Part shown: positions 1 through 64,000 of the stretch, one piece after another | How positions within the stretch are numbered: position 1 is the first letter of the stretch | How the letters are laid out: every line of letters starts with the position of its first letter | Assembly (NCBI GenBank): GCA_013115135.1 | Contig: JABANP010000122.1 | Coordinates: 62,001 to 126,000 of the forward strand | Length of the DNA stretch: 64,000 nt | DNA from: Perkinsus olseni | Taxonomy: Eukaryota > Perkinsozoa > Perkinsida > Perkinsidae | Direction: 5' to 3' | Made by a program: the position numbers and the translations under genes | The notes under the pieces: model-generated | The model's input: only the letters and a program-made list of their open reading frames with translations | Databases searched by the model: none | Told to the model about the DNA's origin: nothing

Positions 1-258
1 TACGAGATGAGAGGTTGGGTCGTACGAGGGTTGTTATCAACTGAGGAGAGCTACAGCGGCGTTAGAAATACCTCAGCCGTCGTGGCCCTGCCCGGCATCC
101 CAACATGCCAAGTACAGTATGACAACCGAAAGTGAAAAGTGATATGAATGGAGATAGCCCATTGCCGAACTTCAAGCCTCGAGGAAGCACTGTGTCCAGT
201 ACAACACTGACAGCTTATTCGAAGTGCCGATATTCGATTTCCAACTGAGGGTCCCTAA

Positions 259-325
259 CTGAGCACATCAGCAAGAGTCTAGCTATGCCGGATACGGCGT
301 TGGACTATAAACTCACACACACAGG
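259..325. repeat. dispersed repeat R3, copy 1
   Basis: A segment beginning CTGAGCACATC and containing GCAAGAGTCTA recurs at 24345-24400 and 39050-39088. The copies share about 35-40 bp with few differences. The rest of 1-388 shows nothing recognisable; it lies downstream of the helicase gene. Confidence 0.7.
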
Positions 326-388
326 ATTAAAACCGGTCGTATTGATCTGCGTTGTCGGCTACGCAACACTGATAGCATTAATGAAACT

Positions 389-3300
389 TTACTTGCGCTT
401 ACCGGGCCGATACAGCGCGGGGGCTACGTCGACGAGCCACTGACTTTCTATCTGGCTGACGTGGATCATCTCGTAAGTGCCATTGTGAGCACCGGTATCG
501 ATACCGTGACTGTAGACGACGTAGTTGGGAGGCTTCTGGACGCCATAAAGCACACTCTGTTGGCCTATCATCAACCGCCGTTGACCGTCCAACAACGACA
601 CGTACTGACCGCTGCTGTTCACTTGTGCCGCAGCGTTGGCTGCAAAGGCACCGCAGATGCACCGACAGAGCGGCTCGATGTCCTCACCACAAGATTCGTC
701 AACCTTAGACTGTGCTTTGGCGGTGTCCGTACCGGAGTCGATGAGCACTTGGCAGAGCTGGCGCCGAACGACGCCGGCGATTTTCGCAGCTCGGGACATC
801 GAGCCAACGTGAACCATATGGCGATGAGCCCAGTCCGTGTCACCATCGACGGCCGTCTCGTTTTCCCGCCATTCTCGGTACACATTTATCATCGTCAGCA
901 TATCCCCTTCGTGGACCCCAAGAGAGCGCTTGCACGCCGCCAGACGCTCCCGAGTGCTTCTGCTGTGCGGCCTGGCCCAGATGGAGTCGATGCTCATCAG
1001 AGCCGCGAGTTGTATCGCTTCAAGTCGAGCAGCCATAGTCAACAGACAACAGCAGTAGTCGGGCTTGGGCGGGGCTCAGTGGGAGGAACTCAGCCGCGCG
1101 CTTGTCCGCGATGATACCATTGTCATCGATGAATCCCAAGACACGGAGCTCCTCGAGGGCAGCTTCCATGGCGCGCGCTGATGGCGGTGTGAGCCACTGT
1201 AGCGAACAGACGTTGCGAACACCGAGGGAGATGATCTGGAGTAACACCGACGAGAGGGACGGCGTCCGTGTTATCTCCGGAAGGGACTTATCAGGGAAGA
1301 TTCCGAGTGATGATTTGGGGAAAAGACGGTAACAAGTCCCCGGGCAAACTCGACCGGCACGGCCAGCGCGTTGTACTAGCTGTTCTTTGCTGCAGGGTGT
1401 TACCTAATAGAAAGACGATACTTCCGCTTCCCGCATAGCGGTCCTTACCAGAAGAGCGTGATGGTTGGGGACCACGGCGACCGCCTGCTTCACGAAGCCC
1501 GTGTCAACCACAAAGCCAATGTTAGGAATGGTCACGCCGCTCTCGGCCACGTTGGTGGAGTAGACTACTTTGCGGCTGCCTCGGGCGACTGGTTTGAGGG
1601 CCTCGAGTTGAAGACCGACTGGGAGGCCGGAATGGAGGGCGTAAGTGACCAGAGGACCACCGCCAGCAGGCCGACTGAAGAGGAAAGGCTCATACCAGAT
1701 TTCCAGCAACTCTCAGAGAGGAGCAGCGATCGTGTGGCAAACGCCGAGAAGAACCGCGGTGAAAACAGCCGCGGTAGGAAAAAGGCCCCGCATACGACTA
1801 CTGTGAACTGGTATGCAAGACGCCTTCCGATGGGCAGAGAGTCGCGGCTATTCTACCACGAACCGCTCGGTATGTAGAGGAGCATCCCGTCTACAAATAA
1901 CCATAACTATCATTTCAGAGTGGAATCCTATCACTATCATAGTGACACTATGCGGTTGATGTTAGCGCGACCTCGGTATCCAAGATTGTATCAGGGCTAG
2001 CATCAACGAGTCCTTTATACTCAACCATACACGACAGGCAGGTTTCGAAGTGTGCTAGAAAACGCTCTTCTTTGCCCCGAAAAAACCTCTACCGATTTCC
2101 TCGCCCATCGTCACGACAACTACAGAGCCACTAAACGCAGCTCCCGAAAGAGCGTAGCAGCCGCGAAGTTGCTACTTGTTATCGGTCATCCTCTCCTTCG
2201 TCAACTTCACCGCGGCATCGATCTCCTCTTGGCCAGTCAGAAACACTAGGATGTCGGCTCCGTAGGGCGGGACTGAGGGGCGACTGGGGGATGGCAGGTT
2301 TGCAAAGGGAAAAAGAGTCCTTCTAATTCACAGACCCTAGAGCGGGAACGTCTGCACTGTCCACATAATTAAGCTGTGCTCATTCTAGCTTCGCATAGTC
2401 AATTCCTGTTCTCTCCTCCACTTCTCATCTGCTCTATCGCGTGCACTATGAGCTCAGTCTACCTTCGCTGCGTTCTACGGGATAATGCACGTCTTCAAAA
2501 GGGAGTAAGACTGCTGCCTGCGTAGAGACTCAGAGGGCGCCCAATAGATACATCGCCAGACTCGGGATTGATTCTGGAGCCGCATATACGCGTGAAAATT
2601 AGTTCCATCGAGTTTGGAAGTCAGAATCAGTTCACTGGACACAGGGCAGAAGATACAACAAAGGCCGAGCCACATCAGTCGACGACGCGAAGAGACAGAT
2701 TAAAGCAACAGCATTTCTGCTGTACGAATGATCAGTAGACGTTCCAAAACCAGCAAAGAAGCCTACTTTCTTGAGACGTATGAATTCGCAACACCGTCTC
2801 GACCGCAGTCGCCACATAATTAGCGCAAGCCTCGGCAAGGTAGTGGGTGGCAACTGGATAACAACGTCCTTCCACCGACATCGTGACCACCTGAAGCCCC
2901 ACCAAACCGTGACAGCCGCCACTCTGAGATCGCCGCGCTCACCGTATCCAGCTCGCCTCCTTGGCCAACATCGGTGAGGTCGAGCACGGCGTCCCTGTCC
3001 GAGGGGATCTCGAAATCCCACTTGGATTTTCGTCGGGGTCGCTTCGCGTCGGGCCGGCCAGGACCATCTGCTTTCCTTGCCAAGATGCTTCGTGACGAAT
3101 TTCTGGACGCTGAGTGCATCTAGAGTAGCACTGGACATAATCAACCTAAAAAATGGGTGAAAAATTCCGGCGCGAATGATTATCCGAAATCTTACCTGAG
3201 TTTCGGCCGTTTTGGCATGATTCTGGTCACTAAAAGACTGAACAATAGATCCAGTTGTGTCGATCGCTCATGGAAGTCATCAAGCATGATGACACTATAC

Positions 3301-4223
3301 CTAAGTCGAGCGTAAGTCTTGGAATCCTCAAACTGGCAACGCCGCAATTTTCAAATTACGACGACGGAGCGAAGCTCGCCTCATCGAAGAGGCCGACCGA
3401 GAAGAGCGCGGAGAGAATCGGGAAAGACGGAACTTCGAAGCCTCCCACAGCTACTTCGCGCACTCGAGCCCAAATAATAGCAAGCCCGCCAGAGCCATGA
3501 TGACTGGGCTGTTGACTTACTGTGTGAAGAGGGGGTCAGCGAGCATGTAGGCAAGTGCCATACCATCCGTGACAACCATGATGCGATTACGAGCCTCGTC
3601 AACATTCCTCTCGAAGCGGATCTGCCAACCCACCACGCCGGGGGAGCCTGCGAACGGGGAGCAGCAGGACCTCAGCACGCAAGGCTGGTATGTAACACGC
3701 AAGCTCCACAGACAGAGGGCGGAGACCATCCCAGGGTATGGAGAGCCTCGATGGCTGACCCCCATTGCAGGAGCTGTACTTGGTCAGTCGCTAACCACTC
3801 TCTTCCGATCCGAGGCGTTGGGTATAAAATGGAACCGAATATGGAAATACTCCGTTCGTCTTCAGAAAAATGTGCTATCATCGCAAACTTGAATTCGGAA
3901 TGAGAAGAGAATGATTCTCGAAGTGGAGAGTTCCATGCGCACGGTGAGGGTGATGGTTCCGTTATTACCAATCTCCTGTTGCATTCTGGACGCCACCGAC
4001 ACGCAGGTGATACGACGCGGCACAACCTGAACGAACGGTCTAGACTGCCCTTAATATGAGTCCAAGCATAGGAGGCTACCAGTAAGACTTTATAGCCGTT
4101 CCTGGTGTATCCGCACTCGTCCAACCACTGTGGAATCTGAGTGCTCTTCCCACACCCTGTGGACCCCACCACGATAGATACACGGTGACGATAGATACCG
4201 TAGAGGAGCTCTGAGGAAATCAC
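389..4223 (-). CDS. DHX35-like DEAH-box RNA helicase (multi-exon, two apparent frameshifts)
   Basis: ATP-dependent RNA helicase of the DEAH/RHA family, closest by eye to DHX35, a helicase linked to spliceosomes. Motifs appear in order across about nine exons: motif I GSTGCGKST (about 4160), Ia PRRITCVSVA (4026-3969), Ib region VTDGMA (3648-3521), II DDFH instead of DEAH (3300-3196), III SAT (from 3145), IV FLTGQEEID (about 2230), V TNVAESGVTI (about 1550), VI QRAGRAGR (about 1350). The HA2 winged-helix part and the OB-fold end APALY follow, with a stop at 389. Splice sites such as GTAAGT and TTTTTAG fit these joins. The frame shifts by one base near 3085 and near 1025, where no intron fits. 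N-terminal exons upstream of 4223 are probably missing from this call; an open frame at 4475-4714 is a weak candidate. Confidence 0.8.
1931..1952. repeat. 22-bp inverted-octamer scar, T=TCACTATG
   Basis: Perfect T1-7 / rc(T) / T2-8 structure, in a helicase intron. Confidence 0.9.
3703..3815 (+). repeat. dispersed repeat R2, copy in helicase intron
   Basis: About 110 bp recurring at 59283-59396 (opposite strand) and, shorter, at 59682-59740. It contains the shared core GAGAGCCTCGATGGCTGACC. It sits inside the intron at about 3649-3968, between the helicase Ia and Ib exons, so it is probably a transposon fragment. Confidence 0.75.
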
Positions 4224-4239
4224 GAATATTACAGTACTC

Positions 4240-4465
4240 AGAAATCGATCAGCCGTTTCAGAAATGTGCAGAGGACTGTGCCAGTTTGATTATGCAAATA
4301 ACACTTTTCTCGTATCTAATTCATGTGATAGAGTTTGCTGATGATCTTTACCTCAAACTAAGGAGGAACCCGAACAGTGAACAAATTGAAATCGATCAAC
4401 CGTTTCGTAGAAAATACTACTGTAAAATATTACGGATCTCCAGAAATCGATCAGCCGTTTCAGAA
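4240..4465 (+). repeat. short direct repeats upstream of helicase
   Basis: A 24-bp unit starting AGAAATCGATCAGCCGTTTC occurs at 4240-4263 and 4442-4465, with a diverged copy at 4387-4406. The stretch 4224-5048 otherwise holds only short open frames of unclear meaning. Confidence 0.6.
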
Positions 4466-5048
4466 GAGTGCGAACTAGCGTATGAGGGAAAGTGCCGGAG
4501 CACCGACCAGCCTACCGTCCTTCTTGGCCCAGATTGGTAGTCGTGATCGGCCCCGTCCCCGCAAGCCTATGGATAGAGCCCCAGCTTCATCAGGGCTCGA
4601 AGACTCCAGGAGGAACGACCTAGAGGCCGCTGATGAGAGAGATCCTGGCGGGAGAAAGGACATCTTCAAAAGTCGACACTCTGAAAGAAGAAGTGTCCCG
4701 GCCTCTCGAAACACGATAATCGTCGGGAGAGCCTCCCCGGGACACCCCGACGAGACTATACTGCTGCTGTTCTCACCGAGAAAGACGGTCTGCGAGTTCC
4801 GACTCGTAAAAAAATTTATTAAAAAAAGAAATTGCCATCTCGTTTACGACTTGTTGCAAGGTTAAATTCATCATGGTATCTCAGAAGCGAGCCACCGCGA
4901 AGCGAATTTCATCCCGATGCAACGAGTCCACGTCGAAAGCCCTTCATCGCGAAACGCAATGCCCGGAGTGCATCGAAACTATTGGTACAGTGGATAAATG
5001 CATGACAAACAACCCCACGAACGAGGTTCGATCCCGTCATATGGCAAA

Positions 5049-8000
5049 TTATTCGGACATCTGCGTCAGCCTCACTCCCTCTTCTCTAGATTGGTTCGCT
5101 ATCTCCTTCCTCATAACCGGCAGTAGTAGAAACGCCGCCATCAGCAGCATACCTGGCATCACCCGACCGTCCACCGGGATGCCCTGGTTCAATCCCGGCA
5201 ATGAAAACCTTCTTTTACGTGTCCATGCTCCCACGCAAAGTTGCATCTCGGGGATCCTTCCCAGCCGAGATTTTTCAGGACTCTGTATCATCGTAGACTT
5301 TCTTCGAATTCTAACTTCGAAAAAAATCGAAAAAATAACATAATCAACACAATATTGTTGGATTTTTTCGTATCCTCCAAGGTTCGAACCCCACGAGGGT
5401 CCTTTCTCTCACCTGTAAATGCAACGAAGAGCCAGGCCCAACTAGAGCCGGTTGTGAGAACCGGTATCGCCAGCTGCGTCATCGCCGCGCCAATCGATGC
5501 CACACCATCGACCAAGCCGCTCACGGACGCTGTGACGTTCGCCTCTGCATCAGCCTGACTACCCAGATCGGCGCAAACTGCGGCCGAGATCAAATTGGCG
5601 GGGCCTCCGACCTGACGAGAGAGACGAAAACTGCGGACTTGCCGCCTTCGGACGTTAGTTCGATGACGCCAATCACGAAATGAAGTATCAATATTCCAAC
5701 TCTCGTTCTGTGAGCAGACGCAGACCAGGTATGTCACCCCAGAGGGATCAGACTGGGAACGGAGCACTCCGGCCTTAGTTGATAGCACTGATGCAACGCA
5801 ACACGTAAAGATGAGGGCAATGCTCATCACTGAACGCTGCAATATGCCCAGATAGCTCAAGGAGGAATATCGATCAGCAGATCGACTCGACCTGCCGATC
5901 GAGGGCACTCGTGGTCATTCCTGCCCATGGCGGCTTTCCACTACAATACATGACAGTAGTGGAGCGGTTGATGAGTGGTTCTCTGGTAGGAGACGATAGA
6001 TGTAGGCCTTAGCGAGCTGATCCCGAGCGTCGTGGGTCAAAGCAGGGAAGGCTTGCTGTACCATCTTCTTAACTTGCACCACAGTAGCATCGATATCGAT
6101 AACTTAATCGCAGTCGAGCAACCGAACTCGCTGAGATCCCTGCACTCGGAAAGTGCAGGAACTGTCCTTGGGGGGCATTTTCCCTAGGATGAACCGAGGC
6201 CGGGTGCCCTAGGAAGCAAGTTATGGAAGGCAAGAGTGTTCTTTTAAAGGGCAGCTGACTGCCGCCGAGACCTGATCCCTGATGGCTGATGCGCAATCAT
6301 GTAGCACCCACACCGTGGGAGAGTGTCCTCCCCTCAGTAACGATGGGCATGCCCTAGGCTGCCTTGCTAGGGCGTGCGAGTACTCGATCGCTCCGACGTC
6401 GGAGCCCCTTCCATCATGATTCCACAGCCGTAGATCGTTCCACCGAAATTTTCAGAACTTGGCATGGAAATCGAAATTTCCAGAATCAGCAGCATGCCCT
6501 CTCTTTAAACGGGCCGAAAAACACAGCTGTTTCCTACCGTCGTTCGACCTAATCCATCTCGGACACTCCGACAAAGATACTTACCAGCAAGCCAGCTATG
6601 AATATTATGATGGTGATTGGTACCGCAGATCTATACGTCGAGCTGAGCGCTAGAGTAGGGATGATGGCCAGGACCAGGAACGAGGTTATAACCTGACAAA
6701 AATCTCCAGCACTGCAGAAGTAACTGAACGCTCATTTCCAGAGCATCTGCCAGACATTAACAGAACACTGCCGCTCTCAGTTCATTGAACTGAACTGAGT
6801 TCAAACTGTCGATCCCTATGGAGCTGATACTTTGCAATTCCGAGACGGAGCAAAACCCACGCCCCTAGAACTTCTCGGCGAGAAGAGCCCAAATCGATCA
6901 TACAATCGATTTCCTGCCCCTCGCCCATTTGTCAACAATGGAGCCTGCGATGACTCCACCCAAGCACTGGCCTATATCGTAAAATACCGACAGACCATCA
7001 GCCCACCCTGGATCAAGCTTGCAAACCTGAACAGAAATATCATAGTGGCGCGGGCGCTTTTACGTAGGGCCAATCGAAATTCGACAAATAATGGCGATAA
7101 GCCACTTGCCTCGCTAAGGTAGAAGGGCAGCCAGAAGAACATGGCGTAGTTGACTCCTTTTGTACAAGCATAGACCACGGAGTACCGAGCGACGAATGGC
7201 AGCCGAAAAGCATGCCATATCTCCTTCAAGCCCCCCAGTACGGCTTCCAAGGTGGGGAGTTGAGCATCGGTCGTCACCTAACATTTTTATCACGTTTTCG
7301 CGGTATAACCGTTACTGTAACGACGTTACACATTGGCGGCCTACCGTTACAGTGTAACGGTAGAGCGCAAAGCTCCCATGCCTAAGGACGGGAGTTCAAT
7401 ACCATCATGGTTCCTTGCTCGGAGCAACTTGCTCCCATTTTCGAAGAACATTGAACTTGGACTATAATGTCGATAATATCGACCACGGATACTGAGTACG
7501 ACCTCGACGTCACAGCCTCAGAGTCCCTACTCCACAGCAGCATCGCTCCGTCCTTCGTTCCGGTGTAAAGACGTAAAAACAGGCGGCAGAGGATCCGAGT
7601 TCGATAGACTATTCCCATTGCTAGTTACATTTACCGAGGCTCTACGACTGACCCGCGCGTGCACAGCCGAACGACACTACCTGCGACCCTAGAGCTTGGA
7701 CGCCATTCACAGTTGGAGGAGAATCCTTCAGCTTGAGAGAATAATATGAGAATACTACCATCAGCAAGGAAGGGCCCAGGAAAACCAGCAACACCTGAAG
7801 AGAGGTCCATGAGCAACGCGGACTAGTAGATGTACGCCGGACTGATGTTCTTCCAGTTCATACTCATCCTATCGCTCCGCTGCAAAAATGTGCTGCCTGG
7901 TTAGGATACTCCGCGCGCGATTATTATTAATACAGACTGTATTATACAGTGGCGGGTATCAGAGTCTGATAATCAGACTATCACTGGCGCGGCTCGTCTA

Positions 8001-10601
8001 GAGCACATAACCAATTGTGATCGGTGTCATCGAACCAAGTCGGAACACTCTTGCCATAGTGACTCACAGACTGTGAGTCGACTGTGACAGACTCACTGAC
8101 AGACTAACGGACTGTGAGTCAAACACAAGTGGCCCCGATCCATGAATCCATGCGAGACACTTCAAGCAGCTTTTTGCACACGCCCAATCTCTGAACAACC
8201 CCCGAGAGCGAGCATAGTGAAAACCTCAGAATGAACTCACCACAGTATAAATTTCCTATACTACAATCACCGAACGTTCCATACTCGCAATCCAGTTCGC
8301 TCGACCATCCTCTCACACCGCGTTCCCTTCAACGGTTGAAGTTTAACCCCTACTACCCCCATCTGCTTCAAGGCTGCGTGCGCCCCGGCGATACCCAGTG
8401 CCAGGGCGGCCATGAGGGCTCCAACAATGTTACCAACGCTCGCATTGCTCGACCACAAGCCGAAGAGCATACCAGAATGTGCGGGATTGACCACCCCAAT
8501 CCGGTCGTCCACAACACTGGCGGTTTCAGAATCCTCAGAAGTCTCGTCCTCCTCGGAGCCTTCAATGAGATGATGGACGGGAGCAAGCCAGTTACCAACT
8601 AGCTTAACGCAGGCTGGCCAACACAAAGATTGAACCTGCACACCATAGCGCTCAGGGAAAGGTATTTCACATGCCATCACGTACTGTATGAACCGTCAAT
8701 TACACGAATTTACACATGAATTATGAAGTTATGCTTATCAAATCCACGATATAAGCCAGTTATCCTATAGTATAGGACCTATACGCAAGGACCCCCTCTG
8801 CTCAGAAATCCTGAGTCAGGATGAACGAAATGCAAGGGCTCCCGAGCGAAGCCATGAAAGCCGAATCACGGCCTATGCAACCCACGAAACACCCGCGATT
8901 ATAGTCATAACAGTCTAACATGCAGCAACATCCCAGTAACCAGTCGAGTTTGTTAACTTGCGAGAATGTACCCCGACTCCAAACGGCCCTGCAATTCAGT
9001 TAGAAATTACAATAAACCCGTACTTCGCAGGGAAGAAGGCCAGAGAGGCGGCAAACTCAAGTCGCAGACGAGCGCCTTGGTCTTTGAAGCCCCTCAAAGC
9101 GTAGTAAGCGAGCTCAGTAAGCCCATCGCCGATCTTCTCAGTTGCCACTGGGGCTGCCAATAAGTAGGCCACGATCCTCCTACGAACCAGTCCCATAGCA
9201 CAAATGGCTTGGAGCGTACGAAGTTGCACGGTGACCTTGTCGCAGTTCGCTGCAATAGGGCTGCAGCGCATACGGTATGCCATACCGAAGCAATGTTGGC
9301 GATCCATGAACACTGCTGTTATTCTGGCTTACATCTCTACGACCATAGCTCTGACGAAAGCCAGAAGTGAGTCCGGGAGTGATTCTTGTCGCCAAACCTA
9401 ACTCCTTTCAATGCAGAGCGAGCAGCCGCTCGAAACAGCGGTATCTGTGCCCCTCTACCATAGAGAAGTACGCTATGCGAGCTCCGACCAAAGCTTCACT
9501 CCTCCTCGTACTAGCTGCACTAGACTCAGCGATGGCAACCGACCTCGTATGGGTAGCAATCTCAGGATACCTCTTCAGCGAAGCTAAGATATCGCACTGC
9601 CTCTCCGCAGGTGGGAGTTCCCCCCTCTCGCAGCACGCCCCAGTGATTAAGACTCAGTCGCCTGGATAGTCCCTCTCCTCTCGTTTTGGATGAACATACG
9701 TTGAACGTATTACGTTCACAGGTTAACAAAGCAGGGCGCCGGGACATGGTGTTTTCAAACAGTTCCTGACGAAGTAAGTCCACGCAGCCGAAGGCTCCGG
9801 CGACAATCAAACGATTTCAGCTCCAAAGGGAAGCCAACCGGGGTCTTGAACGACCCAGAATCTGATGGGACCGTTGATGTGCCTATTTTTCCGAGTCGGA
9901 AATTCCGACTTCTGGGCCAGAAGTTCTGGCAGAATACGCGGTAGGAATGACCCCCAAAATTTATCACCATCACCGTCCTGTTTGCCCTCACTACCAGGCC
10001 ATTCAGTATCCAAATAGCAAACAGCACGACCTTGAACTCCCAGTCGGGTGGCGTCCGCATCACACAGAGCAGAGCAAATACCGTCTGTGCTATCGTGGTC
10101 AAGCCCAGCCCTATGGCAAGCACGGTCGAGGCCGAGAACACGTCCCCAAGGCGGCCAGCTAAGAGGAGCCCGGACGAGTATGCAATCATGAATAGTGTAT
10201 CCAAAGCGGCCAGCGTAGAGGTCGGGAAGGCACCTGGGCGTGCATCCTGGAGTGCCTGAGACCGATACATGCTCCCTAAAGTTTCTTGCACCGCTACGGG
10301 AAGCACAAACTCACTGGGATGACGAAAACGATTTTTCGGCGAAAAAGTTTCGCATAATTTTTCAGTCAGTCAACACGCGCACTCCAAACTCTGCCCAGCT
10401 CCGAGCCTATTCCGGTCAATCTGAACCCCGAACCCTACCAGGGAGGGCTTCCCTACCCTTTACTACCGCTTTTGAATTCGAAAAGGACTTCCTCGCGGCA
10501 TGCAGGGCCGTATAACTGCAGAATGTCACCAACAAGACTCTCAACCTTTCATGATGCAGCAAAGTGATGAGCCTCGCTCGGTCATGGGTATGATCTACCA
10601 T
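5049..10601 (-). CDS. SLC37-like sugar-phosphate exchanger (major facilitator, multi-exon)
   Basis: Major facilitator transporter resembling animal SLC37 proteins, which exchange sugar phosphates for phosphate across ER membranes. Seen in order: N-terminal FCSYTALHAARKSFSNSK (about 10520, cf. the YxxYHxxRK start of SLC37), a helix pair with AGRLGDVF and ILNGL (about 10250-9990), CWPACVKLVGNW joined across a large intron (about 8630), LFGLWSSNASVGNIVG (about 8480), an acidic loop EGSEEDETSEDSE, FFWLPFYLSEASG (about 7150), GGPANLISAAVCADLG (about 5600) and a last helix ending in KEIANQSREE, stop at 5049. The start ATG at 10601 gives a short N-terminus. The Lys/Arg-bearing loops are those expected of a phosphate-linked carrier; substrate and membrane are inferred. 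Exon borders are only partly resolved. Confidence 0.75.
6778..6804. repeat. inverted-octamer scar interrupted by 5 bp, T=CAGTTCAA
   Basis: T1-7 and rc(T) are perfect. T2-8 follows after a 5-bp AACTG duplication. Confidence 0.6.
7309..7330. repeat. 22-bp inverted-octamer scar (1 mismatch), T=TCGTTACA
   Basis: Only the first base of T1-7 differs. A separate 23-bp odd palindrome (11-bp arms) lies next to it at 7341-7363. Both are in non-coding parts of the SLC37-like gene. Confidence 0.7.
7929..7950. repeat. 22-bp inverted-octamer scar, T=AATACAGT
   Basis: Perfect structure within a non-coding part of the SLC37-like gene. Confidence 0.9.
8763..8784. repeat. 22-bp inverted-octamer scar, T=TCCTATAC
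   Basis: Perfect structure in the large SLC37-like intron. Confidence 0.9.
8996..9690 (-). other. coding-like sequence inside the large SLC37-like intron
   Basis: The intron between ILNGL (about 9990) and VQSLCWP (8637) is about 1.35 kb and carries two long open stretches on the same strand. One runs about 9640-9425 (includes ASLKRYPEIATHTRSVAI), the other 9313-8996 (includes LQAICAMGLVRRRIVAYLL). A plausible exon ending VRAMVVEM with donor GTAAGCC lies between them. The composition is helical and Leu/Ala rich, vaguely like organellar helical-repeat proteins, but I do not recognise a family. It could be a nested gene, a retained fragment of another gene, or chance. Confidence 0.35.
9696..9717. 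repeat. 22-bp inverted-octamer scar, T=ATACGTTC
   Basis: Perfect structure in the same large intron. Confidence 0.9.
9909..9930. repeat. 22-bp inverted-octamer scar, T=CTTCTGGC
   Basis: Perfect structure. A 17-bp odd palindrome ends immediately upstream. Confidence 0.9.
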
Positions 10602-10706
10602 CCGAACTAAGCGAAAGACCAGTGTCGCCCAGCACACACCAAGGCCATTCTGACCAGCACTGAACAGATAGGAGGAGGCCCAGTGAAGACGGAGTTATAC
10701 GCGTCC

Positions 10707-10728
10707 GACGGTACTACCGTCACGGTAG
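10707..10728. repeat. 22-bp inverted-octamer scar, T=GACGGTAG
   Basis: Perfect structure, about 100 bp upstream of the SLC37-like start codon. No gene is seen in 10602-11066. Confidence 0.9.
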
Positions 10729-10812
10729 ACACGGTCGATGCTGCAATAACGAGGAACACCGACCTGAAACCTTAGCCCTGCCGAGAGGCCTTCTATCAGC
10801 GGAAAACCAGTA

Positions 10813-10890
10813 CCGATAGAAGCTCTCCTTATACATCCTGCTGTACATGGTACAATCGCCACGTCCCTCAGCACAAAGGGCGCCGGCCGG
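10813..10890. repeat. dispersed repeat R1, copy 1
   Basis: About 78 bp, roughly 85% identical to 23953-24030. On the minus strand both copies read in one open frame with RDVAI and PCTA in common, so the repeat may come from a coding sequence. Confidence 0.65.
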
Positions 10891-11066
10891 AAGCCCCGTA
10901 CCATAGCTATGGCATCTACCCCGACAGCGCGCGAATGTGAGCTGGTCGAATTGTACAGGCAACTATACAACCAAACGCTTCCACGTCGACATGAACAATG
11001 GATAGATCCATGAACAACATAGGCATATTGATAATAGCGACCAGCGCGGAGCAGCCAACGACGCCC

Positions 11067-12263
11067 TTAGGTCCACTGCTGGGCGGCCAACCCCGAGTGT
11101 TTTGGTCGGAGCCCGAGCACGTTACTTTCGAAATCAACGTAGGCATCGCACGCTCTGAGGAAAGGGACACCCAGCAGAACACGATCCTCCTGAGAAGATG
11201 CGACGCCGAGGACACACCAGCCACGCACACACCGAGCATAATCTCTCGGCGGGATGGTCACGGCCATGCTCCGGTTCGAGCCCACAGTGAAAACTAGAGT
11301 TGGAAAAAACTTCAAAACGCCCTCGTCGATGAACCAGAAACTTCTCGTGTTCGTTTTTTTCTCGAAAATTGGCCTGGCCCTCCCCGGATTTCGCCAAAAT
11401 CGATCAAGCTTGATTCGCTCCTTCGCGTATTCAATGATGGCATACACAAACTGGGCCGCATCAGGAATCAAAATATCTCTCGTTCCGCTGTCTACATAGC
11501 CCAGGCGGGAGCTGCTCCGACCTAACTCGTCTGAGCCGCGGGTGTGCAAAAGATTCCAATCAGACCCCAGTATCGCTATAGAGGAGACCCTCACTGTCAC
11601 CCGGTTCCACCGAACCTTGTCACACATCTCCAGCGAAGTCAGTTGCATCCCCAGCCCTCCTTCGACCACTTCGCCCAATACCACTCGTCCACTAATACCA
11701 ACTTTTCCGCTCGGCTGCGTGCGGATCGACAGAGACAATTTATCGATCACAGATTTGTGTTTGAGCTGCTGCAGCAAGCTCTTGACAGGGTTGTCCGCAC
11801 TCACCAGGCCCATGCCCAGAATACCTGGTGACCTCGCACCCTCATGTGACGGCGGCGGGATGAAGTCGACAACAACCCCAAATTTAACATCATCGATACT
11901 ATGCTCCCCCAGAGTGATCGAGCCAGAGCGAAGAACAAAGCGATAAACCTGACCTTCAACGAAATTCAGGCCGAGAACGCTCATGTCTGCGTCAAGGCAT
12001 GTCTTTCTCCCTGGACAGAAGTAACAGGCCGCTCGCGGATCCCCACACGTACCTTCGCCATACTTTCCCTCGTACCACACCCCGTCATTCACAAGTATTG
12101 CGTTACTGCCCGTGTCCAGCAACAGCTTAAGCTCCCGTCCGTCAAATGCCACCCTCACGTGGTCATCTTCAACGGGGACCGTAACAGTCTTTCCATCATC
12201 AGAACTTAGCACCGCAACGAGGCCAATGCAAAGGACCTCAGCCAGGAACAGGGGAAAACGCAT
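11067..12263 (-). CDS. secreted pepsin-like aspartyl protease, copy 1 (intact)
   Basis: Single-exon 398-residue A1-family (pepsin-like) protease. The start ATG at 12263 gives a hydrophobic signal peptide (residues 1-20). The first catalytic motif is LLLDTGSN (Asp50) and the second YVDSGT (Asp258), so both active-site aspartates are present. A Cys-rich segment follows the first motif (CGDPRAACYFCPGRKTC, residues 73-89). A pepsin-fold C-terminal motif VLLGVPFLRACDAYVDF lies near residue 370. There is no obvious long propeptide, so activation may differ from pepsinogen. It is one of four homologues in 11-23 kb, all on the minus strand. In Perkinsus, secreted proteases are discussed as virulence factors; a role for this one is inference. 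Confidence 0.88.
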   Translation of the reverse strand: MRFPLFLAEVLCIGLVAVLSSDDGKTVTVPVEDDHVRVAFDGRELKLLLDTGSNAILVNDGVWYEGKYGEGTCGDPRAACYFCPGRKTCLDADMSVLGLNFVEGQVYRFVLRSGSITLGEHSIDDVKFGVVVDFIPPPSHEGARSPGILGMGLVSADNPVKSLLQQLKHKSVIDKLSLSIRTQPSGKVGISGRVVLGEVVEGGLGMQLTSLEMCDKVRWNRVTVRVSSIAILGSDWNLLHTRGSDELGRSSSRLGYVDSGTRDILIPDAAQFVYAIIEYAKERIKLDRFWRNPGRARPIFEKKTNTRSFWFIDEGVLKFFPTLVFTVGSNRSMAVTIPPRDYARCVRGWCVLGVASSQEDRVLLGVPFLRACDAYVDFESNVLGLRPKHSGLAAQQWT

Positions 12264-13149
12264 GGCAACCGAGAAGGGTGGATGGGTCTACCAGAATCAA
12301 CCCTTGATGCTGCGGAAAAAATACATTTCCGATGGCGCAAAAAAGACGTGAAGCACGATACTCGTGCCTTACGATCTCGGATGGTTTTACGACTAGTCCA
12401 AAGCGGCGAGAATCTTTGATTCCGCGAAACACTAGGGCCGACCACAGCGCAATCGATGTTCATCTTCATAATTTCCACAACAGAGCAATGAAAACCACAG
12501 GAGACGGGAACATCACACAGGCGAGCGACAATGACGCTAGGAGACGCCCGTGAGCACATCCACGTTCAACTGCACCCAGCTGTTCCCACTCTCATTGGTG
12601 ATCAGCAGGCGTCGCTCAATATGCCTTGAAAGCCGGTAATCTGTGTTCAGGCTAATGGTCAAAGCTGTGGAATCCCGGGGGCTGATGAGCCCGCGCCAGT
12701 CAACATTGTCTGCATAACGCAATTGAACCATGTGATCACTAGCTTCATCATACTAGCGTCCCGCTATTAACTCCGATCCTCTTGACTACACATCTTTCTC
12801 TGCACTGGATCGTTCACTATGAGCCCAAACTACTTTTGCTGTGCTCTACAACTACGCCTTCTACGAGGCAGTACACCATCAAAATTCCTGAAGCATCGGG
12901 CAGAAGCCCACAGCTCTTCCGCCTCAATCAACTTGATCACAGAGAATGACCTCGATGGATATCAGCCTAATAAAAGGAAATGGCGCTCTCAGAGCGTCGC
13001 TCTGAGGAACCACCATTCGTCTGTCATAAGGCGCATCGCATGCTTCTACTGGGACGAAGTGGACACTATCAACTGAACGCTCTAAGACTTGTATAGACAT
13101 GTACATCTGATAGAGTCGTCACAAAGCAGACACCACAGTGAAAATAATC
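12264..13149. other. intergenic region between protease copies 1 and 2
   Basis: A 64-codon open frame at 12537-12731 (-) contains RLLITNESGNSW and may be an exon remnant. Part of it resembles sequence just after repeat R3 copy 2 (24400-24450). A 19-bp odd palindrome with CTCAGAGCG arms lies near 12990. No complete gene is visible. Confidence 0.4.
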
Positions 13150-14310
13150 TCAACTGTCGACTGTGAGTTTAGGTTGAAGCCCGATCTTGTTAGAGTCGAA
13201 GTTGACATGGATATCATATGCTCTGATGAAGGGAGCTCCCAGCACCACTTTGTCCTCGATTTTGGACTCCACGATCTTCAAAGTGCATCTCTCTCCCTTG
13301 CATCGGGTGTAATCCGTCGGGGATATCTTCACGAGATGACGTCCGTCGGAGCCGAGACGCAAAGCTAGAGTTGGAAGATACTGCAGCGAAGCCTTTCTTA
13401 CGACCCAGCGGCCTTTCTTCGTCCGCTGCGCCAACTTGATCTCCGAGCGATGACCCGGTGATGGTGGATCCATTGCCCGCTTGGCGTGGTCGAAGATCTC
13501 ATCGATGAGGGCCTCCGCGTGCGGGATGTGGAGGGACCTCACCCCGTGAGCTACATAACCCACATACGACCGATCTCTTCCTGACCGTGGTGATCGAAAG
13601 ATGCGCGGAAGCGTGCCGTCAGCGTCTTTCAATGTAATAGAAGAGATCCACACTGAGACCTTGCGCGTCCCGGTCAACTGCAGCGGAATCATCTGCGTTC
13701 CCGGTCCCACCTCGAGAGCATCACCCAGCGTCAATCGTCCATTGATGCCGCCGTCCTCGCTCGACTCAGTGCGGAGCGAGAACGACGCCCGGGAGATCAC
13801 TCCCCTATTCCGTAGTTGTGCAAGTGGACTCTCCACAGGGTTCGTCCTAAATCCTCTGGCCACGCCAAAGGTCCCCGGCACTTTAAAGGTAGTGTCTGCC
13901 GATGAGTTGTAATTAACGATGACGCCGAACTCAGCATCCTTAATAACATGTTCCCCCAGCTTGACCGTGCCAGTGTGCGGCACGTACGTAACCGTGCCGT
14001 CGAGAAAATCTGTGGTGAAAACCGACAATTTGGACGGGTAGCAGCCCGCCTTCCCCGGGCAGTAGTAGCAGGCTGCCCGAGGATCTTCGCACGCTCTCAT
14101 ACCGTACTTTCGCTCATACCAAACACCATCATTCAGAAGCATCTTGTCAGAGCCAGAGTCAAGGAACAGGCTCATCTCCTGCCCATCGACCGTCAATTTC
14201 ACGTGGTTGTCTTGTATCGGTAGCGTCACCGTTCTGTCACCACGACCCGGATTCACCACCGCTGCGAGACTGAGATGCAGAAGCTCACCCACCAGTAGCG
14301 GGAGGCGCAT
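13150..14310 (-). CDS. aspartyl protease homologue, copy 2, second catalytic Asp replaced
   Basis: Single-exon 386-residue paralogue of copies 1 and 3. It has a signal peptide (residues 1-18), a first motif LFLDSGSD (Asp51), the same Cys-rich insert (ACEDPRAACYYCPG) and a C-terminal VVLGAPFIRAYD. The second motif reads YVAHGV, with Ala254 where the catalytic Asp of the A1 family should be; copies 1 and 3 read YVDSG. The reading frame is otherwise open over its full length, which points to a conserved non-catalytic protein rather than a decaying gene. The neighbouring stretch 14311-15173 holds only short open frames. Confidence 0.85.
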   Translation of the reverse strand: MRLPLLVGELLHLSLAAVVNPGRGDRTVTLPIQDNHVKLTVDGQEMSLFLDSGSDKMLLNDGVWYERKYGMRACEDPRAACYYCPGKAGCYPSKLSVFTTDFLDGTVTYVPHTGTVKLGEHVIKDAEFGVIVNYNSSADTTFKVPGTFGVARGFRTNPVESPLAQLRNRGVISRASFSLRTESSEDGGINGRLTLGDALEVGPGTQMIPLQLTGTRKVSVWISSITLKDADGTLPRIFRSPRSGRDRSYVGYVAHGVRSLHIPHAEALIDEIFDHAKRAMDPPSPGHRSEIKLAQRTKKGRWVVRKASLQYLPTLALRLGSDGRHLVKISPTDYTRCKGERCTLKIVESKIEDKVVLGAPFIRAYDIHVNFDSNKIGLQPKLTVDS

Positions 14311-15173
14311 GCTTGCTTGAAATGAAGCTAAAAGATACCACTATCAAGACGAACACTGCCGCCCTCGAGCTACGCCCCTCACCGAGCGCAAAAGAAAACA
14401 GAACACGCTTCCTAACCGAAAACGAAATCACCGCGTGATAGAATCATAATATGGATCGTCAAGGCTCAAGGGTGTATCCTGTGCTTGGAGCTCGATCCTG
14501 AGCAGCTTTCGACTGGGGTCGGTCCAACAGCTGAAGTACAGCAGTTGGAGACGCCCGTCTATAGCTTGGTCTCCGAGACGGGGCGGAAACGGGCGAGCGA
14601 CAACCCTTCGAGACACATCAACCTTCATTTCTGATCTACCCTAATGAATCGGGTTCGCCCCTTAAGGCTCAGCCATCCTCTATCCGTAACATGATAGCAC
14701 TATCCCTATCGACTGTAGCAGCAAAACCGATGATCGCAGGGAATGACCGAAACGAGGAGAGAAAGCGCTGATGAAGCGTCAACGATGATACCGAAGGCCG
14801 CAAGAGACTGCGTACAGCACGACAAAAAGAGGGAGTACCAATCGCTGCCAAATCACCAGCGACACTGCGACTCACAAGGTGATATGCAAGATAAGCAGGA
14901 AAAACGGTACGTAACCCCGAGGTTATCGGGCAAACTTATTCAACACTGATAGCGCGTTCAAGATGCGAGACGAGGCGGCAGTATTCCACTAACGACAGCG
15001 AAAACGCTTCGCTCCGCTGTCATGGCGACGGAGCGCTCCGAAAAAGATATTTTATTCAGCAGGTCCAACAGCTTAACCATCATGCCATTCTGATATCCCA
15101 TCCGAGTGAGTTCCAAGCAACCCAATCACACGTATTTTGAGAAACCAGAACTGCTCAGTTGAGAGCTCGCGCC

Positions 15174-18100
15174 TTAGGCAACAGGGACCTTCCCCTCGCC
15201 GGGGATCCAGTCGATTCTCCCCTGCATATACGCTTCGATGTCCTCCACACTTCGAGGTATCTGCCGTAACCCCTATACACATCTCCCGCACAGGTTCTAC
15301 CCCACCACCCAACACTTACATCGTTCAATACCCTGCATCCGTCCCGAGTGATGAGAACATCATCCTCAATTCTAATCCCACCAACAGGGATCAGCGACTT
15401 CAACACAGCCTCGTCAACCATCTTGGAGTGGACCGGGTGAGAACACCACTTGTCGATTAAATAGGGGTTGAAGTAACTACACCACAATCTAGGTAACCAG
15501 CACAAAGCTTTGCAAGGTGTGGACGTAAATATCCTCTTCAAGCGAGTCACGACGAATTCTCATCCATGCTGGAAGATGGCAACTGGCAGTTTCAAATTTC
15601 CCGTATTCCTACGTCAACGCCTTCGCCACCAAAAGCTCATTACTGAGATATTACTAAATCGCCTTCTAGTCTTTCCAAGCCAGCTACGGCGTGGACCTCC
15701 GAAGTCCGAGTTTCTCGACCCCTTCGCGAAGCACAGAAAATATTTCCAGGCGATTAGTGAAAGTGAAGAGCACCGGGAGCCACGCAACTACCAGCGCCAA
15801 GAGATAGTCCTCAAAACCCCAGTGGGGCTATAAGAACAGGAGGCGTTGGCTCCCACGCCAAAGCGGCTACTACTACCATCCAGGCTCAACAGTGAGCACG
15901 AAGCCTTCCTTGATAACCCTTCCCAATCTCAGACCGGTGAGAGAAACATCGTCCTTATCCTTAAAGTGGCCCGGTTCGTATCTGACGAAACCCATTCAGA
16001 ACCCGGGACCGAGCCCGATGAATACTCGATGGAATTTTCATCATTTTTCGTAACTTAACGCGCCGCAAATACATTCAATTTTTTGATAATAATTTTAAGT
16101 CTAGAATGCGGCCGAGAATACCACTGAAAATATGATACTAGGACGATGGGTCTATCACTCTCGCGCGCCCTAGAAGGGAAACGGTGATCGATATGTTGTC
16201 CTTTCACCATCGAGCCAAGTACCGCGCAGCATTCCATCACCCCACTGTCACTCACCCGCCAACATCATGACAATCCAGGCCCAGCATGTGACCAAGTCCA
16301 TGCGGCATGAGGTACCGTGATACCAACGCCTCCGAACAAACAGCATCGATTGGAGCAGTGAACAGACCCAGGCGTTTCGTGAGCTCCCTGAGAGAGGGAA
16401 ATGAAGGTACGCTTTTGCGTCTGCATCGCGACAGGATGGGCGAGAGTAAAATATTTTCACTTTAAAGATTTGGCTAAGGAAAGATGAATTCTCTCTTATA
16501 CGCTCGAAGGCGAGGAGAAATGTGCGGCATCAATGGGAGCGGGAGTTGTCACCATTATCGGCTCACTAAGTGTCCTTTGTTTTCACTCGCACCATCATAT
16601 GCCTTTTCCCCCTACATCCTCGACAAATGGGGAAATGGTTATTTCAATTCCATTTTCCCCTATTTTTTGCCTTTTTTTTCACTATTTTTCCCAAATTTGC
16701 CCCGATTTTTCCCAATTTTTTTTCAAATTTTTTCCAAATTTTTCCCACCATCCAGCAAGACAGCCACGTTAACTGCAACCGTCCAGCCTACTCCGCAATG
16801 ACTCTCGTTGCTTTCCTATGCATTTCCCGGTAGTCCAACCCCGGCCTCAGAACTCCCTCCACCGCATGCACAGCAGCCAAGACCGATTCATAAGCTTCCT
16901 TCTGCAGTTCAGTGAACTTCCCACTCGTCGGGAACGTGCAAGTCACATCAGCCGTATAACAGTGATACCTAAGAAATGAAAACCCCTCGGGCGCGCGCTT
17001 TTTACATCGAACTCGTTACTCAGCGCCCATGTCCAGCAATCTCAAATCTGACTTGTGAACGCTCTTATCGTTGGGCTCCGCTGGGTGTCCGTAGTGGAGC
17101 GAGGCGTTCGACGTGCCCGAACATCCGATGCATCCATATCCGACACCTACAGGCCATCATGTGAGGAATTACTATGAACGTAAAACTGGTATTTCCTGAG
17201 GACTACTATGCTAGCGACATGCCATTCAGCAACAGAGAACAAAACTGCGAGAACGCTAGTATCATTCCGAGTGCGGAAAGAGCGGCCACTGAGCGAGCTT
17301 CAAGTTCGCCCTCAAAGACACGCTATGTTCTACAATAACGAGGAGCACCGCACGGCTACGACTCGATGAACCAGCTCCTAGTCTCACGTTCACAGCCCCT
17401 CATAGCTCCCTCGTAACGGAAGTTCGCCACAGCATTGTACTCCATTCTATGCTCATTATCTTGATCTCTATAACAAGCACGCATGGTCGAAAGATGCGCT
17501 GATGAAGATACTTGGCAGGCGTATCTGAAACGGTCGGACCGACGTGTACATAACCATAGCGATACTTCGCCACGGCTCGAAAATTCAGGGAGGCATGGTG
17601 TCCCATGCAAAGCGATTCTCCCGGGAAATCTTTGCAGTGCGCGCTGTCGATGGCAGCGAGTCCTCGCACTCACTTCCCCAGTCGATGACTCATCGAGCGA
17701 TCCATCCCAGGGGCTTACTCCATAATCTTGATCTCTTGCTCATCCTTGACACTTCTCAACTCATTCAACACATCCCACAACGCCGAACCGTCCAGCTTGT
17801 TAGGCAGGTCTATCAATCCCTTGTTCACCTCAGAATGTGGTATACCGGAGTCACGATTTATTCCATCGATCTGCAAAAATGCAACATGCGGGGATCGAAC
17901 CCGGGACCCAACCCGCTAGTCTCCTATATACACCCTAGTACCTCCATCGTTGCCTTGGCGTCCGATAGGTCGATCTCATCTGCATACTGGACCTCGTCCA
18001 CTAGATATCTGAAACGAACTGGACGTCGAAGACCAGCAGGAAATCGGACTGCCGTCAACCAGACGGCGTCTATGAAACACGACGAATATCTTTTCATCCG

Positions 18101-19225
18101 ATAACGACGTGAGTGACCCGGTGCCAGTTTCTCCGCGAGCCCAGCATTTAATTTTCTCCAAAAAATTTTCCAGACTAAGCGCAGCCCGTTAAAGCCCCGA
18201 TAATTTTTCTGGTGTTCCTCTGCAGAGGTACTGCGGGCCTCTACCAATATCGAAGTTTGAAGCAACCACGCGTTGATGGAACTTCGCTCCGCCGAGTACA
18301 TACGAAATAACGCAGGATGCAAGCGCCGCGGCCTACTTCGACTGAAACCAACTCTTTGGTTTGATCGGCCCCATCCATGTAGCATAGATCTCATCGAACC
18401 GTGGGATGTACAAGGTTGACCTGGCATCACACACAGGTCAAAGATACGCTTCCACAGAGCTGGCCCTCTCCAAAAAACCTAGCTCACTAACGCTACTGTA
18501 AGCAGGCTTTCACTTACCTATGCATATACGGTGCCGAGGAGTCCAGCTGAATGGTCGCGAGGCAACCAGGTTCCTTCACGCCGAACAGATACCTGACGCC
18601 CAGCGGAAAAGATGACCACGAAATTGAATGGAACCTTCCGGGAAAAATTTGGGCACAATTGTAAAACTGTAGGTCTACACTTCGTCTTATAAGCCGCAGC
18701 AGCAATCATATACTTGCTCAGCGCTTCAATTGCTTGACTCGCGTTCTCGCCCCTTGCATTGTGCACTTTCCGTTACTACAGACTGCGCGATATGGCGCCA
18801 TAAAAGCCCTTACTACTGAAAATAAGATTCCTGCTTGAAGTCCCAGTCGGTATCAGAGTCGTAGACTGATCGGAGATCCCCGCCACGAAGGAATATAACC
18901 GTACCTGATGATCATGATGGCAGGCATCCGAACTCACCGAGTGAGAGTGGTTGGACGTCCCGACTACAAGGAAAAGATACGAAGCACACTAACTGTGTGT
19001 GCCACGAAAGGACTTCAATTCCTTCTACGATTCCGCGAAGGAGTGGTATGGCATACCTTCAGGCGCCAGCTTCTTTGCCAGCATAGCCTCAGCTAACTTC
19101 TGGCGATGGTCCCGATGCATCGCCAATGGTATCTTGAGAGTATCCGCTCCCATTGAGAAATAGGGCTCCGCGTCAGCTCCCTCCTTCACGTCGATCGATG
19201 CTTCTGCTTTAGTATGATCAGGCAT
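15174..19225 (-). CDS. Xaa-Pro dipeptidase (prolidase, M24B), multi-exon
   Basis: Metallopeptidase that splits X-Pro dipeptides. The N-terminal exon 19225-19057 (FSMGADTLKIPLAMH) matches the eukaryotic PEPD start. Further exons read DWDFKQESYF / YLFGVKEPGC (about 18850, 18592), IPRFDEIYATWMGPI (about 18400), YLVDEVQYADEI (about 18000), INRDSGIPHSEV (about 17860), SSAHLSTMRA (about 17480), SNASLHYGHPAEPND (about 17080), LDMGAE / YTADVTCTFP (about 17030, 16960), MPHGLGHMLGLDCHDVGG (about 16280), LTVEPG (about 15870), GGIRIEDDVL (about 15370) and IPRSVEDIEAYMQG with stop TAA at 15174. The five metal ligands expected from human prolidase (Asp, Asp, His, Glu, Glu) are all present. About 13 exons; the intron near 16600-16760 is a long T-rich tract. 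The phase of one join near 17720/17520 does not fit cleanly and may hide an indel. Confidence 0.9.
16600..16760. repeat. T-rich degenerate tract in prolidase intron
   Basis: On the minus strand this reads as loosely repeated GGGAAAAATTTGG-like units. It lies between the exons ending ATRVIAE and those carrying the catalytic His. Confidence 0.6.
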
Positions 19226-19805
19226 TAGTCAATAATAATAGACACTGAATGCGGCATGCATCAGAAAGTGTTGTACTCTGCCGCTCCACAGGTGCGTCGA
19301 CCTACGAGAGACTCTCCCCTCATGGACTGATTTTTGAAGTAATGAACTCAAATCTTCATATCAGCTGGAATTCACGGTTACTTGGACAGCTCGGGGAAGC
19401 CGCATTCTGCACACAAGAGAAAAAGGCCCATGCAGAAAAAGTCAACCTTCGCACTCAAAGCAATATGATGGTACTGCAAATAAACCCGGGCCTCGCATGT
19501 GGACGATTGCTGTGTGAAATCTACGACACAAAACGCCTGTCCCTATGCTCGCCATCACGCTAGCAGAACCCAGCCTACGGATCGCCGTACTGATTCCTGG
19601 TCATAAGCCTGTGACTCGTCAAGGAGGTATCATAAACTACCTAACGCGGATCTTTCGGTAATAGATGAATATGGACATCAACAACAGAGCAGATCATGGG
19701 CATGAATGTTTTATGACAACAGCCAGGCAGTAGCGACCAATGCTTGTGTCACCAGGTTGGTGACACACTTCGGTTGGTGAATGATTCATTCTCGGCAGTC
19801 AGCCC

Positions 19806-20688
19806 TCAGTATCGAGGTCGAAGCCCGACCACCTTGGAAATAAAGTCGACGTAGGTATCACAGGCTCTTATAAAAGAGACGCCCAACTGCATTCGGTCGT
19901 CTCACCTAGATTTCATGACTCTCACAACACATTTTTAACTTCGACATTCAGCGTAATCCCTCGGTTGAATATTGACGATGATACGACCGCCAGAGCCAAC
20001 GCGGACATCCAGAACCGTAAAGAACCTGAAGTCTTTCACCGCAACTTTCCAGTGCCAATTCTTCGTCTGGTGGAATGGCGGTTGACTCAGATGACTCACT
20101 CCTCATTTCCTTCTTCGCGTGGTGGAGTATTCTCTCAATCAGCTGGTCGGCATGTGGTACAGAAAATGCCTTGGCAGTGCTGCCAATGAGACGAACGTAA
20201 AAACTGGTCCGCTGTGACTCTTCCGAAGCCGAGAAAAAGCGCGGAGTTTGATTACCAGAGCCAACCACTTCTAGGCGACCTTGATCGCCATCACGCTCCT
20301 GCACAGTGCGAACCAACCGTTATGCAAACGGTCAATGAAACGGCTGATCGATATGTAAGTGAACTCCTCTCCTCAAAATACACATGCTGTCCAGCTTTCA
20401 TGCCTTAATACGTCCTACCAGCGGAAAAATCCCAATTTTCGCGATTTGCATAACGGTTTGGTTCGCACTGTAGTGTAGAGCGCACACCTCTATTGGAGTC
20501 TGCCGCATAACCGGTCGTCCACCCAGAATGTTTCCACCGAACGTGACCTGCCCGTTCATGGTGGGGTTGTCGCTCGGGCGACTACGAATCGATGCAGCAG
20601 GCCTATCGATCGCAGGTTTAAGATGAAGTTGCTCGAGGACCGTCTTCACAGGCTCTTGGCCGCTGGGTAGGGCCATGGCCCGTGTCAC
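19806..20688 (-). pseudogene. aspartyl protease relic, copy 4
   Basis: The C-terminal two thirds of the same protease family. 20688-20398 matches the middle domain (EPVKTVLEQLHLKPAIDR and MNGQVTFGG); 20316-19948 carries the second catalytic region as VRLIGSTAKAFSVPHA, with the Asp-Ser-Gly signature lost; the last frame ends VSFIRACDTYVDF, stop at 19806. The pieces are in different frames, and no N-terminal half with the first Asp is present upstream, where strong palindromes begin at 20681. It is clearly dead as a protease gene. The stretch 19226-19805 has only short open frames. Confidence 0.8.
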
Positions 20689-20974
20689 GTACTAGCACAG
20701 TACTCAGTATTGTGCAAGTACGTGACACGCACTTCCATACTCATGTGATCGATCGTCGTTGTATTGAATACTGCGACGATCGATCACATAAGTATCGCTA
20801 AGAGCTCCGTAGAATGATTCAGATGTCTACGTTACTATGATGATAATATGCTTGACATACATTGGAGATGTACCCGCGAACTAAAAACCACCAGCGAGAA
20901 CCACACCACGCATTTCACTTGGCGGAGAATCGCGAGAAAAAAGGATAGTTAGATAGTCTAACTATCCTTTTTTC
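20681..20974. repeat. cluster of three hairpin-forming inverted repeats
   Basis: 20681-20729 has 13-bp perfect arms (CGTGTCACGTACT). 20737-20795 has 22-bp arms with one mismatch. 20936-20974 has 18-bp perfect arms containing GGATAGTTAGA with a very short loop. They lie at the truncated 5' edge of protease relic 4. The stretch 20975-21737 shows no gene. Confidence 0.8.
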
Positions 20975-21737
20975 GAAAAAAAACTAACTTAGATTTTTGA
21001 GAAAAAAGATTTTTAACACTGCTAAAACACGGTTGTGATAAAGTCGACTACCACTCTTCGCGATCATCACCTCGTGGTTAACGCCATTCCGCGACTAACA
21101 GGTGCATCTCCATTGATACCAGAAAGGCCTGCCAGTGATAGCCTCACTCATCGGTGAGGGCGTGAGGTAGATAGGGTAGAAGTCACCTGTATGCCTTCTC
21201 ACCGAAGCGACGGGACAGCAGGCTCTGTCAGCAACGCACATGGTGCTTCCAAACTCAATACTGCTGATAATACTCTCGCCCTGCTACAGCGAGCCCACAA
21301 CATTCTACGAAAAACAGGAAAACCCACATCGCTCCTAACGTTGCCCGACGGCGAGAGTAGACGGCCGGCTGAGGACGGTCAGTACTGAGGGTACGAAGAT
21401 GTCGAATGATACCTCCACCTACAATCCACCAAGCCGAGACGTTGCGAGACCCTTTCCCACCGGCGCGGCTTTCGCTCCATTCCTGTCCGGCACGGAACTG
21501 CTGCTGGACATCTCGCAGGGGGTAACTCTCAGACAGAAGAAGTGTCAAAGATCCGGACGAGGAGGTCGCGGCTCACGAGGCGATATCCATTTTCAATGGC
21601 CATAGGTAATTGGGCCTCTTCTGAGAATCTTGAACTGAACAACATTTCTGGGACATGAACAACAACATGAACATTCACACGGCAGCGGCTGCATGGAGTC
21701 TCCCAAAACCAGTAGGAAGGCCAATGATGGCGAATTT

Positions 21738-22911
21738 TCAAGAGTCGACCATGAAGGCAGGCGATCTGAATCCGACTACTCTGGTGTCGAAGTTTACGTG
21801 CACATCGTAAGCGCGGAGGAGTGGTACTCCTAGCAGGACGCGATCGCCCAGCTTGCCATCGACGATCTTCAAAAGGCATTTACCACGCGCGCATCTAGTG
21901 TAGTCCCGCGGTGGAATCTTCACGAGAATATCTCCAGCAGAGTTGATACGGAAGGCTAGAGTCGGGAGATGCTCCAGCAGACCCTCCTTGATGAGCCAGT
22001 GTCCGTTCCTCGTACGACGAATAATCGCTGCTCCCTCGAACCGGCGTGATTGAGCGATCAAACTTCGCTTCGCAAGACCGAGAATGTCCCCAATGAGATC
22101 CTCAGCGTGAGGGATGTGAAGCGAGTAAGCTCCGCTGTCCACGTACCCCAGGTAGGAGCGGTCCCACGGCAAACGAGCAGACTGATGAACACTGGGCAGA
22201 AGACGACGCTCCTGAGGGCCCGAACAGGCCCACTGCGGAGATCCAGACCGACACCCGGTTCAGCCGATTTTGGTAGCAGTACTCGAGCCGAGTCATCTTC
22301 ATCCCGGGCCCCTCTTCCGTACGGGAACCGAACGTGACCTCACCATCGATGCCAGGGCTAGCGCTGGGGCGAGAATAGATCGAAAAGGAGGTCTGGCGAA
22401 TTGTACCGGTCGATCGAAGTTGCTCCACCAAGCTCTTCGAGAAGCCTCTCCCGCATGAAGTCGCTATGCCCAGTACAGACGTCTCCGTCACGTTGTTGCG
22501 ATGGGCGGGCCTGATAGAGTTGACGACGATTCCGAACTCGATACCCTCGACAGTCCGGTCGCCCAGCCTGACTGAGCCAGAGTGAATGACGTACTCAACC
22601 ACGTCGCCGTCGGCAAAGCTCGCGTTATAGACCGCAGAGGTGGGGGCGAAGCATGCAGCGGTCCGGGAACAGAAGTAGCAGGCCGCTCGGGGATCATCAC
22701 AGGCACCTTTGCCGTATTTTTCCTCGTACCAAACACCATCATTTACAAGGAACTTGTCACTTCCAGAGTCGAGTAGGAGCTTCATCTCCTGTCCATCGAC
22801 CTTGACCGTCACGAGCCCATTTTCTATCGGTACCGTGAGGGAACAACTCGGATACAACAGTACAGCAAAACTGATGTAAAAAATCTTCGCTGTGCGTGGA
22901 TGAAGATGCAT
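21738..22911 (-). pseudogene. aspartyl protease copy 3, single-base frameshift
   Basis: Close paralogue of copies 1 and 2. The ATG at 22911 begins a signal-peptide-like stretch (FYISFAVLLYPSCS). The first motif is LLLDSGSD and the second YVDSGAYSLHIP, so both catalytic Asps are encoded. The frame is broken once, between the WISAVGLFGP strand and the WDRSYLGYVDSG strand, near the run GGGCCC at 22216-22221. One base too many would explain it. Everything else (Cys-rich insert, C-terminal VLLGVPLLRAYDVHVNF) is intact, so this could be a recent pseudogene or an assembly error in a homopolymer-like site. Full length otherwise matches copy 2. Confidence 0.8.
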
Positions 22912-24719
22912 AGCTATAATGGAGGGAAAGATATTCCTGGTCAACGACCGGGTCCTACTCCGCCGCATACGACAATTCCGTGAAATTACCGTTGAGTGCT
23001 CAACCCTCACGACTCGCGAGGAGTATTCAGTAAACCTGGGGCCGAATGCGGATACTGATTCGAGAATCACAGGCACTGATTCAACTCACTATCTGATTTC
23101 CGATTTTGATTCAACTCACACCATGATTCACAAATGTTGATTCAGATTCCGTTTGGAAACCGTTTCAGAAACTCCGATTCGTACTTGAGATGCATTTGAA
23201 ATTTCACGGTGAATTTTTACGTGCAAAAATCAGTCCCAAGATCGATTCTCAGTTCATCGAATGGGGTGTCAGTAGTGAATCCGAAAATAACCATTTGGCA
23301 GTTTGACTTGAGCTCACACTGGCCGAATTGCAGTGGGTTTTCTCATGTATAAGATCCCAGTTCTTTCAGAACACAAAAGCCTGAGGTTAAGCAGAGAGCA
23401 ATATCAAGTTGTGCATTGTGAAGAACTGGGGTCTTATTGCCATGAGCAAACAATCCCATGACTCCGATGAAGAGACGCGGAGAATAATGAGAGGGCGAGA
23501 CTGGTGGCAAGGCCCGTGGCACTTGGATATCGTGCCGCACGGGTCAAGAAAAAGAACTTGCACGCATGCACAAGATGGCGGCGGAGCTGCTGCGAACAGG
23601 AGTAATCGAAGAATAGAGCTACCCGTTATGTTCGCCTAGACTTAGGTCCAGCTTCTCGGTGAGGTTAATGTACATGGAAGCTTGTTAACCTACTTCAAGA
23701 ACTCTTTCGGGCGTTCAGTAGACTGCTGTCTCTCCCGAGCTCATGAGTCATGACCGCTCCCAGGATCGTCATTTACACGTAAAATTCAATCTTGGGGGCG
23801 CTCCTGGAATTCAGAAGACGTCTATTTACCACCCCCGCTTCATCCTCTAGCATGATTTCTCTGGCAAGGTGGCGTCCCGTGGTCGAAATATATCGTAGCA
23901 AACAGATTGAATCTCCATTGGACCGCTGACTCTGTTAGATTCTGTCAGCGGTCCGATGGAAGCTTTCCTTATACATCGTGCTGTACATGGTGCAATCGCC
24001 ACGTCTCTCACCACAAAGGGCGCCGGTGGCCAGCTTTGCACAATAGTGGTCTTCAAGAGAGTCCAGCAGTTGTGGGGTATTTTTCGACACGGCTGGATGC
24101 GGGCATGAGTTCATTCTCGGTGCTGCTGCTGTCTAGGCGATGCATGATGATAACCACGGGAATGTTCCCTCAGACCTCCCACCAGTGGTTGGAAGTGTAC
24201 TGCTTCCTCCTCAGACCACGCAAGTTGTGGGAGCATCACGGCGGCTCAGGAAAATAATTCTGTAGCCCAGAATCGATTCTGGAGTTGATTTTTACTTGGA
24301 GAATGCGGTTCAAGGTCTCAGAATCAGGTAACTAAACGTTCCATCTGAGCACATCGGCAAGAGTCTAACTAAGCCGGAACCGGCATTGAACTGTGAAGTC
24401 ACAAAGACATTCCCATTCTGCTCGCCGGTGATCAGTAGCCTTTGCTAGTTTACAAGACCCCCTGTTTCTCTGCAACGACTAAGAAAATCGGGACTGGGAC
24501 GGTGACCGCGAGGATGGAGGAAGATGCAGAAGAAGCCGGTCGAAGCCTTAGAGCAGGAAGACGTGATGACTAATTCATGGATTGCTCGTTATTAAGGAAC
24601 GTTTCAATCTGACTAAGAAAATCGCGCGGAATCGTTACTGAGTGGCACAATCCTCATACTCACACCCAGCTGTATTACACGAGACGTCTGATTTTGCAGT
24701 TTTTTCATCAGAATATGCA
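22912..24719. repeat. gene-free repeat-bearing interval
   Basis: Holds an 86-bp hairpin element (23351-23436, 17-bp arms AAGATCCCAGTTCTT / AAGAACTGGGGTCTT, one mismatch), a hairpin at 23916-23960 with 15-bp arms, repeat R1 copy 2 (23953-24030) and repeat R3 copy 2 (24345-24400). No gene could be supported. Confidence 0.6.
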
Positions 24720-26561
24720 ATGATGTTCTTCCTCGTTCTCTCCCTCTCCCTGCTTCTGGCAGCCACCGCTGCGCCTCCGCCCCATTGGCCCCTGTACGGC
24801 CAAGGCGCTGTCGATCTCAAGTTGGAGAACGTCCCAGGGGATTTGGCAGCTTTTGTCGACATCAATGGTGATAAACTTACGGACATGGTCTTCGTCGATC
24901 GTCTGAAAATTCATTTCTGGATACGGAAACCGGACGCCTCATTCGAGATTTTCCGCACGCTCGACTTGGCCGCGGAATCTCAGAATATCACTGGCCTGAG
25001 CGTCTACACAGTCCTGCCACTGGACTGGAATTTGGACGGAAAAATGGACGCTTATGTGCTGATGACCGATGGTGGCCGGGCGCCGAAATTCACGATTTTG
25101 GCGCTTGAGGGCGACGATAATTTCGACCTTCACTTAAAGTGGATGTCAAGCCAGCCTATCATTCGTGAGCCGATCATCCTTGACATAAACGGCGACGGAA
25201 GATTCGAGCTTCTCGGCGAAAACGGTGACGTTTGGTTTGGTAATGGTACCTTCGCCCCGGCCTACTTGCCGGGCGTGCCGTCCCTTTCGAAGCACCATTC
25301 GTCCGCTTGGGTCGATATTAATGGCGACTGTCAGAATGACATTGTCTTTGACGTGGTGACTGAAGATGGTTCTAGGGCGCTGGAGGTGTGGTTGTGGAAG
25401 CCGGAAGATCGCTGGTACCACAAGCTCCCTAGGAGGGTGCCGCTCACGCAAGCGACCGATTACGTTACTTTTGCTGATTTCACTGGAACTGGTACCAATG
25501 ACGCTCTACTGGTCCAGAGCGATGGAACCATTCATCTCTATGAGAACGCACAGATGCCGCTTTGTCAGAGCAGCGGGGAGCATCATTGCCGCTCCAACGC
25601 GTGGCTGTGCACCCCGGACCCGAACTTCAGATTGGGCGGCTACGTTCTGAACGGTACGGACCCTTCGGAACCGATCGTGTATCGGATGGGTCAGGTTGCG
25701 AACATGCAGTCTGGTGACGCTTATTCGCCGGTGATCGTCGGAGATGTGGACTCCAACGGCCTTCCGGACCTTCTTGTTGGTACCACTACCGGAGCTTGTC
25801 TTCTGTGGAACTTACGGCCTAGTCACGAAGGCCTCCCGCCCGAGACCATCCTAGATTGCAGCAATGATGGTCAGGCGGGTTCACTGGCTCTGATTGATAT
25901 TCGGCAGACCCGGGCTGATGATTATCATAGTAAGGAGGATGATAAAACTGGAGGAGGTGCCACAGGACTGGTCATCATGATTATCGACGAGTACGGCAAC
26001 GGCCACGTGTACACCCCGAAGGCGCCTCAGAGTGGCAGTAGCGGCAAGAGCATCACCGACGAGGTCTCCCATCAGTATTACATCAAAGCCCTGTCGAGGA
26101 ACGGCGCGTGCGACAAGGGCTGCTATGGCGTCTCTACACCCGGAGCCACGTTCAAGATCACAGTGCTGTCGATCTCGGGCGAGGAGTCGGTTCGAACCGC
26201 CTGTCCCAATTCTGTGGGTCCTAGGAGGAACCTTGGCCTCCCCTACGCCTACATTGGCCTTGGCGATACCAACAATTACATACCTCGTCTCGCCCTGGGC
26301 TACGCTGGCGAGCAGTCGTCCTGGGTCTCCCTGGTTCCTAACTCATTCGTCGTGGCCAATCCGCACCCGCTGGACGATCCTCATCAATGGTCGGTCGAGC
26401 TGGCCATGAGTCCCTCTCGGTACCTACCTATGATAGTGGCCATGGCGGTCGGGGCTCTGGGTGTCCTTGGCTTCTTTATTATGGTATTGGATGTGATTGA
26501 GCGAAAGAGGGAAACTCGGAGGGATGTCGAGCAGTTCGGCGCCGATTTTCTTGGCGCGTGA
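24720..26561 (+). CDS. ITFG1/TIP-like FG-GAP repeat membrane protein, single exon
   Basis: 613 residues from the paired ATGs at 24720, just before a signal peptide (MMFFLVLSLSLLLAATA). An in-frame extension back to 24642 is possible but unlikely. The body contains repeated Asp-rich FG-GAP calcium-type loops: VDINGDKLTD, LDWNLDGKMDA, LDINGDGRFEL, VDINGDCQND and GDVDSNGLPDLLVG. A cysteine cluster (CQSSGEHHC) follows the fourth loop, and one membrane helix lies near the C-terminus, then a short basic cytosolic tail (VIERKRETRRDVEQF). This is the layout of T-cell immunomodulatory protein homologues (integrin-alpha-like beta-propeller, type I membrane protein). The cellular role in a protist is unknown. 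Unlike most neighbours it has no introns. Confidence 0.85.
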   Translation: MMFFLVLSLSLLLAATAAPPPHWPLYGQGAVDLKLENVPGDLAAFVDINGDKLTDMVFVDRLKIHFWIRKPDASFEIFRTLDLAAESQNITGLSVYTVLPLDWNLDGKMDAYVLMTDGGRAPKFTILALEGDDNFDLHLKWMSSQPIIREPIILDINGDGRFELLGENGDVWFGNGTFAPAYLPGVPSLSKHHSSAWVDINGDCQNDIVFDVVTEDGSRALEVWLWKPEDRWYHKLPRRVPLTQATDYVTFADFTGTGTNDALLVQSDGTIHLYENAQMPLCQSSGEHHCRSNAWLCTPDPNFRLGGYVLNGTDPSEPIVYRMGQVANMQSGDAYSPVIVGDVDSNGLPDLLVGTTTGACLLWNLRPSHEGLPPETILDCSNDGQAGSLALIDIRQTRADDYHSKEDDKTGGGATGLVIMIIDEYGNGHVYTPKAPQSGSSGKSITDEVSHQYYIKALSRNGACDKGCYGVSTPGATFKITVLSISGEESVRTACPNSVGPRRNLGLPYAYIGLGDTNNYIPRLALGYAGEQSSWVSLVPNSFVVANPHPLDDPHQWSVELAMSPSRYLPMIVAMAVGALGVLGFFIMVLDVIERKRETRRDVEQFGADFLGA

Positions 26562-26773
26562 AGGATGGCGTATCATTGTCGTTATCGTCACTTATCGAAT
26601 GGAGGCCCTGATGGACGTTGCGAATTTCGTGGCGCGTGACGGGTAATGCATCATTATTATTGTACCATTCCTGTGAAGTGTCTGGTATCATTTTCTCTTT
26701 GCTTCTCCTTGTCATCGTTCTGAGTTGGAGTCTGGTCAAACTCGAGCGTGCTATTCCACCAGTTTTTTCGAGG

Positions 26774-29700
26774 ATGGCTTCTGCTGCCGTATCCGCCAAG
26801 ATCATCGGACCAGCGCGGAAGGAGGCGGCCCGGCCGGCAAGGGCCCTGCGGAACGCCCTCGCCCCGCCGGATACGGAACTTGGGAAAAGATTGGCCTCAA
26901 TCGAGCTATCTCGGGTATGAAGCATTTTTCTCATTATGAGTTCGATTTGGTATCTTCCCTGCTTCAACTTCGATCTGTATCTTCCCTGCTTCAACCTCTC
27001 TTTGTATCTTCTCTGCTTCGACCTCGATCTAGTATCCCTTCAGCCACAATCGCATCTGCATGTCCTCCGGAGTATCGAGCTGTCTGGTCGGGGCCTATCA
27101 GTGGACGAGGCTATCTACGCCCTTCGGATTCTGGCCGCATCATCGCCTGGTGGTCAAAAGGTAGTACTGGCGGATTCTCTTCTGTGCGCTGCGCTGGAAT
27201 CTTCGGCGTCCCCTAACACGTGTCGAAGTTCCGCACGCCTGTGCGCGCAATCTTATGAGTGGTTTTCCTGTGTAATCTGTCCTTTTCTGAAGTCAATGGT
27301 AGGCGAGAAAAAATGAAAAAAAACTATCCGTGGCACATGTCTGCAAAACAACAGAGTTAGGCGAGTCCATACACGAAACTTTGTCCCAGTCGAGATCTAG
27401 GCGAAAAAGTGAGGCTGGAGGCGCGCGACCCGTAAGTGAGATTACGCGTACTGCAAGTGACGGGATAATCTGAGCTGCCAGGAGTAGTATCTGGGTAGAT
27501 GCATCGACAATCGCCGAAGAGTCTGGAAGCAACTTCACTCTTGCGATCCGTATGTTTCCTTCGCGAACTTCTCTGTCCTCTGCCGCTGCGTTCGCCCGAC
27601 TCGCTCCTCTCTGGCGTTGGAGCTAGTCGACCGGACTCGACTGGGAAGGCAAACATGAGGGAATTACAGCGTTGTTATTCGTGGGATGCAGCGCATAGGT
27701 CGGGCCCGTCAGGTCCGTCGGATAAGCAAGGATATCAAAGACCATGCGGCGTACGAGAATCTTCATGAGAGTATCGTCAAGCAAGCTACGATAATGAAGC
27801 CCTACGAGGTGGCGTTGGTCTACAATCGAGCGGTGGTAGGGTTCGCTGCATCGCTCCGCTAGATTCATGGTTTTTGTTCCTCCAGTTTCTTCGCCTTTTC
27901 CCGCTTGTTGAAGAGGAAGTCATCAGCGATGTGCTGGACCAGAGTATTGCTCGACCTCCAGCCGGACTCGCTCGCTGCGGTGAGTTCGAGGGGAAGGGGC
28001 GCTCAATAATACCGGTAGTCCTGGCCTTTTCCGCGGGCCACAAAATTGATCTGAGGTAGCTGTCTAATGCTAGGATAGTAGCTTACTGAGTAAGCCTTAC
28101 TCTTTACTTTCCTGATGGCTCGAGAAAATGCTCACAAGCTAGGTGTGAGCTGATATCGACGATTAGCTGGCGGTGATTCAATCACCGTGATTGTTGCAGG
28201 TTCTCAAGGCCTTGGCGGAGGTCCGACAGATACCCGAAGAGCGACTCCGGGCGGTGGAGCAACGCCTTCTCGCTGTAATAAGGGGGGTGAAAAAGTCCGA
28301 AATTCGAACGTTTTCGCTCATATCGTATACCATTGTTTATACTGTTGTAGGTGATACGGCGTGAAGAGGAGTACAGGGATCGAAGGTTGAAGGGGAAAGG
28401 GGAGCCCATGGCGATGCCGCCGCCGAGTCTTGGCATTCAAGTTGCGCTGCATTCTCTGCAAAAACTCGCGGCCATCCATGCCAGTCGGGTTGGGTCTGAG
28501 AACTTGGAAGGAGAATCTACCGCTCTGAAGGGGGAAAGTGTGACGAGGCAACTGATCGGAGGTAGAGGGAATATCTTTGCGCACAGCGAAGATTTTTTCC
28601 CCAGAGTTGGTACGGCGAGTGAGGACGATGGCGGCTACTGGCGATCTCGATCCTCATGACATCAGCGCCGCTTATGTGTCGCTTGAGAAGGCTCTCGGCA
28701 GGAACAACGCGGCCACGCGAGAGCTCGAGAGTATCTTAGTGACCCGGTGCGTGGCAGGTTAACCAACCTAAGATATTCGATCTCTCTCAGGGGTCTGTCG
28801 GATCTCTCCCAGATGGAGCTGGGCAGACTCGCCGACGTCGTCCACCCGGGCACGCTCTTACAGCGAGCGGTCGTGGACGAGTTCGGCGAACGGCCAAAAC
28901 TTTCGAGTACGATGTAACCATTAGAGACGAGAGTATCATCTGTGCTCAGCCGAGGTGGTTGTGCGAGCATTGAAGCTTCTCAAGCGGGTCCAGCCCGAGC
29001 GTGGAGCTACCGAGGCGGCCCTGTGGCCAACATCATCAACACCGTTCGATTCTTCTTCGCTTCGCCAGAAAACCAGAAGGCCTGCCGAATCACCGTCACC
29101 AATCTGATGCAGTTCATCGCGAATATCGACCCGATGCTCGGCAGTGCTCGGGTGGTGGGAACTCTCCTCAGTGAGACAGGAGGGTTTTTGTCGGGGGATC
29201 CGTTGAGGAAATGCAAGATATGCAAGATTTTTCCCTGCGATCTCCTCAGAGCGAGAGATTGTGTTTTCTCAGACGCGGCCATCACCAACGTCGATCGTAT
29301 CCAGCCGTCGCATCTCTTGAGGCTCCTCAGCCATCTGCATGAGATCAAATTAACGGAGGTCCATCCTTTTTATCAAGGTGAGGTCAGCTGCCACTCGGAC
29401 TGGCTCTTCGCTCTCTCCTGATTGATCATTGATATTCCTTTCATCTGATGAAGGGAAGGAGTGGTATGATAAACCATTTTAAGCGAGGAGATTGACAGTT
29501 TGTCATCGCCTATGATGTCCTGTCTGTTCAGATCGCATCGATCGCCTGATCGATAACCTCATCGGCAGGGGTCCAGAGGCCCTGCAGTACCCACTACTCC
29601 AGTTGTTTGCCTTGAAGCTGTTAGCTCGCCTAGGGCGATACGAGCCCATTTACGTCAAGGGCCTGGCGGAAATTGTTGTGTCGGACGCCCTTAAGCGAGG

Positions 29701-31600
29701 GGCCAGCAGCGAGGCGATTCCCGACGCCGCCGTCAACGAGGAAGAGGAGGAGGATCATGAGGAGTCCTCAACGATACTGGTGCGAGTTCCTAAACACTAT
29801 GAGAACTACGACAACTTCGTTCTGGCGTTCGCCTACCACTTGAAATTCGACCATAATGATGCCATCAAGAATGAGTCGCTGGACGCCCTCGTGGAGGAGA
29901 TCACTACCAGCCCGGAGCGACTACGTCGACTGACGATGGCTGCTCTGGTGTGTGCTGATAAACTAGGTGTTGGTGACAGGGAGATCATGCAGGAGGCGCT
30001 CGCTACTACCCTTCAGGTGAGGGCCCGGTGGGCCGAATCCATGGGAAGAGTAATTCCGGAACGGCCGTGCTGGCCGTCCCCCATGTTCGATAGTAGTGTT
30101 GCTAAGGTGAAGTCAGAAACTCAGAGCTTGAACGCCCTCATCGAGCTGGCTGAAGCGGCCTCTTCAGTGATCTCAGACTCGACGCGTACTCTTATTGTCG
30201 ATTCTATTACGCTATTCGCTTCATTTTCACACTAACTTGCGAAGCCTTCCCTTTGTATTGTTGCACCTGGTTTAGGTAGTGCCCGTTTCAGGATACTCCG
30301 ACCAAGGCTTTGATTAACATAGCCGTGAAACCCACCGCCGCCACCAAGCTTGCGGGCACTGAGGAAGAGCACGAGGCCGGAGCCTTCTCGAGGGGTGATC
30401 GAACATAGCCACCCTCCCGTCTCGAACTAATCCTCTCAGAGCTGTTGCTGGACCATGCCATCGGTATCCTCAACGAGAGGGCCGCCACTCTAGAAGACCC
30501 AATGATGGCTGTTGATGTGCTGGACCTCTGGTCACAGTATCCTGATCGGATTCCCGATGACGATGTTTGTGAGAGAGATCGCGGAGCGGCAATGGTCGGC
30601 CACTTTTCCCGTTGTCAGTGCACAGCGTGGTGTCCCTCGCTATGAGCCCTCCAGCGATGTCAGTCCGTTATATGAAGATGATTCAGTGTGTTGCTGATAT
30701 TGGCATCACCAGAATCGACAGCAGCGTTCATGGGCGAAAACAGGTAGGATGTATTTCACTTCTACTGGAATACTCTACAGGGAGCACGAGTTCGATATGG
30801 AAATCACTAAAACCGGTACATCTCAGCACATACTGCGCGTTTGAGTATGGTATACATGAAGTATTTACGAACGAGTCTGTTGCTATCAGCCAAACAATCG
30901 ATCGGCCGCTTCACCCATCCGAGGACGTGGGGTTTCAGTGATTTGCGCATCGAATTGGAACACCCTGCCTGGCTACGGATTTGAATGGGGCTGTCTCGCG
31001 GTTCCCTGTCAGATTGCGGCCACGCTCTTCGCATGGCTGTTGAAGTCCAACAAGCAGTTCAAAAAGGTTCACTTTGGCGTCTTGGCCCACACGCTGGCAA
31101 GCACCGCAAAAATACACCGCGACTTGGGTGAGCCCCGGAAGTTGGCCCTGGGTGTCAGCGAAAAGCGCGTGATCTCAGAGGGCGGCCTTCAGCTGGACGC
31201 TTGGGCGCACACTGCTGCACTGCTGGACACCGAAGTTGTCAATGGAGCTTTGGAAGAGGCAGACAACGCCCCTCATCTGTGAGCCAATTGAGTTAGTCTG
31301 TGAAAGCTGTGAGTTCGTTCCAGCTTCGTAGCCATCTACTCTCGCTGTTTTTGCAGCCGTTTGATGATGCTACGTAACTTGGTCTTTGTAATTGATCATG
31401 CGACCTTTTCTCGAAGCTCATCGCGGCTTTACAACCTCCGTCTTCCAGTATGAGCGCGCACTGCTTTCAGTGGTATCGTCGTGCCAGATGATAGTCCTTT
31501 CAGATACCGGGTCAAAGATTGGTGGCAATGTGTACAATCTGACGTTGGTGAGACCACGAGAGTCCTCATTCGACTAGCCCATCCGAAGATGGCTGATCTC
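26774..31600 (+). CDS. unidentified multi-exon gene with mitochondrial-presequence-like N-terminus
   Basis: Not recognised. The ATG at 26774 starts a 47-residue exon rich in Ala, Arg and Lys without early acidic residues (MASAAVSAKIIGPARKEAAR), typical of mitochondrial targeting. Donor GTATGA at 26916 joins in phase to an exon starting after TTCAG at about 27043 (GRGLSVDEAIYALRILA). Further coding-like exons on the same strand: about 27700-27840 (HESIVKQATIMKPYEVALVY), 27874-28055, 28201-28290, 28351-28610, 28640-28760, 29000-29410, 29603-30235 (FALKLLARLGRYEPIYVKGL, acidic loop EEEEEDHEESS), 30440-30600 and 30940-31280. The composition is mostly helical, Leu/Ala rich, like organellar helical-repeat RNA-binding proteins; that is a guess, and no RAP domain was found. 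It may be more than one gene. Confidence 0.45.
26948..27030 (+). repeat. tandem repeat of about 27 bp in intron 1
   Basis: Three degenerate copies of a unit containing TATCTTCCCTGCTTCAAC inside the first intron of the preceding gene. Confidence 0.7.
28081..28102. repeat. 22-bp inverted-octamer scar, T=GCTTACTC
   Basis: Perfect structure in a predicted intron. Confidence 0.9.
28172..28193. repeat. 22-bp inverted-octamer scar, T=GGTGATTG
   Basis: Perfect structure, ending a few bases before a probable 3' splice site (TTGTTGCAG). Confidence 0.9.
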
Positions 31601-32540
31601 CTGGACAATCTTGTGAGACGTTCATAGTGTCCCTCCCGGTCGAGTTCGTGATGGCCCCTTCTACTCAGGCGGCGGAGGACGTTCCTTGAGCATGAAAAAG
31701 AATACCGAGTGTTACTATGTTTCTGAATTCTCCATGCGAATTTGTGTCAGTCAATAACCTTTACTGTGAACCGAAAAACCTCCCCTCTCAGGGGCTCAAA
31801 GGTGATGAGATGGGAAGTAAATAATCGGAGACATCCTAGGTAACCCGTAGGTCCGGGACCGGTCCTACTGCCGATACCGTCAATGATTGTACCAGCCTTC
31901 CACTGATAGACAGAAGTTAGCTTTCCGAGCCTTCTTCAATTGAGAGGACCTCGGGACAGCTCAGAGCACCTCTTTGATGATTGGGTATGGGTGAAACCGG
32001 GACGGAGGGGGACAGGATTTGTGTGCTAGCGACACTGGCTAGATCACTAGCCATGATGGGTGCAGCTTCTCGTATTACTGATCTTCTTCGAGTTGCAACA
32101 TTCTAGTACGGTGGCATTTAGTTTCTCACGAAAGGAGGTGGTTCTGCGCATCGCGTGGCCCGAAGCCACCTTGCTCCTCTCAGTTTGTCGTGACGTCCAC
32201 TCAATGAACGATTTGAGTGGCTCTGCAGCCTCTGGGAGAGCCGCTACGGCCAGAATCCTCGGCGACATTCGATGTCGTATCCGTGGACAGATGCTGGCAT
32301 ACATTCATGATGGTCTTGAGCATCCATGTCATCACGGCCTCTCTCCGCGCGCGCCCCGGCCTCATGAGACCCCTCCCGGCTGTGTGCCGGGCACTGTGTG
32401 TCCGACCGACTGTGAAGATCCTCACTCAAGTCCTTACGACCGGAGACATGAAGCAGATCATAACGATCAACAACTGAAAGTGAAATAGGATGAGCGCATA
32501 GGTCGCGCCGCCTATTGTAGCTATTGTAGTTCAAGATTTC
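31601..32540. other. interval without a supported gene
   Basis: Several overlapping open frames at 32047-32534 on both strands, none recognised. A small tandem repeat (CTATTGTAG twice) lies near 32510. Confidence 0.4.
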
Positions 32541-34457
32541 TTAGCAGAAAATCTTGAAGATCCTGCACCACCACGAGCGACGACGTTTGGGTATCCACTC
32601 AAAGGTGGAGACTAATGTGTAAAGAGTATCTTTGAACACCTGAGAAGCATGAGAACCAGCGAACTATTCTACTCTTCATCGAGGAGCTCACTCCGTAACT
32701 ATTATCATTCGTGGTGTAAACGAGGATTCTTCCAGTTTTGGTATCCTCTCTGATAGCCAGCCCCGATTGATCACCGATATTATACCTGTCATGATTAACC
32801 ACGACCAGGAGCACTGAGCGACTAACAGTGGTTTATACTCGCTTTGGCTCACTTTGAAGGGTACACGTTGGACACAACGACTGCGTAAAAACTTCAAATT
32901 GAATAGTTGGTCGGAAGTTCCGACGCGAGGTTTAGGACTGCTTCCATCGCTACGACGCAGATGGTCGATCATCTGCCACTCACCCATCGCTTCGTGAGAG
33001 TTCGGCTATGACTTCTGGATTCAAAGTTCCTCCTCGAGCGACAGCCCGTCGGAGGTCCTTCGAGCGGACGTACCCGATGCGCATCATGTCGTTGCCACGC
33101 CTGATCAGTGAACGACTCACCGAAATAAGTGTTCAGAGAGCTCACGATGAGAACAGTATCATAATGTCGCCATTGCTTAGCTCCGCCATACCAGTGGGTC
33201 TGAAGGGCTTACCGCCACCCGAATCGACCGACTGAAGAAACCGATGTATAACGATCATAGTCTACGACTCGTAGGAGCTAGCCGACGGCATGCTCATCCC
33301 AGCCGGGCGAGCTAGAGAATGTTCAGAACACAGTCAACCCTTGAAAGTTGATGAGCCTGGAATTCATCAGAGCATATCCTAGCTATCTACGTCGTTCCCG
33401 GCCAACTAACCCGCTCACTTGCAGAACGAACCGCTTGGTCACGGTCTCGTCGTATACAAAACCGCGATAGACCGAGCTTCCCGGAGGCGGCGTTAGGGTT
33501 GGATCGGAAGGGGGCAGAACATGATTAGGGACCCAGAGAATCTCCTTCGTGAACCTGAGTATGAGATTACCCGTGACGCCGAGTCCTGAATTGAAATATG
33601 CGGGTTGACACTTCGCACTCAAAATAGCTTCCGGTCCATCATTTCCTGCACATTCGTTCAGCTGAGCCTTCAGGCCAAGGTCGACGGCGAGCACCGTCTC
33701 AACTCCGTCGGGGTACCTAAAAATCACAAACGTAGGTGTCACGAAAGCTATATCCGCCCCCCGGGGACGAGTCTACGATCGGACCTAGTATTTCACGTCT
33801 TACTAGCCCATCCGACCCAGACTCAAAAGTAGCCCAGTATACGCATGCATGTCTTACAATAAGACTCTTACATGAGCAGCGCCTTTCGCCTATCAAAGCT
33901 GACGATCAGTTCCCCTGTTCCTATTCCGTAATACGGGCCAATGCTAGTTAAACCAATCCCTGTCCTTCCCGCTAGACCATATCTATGCTCGGAGCCCCGC
34001 ATCGCATGATACACGGCTTCAGGCACATCATACTCATCGCCAGCAGTCGGGGAAAGCATCATAGTCATGAAGAGTCTGACAAGAGAGAGCTATCGTTAGC
34101 TATAAACGCGGATGCCATCCGTCTACCCTCTATGAGTCCCAGCAAGCAGTTGAGAGCCGTCTTCCGCCACAATGAGTGAAGCTAACGTCCCAAACAACGA
34201 ATGCCTGCCAAGGGACGGGTTCGCGTCTACGAGTCGTAGGGTCTGAATGTGCTTGAGAGTGCCTGAGACCGGCAAAACTCAACCGAGGTATCATCGACCA
34301 TAGATTGCCATGACCCACCGAGAGATGAAGTGATAGAGTCTTCTGTGCTCCCATTACGGAGTGGTAGCCTCGTCTGTTTCAACTTGATAGGGCCTTGCCC
34401 TTTCGACCCCACAAACGAGCCGAGAAGCAGGGCCAAGGAGACTAAGTTGAAAGACAT
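32541..34457 (-). CDS. secreted phytase-like-esterase family protein, copy A
   Basis: Eight-exon gene reading leftwards into a 3' end shared in type with copy B. The ATG at 34457 opens a signal peptide (FNLVSLALLLGSFVGS) followed by KQTRLPLRNGS. Later exons carry LASLIVAEDGSQLLAG, YDVPEAVYHAMRG, VIFRYPDGVETVLAVDLGL, MAELSNGDIMILFS, MMRIGYVRSKDLRRAV and YNIGDQSGLAIREDTKTGR, ending STFEWIPKRR with stop at 32541. The closing motif (D/N-x-GLA-x-RED ... DGR-type strand ... NDN) and the S-L-x-V-x-x-D-G-x-x-L-L-A strand suggest the esterase-like activity of phytase family (PF13449-type beta-propeller). That assignment is by motif only. A short intron proposed in exon 4 from copy D would shift the frame here (64 bp), so this copy may skip it or carry an indel. 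Confidence 0.55.
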
Positions 34458-36226
34458 GAACAGTTCCGAAAAGACGGTTGCTAGATCAAGTTCTACCAGT
34501 CGCACGCTGAAAATACTAGGGCAAATCCTCGGAAGGGTAGCCCCGTACGGATCAAATCAAACCTTGAAATCAAAGACAGCATCATCACCGGAGAAGTGAG
34601 CCGCCCACACCGAGAGTATACCTCAGGGAAGGTGAGGCGAACAATAATATGCCAGAAGGTGCAGCGAAGAATTGCTCACAACGAAAATATACGTGGGAGG
34701 TGAGGACAAGTTGTCCTCGACACCGATAGTATGCAGCCGTAGTATACCACTAGCCTAGGAGCACTAGATAGTTGAGCAATAGATGAACTGCAAATTGCAG
34801 TCTGCAATGATGGAGTACATTTCAACAGTAGTATCATGATAAAATTGCACCGGGTAAAAGATGATTATCGAATCGCATTCTGGAGGCAACTAACGATGAT
34901 GCAATCGGTAGATCGTCCGCAGCCGTCCATGTAGCTAATCGGAGTACGTGAGCCTACGGGACAAGGCGAAACCGGCGCGGCGCCTCAAGCGTGTTACCGA
35001 GCATGCGCATCGGTGTCGGGATGACCGGAAATAGAACATGGTTACGTTTCCGTGGCTGCGATGTCGCTCGTGTCACAATCCGACCGTCACATAGTTGAGA
35101 GAAAGAACGTGGCGCAGCTGACGCAGACGGTATTCAACAGACACAAAACAAGACAAGGACAAAAGAAATGGCCGAAGCATCGGGAAGTGACAGTCTTTCG
35201 CGTTACCACCCAGTCACTAACCCCTTCGGGGTATTTCGGCATCGCATGGGCGTTGCAGACATGCGGATGAAGGATCGCATCCCTCAAATGGTGGCCTTGC
35301 GTGACAAATGTTATGATAACACTGCCATCGACAGTACCAACGAGTTGGGTCAAGAGCGCCACTCCTATCAGCAAGGAGCAAGTAGACAGCAACTGTCCGA
35401 AATGTCCAGTTACTGGACTCTACTGAAGGGTCGAGTCTGCACAGCATTGACGAGCTGCTAGGATCGCTCAGCTGGGGAAAGGGGCGGAACGTCCACCGTG
35501 GACGTTCGAGTCTCTCCATTTGGAACGTTGGCAGCGTCGATTTCTCCCGGTCTGCACTACTCGTGCTCGGAAGTCGACACGCGTTCCCCGAGTCCGAACG
35601 TGCTCTTCGTCTATATTCAATGCTCCGCCCTTACCCAGCTCTCTCCCGCGACGGGAGTCCCGTCCTCTGCTTTTCGCTCGGATCATCCCGGACCGAGACT
35701 TCCGGTTCCCCTTTAGGACTGCCAGTGCCACCTCACCGACTCATGCCCGAAACGTGGCCACCTCACGTACGTAGCTCTCGTACTTGCCAAACTTTCCAGG
35801 TGTTCCTTGCGGATCCGTGCTGCTAACCAGATGGTCGGTCCCGACCATTCTTCGTGTTCCTGCTTAGCAGCCAGTCGTTCGGGTTTCGGGCTCACATGTT
35901 TCATCTATTCAACCGCCGATGTCGCGTACTGTTTAGCCACTGACATTCCTCAGGCCGACTAATGTAAATTCTAGGGCGATGGCTGCGTGCCTGTTATGCC
36001 TGACAATAAGCGTTGCGTCCCGCAACTTGCGTGTCACCTTGTCGACCCTGATGTATTTCTCGTCATTGCCCGATGTGCCGACTTCAAATAGCCGATAGAG
36101 ACCTCAGCAGTCCAATTAAATGGATAACTGGGCCCGTAAGAGTCTCCCCAATATAATGCGGCCCGTTTGTTTTGTTCTAATCCCCAGGGGATCGGAATAG
36201 CTTCTCTATGATCGTAGTTCTTATTC
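34458..36226. promoter_or_regulatory. divergent intergenic module between copies A and B
   Basis: Separates the start codons of copies A (-) and B (+). About 1 kb of it (from about 34870) recurs at 40400-40911 between copies C and D, and at 61085-62328 upstream of copy E. Position and conservation suggest a shared two-way promoter region; no specific motif was identified. Local changes between the copies include palindromic insertions. Confidence 0.5.
34787..34808. repeat. 22-bp inverted-octamer scar, T=ACTGCAAT
   Basis: Perfect structure in the A/B intergenic region. Confidence 0.9.
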
Positions 36227-38111
36227 ATGTATTTCAACTCTGTCTTATTGGCAGCTCTGCTCGGCACAGTTGCCGGCCAGGGAACTGTTATCAGGATCCA
36301 CCAGACAAGGCTACCGTTCCGCAATGGGAGCCGAGAAGATAGCGTTCATTCTCAGCTTGGTGAGTAGATAGATTTTGTAGCATTCTTTAGCAGTCTTTTG
36401 ATCGTAGGCACTCTCAGACATATCCAGACACTGCAACTTGACGATGCTGATAATCCTGTTGATGACACGGACTTTATCTGGTTTACTTCGATAATTGCCA
36501 AGGAAGACGGTTCTGGTCTCCTCGCGACCAGCAATGGGTGAGACACAGATTGGCCTGACTCGATCAGGGTTTTGGTCTACCAAGGGCTCTCGGCTGTCCT
36601 CGTCCTCAGATTGTTCGTCGTCTTGGACCTTTCACCGTCTAACGATTATGAGTTTGATGTGGCTGCGGTGACGATGTATCCTATTCGTAATCCTGGAGGC
36701 GGGATTGAAGAATATGACGCGGTGGGTTTGACCATCAATGGCCCTTATCGCGGAGGGGGAGGAGGAGATCTTATAGTCAGTGCCACAGATGAGCGGCAAG
36801 TGCTGAGGTAGGAGATACAACTCACAACCTATTCGGCTGTCTGGGGCTTGAGTGGATCCTACTTCACGCCGATTGATACGCTCAGATTTCCCGATGGGAT
36901 TCAATCGCAACAGAGCGTTGATCTGAACTTTGGGGTTATTTTCCCTGAATGCAGTGGAGCACCGGGAGCAATATTGAGTATCCAGCCTCAACCTGCAAAT
37001 CACGTTGAAGCCTTTTTCAGAATATTCTCAGGTTCACAACGAGATCCCGTTGAATACCTGCTCATGTTCTGTAATGAACCGACTGATTCGGCTCCAACCT
37101 CAGGCTCTGGAAACACAGTCTACGCCGGCTCCGCATATGACGGGTTCGTCGCTAGGCCATTCTCTCTTGAGGTAATATGAGTCATATTCATAATGAATAT
37201 TATCATATTATATGACGGCCTGAACGCGAGGGGAGTGCGAGTCCAGTTTGAAAGTGGCGTACTTATAGTATAGCGCTATGACTCTACGCCCCGAGGCTCG
37301 TAGACCACGAGTAATAGTAGCACAATGCAAACGTTGGATTGTGGTACTATGTGCGCATCCGGCCAGGCCAGTGCGTCGTACCGCATTCGTCCCTCCCTCA
37401 GTTTGGCGAGTCGGATGGCGGTGAGCCCTTCATACCTACCGATACTGCGGAGCTAAGCAATGGCGACATCATGATTCTCTTCACGAAGTAAGTTGTTCGG
37501 TGGCTCCGTCTTTCAGCGACGATCCGCTTCCTTTGTTAAGGGAGGATGAAGATACGATGAGGATTGGTTATGTTACGAGGGACGAACTGCGGCAGGCTAT
37601 TTTTGGCAAAGGAACTTTGAGACCGGAAATCATAGCCGACCTCGCGCGGAGGGATGGGTGAGTAAACCATGACCTCTGATGCTAACTGAGTGATACACTC
37701 GATGTCCATCCAAGAAATTTGAGGCGTCCACTGAGCGTAGCTTAGTTGGAACTGCCCAGGGGCATTTCCGTACTATCGCACATCGCCGTGATCGCTCCAT
37801 CTATGCCATCACTCGCCTCTGATTGCCCAGCGACATGGCCAAGTGTGATGCTAGGTACAACATCGGTGAACAAAGTGGCCTGGCTATCCGGGAGGATCGC
37901 ACAAGCGGACGCATCTTCCTTTACATGGTGAACGACAATTACTGGGGGGTGGGTTTCGCTATGCTGATCACAGCTTTGTCATCATCATACCTCTCAGGAT
38001 TTGGGATATAACTTACTATCTACTTTCGAATGGATACCCGCAGGTCGTGAGAGTCCTGGGTGGTGCCAAATCGATGGTGTTAGATATCAGTTAGAACGGT
38101 CACGCAGATAA
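36227..38111 (+). CDS. secreted phytase-like-esterase family protein, copy B (looks intact)
   Basis: Best-preserved copy. Exons by eye: 36227-36359 (signal peptide FNSVLLAALLGTVAG, then RLPFRNGS), 36408-36537 (HIQTLQLDDADN, IIAKEDGSGLLA), 36610-36807 (FDVAAVTMYPIRNPGGG), 36853-37171 (LRFPDGIQSQQSVDLNFG, LLMFCNEPTDS), 37402-37487 (DTAELSNGDIMILF), 37517-37657 (MRIGYVTRDELRQA), about 37831-37950 (YNIGEQSGLAIREDR, NDNYWG) and about 38000-38111 (LLSTFEWIPAGR). All joins keep frame with GT-AG borders; intron 3 is 45 bp. A possible extra 54-bp intron in exon 4 (multiple of three) would also keep frame. The family is inferred as a phytase-like-esterase beta-propeller, secreted. It is paired head-to-head with copy A and nearly identical to copy E over the same exons. 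Confidence 0.65.
37174..37215. repeat. inverted-octamer scar interrupted by 21 bp, T=AATATGAC
   Basis: In the intron after exon 4 of copy B. Copy E has only the 8-mer-like stretch GTAACATGACGG here. B shows T1-7, rc(T), a further palindromic 21-bp insertion, then T2-8. Confidence 0.6.
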
Positions 38112-38208
38112 TGGGCAGGCGCAGGGCGAAAGCGTAGTCAGTGGCAGACAGTGCTACTGTTCTTGCCGAGAGCCGTTCGGGAATTCTGTACTCCAAGACC
38201 CCAGTTTT

Positions 38209-38230
38209 CGGTATGCCATACCGGGTATGG
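38209..38230. repeat. 22-bp inverted-octamer scar, T=CGGTATGG
   Basis: Perfect structure, just downstream of copy B. The interval 38112-38644 has no gene. Confidence 0.9.
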
Positions 38231-38807
38231 TAACATGAACGTGCAGCACGAGATTTGATGGGCCGATCGCCCTCCGAATCTGGCATGCACACCCTGTGCT
38301 AATCTTAGCGGCCTCCAGCCATTTCAGATTTCTTTGTCGTAAGTTACGACTCGCAACCGACTAAAATGGTCTCCTGTAGATTCGAGGGCTCATGCTGCCC
38401 CTCGCCGACATAAGGTCCTTTTCATTGTCTCAGCGAGTGGGGCAGATTCGGGTTTCATACGACTATATCGGCGTGGTGCTTTCCAATGGCTAGTGTCAAT
38501 TTGGATTCGCGGTTGCAAGAGATCTTGTGTTTGAGTCGGGGGTCGGCTCGCGAAGAGGATGAGCTGTAGTGGACGGCAGCATACTCACGGTGAGTAACTC
38601 ACCAGCAAAGTTTGCAGCAGCTGACTGACAGCTGTTGTCATAGCCAATCTTCGACTTCTGGATTCAAAGTTCCTTCTTGATCGACAGCCCGCCGGAGGTC
38701 TTTCAAGCGGACATACCCGATTCTCATCATGTCGTGGGCCTGATCAGTCGCCTGATCAGAGAGCGGCCCATCCATTGCACCGACATCCGCGATCAAGGGG
38801 CTCACGA

Positions 38808-38862
38808 TGAGTACAGTATCATGATATCTCCGTTCAACGGAGATATCATGATACTGTACTCA
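38808..38862. repeat. 55-bp perfect odd palindrome
   Basis: 27-bp arms around a single central base at 38835. It results from an inverted copy of exon-5 sequence of pseudogene C (the part encoding NGDIMIL). Confidence 0.95.
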
Positions 38863-39049
38863 CAGCAACTTGCTCAGCTCCGGCATATCAGTGGCCCTGT
38901 AGTGTCGACCTCCAGCCGAATTGGCCGACTGAGAACCGGATGTATAACAATCGTAGAGAATAGCCGACGGCTTACTCAGCCTAGATGGACGAGCTACAGG
39001 ATACCAACACAGTTGTTCTTGTTGAAGAGCTTCGTATACACGTGGAGAC

Positions 39050-39088
39050 TGAGCACATCGGCAAGAGTCTAACTAAGCCGGAACCGCA
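39050..39088. repeat. dispersed repeat R3, copy 3
   Basis: Nearly identical to 24345-24383 (CTGAGCACATCGGCAAGAG, then CTAAGCCGGAACCG). Confidence 0.75.
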
Positions 39089-40347
39089 CACACATGAACA
39101 CAGCCAGGCTATGTGTTTTGATTCCGGCAAACTAGCCCGACTCCTTGAGGAATGAGACGCTTGGTGTCGGTGCCGTCAAAATAAGACCGCGATAAACCGT
39201 GCTTCCCGGAGGAGCCGTTGGAGTTGAACCAGTAGGGATATCGCAGAACATGATTAGGAACCCAGTGAAGCTTCTCCGTGGACGTGACTCATGTCACGTG
39301 AGTATGAAATTACCTGTGACGCCGAGTCCTGAATTGAAATATGCGGGTTGACACTCCACACTCAGAATAGCTTCCGGTCCATCATTTCCTGCACACTCAC
39401 TCAGCTGAGCCTCCAGGCCAAGGTCGACGGCGAGCGCCGTCTCAACCCCGTCGAGGTAACTAAAGATCACCAGCGCGGGTGTCACGAAGCTTACGTCTTA
39501 CTAGACCGTCAGAATTCCAGACTCGAGGACCCAGACTCAAAAGTAGCCTATTATACGCGTGCGTGTCTTACAGTAAGGCTCTTACTCGACCAATGTCTTT
39601 AGCCTCTCGTAACTGACGATCGGCTCTCCTGTTTCGTTTCCGTAATAAGGACCATCGCTAGTCAAACCAAGTCTCCGAAGCCGAATAGACTCCCTCTTTG
39701 AATGAAGCTCCGCATCGGAGAATACACGGCTTCAGGCGCATCATACTCATCACCGACAGTTGGGGAAAGCATCAAGGTCATAAAGACCCTGACAAGGGAA
39801 AGCTATCGTTTGCTGTAAACACGAAAGCTGCTCAGTTACCCCTCGTGACTTACAGCGAGCAGTTAAGACCCGTCTTCGGTCGCAATTAGCGAAGTTAAAT
39901 GCTGAAACTGTGAAGACTGCCGAGGAGCGGGTTCGCGTCTACGACTTGGGGGGTCTGAATGTGCTTGAGAGTGCCTGAGGCGGGCAAAACTCAACAGACT
40001 ATAGATTGTCATGACTCACCACGAGACGGAGGGATAGAGTCTTCTGTGCTCTCATTACGCAGCGGCAGCCTTGTCTGTTCCAACCTCGCGGCTCTTCGAC
40101 CGTTCGAGCCAACAAACGCGCCGAGGAACAGTGCCAATGAGACTAAGTTGAAATACATGAGGAAATCCGAATATTTGCTAGCAGGATCAGCTTCTAGGGC
40201 TGAAAGTACTCAGGACTTATGAGTCCCTTGCAAGCGGAGCTTCGTCTGGATCGTATCAAGTCTCGGAATCAAGTACAGCCTCAGTGACGGTCAGATAGCA
40301 TGAGAGGCGCTCACACCGATAGTAATAGTGTACACTGCATCAGAAGA

Positions 40348-40369
40348 ATCATAAATTATGATTCATAAT
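40348..40369. repeat. 22-bp inverted-octamer scar, T=ATCATAAT
   Basis: Perfect structure upstream of copy C. Confidence 0.9.
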
Positions 40370-40375
40370 AATACG

Positions 40376-40397
40376 CCAACGGTCCGTTGGCAACGGA
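40376..40397. repeat. 22-bp inverted-octamer scar, T=CCAACGGA
   Basis: Perfect structure, only 6 bp from the preceding scar. Confidence 0.9.
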
Positions 40398-40399
40398 TT

Positions 40400-40911
40400 A
40401 GCGATAATTATCGAATAGCATGCTGGAGGCGACTAACGAAGACGCAATCGACAGAGCGTTCGGCGACGTCCATGTAGGTATTTGGAGGCCGTGAGCCCAC
40501 GGAACAAGGCGAATCCCACGCGGCGTGGGTCACGCCTCAAACGTGTTGCCTAGCCTGCACCTCTGTGTCGGGATGAGCGGAAATAGACGCGCGGTTTCGT
40601 TTCCGTGGCTGCGATGCCACTCGTGTCACAATGCGACTGTCGCATAGTTGGGAGAGAGAATGTGAGGCAGCTGATGTGGACGGTATTCAATAGCCACAAA
40701 ACATGACAAGGACGGGACAGATGGCCGAGGCCTGGTAACTTGACAGCCTCTCGCGTCACCACCCAGTCACTAACCCCTCGGGGTATTTCGGCATCGAATA
40801 AGCGGCGCACATATGCGGATGAAGAATTGCATCTCTGAAATTGTGACATTCTGTAACAGATGTTATCGCTGCAATCAACGCGTTGCACGCACCGCTGCGG
40901 TGCGAGTCTCG
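40400..40911. promoter_or_regulatory. C/D copy of the divergent intergenic module, cut by a retroelement
   Basis: Homologous to about 34870-35350 and 61085-61545. It ends at the LTR of the element beginning at 40912. Confidence 0.55.
40515..40536. repeat. 22-bp inverted-octamer scar (1 mismatch), T=CCCACGCC
   Basis: The corresponding site in the A/B module lacks the inverted copy. Confidence 0.7.
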
Positions 40912-41097
40912 TGTTGCAACTAATGTGGAGCAGGGACGTACTCGTAGAACGCAAGATACGAGAGACTGCTGACGAGGGGTGTATACTACTTGAGATGGTA
41001 GAAACCAACTGTCTGTCGTACGGACTGTAGCTATGTCAGCGACTTAAGAAAATAAGAGAGAAAGCAAGATAGCAAGACAAGCTTCCACTCTTCAACA
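40912..41097 (-). repeat. 3' LTR of element 2
   Basis: 186 bp. The integrase stop codon lies in its first six bases (minus strand). Confidence 0.85.
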
Positions 41098-42150
41098 TTC
41101 CCCCGCCGCGGAAGTAATCATCTTGAGGTTACCGATGTACTCATACAACAAAGAAGGAGAGTTGATGGGAGAGATAACAGCTACACAGCCCTTAATGGCT
41201 CTCACAACATAGACAGTACCAGTGAGCCATTTCTGGCCTAACTTGTTACGACCATGATTGTAACGAAGAACATGATCTCCCACCGATAATGTAGAGAAAT
41301 CAGACCGAGCGAGAGAAGCATCACCGAAGGTGGATCGAGCACGAAGAATAGCATCTTCATTCTCAGCGCTCACCTGGATCCACTTACAGTCGGAAGATAC
41401 TCGAGACGCAACATCACGAAGCAACTCGTCAGCATCAGCACGGTCTGGCATCCTCAAAGGAATATAATGATCGAGACTGTCAGCAGCCTCCTTGGATAGG
41501 GTACGACCTGGTGCCATTGAAGGGGGTAAGCATCTCCCGTGAACATAGTGTAGGTCACTACTATAAGTCGAAGAGGACAGAGAAGACCTGACAATGTTGT
41601 TCACAATGAAGCAAACCCTCGGCATCAGAGCCGTCCAGCTAGCAGCGTTGCCATTCTGCTGAATAAGGCAACGTAACATAAAATTTACAAGACGATGGCG
41701 GGACTCGTGCCAACCGTTCAGACGACTAGCATGGCCGACACTCCTCGCCCATCGAATACCCAAAGCACGACTCCATATAACTGCACCTAGGTTGGTAAAG
41801 CGGGCATCAGCATCAGATAGTAGCCCCAAAGGATAACCATGGGCTTGGAAAATACTTTCGAGCCCGGCCAACAAGAGATGAGTGGGTGCGTAGTGAGGGA
41901 TTATAGCATGAGCTACATATCCAGTCACAACGTCCACCACCAACAAACACATGAAAGAGTCGTGATACGGAGAACGGCAGCCCTCTTGCTTGTAGGGTCC
42001 TAGGAGGTCAATCCCTAGGAGCTCCCAAGGCTGTGTAGCCTTGAGCAGCTGAGACCCCAAAACGTGAGAGACCGTACGAGTATTGCGTTGAGCACGACAT
42101 ATAAGAAACAGCATGCTGCAAAGCTGCAGCGCTGTGAGGACGTGTTGCAA
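41092..42150 (-). pseudogene. BEL/Pao-like integrase fragment
   Basis: Catalytic core and C-terminal domain of a retroviral-type integrase. Asp in WELLGIDLLGPY, Asp in LLSDADARF and Glu in NGWHESRHRL give a D,D35E spacing. The tail KWLTGTVYVVRAI resembles the usual C-terminal beta-barrel, and the frame ends inside the LTR. The zinc-binding N-terminus is missing: the frame is cut at 42143, where a TGTTGC-starting inverted repeat begins. The remaining frame is open over 352 codons. Confidence 0.8.
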
Positions 42151-42402
42151 CTCGTTGCTGAAACTTGGAAACTTGCAATACTTTCGATGCTAGCAGCACG
42201 CATAAACATAGGAAGAATAGATAGAAGAAGTCTCAATGTTAGCTCAATATGATTCAGACGTCTTTGGAACTCTTACTGTGAAGAACTACTGAGACCTACG
42301 ACTATGTACGATGGCTTGCGTTAACTATAAGGGTCACATCAAGCACTCATTGCTCAACAATGTAACAACAACGAGAGGGCTCTTAAAGCCGACATACCAA
42401 GG

Positions 42403-43365
42403 ATGAGGTCAGCTGCTAACGGAACCGGAGCCACCAGACACCAGATCTCAGTTGCTTTATGTGTTTGTTCCCAAGGTGTCATCCTCCGTGCTGCTGTTGA
42501 TCGCGAGACCGCTCAGGGTATTGTAAAAGGTCAGCCTGCACGTGACGAAGAGCCGGTCAACAACGTTGACTTTTTACACATACTTGCTGAGACTATTGAA
42601 GACGGTGATCACATCAGAGAACATCCTACAGAGGTTGACTTCTCAGATTCCATCCTCTGTGGTTTCGACGACGGTTTCCTCGCGGAGGGTGCTGTCACCG
42701 AAGACGAGACGGTTCCTACAAAGCCGACGAAGTTCAGCTACAATCAAACTCGTTTTGAAGGCTTTGCTATAGAGAAGACCATCGACTCGGAGGGTAAGGA
42801 GACGACGGTTGAGCGTTTCTGTTACGGCGTGCCGTGGCTGAGTACAAGGAGACTACCCAAGCCCACTGCGAGTGACATCAACCGATGCATCTTGAAGCAC
42901 AAGGCAGCGGCTCAGAAGTTGAAAGCAGATGATTCATTTGATAATTACGCTAAGGTGTTTCAACGTTATATCGACATGGGTGTTCTCGTCAGGGTCGATA
43001 AATCGGAGTGGGCGAAAGTTACGGGGCTGATATCTCATTTTGCTGTGCTCAGCCCATCGAAGTCCACTCCGGTTAGGCCCGTCTTGAATGGTGTTGTCTT
43101 TCGGGGCCTTATAGGTTCTGGTCTAGGCAGGACCAAACCCCATGATTCGGTGTTGAGAGGCACTTTGCCTCACCTGTTAGCATTTAGAGCCTATCCTGCC
43201 GTGGCTCTCGTAGATTTGGAGTGTGCTTATTATCAGCTCAGGAACTCAGCGGATCCCGATGTAGAGTATTTATTTTGTTTGGCTTGGGTCCGCGAGGAAA
43301 CCGTCGTCTCCTTACCCTCCGAGTCGATGGTCTTCTCTATAGCAAAGCCTTCAAAACGAGTTTGA
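42403..43365 (+). pseudogene. BEL/Pao-like reverse transcriptase fragment
   Basis: The N-terminal linker and fingers/palm (YGVPWLSTRRLPKP, FAVLSPSKSTPVRPVLNG) end with the first catalytic Asp in ALVDLECAYYQLR. The frame then runs into a 77-bp inverted copy of its own upstream sequence (43301-43377), so the YVDD half is absent. Confidence 0.75.
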
Positions 43366-43375
43366 TTGTAGCTGA

Positions 43376-43522
43376 ACCATCGACTCGGAGGGTAAGGAGA
43401 CGACGGTTGAGCGTTTCTGTTACGGCGTGCCGTGGCTGAGTACAAGGAGACTACCCAAGCCCACTGCGAGTGACATCAACCGATGCATCTTGAAGCACAA
43501 GGCAGCGGCTCAGAAGTTGAAG
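43376..43522 (+). repeat. 147-bp direct duplication of 42778-42924
   Basis: Identical by eye. It directly follows a 77-bp inverted copy of 42732-42808 placed at 43301-43377, a fold-back arrangement. Confidence 0.85.
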
Positions 43523-44148
43523 GGTGCCAATGCACAGTTGATCAGCTTGTCAAACACAGCCGAATCCGATAAGGTATCACCTTGAAGGCGGAGTTCTACC
43601 CTGAACTTGTCAACCTGGGATAGAAATGATAGATAGGACGACCCGGCCGTCTGCCTCAAATCATGCCATTCCTGTCGCAGCCTCGCTGCTTCACTAACAT
43701 CCTGATACGTCGTTAATAACGCCGCTCTCAAGTCCCTATACAACTCCTGGAAGCGAGCAACCAGTGCTTGAACATCAGAGAACTCCGAGAGAGCATAGTC
43801 CGTGGAAGCCGAAATACGGTTCCTGACGTCTTCTGACAGGGAGTAGAGAAGCAGAAAGTACGAGCACACTGAGCCAGGGGCTATCGCGCTCGTAGCAAGC
43901 AGACGGTCAAAGCTACTTAGATGCGCTCGGACCGACCCTGAAGTAGATGTTGATCTTGAATTAGAAAATAGACCACCCCCTGACGGAACGGTAACAGATT
44001 TCCAGCCGCAGCGAAAAGCCTCGAAGTCAGATCCGACGGGCTCCCCGAGTGTGGTTACAGAAGGAGTCGTAGCTAAGCTTGTTGAGAGGATTGAGGGCCT
44101 ATCTGCGAGGGTGGAGGCCCTTGCCTCACTGCCCCCAACGCCTCCCAA
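43510..44148 (-). pseudogene. retrotransposon gag-like fragment
   Basis: 212 codons with the helical gag style: SSFDRLLATSAIAPGSVCSY, VARFQELYRDLRAAL and EWHDLRQTAGSSYLSFLSQV. No zinc knuckle is seen. It is joined at 43510-43523 to duplicated reverse transcriptase sequence, so its end is artificial. Confidence 0.55.
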
Positions 44149-45120
44149 TGTTACCCCTTCGACGCCATCCCAGCGACAGCCTTTGGCCCAAGAGGACCCC
44201 CCTTTGCAGGTTTCCGCAGACGGAGTGTCGTCAACTGCCCAGCCGACCGATGCTCGCAGTAAGTGTTGTCAGATAGTGCAGAATGCTCGCAAGGAGGCGA
44301 GGCAGGAATTAAAGACGTCTGAATCATATTGAGCTAACATTGAGACTTCTTCTATCTATTCTTCCTATGTTTATGCGTGCTGCTAGCATCGAAAGTATTG
44401 CAAGTTTCCAAGTTTCAGCAACGAGTTGCAACACTCCCGGCGCGGCAAAGGTAGTCAAATAATAGTCAAGTTAAAGGGCTCTAAGGTCAAGTAGGCATGA
44501 CATACTAATAGTAACGATGAGAAGCTGAATAACCGCTCTACAGTACTACTATGGAACAAGCCGACATCTAAGTGAACTTATCATTATCAGGAGTGAACAT
44601 ATTCTGATCGGAGGGAACACAGAAGCAAGGCTACGGTCATGTGGGGACTTCATTTGATCATGTCGGGGCCAAGGTCAGTACCGATCCGAAAGCGAATTAC
44701 GTTCCAGCAGTTCAGCACCAAGTCTAGAATAAACAGCTCTCGAGTAGCGGTATACAGTTACCACGGTCATCTGAAGGGTAGAGCCATCTCTATAACACTA
44801 AGGGGATATGGTCGGTGCTGATACTCATCTCGGTCTTCATTCACAAGGTCGTCATTCATAGGCTTGACTTTCGAAGGTCATCAGTCATGAGGCACATCTC
44901 TAGCATGAATAACTCATCATGGGGTAGGTCTAACTGTTCTCAGAGTAGCATTATACCAAGGTACATATCACGGAGAAATGGTCGATAAGCAAAGGGGACA
45001 TTACAGGAGCTTGAGGGGACTTATGATAGCCTTGAGGACATATACCAACATATCAGATCTTGAGCCAAATATCGAAGGGGAGCCAATATCATAGGAGGGG
45101 TCAGCCAAGTACACAATGGT

Positions 45121-45151
45121 TCTTCTCGGATGATTGTTCTTCTCGGATGAT
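45121..45151 (-). repeat. duplicated primer-site-like sequence next to the 5' LTR of element 2
   Basis: An approximately 17-bp unit (TTCTTCTCGGATGATTG on the plus strand) occurs twice in tandem. One copy of nearly the same sequence (TTTCTCGGATGAT) lies in the same position next to the LTR of element 3 (54061-54073). It probably marks the primer binding site; the matching tRNA was not identified. Confidence 0.55.
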
Positions 45152-45337
45152 TGTTGCAACTAATGTGGAGCAGGGACGTACTCGTAGAACGCAAGATACG
45201 AGAGACTGCTGACGAGGGGTGTATACTACTTGAGATGGTAGAAACCAACTGTCTGTCGTACGGACTGTAGCTATGTCAGCGACTTAAGAAAATAAGAGAG
45301 AGAGCAAGATAGCAAGACAAGCTTCCACTCTTCAACA
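45152..45337 (-). repeat. 5' LTR of element 2
   Basis: 186 bp, TGTTGCAAC... to ...CTTCAACA on the plus strand. Confidence 0.85.
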
Positions 45338-46067
45338 CTCGCACCCTTAGGCGTGCTAGTCCTGCCATGACTTGCACGTCACTCCCCAGGGATCTGTTCC
45401 TGCGTCTGATGTACGAAGGGAAACCATCTCGGGTATCATTTTACAAAGGAAGTCGTTATCGGCAGTTCATGGAAAATCTTGGGAACTCCCCTCGAGTCAG
45501 AGAAAAATTCCCCAGAGGAGCCTGGCCATTGTGACGGCGTCACAGCGACGTCAGTAGTCACTCGTCCTCGCTGTCCCTGTGGTGTCTCCACTGCGATTTA
45601 CATGATAACAGGACCCCGCCAGTCCTTTCTGCATCCATGGCACTTACATGACTCACGCTGCCATGCGGTCACGGTGACACCGCTGCATGGCGCGGTTGTG
45701 ACGCTAGAATTATTCCTGGAAGATGTCCCAAAAAAGGGGCGTCACCATCATCGATTCCTATCGGAATTACGCGGCCCTCTGCTTCTTGCTTGATGACGTC
45801 GCTGTCCTAAAGTAAAACGGGGTCAGAGATCGGCCCGAAGGATACCAGGCCAACTCCAGGAACTCTACAGTTTGACAGTTTTCTGGTGTTGTGGTCTGTA
45901 CGCTCTGTCGAACCTGACGAGCCCTCCTTCGAGAATAGGATTTTCTGGTTATGCTAGTATTTCAGCATGAATCATGTTTACATGTGTTGACCACATCAAT
46001 CCACAGTCAAGTTTGAGTTCTCCCACTCAAGGTTTATGAAGAGTTTTCTTGGATCTGTAGTGTCTCA
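45338..46067. other. upstream region of phytase-like copy D
   Basis: No gene seen. It holds a near-match scar at 45530-45551 (T=TGTGACGC, two mismatches). Confidence 0.4.
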
Positions 46068-47799
46068 ATGATGTTCATCTCTCTTTTCTTGGCAGCCCTA
46101 CTCGGTATAACCACCGGCCAGGGAACTGTTGTTGAAATTGAACAGTCGAGGCTACCGCTCCGTAATAATAGCCAGGAGAAAATCCTCCGTTCTTCTCTTG
46201 GTAAGTGGATGGATCGTAACCCTGTTGTCACCTCGTATCACCCTCAGGCACGCTGAAGCATGTTCAAACACTGCAACTTGTCGGCGTTGGCGCCAATAGT
46301 CGTAATTTTGGCCTCTTGTCGTCGTTGGCTGTGACAGCAGACGGTTCCCAGATGCTCGCTGTAAACGGTAACGGGTGAGTCACGGTTGATGAAAAGCTTC
46401 CAGTCTTCACGCTAGCATGTGCTTTCCGCTCTCTCCTGTTTTTAGTCTATTCATCGATGTTTTTAGTCTATTCATCGACGTGAAGATCAAGCTGATTTCC
46501 GGTGGCGTGTTTGATGTGCTGGGAGCGACCACTTTCCCGATGCGTGATCCAGAAGGCAACATCATACCCTTTAACGCGCATGGTTTGGCTGTCGAGGGCA
46601 TCTATCAAGGCAGGGGTATAGGAAACTTCTTCGTCAGCTCTTTGGCTGACAAGCAAGTGTATAGGTAGGAGGATGATAATTCAGACTATACTCGGCCGCC
46701 TGAGGGTGGAGCTACCACTGCTGACGTTCAGATTCCCTAATGGTATTCAGTCGCGACAGAGCGTGGACCTCGGCTTGACCGATATGTTAGGTGACTGCCG
46801 ATATGATGAGGGGCCGGAAGCTATACTACGTATTAACCTGCTATTGTGGTTGCCAGATGGGACCGTGCGTTGTGGCTAACTCTTAGGTCCACGGGATAGA
46901 CGCGAGTTCTCCCTGCTCATGTTCTGCCCCGCTGCTATGTCCTTGGCTCCAACTTCTACTCCACGAAGGGAGGTTTTCATCGGCTTCGCCTATAATGAAT
47001 TCAAGAACGTCGCTAAGCGCATTCACCTCGAGGTGACTCAATCATCGAAAGGACCTCAGCGAGGGGAGCAGTCGTTTCCTCAGTCCACCAGAGGCCCGAA
47101 GAGAGGCCCCTTACAAATTACGGATATGGCGGAGCTCAGAAATGGCGATATTATGATTCTCTTCTCAGAGTAGGATATTGAATGACCTATGCTTGTCTTG
47201 CATTTATGGCTCATTTCTCAGTTAGGCAGCAGGAGGATATCATGACAATCGGTTATGTGAGGAGAGGTGATATAAGTCTAGCTCTGAGCCACGGAGAAAC
47301 CGTGAAGCCAATATCTATAGCTGATATCTCGCGGAGGGAAAGGTGAGTGATGCTCGCTGCGTGATGCACTGGCCGTCTAACGGTTAGACTAATGGTTAGA
47401 CTCTAACCAGAAAACTTAGACGCCCATGGGTGTTTGCCGTGGGCTGTCGGCCCAGATTGGTGTCGTTATGTGGGCTGTCTCAGCGTTTGAATTTCACGTA
47501 ACATCGTCACTCTTACAGTTAGAACTATTAGCTACGGGACACTCTCTTACTCGCTTTTTGCTATTGTGCATAATGAGTCCGTGCCGCTGTTACGACAGAT
47601 ACAATATCGGTGACGAAGTAGGATTGGCTGTCCGAGAGGACCCAAAAACCAAAAAGACCTTCGTCTACATTGTCAGCCACGACTTTTTCGGGGTAGGTCT
47701 CTCGTCGACGATTAGTTCAGTTCAGCTCACCATTATACTCTTCAGGAGTCGGGTGTCACACTCTTGTCCACGTTTGAGTGGACGACCGCAAGACGTTGA
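46068..47799 (+). CDS. secreted phytase-like-esterase family protein, copy D
   Basis: Exons by eye: 46068-46200 (signal peptide FISLFLAALLGITTG), 46248-46374 (LSSLAVTADGSQMLA), 46467-46664 (FDVLGATTFPMRDPEGN, GLAVEGIYQ), 46705-46829 and 46887-47031 (SVDLGLTDMLGDC, FSLLMFCPAAMS), about 47085-47169 (DMAELRNGDIMILF), about 47226-47343 (MTIGYVRRGDI), about 47573-47696 (YNIGDEVGLAVREDP) and about 47748-47799 (LLSTFEWTTARR). A TAA at 46877 would end the protein, but a 57-bp GT-AG intron (46830-46886, branch-like CTAAC) removes it and keeps frame. The 3' splice site of exon 3 is duplicated by a 21-bp tandem repeat (46441-46475), both copies usable in frame. Divergent from copies A-C but the same fold. 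Confidence 0.6.
47381..47415. repeat. inverted-octamer scar interrupted by 12 bp, T=GTCTAACC
   Basis: In an intron of copy D. T2-8 follows after a 12-bp duplication. Confidence 0.55.
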
Positions 47800-49076
47800 C
47801 GCTGACCACTCCGTTGTCTCTTTGCCGAATGGTCGCCATTCGATACACCCATAGCAGCTATCCCCATTCATTTCTCCGACGACCGAGCAGGAGGAGCAAT
47901 TTCTCAACCTCCCAATAGGAGCCAGAGATGATTCTTCTGCCGATGTCGTTCAGGTTGGGGAACTTTTGTACCTCGCCGGAGCAGCCAGTGCTACCGCTTT
48001 CACCGATATACGTTTGTCAGCGGCTCCGTCCAGTGCCCAGTGGAGTAGACATACGGGTCTTAGGGGCCTGCATATCATATGATGACTTCATAATGATGCT
48101 GCCGATTCTGTTTATTATCACTAATCAAGTAAGCTTTGGGACCTAAACGGCAATGAGTTGATTCTCGGGCCACTTTACATTGCACTTTACGAAAGCGTTG
48201 CGTTTGGTTGGCCGCTGCTCTTTTTCAATTCATTGGGAATGCGCGTTATGGTGGTGGACCACCACTGGTGGTGGTGGTGCTATCTCTGACATCTCGAAAA
48301 CGAATCCGGTGGAATCACCGGCTGAATGACGTGTTCACAGGACCGTATCACGGATGATCGATCCCTCATCTATCATGGGTGATCGATGACCACTTTAGTG
48401 GTTTCTGAAAGCAGTCGATTATTCATACTATAAGGAGTCACTTTCTGCTAGCACAGCTTGTGTCCTGTCTACTGAAAGTATCAGATAAGGGGACGCAGTT
48501 GCGCAGAGTGGGAGGAGCGAGCACAGTCAACTTCCACATCTTTCGCGCCTGACTCTATCTGGAGCAGTCGTCGTCACGATATTCCGACTGGCAGAACTCG
48601 GCCCTTGAAGTTCATTTGTTGAGCAAAACAAACCTTCAAACCCCAATAACTTCATGACGGTCGCATCGTTAGCATCGGTATAACGCACCCGCGCGCACCC
48701 ACTGGGTGATGCTATCACCCAGATCGAAATTGGAAGGGACGTCATTCTTTATCATTTGAGGCTTGAAGTGCGAGCCCACAGCTTTCGGCGCGAGCAAGTC
48801 ATCCGTCTGGATGGAGTTGCGCTATTGCGAGTCGCTCGAGAATTCTAAGAATCTTCGAAGACTTCGAGCTCTTCGATTTTCTTCAACAAAGAACGCCCCC
48901 AATGTCGTTAGACTATCGGCCAGAAGTGCCCGAGTCATCCAGTCCTGTAACAGACGCCGCTAACAAGTAGTTACTAATAGTAACAACCAGGGGAAGTTCA
49001 TGAGCTACTGAGAAAAACCATTTTCTGTTTGCGCGAAAAACCGCAAACTCATGGACACTACTAGACCGCTCTCACT
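47800..49076. other. interval without a supported gene
   Basis: Short open frames only. It contains the scar at 48251-48272 and an 8-3-8 hairpin near 48705. Confidence 0.4.
48251..48272. repeat. 22-bp inverted-octamer scar, T=GTGGTGGT
   Basis: Perfect structure, though within a GGT-rich stretch. Confidence 0.75.
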
Positions 49077-49268
49077 ATGGTATTCGTGTACAGCGACTTG
49101 GAAGACATGATAGAGGTTGGAGAGGTCTTAGAGCAGGCCAGGTCTCCTATTGCAGATGGGTTCAATTCCTTTGAAACGCTGACCGACGCAAGCTTTTACG
49201 AGAGATTGCGGTTCACGAAACGCGTTTGTCTTGCTATTTTGGAGGAGCTTGGTCCTTATTTCGAAGGC

Positions 49269-49473
49269 TGTTGCTCCTGGTCGCTCTCATAGACTATGAG
49301 TCATAGTCAACCCAACACCTTGGTGATGTAGCTTGTTGTAGTGATAATGACAAAGGGATCAACAAAAGGTATCGCACCAATCTATCTTGTACTTGCGTGC
49401 TACAGCTAATGTAAAATGCTGAAGAATCACAAGGTAACAAGTTGGTACCATACTAAGTCCGCGTACAGCAACA
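49269..49473 (-). repeat. 3' LTR of element 3
   Basis: 205 bp, 14 bp longer than its partner because of the scar at 49286-49307. Confidence 0.88.
49286..49307. repeat. 22-bp inverted-octamer scar, T=CTCATAGT
   Basis: Perfect structure in one LTR only. The other LTR reads CTCATAGC without the inverted copy. Confidence 0.95.
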
Positions 49474-49695
49474 CTCCGGCCAGGGCCAGAAACAGTCACT
49501 GATCGCTAACATAGACTTTACGTCACTACTTGGGACACTACCGAATAACAGAACTGATAATAACGGATACGATTTAACAACTCATAATGATGTGACGAAT
49601 ATCAATACTCTATCGAAGCTCAAGACTTGTCTGATCTCAACACCTTACCTCGAAGAAGCATAGACGCAGCCAAAGCCAGTCCAACCCACTTCACC

Positions 49696-50520
49696 TCACT
49701 GCAAATCCGTGCTCGTCGCCGTGGCTAAGGGAATATCAGCATCATCAGGAAGTAGACGTAAATTCCCAACAAAATGTCTTCCCAGCTTCTTCTGGTCCTT
49801 GTCCTCGAGCTCGACCAAATACTTGGTAACAATTCCACATATACGGAAGGGACCAGTCATCAGAGGATCCAACTTGCGCCTCTGGTGACGCACAAGCATC
49901 ACGTGCTGTCCCACGCGTAGCTCAGGAACGCGTCGACCGGGCTGGCGTGCTAGTGACGCCTCACTCTTATTCCTGAGAACATAGTTGTGGATAGTATAGA
50001 TATCAAAGGTAGATGCGTAGACTCGCTCCATGTTCTTCACCATAGATTGGACGACATCACGTTGCAGAGACGCGGGGAATCCTTCAAGAACACTTGACCA
50101 CTGAGCAGCTTGTTCTGATAATCGACGTGGCTGCAAGGAGCTGGGAGCAGTAGCACCGTGATAGAAGAAGAGATCAGCAGGGGCAACCGGGCAGTTCTCA
50201 TCGCTCGGAACATTGTTGTGAGCCCATACTGCACAAGGTAGTAGACGATACCAATCACGGAGCTGCAACCCGGAACCATCGATAATAGCTCGCATGATAC
50301 TGTCCAACAGTCGATGGGGTATTTCTTGCCAGGAGTTCAATGGAGACGCATGAGCAGGTAAGAATTTCCAATTCCACTGGAAGAGCTTCTGGGCAGCTAC
50401 TCCAACCTTTGATAGGAATCCTCCATCTCTATCACTTACTATTAGGGATGGGAATCCCACGGAGAAGAAACAATCCACCATCGTCTCCAGAGTAGAATCA
50501 GTATCGCTGCTGAACAGAGG
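49696..50520 (-). pseudogene. element 3 integrase, C-terminal part
   Basis: Carries the second Asp (LIVSDRDGGF) and the Glu (LNSWQEIPHRLL) at 35-residue spacing, then a C-terminal domain LRVGQHVMLVRHQRRKLDPL. It continues in frame into 50975-51011 once the solo LTR and one GAGG copy are removed. Confidence 0.8.
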
Positions 50521-50974
50521 TGTTGGGAGCCGGAAGCACGCACTGAGTTGTTGTTGATAGCCGTTCGAGTCCCATCTGTGGATGACTCAGAGTTACGCCC
50601 ATTTTCAGTAACCATGACTAATCAACACAATAACCAGTTCTTGTAACCAATGATCCTTACTGATAACCGAGTGATGTACACAGTGTAAACCCAATCGTAT
50701 CCGAAGAGCAATAGATACCTCAGAGGAATACACAGATAATAACCCAGCAAACACCACAGGAATAAGGCTTGCCAATAAGTCTTATAACTTCACCTACTTC
50801 TCAGTCTTATACAGACTTACACAGCGTCTAGGCTACGCAGCTAACACATATAGAGACAGACAAGATACTCAGAGACAATGACACAGATCAATATCAACGC
50901 AGATCAGTACTCGGAATCGCCACAGAATGACGCGCTCGCCACTTAATAGTCAAACTGCGCAAAGTCTCCCAACA
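50521..50974. mobile_element. solo LTR inside element 3 integrase
   Basis: 454 bp with inverted termini TGTTGGGAG / CTCCCAACA, flanked by the 4-bp duplication GAGG (50517-50520, 50975-50978). It has no coding capacity and interrupts the integrase frame cleanly. It differs in sequence from the LTRs of elements 2 and 3, so it comes from another family with the same 4-bp duplication habit. Confidence 0.88.
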
Positions 50975-51011
50975 GAGGTTTGGCGACGATAAATTTCGAT
51001 GCTGACTCGAC

Positions 51012-52679
51012 TTAGACTAGGGCGTACTCCACCTTGTGCTCTGGATCATCAGCTAGAGATGGAGAGACGAAGGGACCTATAAGGTCAGCTCCCACCATTT
51101 CCATGCATATAGGGCTCTTGGCTAGAACTGTCCCCAATCCTCCGGCGCGCAACAAACACGAGCTCTTAAACTTAACGCAGGTAGCACAGTTCTTGGCATA
51201 ACGTCGAGCATCACCTGATAACCCGGGCCAGTAGAAGTCTCTGCTTAGCAACCCTGGTAACTTCGACGTACCAACATGACCGTAGACAGTGTGGATGCGA
51301 TCAACCAGACTTCTTCTGCAGCTCTGAGAGACATAGACTCGGACATGGTCGGCGATGATCGGGTGCTTCTTCACCAATACGTCACCGTTCTGGTCGTGGA
51401 TAACGTGGTACATATCCTTGTAACGATTATCATTGTGATCGATGGCCAGCTTGATGTGTGTAACCTCGTCGTCCCTCGCTTGAGCCCGACGGATTCTCTC
51501 CAAGACATCGGCGATCTCAGTAGCAGAGCACTGGTTCTTGAGATGACACAAGAGAGGAGATGCATCACCAGTAGCCGTTAAGGCCACTGGAATCTGTAGG
51601 GGATCGACCTTACCCTCGTTTATTGCCGTAATAGTCGTTCTTAGGCGCTGATAGCCGACGCCATCACTTGAGCCTCTTGATAAGCAATCAGCGGGGTTCA
51701 ACGGTCCTGGGATGAATCGCAGGGTAAGATGTAAGTCATTGGCCAACTCGATGATAGAGGCGATACATGTCCTTTCCCATGCTGGTAGATCTGGTGACGG
51801 AGCGCCATCTCGTAGCGCCTTCCTGACACGTTGGAAGTTGGCAGAATTGTCGGTGTAGACATACAACTCTCGAGTTGTTTCGTGCTTGGGGAGACTTGGA
51901 AATACTTGTTGCTTGACGAAGCTGAGACCATATCTAAGGGATAACAGTTCTTTGCGCACTATGGTCCATGGGAGATGTGGTAACTCGTGTAACATAGCCT
52001 TAGCATATACCCTGTTCATGTTACTGTCGAGAACAGAGCATCCATGAGCATAGCTGGAGCTATCGACGAAGACATGTAGAGCTTGATGATCAACTATTCG
52101 AGGTACAGGGTTGGGGCTCTTGAGGGCTTGGTAGACTTTGTAGAATTCACGATACAATGGGCCTGGTAGTAGTTGATCGAATGTGATCCCACATCGATGA
52201 GCATAACGAAGTACAAGTTTGCCACGGAGCAGGGTTTCAGCGATGGTTCCAAGTGGGTCATAAATGCTGGCAAGCCGCGATAGCGCTTCTCGAAGGGTCA
52301 GGGGAAGGACGGACTGGAAGTCATTTGAGCTGAGATTAGGGACATCACTCGACTCTAAATTGATGGGAGGGTCAACATGCTGAGAGACCGGAGACGGTAA
52401 CTCACGTATAGGCGTAACTTGAAGGCTATCCGTAAGACCAACCCACAGCATTCCGAAAGCTTTAACACGACCGCTGTGGCCCTCCTGGCATTCCTTGGCA
52501 GGATCTAGCCAGAACCCGTGAGAGCCAAAGACTAATCTAGTTTCTACAACCACAGTATCCCTAGTGGCAGAGTCATTGCTACCAACTACTAGATCATCAA
52601 CATAATCAACAACAGAGTAGTCATGGGTAACGGCCGTATGACTATATACCTCTGATACCATTTCAGAAGTGCATTGCAC
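51012..52679 (-). pseudogene. element 3 pol: YVDD motif, Pao domain, RNase H, integrase N-terminus
   Basis: Starts just before YSVVDYVDDLVVG (reverse transcriptase active site), then LSRLASIYDPLG, RNase H strands (ALHVFVDSSSYAHG, ELYVYTDNSANFQ, LNPADCLSRG) and a zinc-binding HTVYGHVG...CATC module. The first integrase Asp (MVGADLIGPF) lies near the end. It ends at a TAA near 50993, beyond which the frame stays open. 555 open codons. Confidence 0.85.
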
Positions 52680-52999
52680 TTAGTGCAATAACGAAGTATA
52701 GCGGGAGACGGCGGAAGACCCATAACTACGCGATTAAACTGATAATATGCTCCTTCGAAGTAGAAGGAGACCCAAGGCTTTGAGGCTTCAGAGAGCTGTA
52801 TCATCAGAAACGCTCTATGAGAATCTAGTAAGGTAACATACTTATAACATCTCATAGCGAGTAGGCTGGGCGTACAAGAAATAGGCTCAACATCACCTTT
52901 CGACAGCAAGTTCTGAAAGATACGACCATCAAATACTGGGCGGCAAGGAGTAGTGAGACTATCCTTGAGCACGGCAAAGTGTGGCAACAACAACTTCAC
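52589..52999 (-). pseudogene. element 3 reverse transcriptase, fingers and palm
   Basis: Contains CRPVFDGRIFQNLLSKGDVE and the first Asp in VTLLDSHRAFLMIQL, then VVMGLPPSPAILRYC. It is shifted relative to the YVDD part exactly at the scar 52667-52688. Confidence 0.8.
52667..52688. repeat. 22-bp inverted-octamer scar, T=AAGTGCAA
   Basis: Perfect structure inside reverse transcriptase coding sequence. Its 14 extra bases account for the frameshift there. Confidence 0.95.
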
Positions 53000-54231
53000 G
53001 CCCGAGACGTCCGTCTTACGAATAATATCTTTAGCGAGATAATCATCAATAAGCTTCTTATAGCAATCATAACAATTATTGCGTTTAACGATCTAATGAG
53101 CCTCTCATCACGCTTAACAACATTCGGTACATCACTCGGACGAAAAGTCTCTGGGCGCTTATTGCTGAGCCACGGGAGATTGAACTTATAACGAGTTGCA
53201 CTAGTCTCACTACTAGAGTCGCCATTCAAAGCCTGGGGTGAACAATCTACCGTATAGCCAGTGAAACATTTCTTAACAGGATCACAATCATCATCATTAT
53301 CATGGTCTTCACTGGGCTGGAGACTGCATAAGAAGATAGGGCCTTTGTCTGAGTCGTCATCCTCAATGGAGTTGTCTTCATCTTCGGAATCACTTGGCTC
53401 TTGGGCAACGTGGTTAACATGATCTTGACTTCCCTTCGCCGCTAGACCTTGTGATGATGCATCGCACCTGAGCACAGTAGTAGTGGGAGACACGCATATA
53501 GCCATGTCCATCAGTCGAAGACCGCTCAGTCCGATGATCATTTCGGACGTCAACGTAGGCAACTCAAGTGCACTCAAGCAGACATGACGACCCTTGGGGA
53601 GCTCGACGTAGAAGGTGATCTCCTTGGTGGCAAAGGCCTCATGACCATCGGCCAGAACTATGCGACGATTCACCTGTCGTGACCTTGCCACAGCACCGGC
53701 CTCCTCCAAGGCCTTGGTCAGACTCTGACGAACATAGACCCTAGCAGCACCGGTGTCGATCATTGCCGTGCACTTGAAAGGCTTCGCTGCTACAAACCTT
53801 ATCTCCGTGTAGAGGGGGTCAGCGTCAGTGTCTATCTCGGAGAGCATGCTAAGGGGATGGACCTTGGGATCCTGCTTATCATCTTGTTGTGGAGTGCTGG
53901 TGGAGGTCTTCGTCGAAGGTCCTTCAGGTGGATCATCTTTCGTTGTTGAGAGACCAGAGACTGGAGTCGATGGAGCCTTGTTGGCAACCTTCACTCCTCG
54001 ACAATCGGCGGGAGAGTCGCCGAACTCGAAGTTGCAGGCTTTTGCTTGGAGGGGGAGTTCTTTCTCGGATGATTGTTGCTCCTGGTCGCTCTCATAGCCA
54101 ACCCAACACCTTGGTGATGTAGCTTGTGGTAGTGATAATGACAAAGGGATCAACAAAAGGTATCGCACCAATCTACCTTGTACTTGCGTGCTACAGCTAA
54201 TGTAAAATGCTGAAGAATCACAAGGTAACAA
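52996..54231 (-). pseudogene. element 3 protease-containing frame
   Basis: Begins within the 5' LTR. A Ser/Thr/Glu-rich linker (EGPSTKTSTSTPQQDD) precedes a retropepsin-like domain with AMIDTGAARVYV and EMIIGLSGLRLMDMAI. Then comes an acidic region (DSEDEDNSIEDDDSD) and the start of reverse transcriptase (NLPWLSNKRPETFRP). A frameshift near 53080 separates it from the rest of pol. No gag homology was recognised. Confidence 0.75.
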
Positions 54232-54264
54232 GTTGGTACCATACTAAGTCCGCGTACAGCAACA
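54074..54264 (-). repeat. 5' LTR of element 3
   Basis: 191 bp; see its partner at 49269-49473. Confidence 0.88.
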
Positions 54265-54484
54265 AGGCCCTGCACCTGGAGGGAAGCCTGGCACGCTACC
54301 TTTCCCTAGACTGCTAGTAACTTTGGAGTATTTGGGAAAAGGAAACTTCTATTGGTGTGTCGGGCAGGGATTCGGCACCCCCAAGTCCAGCTGCTGGAGC
54401 TATGTTAGATGTGGTATAAAAGCAGTCACCGCGGGTAGCGTCGTCAGAAAATGGGTTCCGTGGTGTACTCCATAATCGGGTGAG

Positions 54485-54915
54485 TGAACTTCGACAACAC
54501 CAACAATAACAACTCCGGTGAAATGGCAACGGCAACAACGACATTCGCAACGGGAATATTTACTTCGGCAACGTGACATTTAGCAACGCGTTGTTCTACA
54601 ACATGGCATCCTTTTTCAACTGACCCGCGAACTTCATCAACGCATGCATTAGCTTTTGCAACAGTTGTTGAACTTCACTAGGGTCAAATAAACACATAGG
54701 TACTTCGACAACAGGGCGACGAATCCAACACACTTGCGTAGCAAACTCGTTAACACCTGCAACAAGCGTATTTGACGAACTTACATAACATATGACTTTT
54801 GTAGACGTTGGAATTTGGGCAACATGGAGGACTTTATCAACTTCTGTACTTTGGCAACACACGTACTTTGTCAACACCTCTACTTTTGCAACACCTTCAC
54901 TTTTTTTCAGCTTAG
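54485..54915 (+). repeat. degenerate CAAC-rich minisatellite
   Basis: Many imperfect copies of a 14-18 bp unit like ACTTTTGCAACACC, spaced fairly regularly. A similar but weaker CAAC/GTTG-rich texture occurs at 56880-57060. A minus-strand open frame at 54596-54928 is probably a by-product. Confidence 0.65.
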
Positions 54916-55066
54916 TGTTAACGAACACTTGCGGTGTGATGAGTTCGAACTATCTCGTAGGTTTTTCCAACTAGCAGAACAATGTTAGTCCGACATCAAG
55001 CACCATCTTGAAGACACTGTCTTCCTCACTATCTGCATCTCACCTCCAACTGGTATCACAGTGATA

Positions 55067-55088
55067 CTGTCACAGTGACAGTGTCACT
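55067..55088. repeat. 22-bp inverted-octamer scar, T=CTGTCACT (overlapping an older one)
   Basis: Perfect. The 15 bases before it form T1-7 and rc(T) of a second site, T=GTATCACT, whose T2-8 was used as part of the new target. Confidence 0.9.
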
Positions 55089-55136
55089 AGTCTAGTAGCG
55101 AGTCGCACAGCCAATTTATCCGGTAAGGGTAGAGTC

Positions 55137-55607
55137 TAAAGGGTGTTTCGAAACCTCGTGAGCACTTTGAGTAAACAGAAGTCAGTGCCGCGTGAGAGTT
55201 AGGGATTAAAAATTTGGGGAAATCTTCCCAGCATCCTCGTCCATCGGCGTGCCAAATCTCATCGGATTATGTGGATCGTGCCATAAGGAATACCCGTTCA
55301 ACACGCTCTCGGAGGAGGTTGGCTCAGACGACTTCCCATTCACCCAGGGCCGAAATGCCCATGTCGGGGCCGAGAACATTTTGCAACTCAGCGTGAATCG
55401 CGAATCGAAAGTCGTCTGAGCCAGCATCCTTCGTGAGCACGTTAGACGTTCATATCTGTAAACACGTGGCGCCTAATTCGATGAGACCTGGCATGCCGAT
55501 TGATGGGGACGCTGGCCCTAATCACCGAAAATTTTAACCCCTAACCCTCACGCGGCACTGACTTCTGTGAACTCAAAGGTGCTCACGAGGTTTTGAAACA
55601 CCCTTTA
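55137..55607. mobile_element. MITE-like element with long terminal inverted repeats
   Basis: 471 bp with about 85-bp terminal inverted repeats (about 90% identical) beginning TAAAGGGTGTTTC. Outer TA dinucleotides could be a target duplication. The GGGTGTTT start is seen in many Harbinger/Tourist-type elements, but no 3-bp duplication could be shown. Confidence 0.7.
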
Positions 55608-55898
55608 CTGTGAAGTACGCAATAAGCTGTGGAGAAATAGATTCAGGACTGCTAGTGCTGCTGTAGAACTTCTTCATATCACGGCGTAACGGATTATCAG
55701 TGCAGTTCAACCTGAGAAACAAACGCCTACTCCATAACGAAATACTACTACAGCGACGCACTTGTAGTTTCCGGGCTCTGGGAGACACCGTGGAAGACTG
55801 CAGGAGTAGACGAAACTTGAGCGGGATCATAATAGATTTTCAATTAAACCTGAAGAGCAAATATGTAGTTGATACCGCTTGAAAACCCTCACCATTCA

Positions 55899-56105
55899 TC
55901 ACAAATGTGCATTCACTCCAGTCGGCAAGTCGTGATCGTCAATGGAAGGCGGTGAGGATGACGACGAGGGTTCCAGTGGGCTCGATGGTGTAGTCGCAGA
56001 GGATCCTCGTGATGGAAGACCCTTAGTGTCAGTATACTGCTTCTTCAAAGTTGGCCCCCACTTTCCCGGCCTCCCACGCTTTCGCTTGTGGCCATCTGAG
56101 ATCAC
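55899..56105 (-). CDS. AT-hook-containing open frame (fragment)
   Basis: The frame is open from about 56265 to 55899. It includes an AT-hook-like HKRKRGRPGKWG followed by a Ser/Pro-rich tail (TPSSPLEPSSSSSPPS). AT-hooks bind the minor groove of AT-rich DNA. It lies between the Harbinger pieces, so it may belong to that transposon or to an unrelated insertion. No start codon or splice sites were fixed. Confidence 0.4.
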   Translation of the reverse strand: MISDGHKRKRGRPGKWGPTLKKQYTDTKGLPSRGSSATTPSSPLEPSSSSSPPSIDDHDLPTGVNAHL

Positions 56106-56435
56106 AGTTTTCAGCGCCTCACCATCTGCTGTTGGAGGATCAAGTAAGCGGCTTCGTTGAGGGTACTCGGCACCGTCAAGGTTGCCCGCCTCGGTCCCAC
56201 CTTCATGACCGACGTCCTCGACGCCATGAGCCTGAACGGAGACATCCTGTTGGCAGCAGGTTGTAGCTAAATTTCAGCTGCTGGAATCTCCACCTACTCA
56301 TGAAGCGTTGCCGGTTTCTTCCTCACATTCGGCTACGTCAGACTCCTTGCTACTTTCCTAGCGAGATACGCCTCCCGACAGAGTGCATTTATGGAGTAAA
56401 GCTTCCACCATGTGCATATGGTTGCAGGAGTCGTG

Positions 56436-56457
56436 GTCACCAGTGGTGACTCACCAC
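56436..56457. repeat. 22-bp inverted-octamer scar, T=GTCACCAC
   Basis: Perfect structure. Confidence 0.9.
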
Positions 56458-56585
56458 TCACTGGTCTATGTTGAGGCCGTGAGCTGAATGCTTGCCACAG
56501 TTTGTGGCAAGCCACAGCCCCACGCTTGTGGCCCGCAAGTGCGAAACTTCGGAGGAGTTGGGGTATCACAAGCGCCAGTAAATGT

Positions 56586-56607
56586 CCGTGAGCCTCACGG
56601 CGTGAGG
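56586..56607. repeat. 22-bp inverted-octamer scar, T=CCGTGAGG
   Basis: Perfect structure. Confidence 0.9.
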
Positions 56608-57720
56608 TCTCGAAAAAGCTTTTCGGATGAACTCGCTCATAGGGGGTAGTACTCCCGCCGTCGCTGGCAGTAATCTCGGAGTACCACTTGCGACGGCTTG
56701 TATGATAGGCCCGGCGCTGTATGGCAACTAAGTTCGTTGAGCAGGGACGCAGGAATGGTTTGCACCTCCGTCTGAGGCTCAGAAGCTGTCACCCAAACTC
56801 CTAAAAGCAGCTTCTGAGAAACTATCAGTGAATGCCGAAATGGAAACACCGGGTAAAACTTACCGTAAAAGACAACGTTCCTACGTGAACGTGGTCGAGC
56901 AACACCACTGTTGATAATGTACTGGCAGAAAAAGCAACGTCGAGCAATAGAAACAACACCCGAAAGAAGCAACAACTGTTAGAAAGAATTGGGCGTTGAG
57001 TATGTAAAGGGCCAAGAAGCAACCGACCGAACAACAACCAACGCCTAGGAAAACCAACGGTGTTGTACGCGTCGAGTGTTGTTGAACATAGCCATACAAA
57101 TGCAACGCTCCGTTTGAAAAGCACGCCCTGTTGGCGAATACACAGCCCAAAAATAGACGGCCGTTGCCAATGTACATTTACCCTCCATAATCGGCAAGAA
57201 GCATGAGTTTGCAGCATGCTGCTCAGTATGGCATTGCCACTGATCATCGGCGCGGTCGACGGAAGCATATCCCCATCTTGGCACCTACCGAACACGAGCA
57301 GGCACCCATTAATCGCAAAGGATGAGCGAGTTATAATATCTTAGCAGTTGCAGATGTCCGGGGCTGCTTCAGATACATGGATGTGCAGTGGCCAGGGGCC
57401 ACTCGTGATTCGAGGATATTCAGTGAAGGCCAACTCCCAAATCTCCTAGCTCAGCTCCGACCATACGCTCTATTTGGTGATTCGGGGTTTCCGTGCAGAT
57501 CATACTGTTTAACGCCGTATACTCAGAATGTCGCATTGTCTCGAGCACAGTCTGTTTATCAGAGAAGTCTGTGCGCCGCACGGTTTATCGCTTCGTAACT
57601 TGCCCAAGTAGAAGAATTCCAATAATATATCTTACTGATGGGGGACCCATAGAGGAGCAGGTGCCAGTGGATGCACCTATTCCTCCCAACTACTTTCTTT
57701 GCCTTGTGAGGAGGTGCTCT

Positions 57721-59169
57721 CACTGAGTCTGGAGATCGGCAGAAGCTCTACTCTTCCACCTTCACGGATAAAAGCCGGAAGGGAGTGGCGGGAGGGCCAC
57801 AAAACTCAAGGAGTTTTCCTCTCCTGGATTAGTGCGCTATATAGCACTTATCTCGTTCTTCAATGAGCAACCCATGTCACGCTCGCGTGACGCTCGCCCC
57901 ATGGTCCGGTGCGTATGCGTACACAAGCTTCGTCGTGTACCCCATCACAGACCCTCCAATACGAGCAGAAAGGGCAACTTTTCTGTCGGATATGAGGTTA
58001 ATCAAATTATTGTCGTGCTCAGCTTCGCCGCACAGAGTGGCATAATGTATAAGAGCGAGTTGAGCAAGCACCTAAGCAACACGCTTCAAGCAACTAGAAA
58101 GAGGAGATTTAAGACCGCGGAAGAAATTGAAGCTAGATAGTGAATTTCCGCTAAATCGGGAGCGTAGCGAAGCGCGTCGCGATGTCGAAATTTCGCCATT
58201 TAGGGCATTAAACCCGCCCAAAGCTCCTCCCGAGGAGGTTAAGCTTCTTGGGCTGCAAACCTCGAGAAAGACCGCCTTTTGAAACAAGTTAAGGTTTCTT
58301 GAACTTCTTGAGGGGTTTATCGGGTGATTTTTGCCTCATGAAGCGTTCTTAAGGGAGTGCTTCTCAGCCCGTAGGAAGCCGATGGATAAAGGAAACCTTC
58401 GTCAGGTTGTTAGGGCAACCTTTTGAACTCAGATAAACAAAAATCCAGCCGTTTCCCGCTTAAGAACTTGAAGGAGTCCTCTTTAAAAAGACTTTTGAAA
58501 TAGGCCTCTGGATAGAGTCCCTATCATAGAGACTCCGCCATGGAGTATGCCGGGTCTATACAGCGAACTCCATCCACCGGAAGGACTTGGCAAGTTCTCT
58601 CAGCGCTAGAGTAGAGTCAGCTCTTGCCGCACTACACTGAAGATCTCCTTCATGACTCATGAATCATGATAGTCAGCGGCCTGCTAGGCAGGCCCTACCT
58701 GAAGTCAGGGTTGTCGTTTTTGGGAAAAAAAGTTCGCATTTCCCGGGAAGGGAATGTCCCGGGAATTTCCCGGAAAATTCCCGGGAAACTTTCCCCACTG
58801 TTTTTTTTCTAACCGCCTGCCGGCGGTTCGCAATATCTCGCTGTCTTCTGGGCTCCGAGCTGGCACCACAGACCACAACACGCACATCCGTGTTGTGGCA
58901 AGACTCAAGGGATAGTCCGGACGAACAATCGTACTCCCATTCGTAGGGATTATCTTGCGCACTTGACCAATCTCTGGCCTCTCCCATTCTCTCGAAAGTA
59001 GCCGGAGATATAGTCAATTCAAGGAAGAGCGAAAGACCTCCGCCTAAATCAATGCTGAGAGAAGCACCGGCGGTGAACAACTTACAGACCAGTGGTCTGT
59101 AAGCTACGGCCAATCTTGGATAGACGAACTATTGGATTCGATGAGAAAATAACAGTTACATTATCTTAC
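57721..59169. other. interval without a supported gene
   Basis: Short overlapping frames only. 58735-58790 is packed with TTCCCGGGAA-type palindromic decamers. Confidence 0.45.
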
Positions 59170-59860
59170 GAGCAAAAGACTGCCCGCTCATGCGGAAACG
59201 GTGCTCCCGAAACACTGCTTCGAGGGTGATTCCCAAATTCCAAGAGAGAGGTACGAAATCCAAGGAAGCATTTTGGGGAAGAGTCTCGGAGCGGAAGAGA
59301 GTGGTTAACGACTGACCAAGTACAGCTCTGACAATGGGGGTCAGCCATCGAGGCTCTCCATCCCCTGGGATGGTCCCGCCCCTCTGTCTGTGGAGCAGCT
59401 CCACTGGAGCTTGCTTGCTTGCGTCGCTTCCCACTGTCTGGTTCGCGAGCTAGCGAGATCGTAGACGGAGTTTTATATTCCGAGAAACTTTGTTTCATCG
59501 GCGTAAAACCTGCGCGATCTCGCCTCGCGTTGGGCTTGCGTGCGTAAGCCCACACGTCACGCAGTGACGCGGAGTAGCGTATGTTCATGTCGCTAGTCCC
59601 CTGTGGATCTCGCCATGTCGAGCATCGCGGATGCTCGACTTGGTGGTTTTCGAGCCCAGCCCGTCCCGCCCGTCAGCCGAGGGGTCAGCCATCGAGGCTC
59701 TCCATCCCCTGGGATGGTCCCGCCCCTCTGTCTGTGGAGCTTGCTTGCTTGCGTCCACACGCTTCCTTGGATATTGGGCCTTTCCCTTGGATTTTGTACT
59801 TCACCCCTGCTTCGATCGTCACATTTCGGGCGAGCGAGATTCTGCCCGCGCGACACGTGT
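59170..59860. repeat. inverted pair of R2-containing repeats
   Basis: 59170-59400 and about 59682-59850 carry the R2 core in opposite orientations, around a 280-bp spacer. Both also share a TTCCTTGGAT-type segment near a Phe/Trp-rich frame. A 10-3-10 hairpin lies near 59610. Confidence 0.65.
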
Positions 59861-61084
59861 CGCACGCGCCCGAAAATGATAAACTGCTAATTGTTCAACA
59901 TTTGGAGTGCGCATGGGTATGGATTAAGCTGTATTGGTGAGTCACATTAGCTTACCTCGATTTCGTGGGAACACGCTGATCACACGCTGATCCGATCAGC
60001 GTGAATGAAATTCACGAACAGAGCAAAGAAGCACTGATGGATCGCCAAAAAGTGAATCACTTAAGCTAGGCATTAAGTCGAACTATGCCAGCGACGGCTA
60101 GATGGGAAGGCAGGACACCCGGCAGTTCCAGAAAGGGTGGCCCATCGAAGGAAAAATAGAAAAATTATTTCCTTCGGGAGGAGTTATGAAATTTGAAGGA
60201 AAAATATGGAAAAATAAAATTTTTCGCTCGGCCTGCCAGCTTTGGCAAGCCCGAACATTACTATTAACCCCGAGTAAGTTGTGAGCGGATGTCTTGGACT
60301 CATCCATCTTGTTCACAGCTCCGATCAACCCGTTCAATTGAACCGCAACCGTTTCAGGACCGCAACCCACCGGTCTGAAGAGAAAGCGGACGTGCGCTGA
60401 ACTAGATGCGCTTTCTAGTGTGTCTCGCAGTTCAACTGTGACAGTTGACTTTTTCTGCGTGTATCCTAGTTTCTAGGACCTAGTATATCATACACCCTCT
60501 GCGGTTTTCCGCTACCATATGATCTACCGCCTCAAGTTGAAGCCCTCAACGTGGCATGGGAGTGATACTCGGTCGGAGTACGGGAAGCTAGCGCGACCCC
60601 ACCGAACTCGACAAAACTCCAACAAGTGGTGAGTGAGTGACAGTGAGAGTTCCTTCTTTCCCCCTTTCATGAATTCATGCCCCCCTCTCCGAGAGGGGGG
60701 AGAAGCACCAATCGATTTACAGCAAAAAACGAATGTTATTCGTTTATTATATAATAATAATTATATCCTATATCGAATATTATAATAATCCTATTGGCGC
60801 TGCTGCAACATTCACAATGAACTGATTATGTAAGACTCGCAGCATACATGCTGCTCCTACTCACGAATCAACTTCCAATCAGGAAAAGCAGTATTATCCC
60901 GGAAGGTCAGCCAACAAGGACCCGTTATGACCACACGTTTCACACCGAGTGTGTATAACACATTTCGCATTTCACGCGTTATATGCTGTATTTCAGGCCA
61001 TAACGCGTTATGTTATGTGTTATGCGTTGAACACTAGCGTTTTACATAACGGGGGTGAAACTCCATTGTATTACGCCACCGTGC
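59861..61084. other. interval without a supported gene
   Basis: Contains several palindromes: 10-1-10 with CACGCTGATC arms near 59980, CCCCCCTCTC arms near 60680, AT-rich repeats at 60720-60790, repeated ATAACGCGTTAT-like sequence at 60960-61030, and a near-match scar at 60426-60447 (T=CACAGTTG, one mismatch). Confidence 0.45.
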
Positions 61085-62328
61085 GAACGATGATTATCGA
61101 GTCGCGTGTCGGAAGCGTCTGCCGGAGAAGCAATTGACAGATCATTCGTAGCGGCGTCTATATATCTAGCGTGTCGCCTCGAGCGTGTTAACAAGCATGC
61201 ACATCTGTGTCGGGATAGCCGGAAATACTATCTCCGAAACAGACACACGTTAATGTTTCCGCGGCTGCGATGTCACTCGTGCCACTATGCAACTGTTGCA
61301 TAGTTCGGAGAGATCATGCGTGACCGTGCTTAATAGACACAAAACGTGACAAGGACGGGACAGATGGCCAAGGCCTCAGGGAGTGACAGCCTTTCGCGTC
61401 ACCACCCACTCACTAACCCCTTCGGGATATTTCGGCATCGAACAAGCGTCGCAGGTATGCGGATGGAGAATTGCATCTCTAAAATGGAGGCCTTGTATGA
61501 CTAATGCTATAAAAACATAGCTACCGATAGTATCAACGCGTTGCAAACATTCGCGCAGCTTCTATCAGCAACGAGCAAGTAGACAGCAACTGTCCGAAAT
61601 GTCCAGTTACTGGACTCTACTGTAGGGTCGAATGTGCACAGCATTGACAAGCTGCTACTAGCAGCCTGCTATGATCGCTCAACTGCGGAAAGGGATGCAC
61701 GTCCGAGAAAACCCATTTGGGACGTCGGTAGCGTCGACTTCCCTCGACCTGCACTCTATTGATGCTCGGAACGTGCAGCACGAAATGTGACGTTGCGTGC
61801 TCCTCGTCTACGTGCAATGCTTCGTCCCCACCCAGCTCTCTCCCGCGAAGAGAGTCCCCTCCTCTGTTCTTTGCTAGGATTATGCCGCAACGAGAGTCTC
61901 GTCACGAGACTTCCGGTTCTCCCTGAGGACTGCGACCTCACCGGCTCTCGCACGAAACTTCGTCCTTTCAAGTACACGGCTCAGAGCCACGGGAGTCTCG
62001 TGATTACCAAACCTTCGAGATGTTCCTTGCGGATCCATGCTGCTAACCCGACCATTCTCGCGATCTTGCTTGGCAGCCTGTCGTTCGAATCGCATGTTGT
62101 ATCTATTCAACCGCTAATGTCGCGGACTCTTCAGCTTCTGCAACTTGCCTCTTTTGTGCGGATAAGGTCCTTATATGCGGACCTCGAGTATCCGATAGAG
62201 ACCGCAGCAGTCCAATTAAATGGATAAGAGTCTCCCTAATATAATGCGGCCCGTTTGTCTTCGTTCGTCCCGTTTGTTCTAATCCCCAGGGGATCGGAAT
62301 AGCTTCTCTATGATCGTAGTTCTTATTC
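61085..62328. promoter_or_regulatory. copy E version of the phytase-family upstream module
   Basis: Homologous along most of its length to 34870-36226. It differs by palindromic insertions, including the scars at 61651-61672 (T=GCTGCTAG, one mismatch) and 61889-61910 (T=GACGAGAC, one mismatch). No divergent partner gene is present on the other side. Confidence 0.55.
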
Positions 62329-64000
62329 ATGTATTTCAACTCTGTCTTATTGGCAGTTCTGCTCGGCACAGTTGCCGGCCAGGGAACTGTTATCAGGATC
62401 CACCAGCAAAGGCTACCCTTCAGCAACAGGAGCCCAGACGATGACATCCATTCTCGTCTTGGTAAGTAGATAGATGTTGTAGCCTTTTTTCGCAGTCTTT
62501 TGATCTCAGCCTGAGATTCTCAGGCACTTTCAGACATATCCAGACACTGGAACTCGACGACGCTGATAATGGCGACGACTTTCTATGGCTTACTTCGATC
62601 ATAGCAAAGGAGGACGGTACTGGTCTGCTCGCTGTCAGCGATGATGGGTGAGTCTCGCGTGTGATCAGAGTTTCGGTATATCGGCTGCCCCTGTGCTTAG
62701 GTCGTTCGCCGTCATGGACCTTTCACCGTCAGCCAATGAAGGGTTTGATGTGGCTGCGGTGACGATGTATCCTATTAGTGATCCTGAGGGCGGGATTGAA
62801 GAATATCCCGCGGATGGTTTGACCGTCAATGGTCCTTATCGCGGCGGGGAAGAGGAGACCTCATTGTCAGTGGTACGGATGACCGAGGGGTGCTGAGGTA
62901 GGAGATACAACTCAGATCCTACTCGCCCGTCTGGGGCTTGAGTGTATCCTACTCCACGCCGATTGTTACGCTCAGATTTCCCGATGGGATTCAGTCGCAA
63001 CAGAGCGCTGATCTAAACTTTGGGGTTATTTTCCCTGAATGCAGTGGAGCGGTGGAAGCCATACTGAGTATCCAGCCTCAACCTGCAAATCACGTTGAAG
63101 CCTTTTTCAGAATATTCTCAGGTTCACAACGAGATCCCGTTGAATACCTGCTCATGTTCTGTAATGAACCGACTGATTCGGCTCCAACCTCAGGCTCTGG
63201 AAACACAGTCTACGCCGGCTCCGCATATGACGGGTTCGTCGCTAGGCCATTTTTTCTCGAGTAACATGACGGCCTGAACGCGAGGAGGGTGCGACTCCCG
63301 TATGAAAGTGGCTCATTGATAGCACTGTGACTCTACGCCGTGAGGCTCATGGTGAAAGTTCTGTTGCATTTGCAATGCAAATGCCGAGCGTGCGCATAAA
63401 AGCGCTACTACGTGCGAGATCGGCCAGTGCAGACTACCATGCTATTTCGGCCAAGACCGCAATTATACATTTGTTCCTTCCTCAGTCCGGAGATTCGGGT
63501 GGTGGGAAGCCCTTCAGACCCACCGATACTGCGGAGCTACGCAATGGCGACATCATGATACTCTTCGCGAAGTAAGTTGTTCGGTGGCTCCGTCTATCAG
63601 TGACGATCCGCTTCCTTCGTCAAGGGAGGGTGAAGATATGATGAGGATTGGTTATGTTACGAGGGACGAACTGCGGCAGGCTATTTTTGGCAAAGGAACT
63701 TTGAGACCCGAAATCATAGCCAAGGTCGCGCGGAGGGATGGGTGAGTAAACCATGACCTGATACCAACCGAGTGATACACTCGATGTCCATCCAAGGGGT
63801 TCGAAGCGTCCGCTGAATACTGCCCACGAGTGATATTTTACTCAACCTCAAAGTTCTCGGACGGGCTTTGTCTCAAAAGTTTGAGTTAATATCCGTGTAA
63901 TAGTGCATCGCCGTGGTCGCTCATTGATTGATCACTCGTCTCTGGTTGCCCAGCGGCAAGGCCAAGCGTGATGCCAGGTACAACATCGGCGAACAAACTG
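62329..64000 (+). pseudogene. phytase-like-esterase family, copy E (frameshift; runs off the window)
   Basis: Near-duplicate of copy B with the same exon layout: exon 1 62329-62461 (FNSVLLAVLLGTVAG), exon 2 from 62524 (LELDDADNGDDFLWLTSII), exon 3 about 62700-62897 (FDVAAVTMYPISDPEGG), exon 4 from about 62943 (LRFPDGIQSQQSADLNFG), exon 5 near 63490 (DTAELRNGDIMILF), exon 6 near 63640 (MRIGYVTRDELRQA). The final exon is cut by the window edge. Exon 3 lacks one base relative to B near 62853, after the GPYRGG segment. This shifts the frame to an early stop unless it is a sequence error. The acceptor of exon 2 carries the scar 62503-62524. Confidence 0.65.
62503..62524. repeat. 22-bp inverted-octamer scar at a 3' splice site, T=ATCTCAGG
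   Basis: Perfect. Copy B has only ATCGTAGG at this place. The insertion re-creates CTCAG immediately before exon 2. Confidence 0.95.

What the first reader, a model, noticed from the sequence alone, without database searches (positions are those of the whole stretch)
1931..62524. A class of uniform 22-bp scars: T1-7, reverse complement of T, T2-8, for an 8-bp T
Seen directly: 19 perfect cases at 1931, 7929, 8763, 9696, 9909, 10707, 28081, 28172, 34787, 38209, 40348, 40376, 48251, 49286, 52667, 55067, 56436, 56586 and 62503. Near-perfect cases lie at 7309, 40515, 45530, 60426, 61651, 61889 and (overlapping) 55053. Cases interrupted by short duplications lie at 6778, 37174 and 47381. Fourteen positions are constrained in each, so a random 64-kb sequence with equal bases should hold about 64000/4^14, or 0.0002. 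T differs at every site, so this is a process and not a repeat family. Known mechanism it resembles: hAT transposases (Hermes) duplicate 8 bp, nick one base into the flank and close the flank as a hairpin. Reading through such a hairpin gives T1-7 then rc(T), and the other flank loses T1, giving T2-8. Ordinary hAT footprints keep only a few such bases. Alternatives: polymerase template switching, or theta-type end joining; neither predicts a fixed 14-bp gain.
Basis: partly seen in the sequence, partly recalled or inferred. Interest (0 to 1): 0.96.

Follow-up and report, generated by a model that had tools for sequence, protein, structure and literature searches.

The report
Uniform palindromic scars of jumping genes
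The DNA of a shellfish parasite, most likely Perkinsus olseni, carries many 22-letter scars in one fixed format, and where an unscarred sister copy could be compared the scar was usually exactly 14 letters longer; they likely mark where hAT jumping genes cut themselves out and the broken ends were glued by their own mirrored letters, so one genome would keep a readable log of past jumps.

Summary
The window holds 23 perfect T1-7/rc(T)/T2-8 sites (19 listed, 4 missed) against 0.0002 expected; no other arm length shows a comparable excess. The window lies in a 61.5-Mb Perkinsus assembly, most likely P. olseni. Outside its contig, 15 hand-placed 10-kb stretches hold 25 perfect scars, which extrapolates to about 10,000 per genome (bootstrap 2,000-21,000).

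Repeat copies within the genome show the event: 18 alignment gaps are exactly 14 bp, the commonest length above 4 bp, and 17 of them are scars (15 of the 18 lie in loci fetched for hAT).

T carries nTnnnnAn, the preference of the hAT transposase Hermes (p = 9e-8 at position 2), and the genome has hAT transposases and elements with 8-bp duplications.

Best explanation: hAT excision caps each flank with a hairpin one base into the flank. Opening gives 3' overhangs rc(T) and T, complementary because of the target duplication; they anneal and give exactly 22 bp. The chemistry is known. A single uniform scar class, with no excess of the ordinary hAT footprint, was not found in limited paper searches. 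No site was seen filled in one copy and scarred in another.

The parts
1931..1952 (.). perfect scar, T=TCACTATG
7929..7950 (.). perfect scar, T=AATACAGT
8763..8784 (.). perfect scar, T=TCCTATAC
9696..9717 (.). perfect scar, T=ATACGTTC
9909..9930 (.). perfect scar, T=CTTCTGGC
10707..10728 (.). perfect scar, T=GACGGTAG
28081..28102 (.). perfect scar, T=GCTTACTC
28172..28193 (.). perfect scar, T=GGTGATTG
34787..34808 (.). perfect scar, T=ACTGCAAT
38209..38230 (.). perfect scar, T=CGGTATGG
40348..40369 (.). perfect scar, T=ATCATAAT
40376..40397 (.). perfect scar, T=CCAACGGA
48251..48272 (.). perfect scar, T=GTGGTGGT
49286..49307 (.). perfect scar, T=CTCATAGT; the paralogous copy at 54074-54264 lacks exactly 14 bp here
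52667..52688 (.). perfect scar, T=AAGTGCAA, overlapping the start of the Pao-type retroelement ORF (51012-52679, -)
55067..55088 (.). perfect scar, T=CTGTCACT, overlapping the 55053 scar (12/14)
56436..56457 (.). perfect scar, T=GTCACCAC
56586..56607 (.). perfect scar, T=CCGTGAGG
62503..62524 (.). perfect scar, T=ATCTCAGG; paralog at 36201-36633 lacks exactly 14 bp
61651..61672 (.). scar 13/14; paralog at 35255-35669 lacks exactly 14 bp
61889..61910 (.). scar 13/14; paralog at 35516-35881 lacks exactly 14 bp
6778..6804 (.). variant scar: T1-7 + rc(T) + last 5 bases of rc(T) again + T2-8, T=CAGTTCAA
54074..54264 (.). unscarred paralog of the 49286 scar region
35255..36633 (.). paralogous stretch unscarred at the three 61651/61889/62503 positions

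Best explanation
Each 22-bp site reads T1-7/rc(T)/T2-8 for an 8-bp T, and it is likely the excision scar of a hAT transposon, predicted to form when both hairpin-capped flanks are opened and their mutually complementary 3' overhangs anneal. Shown: the format and its fixed length; the exact 14-bp gain for 16 distinct scars that have an unscarred paralog; the nTnnnnAn bias in T; and hAT elements with 8-bp duplications in the same genome. Inferred steps: (1) a hAT element inserts and duplicates T. (2) On excision the transposase nicks one base into each flank and closes each flank as a hairpin, so the left tip reads t1..t7-t8' and the right tip is its mirror. (3) A host nuclease opens each hairpin at least 8 nt from its tip. 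The left 3' overhang then carries t8'..t1' (= rc(T)) and the right bottom-strand 3' overhang carries t1..t8 (= T). (4) Because both come from the duplicated T they pair over 8 nt, any flap is trimmed, and the gaps are filled and ligated (microhomology or polymerase-theta type end joining). The product is T1-7/rc(T)/T2-8 wherever the hairpins were opened at or beyond the edge of T, which explains the uniform length.
For: T = 8 with one base trimmed per side gives 96 sites against 0.001 expected; no other class comes near, apart from one-base extensions of these. A format-blind test agrees: maximal 6-bp direct repeats peak only at offset 14 (176, against 41-82 at every other offset from 6 to 39). 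Arms stop at T: outward extension is 27 and 27 of 91, near chance. In paralog alignments 18 gaps are exactly 14 bp (13 bp: 1; 15 bp: 1) and 17 of the 18 score at least 12/14 (16 distinct scars, one site counted twice); one search shows alignments. T carries the hAT preference: T at position 2 / A at 7 (p = 9.2e-8), both in 19 of 91 against 5.3 expected; bias is seen only at positions -2 to 3 and their mirror (p-values not corrected for 16 positions). Hermes prefers nTnnnnAn and duplicates 8 bp (PMC10368747); hAT elements put the hairpin on the flank (PMC6900584). The genome has 21 PF05699 matches, and elements with 8-bp TSDs: L024 (TIR TAGAGATGGGCA at both ends) and L022 (that TIR with 1 and 2 mismatches). 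The 12-mer occurs 35 times against 5 for its reversed control. Three single variants with extra partial rc(T) fit P-nucleotides from hairpins. Family A DNA polymerase genes and an SNM1/Pso2-type domain are present.
Against: No site was found filled in one copy and scarred in another: searches with both flanks of the L024 insertion and the left flank of the L022 insertion gave no informative copy. Scars (~10^4, extrapolated) far outnumber recognised hAT copies (tens, lower bounds), so most donors must have left, or be non-autonomous or unrecognised. Only two distinct intact TSDs were read: both have T at position 2, one has A at 7; the L024 one sits beside tandem copies of the same bases, so its right half is weaker evidence. 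The ordinary hAT footprint shows no excess (1 against 4.7 expected), although other hosts give mixed footprints; the model needs this host to open hairpins far from the tip nearly always. Among paralog pairs, one scar (40515, 13/14) faces a 9-bp gap and one (35643, 13/14) no gap. The nuclease and polymerase are inferred. A Ku-type match exists, so end joining without Ku cannot be claimed.
Confidence: 0.8

Rival explanations
1. Same hAT excision, but the scar forms one-sidedly: one hairpin is opened at its base and read through (T1-7 + rc(T)) and the other flank simply loses T1 before blunt joining.
For: Gives the same 22 bp; P-nucleotide footprints joined by end joining are known for Ac/Ds and TcBuster (PMC5873905, passages; PMC3499496, passages).
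Against: Blunt joining of independently processed ends predicts a spread of P-nucleotide lengths (p,q). In the p,q table the p+q = 8 class has 85 sites against 0.001 expected; the others, where above expectation at all, have 1-7 sites (for example 3/0: 7 against 1.2; 0/6: 2 against 0.02), apart from the unfiltered 0/0, 0/1 and 1/0 cells (232 against 74; 30 and 21 against 19). The scar is its own mirror image on the other strand, which a one-sided route does not require.
Confidence: 0.1
2. Replication or repair template switching (short inverted templated insertions) without any transposon.
For: Template switching makes short inverted copies; PMC7954356 (start of abstract in a search listing only) treats short-range template switching in great apes.
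Against: It predicts variable arm lengths and offsets; here 96 sites have T = 8 while 9-11 have none and 7 has one. It predicts no nTnnnnAn bias and no single preferred indel length of 14.
Confidence: 0.05
3. A different 8-bp-duplicating, flank-hairpin-forming transposase (for example an unrecognised or domesticated one acting as a nuclease) makes the scars, not the hAT elements seen here.
For: Recognised hAT copies are few compared with scars, and a strict TSD+TIR search found no credible 8-bp-TSD element in the window or in the stretches taken by place (the search is insensitive, it also missed the L022 element). Kat1 is a domesticated hAT enzyme that makes hairpin-capped breaks (PMC4763223, start of abstract in a listing).
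Against: T differs from site to site with only a weak target bias, as expected of insertion, not of a sequence-specific nuclease; the bias is the Hermes one. To my knowledge (recalled) flank hairpins are known only for hAT and RAG/Transib, and Transib duplicates 5 bp.
Confidence: 0.05

Closest known systems
Ac/Ds excision footprints (hAT) with P-nucleotides in plants, S. cerevisiae and C. albicans (PMC5873905, passages; PMC1978519, passages)
   Same: Palindromic insertions centred on the complement of the base next to the transposon; hairpin opening followed by microhomology-assisted end joining. One footprint can dominate a single site: 11 of 17 in an Arabidopsis Ds study (PMC1978519).
   Different: Footprints there are mixed overall: 28 kinds among 128 in C. 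albicans with P-nucleotides of at most 3 nt; palindrome arms up to 20 nt in yeast. Here one 22-bp class built on the full TSD is the class in large excess, over many unrelated sites.
Hermes hAT transposition (PMC10368747 and PMC6900584, passages)
   Same: 8-bp TSD, nTnnnnAn target preference, hairpin on the flank.
   Different: Donor-site repair into a single fixed scar is not described in the passages seen.
mPing (Tourist/Harbinger) excision repair by TSD-derived microhomology (PMC4561436, abstract)
   Same: The target duplication supplies the microhomology that determines the repair product.
   Different: mPing is proposed to cut in a staggered way within the TSD and repair is precise; here the TSD would pair after hairpin opening and leave an inverted copy plus 14 bp.
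V(D)J coding joints (recalled; hAT link in PMC6900584, passages)
   Same: Flank hairpins opened to give P-nucleotides.
   Different: Coding ends carry no target duplication, so there is no built-in 8-nt complementarity and joints are diverse (recalled).

Membership tests
hAT excision footprint | Duplicated target of 8 bp underlies the scar | tested here: met
   T = 8 is the class in large excess; unscarred paralogs carry the site without the 14-bp insert (14 of 25 alignments; 17 of 18 gaps of 14 bp)
hAT excision footprint | Complement of the terminal TSD bases at both junctions (t8' and t1'), the mark of a one-base-offset flank hairpin | tested here: met
   Part of the T1-7/rc(T)/T2-8 format, 96 perfect sites
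hAT excision footprint | hAT target preference nTnnnnAn in T | tested here: met
   p = 9.2e-8 at position 2/7; both in 19 of 91 against 5.3 expected
hAT excision footprint | Same site seen filled by a hAT element and as a scar | tested here: inconclusive
   Flank searches of two insertions (both flanks of L024, left flank of L022) found no empty or scarred copy of the same site
hAT superfamily element (in this genome) | Transposase with hAT dimerisation domain | tested here: met
   PF05699 at 21 places, 21 of 21 over cut-off; DUF4371 plus Dimer_Tnp_hAT in the L027 ORF
hAT superfamily element (in this genome) | Short TIRs with 8-bp TSD | tested here: met
   L022 982-2845 TSD GTCTGATG; L024 537-1967 TSD GTCCGGAG (beside tandem copies of it); L035 7 of 8, a related copy in the same flanks; a further row in L045 is doubtful
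hAT superfamily element (in this genome) | Biochemical flank-hairpin formation by this transposase | not testable with these tools
   Needs an assay

The most novel reading that the evidence does not exclude
Perkinsus resolves practically every hAT excision by one deterministic route, full-length annealing of the two hairpin-derived copies of the target duplication, so that about ten thousand format-perfect 22-bp scars in a single genome form a cumulative, datable log of transposition and are the dominant mid-sized insertion mutation in its repeat DNA.
Probability: 0.6. Interest if true: 0.85.

Novelty: new variant of a known kind. Interest (0 to 1): 0.77.

Why it matters
Reported hAT footprints are mixed (PMC5873905, passages) and in general can be recognised only against an unexcised reference (my judgement). 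A uniform, self-identifying scar would let past jumps be counted, dated by decay and mapped by target preference from one genome sequence. It would also give a natural test of how hairpin-capped breaks are opened and joined in an alveolate, a step shared with V(D)J recombination. The 14-bp gain is not a multiple of three, so a scar in a coding region shifts the frame; in the repeat copies compared here, mostly hAT-related, it is the commonest insertion above 4 bp.

Tried and rejected
Footprint classes T1-7 + p bases + q bases of rc(T) + T2-8 were tabulated for p,q = 0-8 against a uniform-base expectation: p+q = 8 (one class seen in nine cells) is the only large excess. The p = q = 0 class shows 232 against 74 without a low-complexity filter; the filtered direct-repeat test shows no clear excess at offset 6 (65) or 8 (46). 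A strict search for TSD+TIR elements in the held sequences found five 8-bp rows: one credible hAT (L024); two rows are one large inverted repeat, and two I judge chance. It missed L022 and L035, so it is insensitive. Loss of Ku as the reason for microhomology repair was considered and dropped: one Ku match over 43 of 190 positions is present and nearby ORF fragments look Ku-like to me (by eye). Scar density against long-ORF coverage in 26 stretches: no correlation (Spearman 0.14, p = 0.5), so 'gene-poor regions only' is not supported. An introner link was looked for: the one paper found concerns Amoebophrya, with 3-5-nt direct repeats (PMC7789003, passages), and does not match. Flanks of hAT insertions gave no informative empty or scarred copy. 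The L027 transposase matches solved structures only weakly (Hermes, E = 0.7). Paper searches listed no report of this scar that I recognised from titles and abstract starts; many subscription papers are not held, including Yu et al. 2004, so this is a limited negative.
Full report
WHAT THE WINDOW IS. The window is bases 62001-126000 of contig C27 of a 61.48-Mb, 968-contig assembly. The ITFG1-type ORF at 24642-26561 is 87% identical to a Perkinsus chesapeaki protein. A hAT transposase ORF in L027 is 95% identical over 74% of its length to P. olseni FOZ60_016047, which lies on a contig of 15,660 bases; contig C816 here, which also carries a hAT match, has exactly that length. The organism is therefore most likely Perkinsus olseni, an alveolate parasite of shellfish (the lifestyle is recalled). 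The species name is inferred from these matches.

OBSERVATION. The 19 listed perfect sites are correct, and four more exist (7957, 9888, 38582, 59390), giving 23. One shuffle of the held sequence gives none at 12 or more of 14. In 323,219 held bases there are 96 perfect sites for T = 8 with one base trimmed on each side; T = 9, 10 and 11 give none, T = 7 one, T = 6 three (0.3 expected) and T = 5 fifteen (4.9 expected). The window's 9/1/3 and 9/3/1 sites are 8-bp scars whose arms extend one base; over 91 scars the arms extend at 27 and 27, near chance. Three short, heavily trimmed classes are also above chance in the window (7-10 against about 1) and are only partly explained by overlap with scars. 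A test that assumes no format, counting maximal 6-bp direct repeats by offset, shows a single peak at offset 14 (176 against 41-82 elsewhere).

EVENT SHOWN BY PARALOGS. Repeats held in more than one copy let the before-and-after states be read inside one genome. For scars of at least 13/14 that fall in repeats, 25 alignments span a scar. In 14 of these (12 distinct scars) the other copy lacks exactly 14 bp at the scar. In 8 the scar is shared by both copies (L022/L031, L024/L035). One (40515) shows a 9-bp gap, one (35643) is ungapped and degenerate in the other copy, and one is a partial alignment. Across paralog alignments passing the filters (identity at least 75%, length at least 150, 20 of 25 matches on each side of the gap), 18 gaps are 14 bp long, and 17 of these are scars of at least 12/14 (one site counted twice). 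The next commonest lengths above 4 bp are 6 (8 cases) and 7 (7 cases). Fifteen of the 18 lie in loci that I had fetched for hAT domains or the TIR motif, so this sample leans towards hAT-related repeats. Where it can be seen, then, the process adds exactly 14 bp to a pre-existing 8-bp T.

TARGET PREFERENCE. Among 91 distinct perfect scars, T in the strand-symmetrised profile favours T at position 2 and A at position 7 (p = 9.2e-8, not corrected for the 16 positions tested). Both occur in 19 of 91 against 5.3 expected, and 6% of random 8-mers in the same loci have both. Weaker bias lies at -2 to 1 and at 3 (p 0.001-0.04). At the positions tested outside these, p is 0.12 or more. This is the nTnnnnAn preference reported for Hermes (PMC10368747, passage).

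hAT ELEMENTS IN THE GENOME. PF05699 matches 21 places, all 21 over cut-off and a lower bound. L027 joins DUF4371 and the hAT dimerisation domain. L024 (TIR TAGAGATGGGCA at both ends) and L022 (the same TIR with 1 and 2 mismatches) have exact 8-bp duplications; L035, a related copy in the same flanks, has 7 of 8. The right-hand L024 duplication sits in tandem copies of the same bases. Scars also lie inside hAT copies themselves (L021 989; L022 2563 and 2662, shared with L031), so a scarred element was copied afterwards.

MECHANISM. With T duplicated on both sides of a hAT element, a nick one base into each flank and hairpin closure gives left t1..t7-t8't7'.. and its mirror on the right. If each hairpin is opened 8 or more nt from the tip, the left 3' overhang carries rc(T) and the right 3' overhang, on the other strand, carries T. 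These are perfect complements. Annealing, flap trimming, fill-in and ligation give t1..t7 / t8'..t1' / t2..t8. The length is fixed by the target duplication, not by where the nuclease cut, which would explain why one class dominates. The ordinary hAT footprint T1-7 t8' t1' T2-8 is not in excess (1 against 4.7 expected). Three single variants carrying an extra partial rc(T) (window 6778, L006 3886 and 8806) fit slipped or unannealed P-nucleotides. The hairpin, its opening and the annealing are inferred.

SCALE. Fifteen 10-kb stretches placed by hand on 11 other contigs hold 25 perfect scars. This extrapolates to about 10,250 per genome (bootstrap 95% 2,050-20,900), and the scars are patchy: 19 of 25 lie in two stretches. 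Scores of 14, 13 and 12 occur 85, 43 and 46 times in 304,835 bases, hAT-centred loci included, so both fresh and decayed scars exist. If excision is much faster than base substitution, many scars and few resident elements are expected; this is inference.

REPAIR GENES. One SNM1/Pso2-type DRMBL match, nine family A polymerase matches over four contigs, eight of them over cut-off, and one Ku match were found. None is tied experimentally to the scars.

KNOWN VERSUS NEW. Flank hairpins, P-nucleotides and microhomology joining are known for hAT elements (PMC5873905, PMC1978519, PMC3499496, PMC6900584; passages), a single footprint can dominate one site (11 of 17, PMC1978519), and TSD-derived microhomology is known for mPing (PMC4561436, abstract). 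What I did not find in eight paper searches is a genome in which excision leaves one uniform TSD-inverted scar that can be recognised without a comparison strain.

On holding the draft against the calls I added the window's short trimmed classes, the hAT lean of the gap sample, the tandem context of the L024 duplication, the Arabidopsis 11 of 17, and the flank strings joined in scripts.

Noticed in passing
window 42144-44432: Large inverted repeat with matching outer arms (about 2.3 kb end to end) around an ORF at 42403-43365 with no Pfam match.
   Followed up: no
window 11067-14310 and 22102-23076 (-): Three ORFs with eukaryotic aspartyl protease domains, two of them neighbours on the minus strand.
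   Followed up: no
window 51012-52679 (-): Pao-type retroelement ORF (Peptidase_A17, Integrase_H2C2) with a perfect scar overlapping its start.
   Followed up: partly
window 7929/7957, 40348/40376, 9888/9909, 55053/55067; L006 6854/6884; L007 808/830: Scars starting 14-30 bp apart, some overlapping, as if new insertions landed in or beside old scars.
   Followed up: partly
L004 8422-8466: A longer nested structure that fits the same format with a 12-bp T twice over; possibly a scar within a scar, not resolved.
   Followed up: partly
L022 982-2845 and L031: hAT copies about 99% alike over the aligned part that share two internal perfect scars, so a scarred element was copied later.
   Followed up: partly
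   Followed up: partly
window 8065, 17681-17684, 33260, 39564, 45668, 48071 and others: Short palindromic sites of the 6/1/3, 6/3/1 and 7/3/3 classes are several times commoner in the window than chance (7-10 against about 1); not explained.
   Followed up: no
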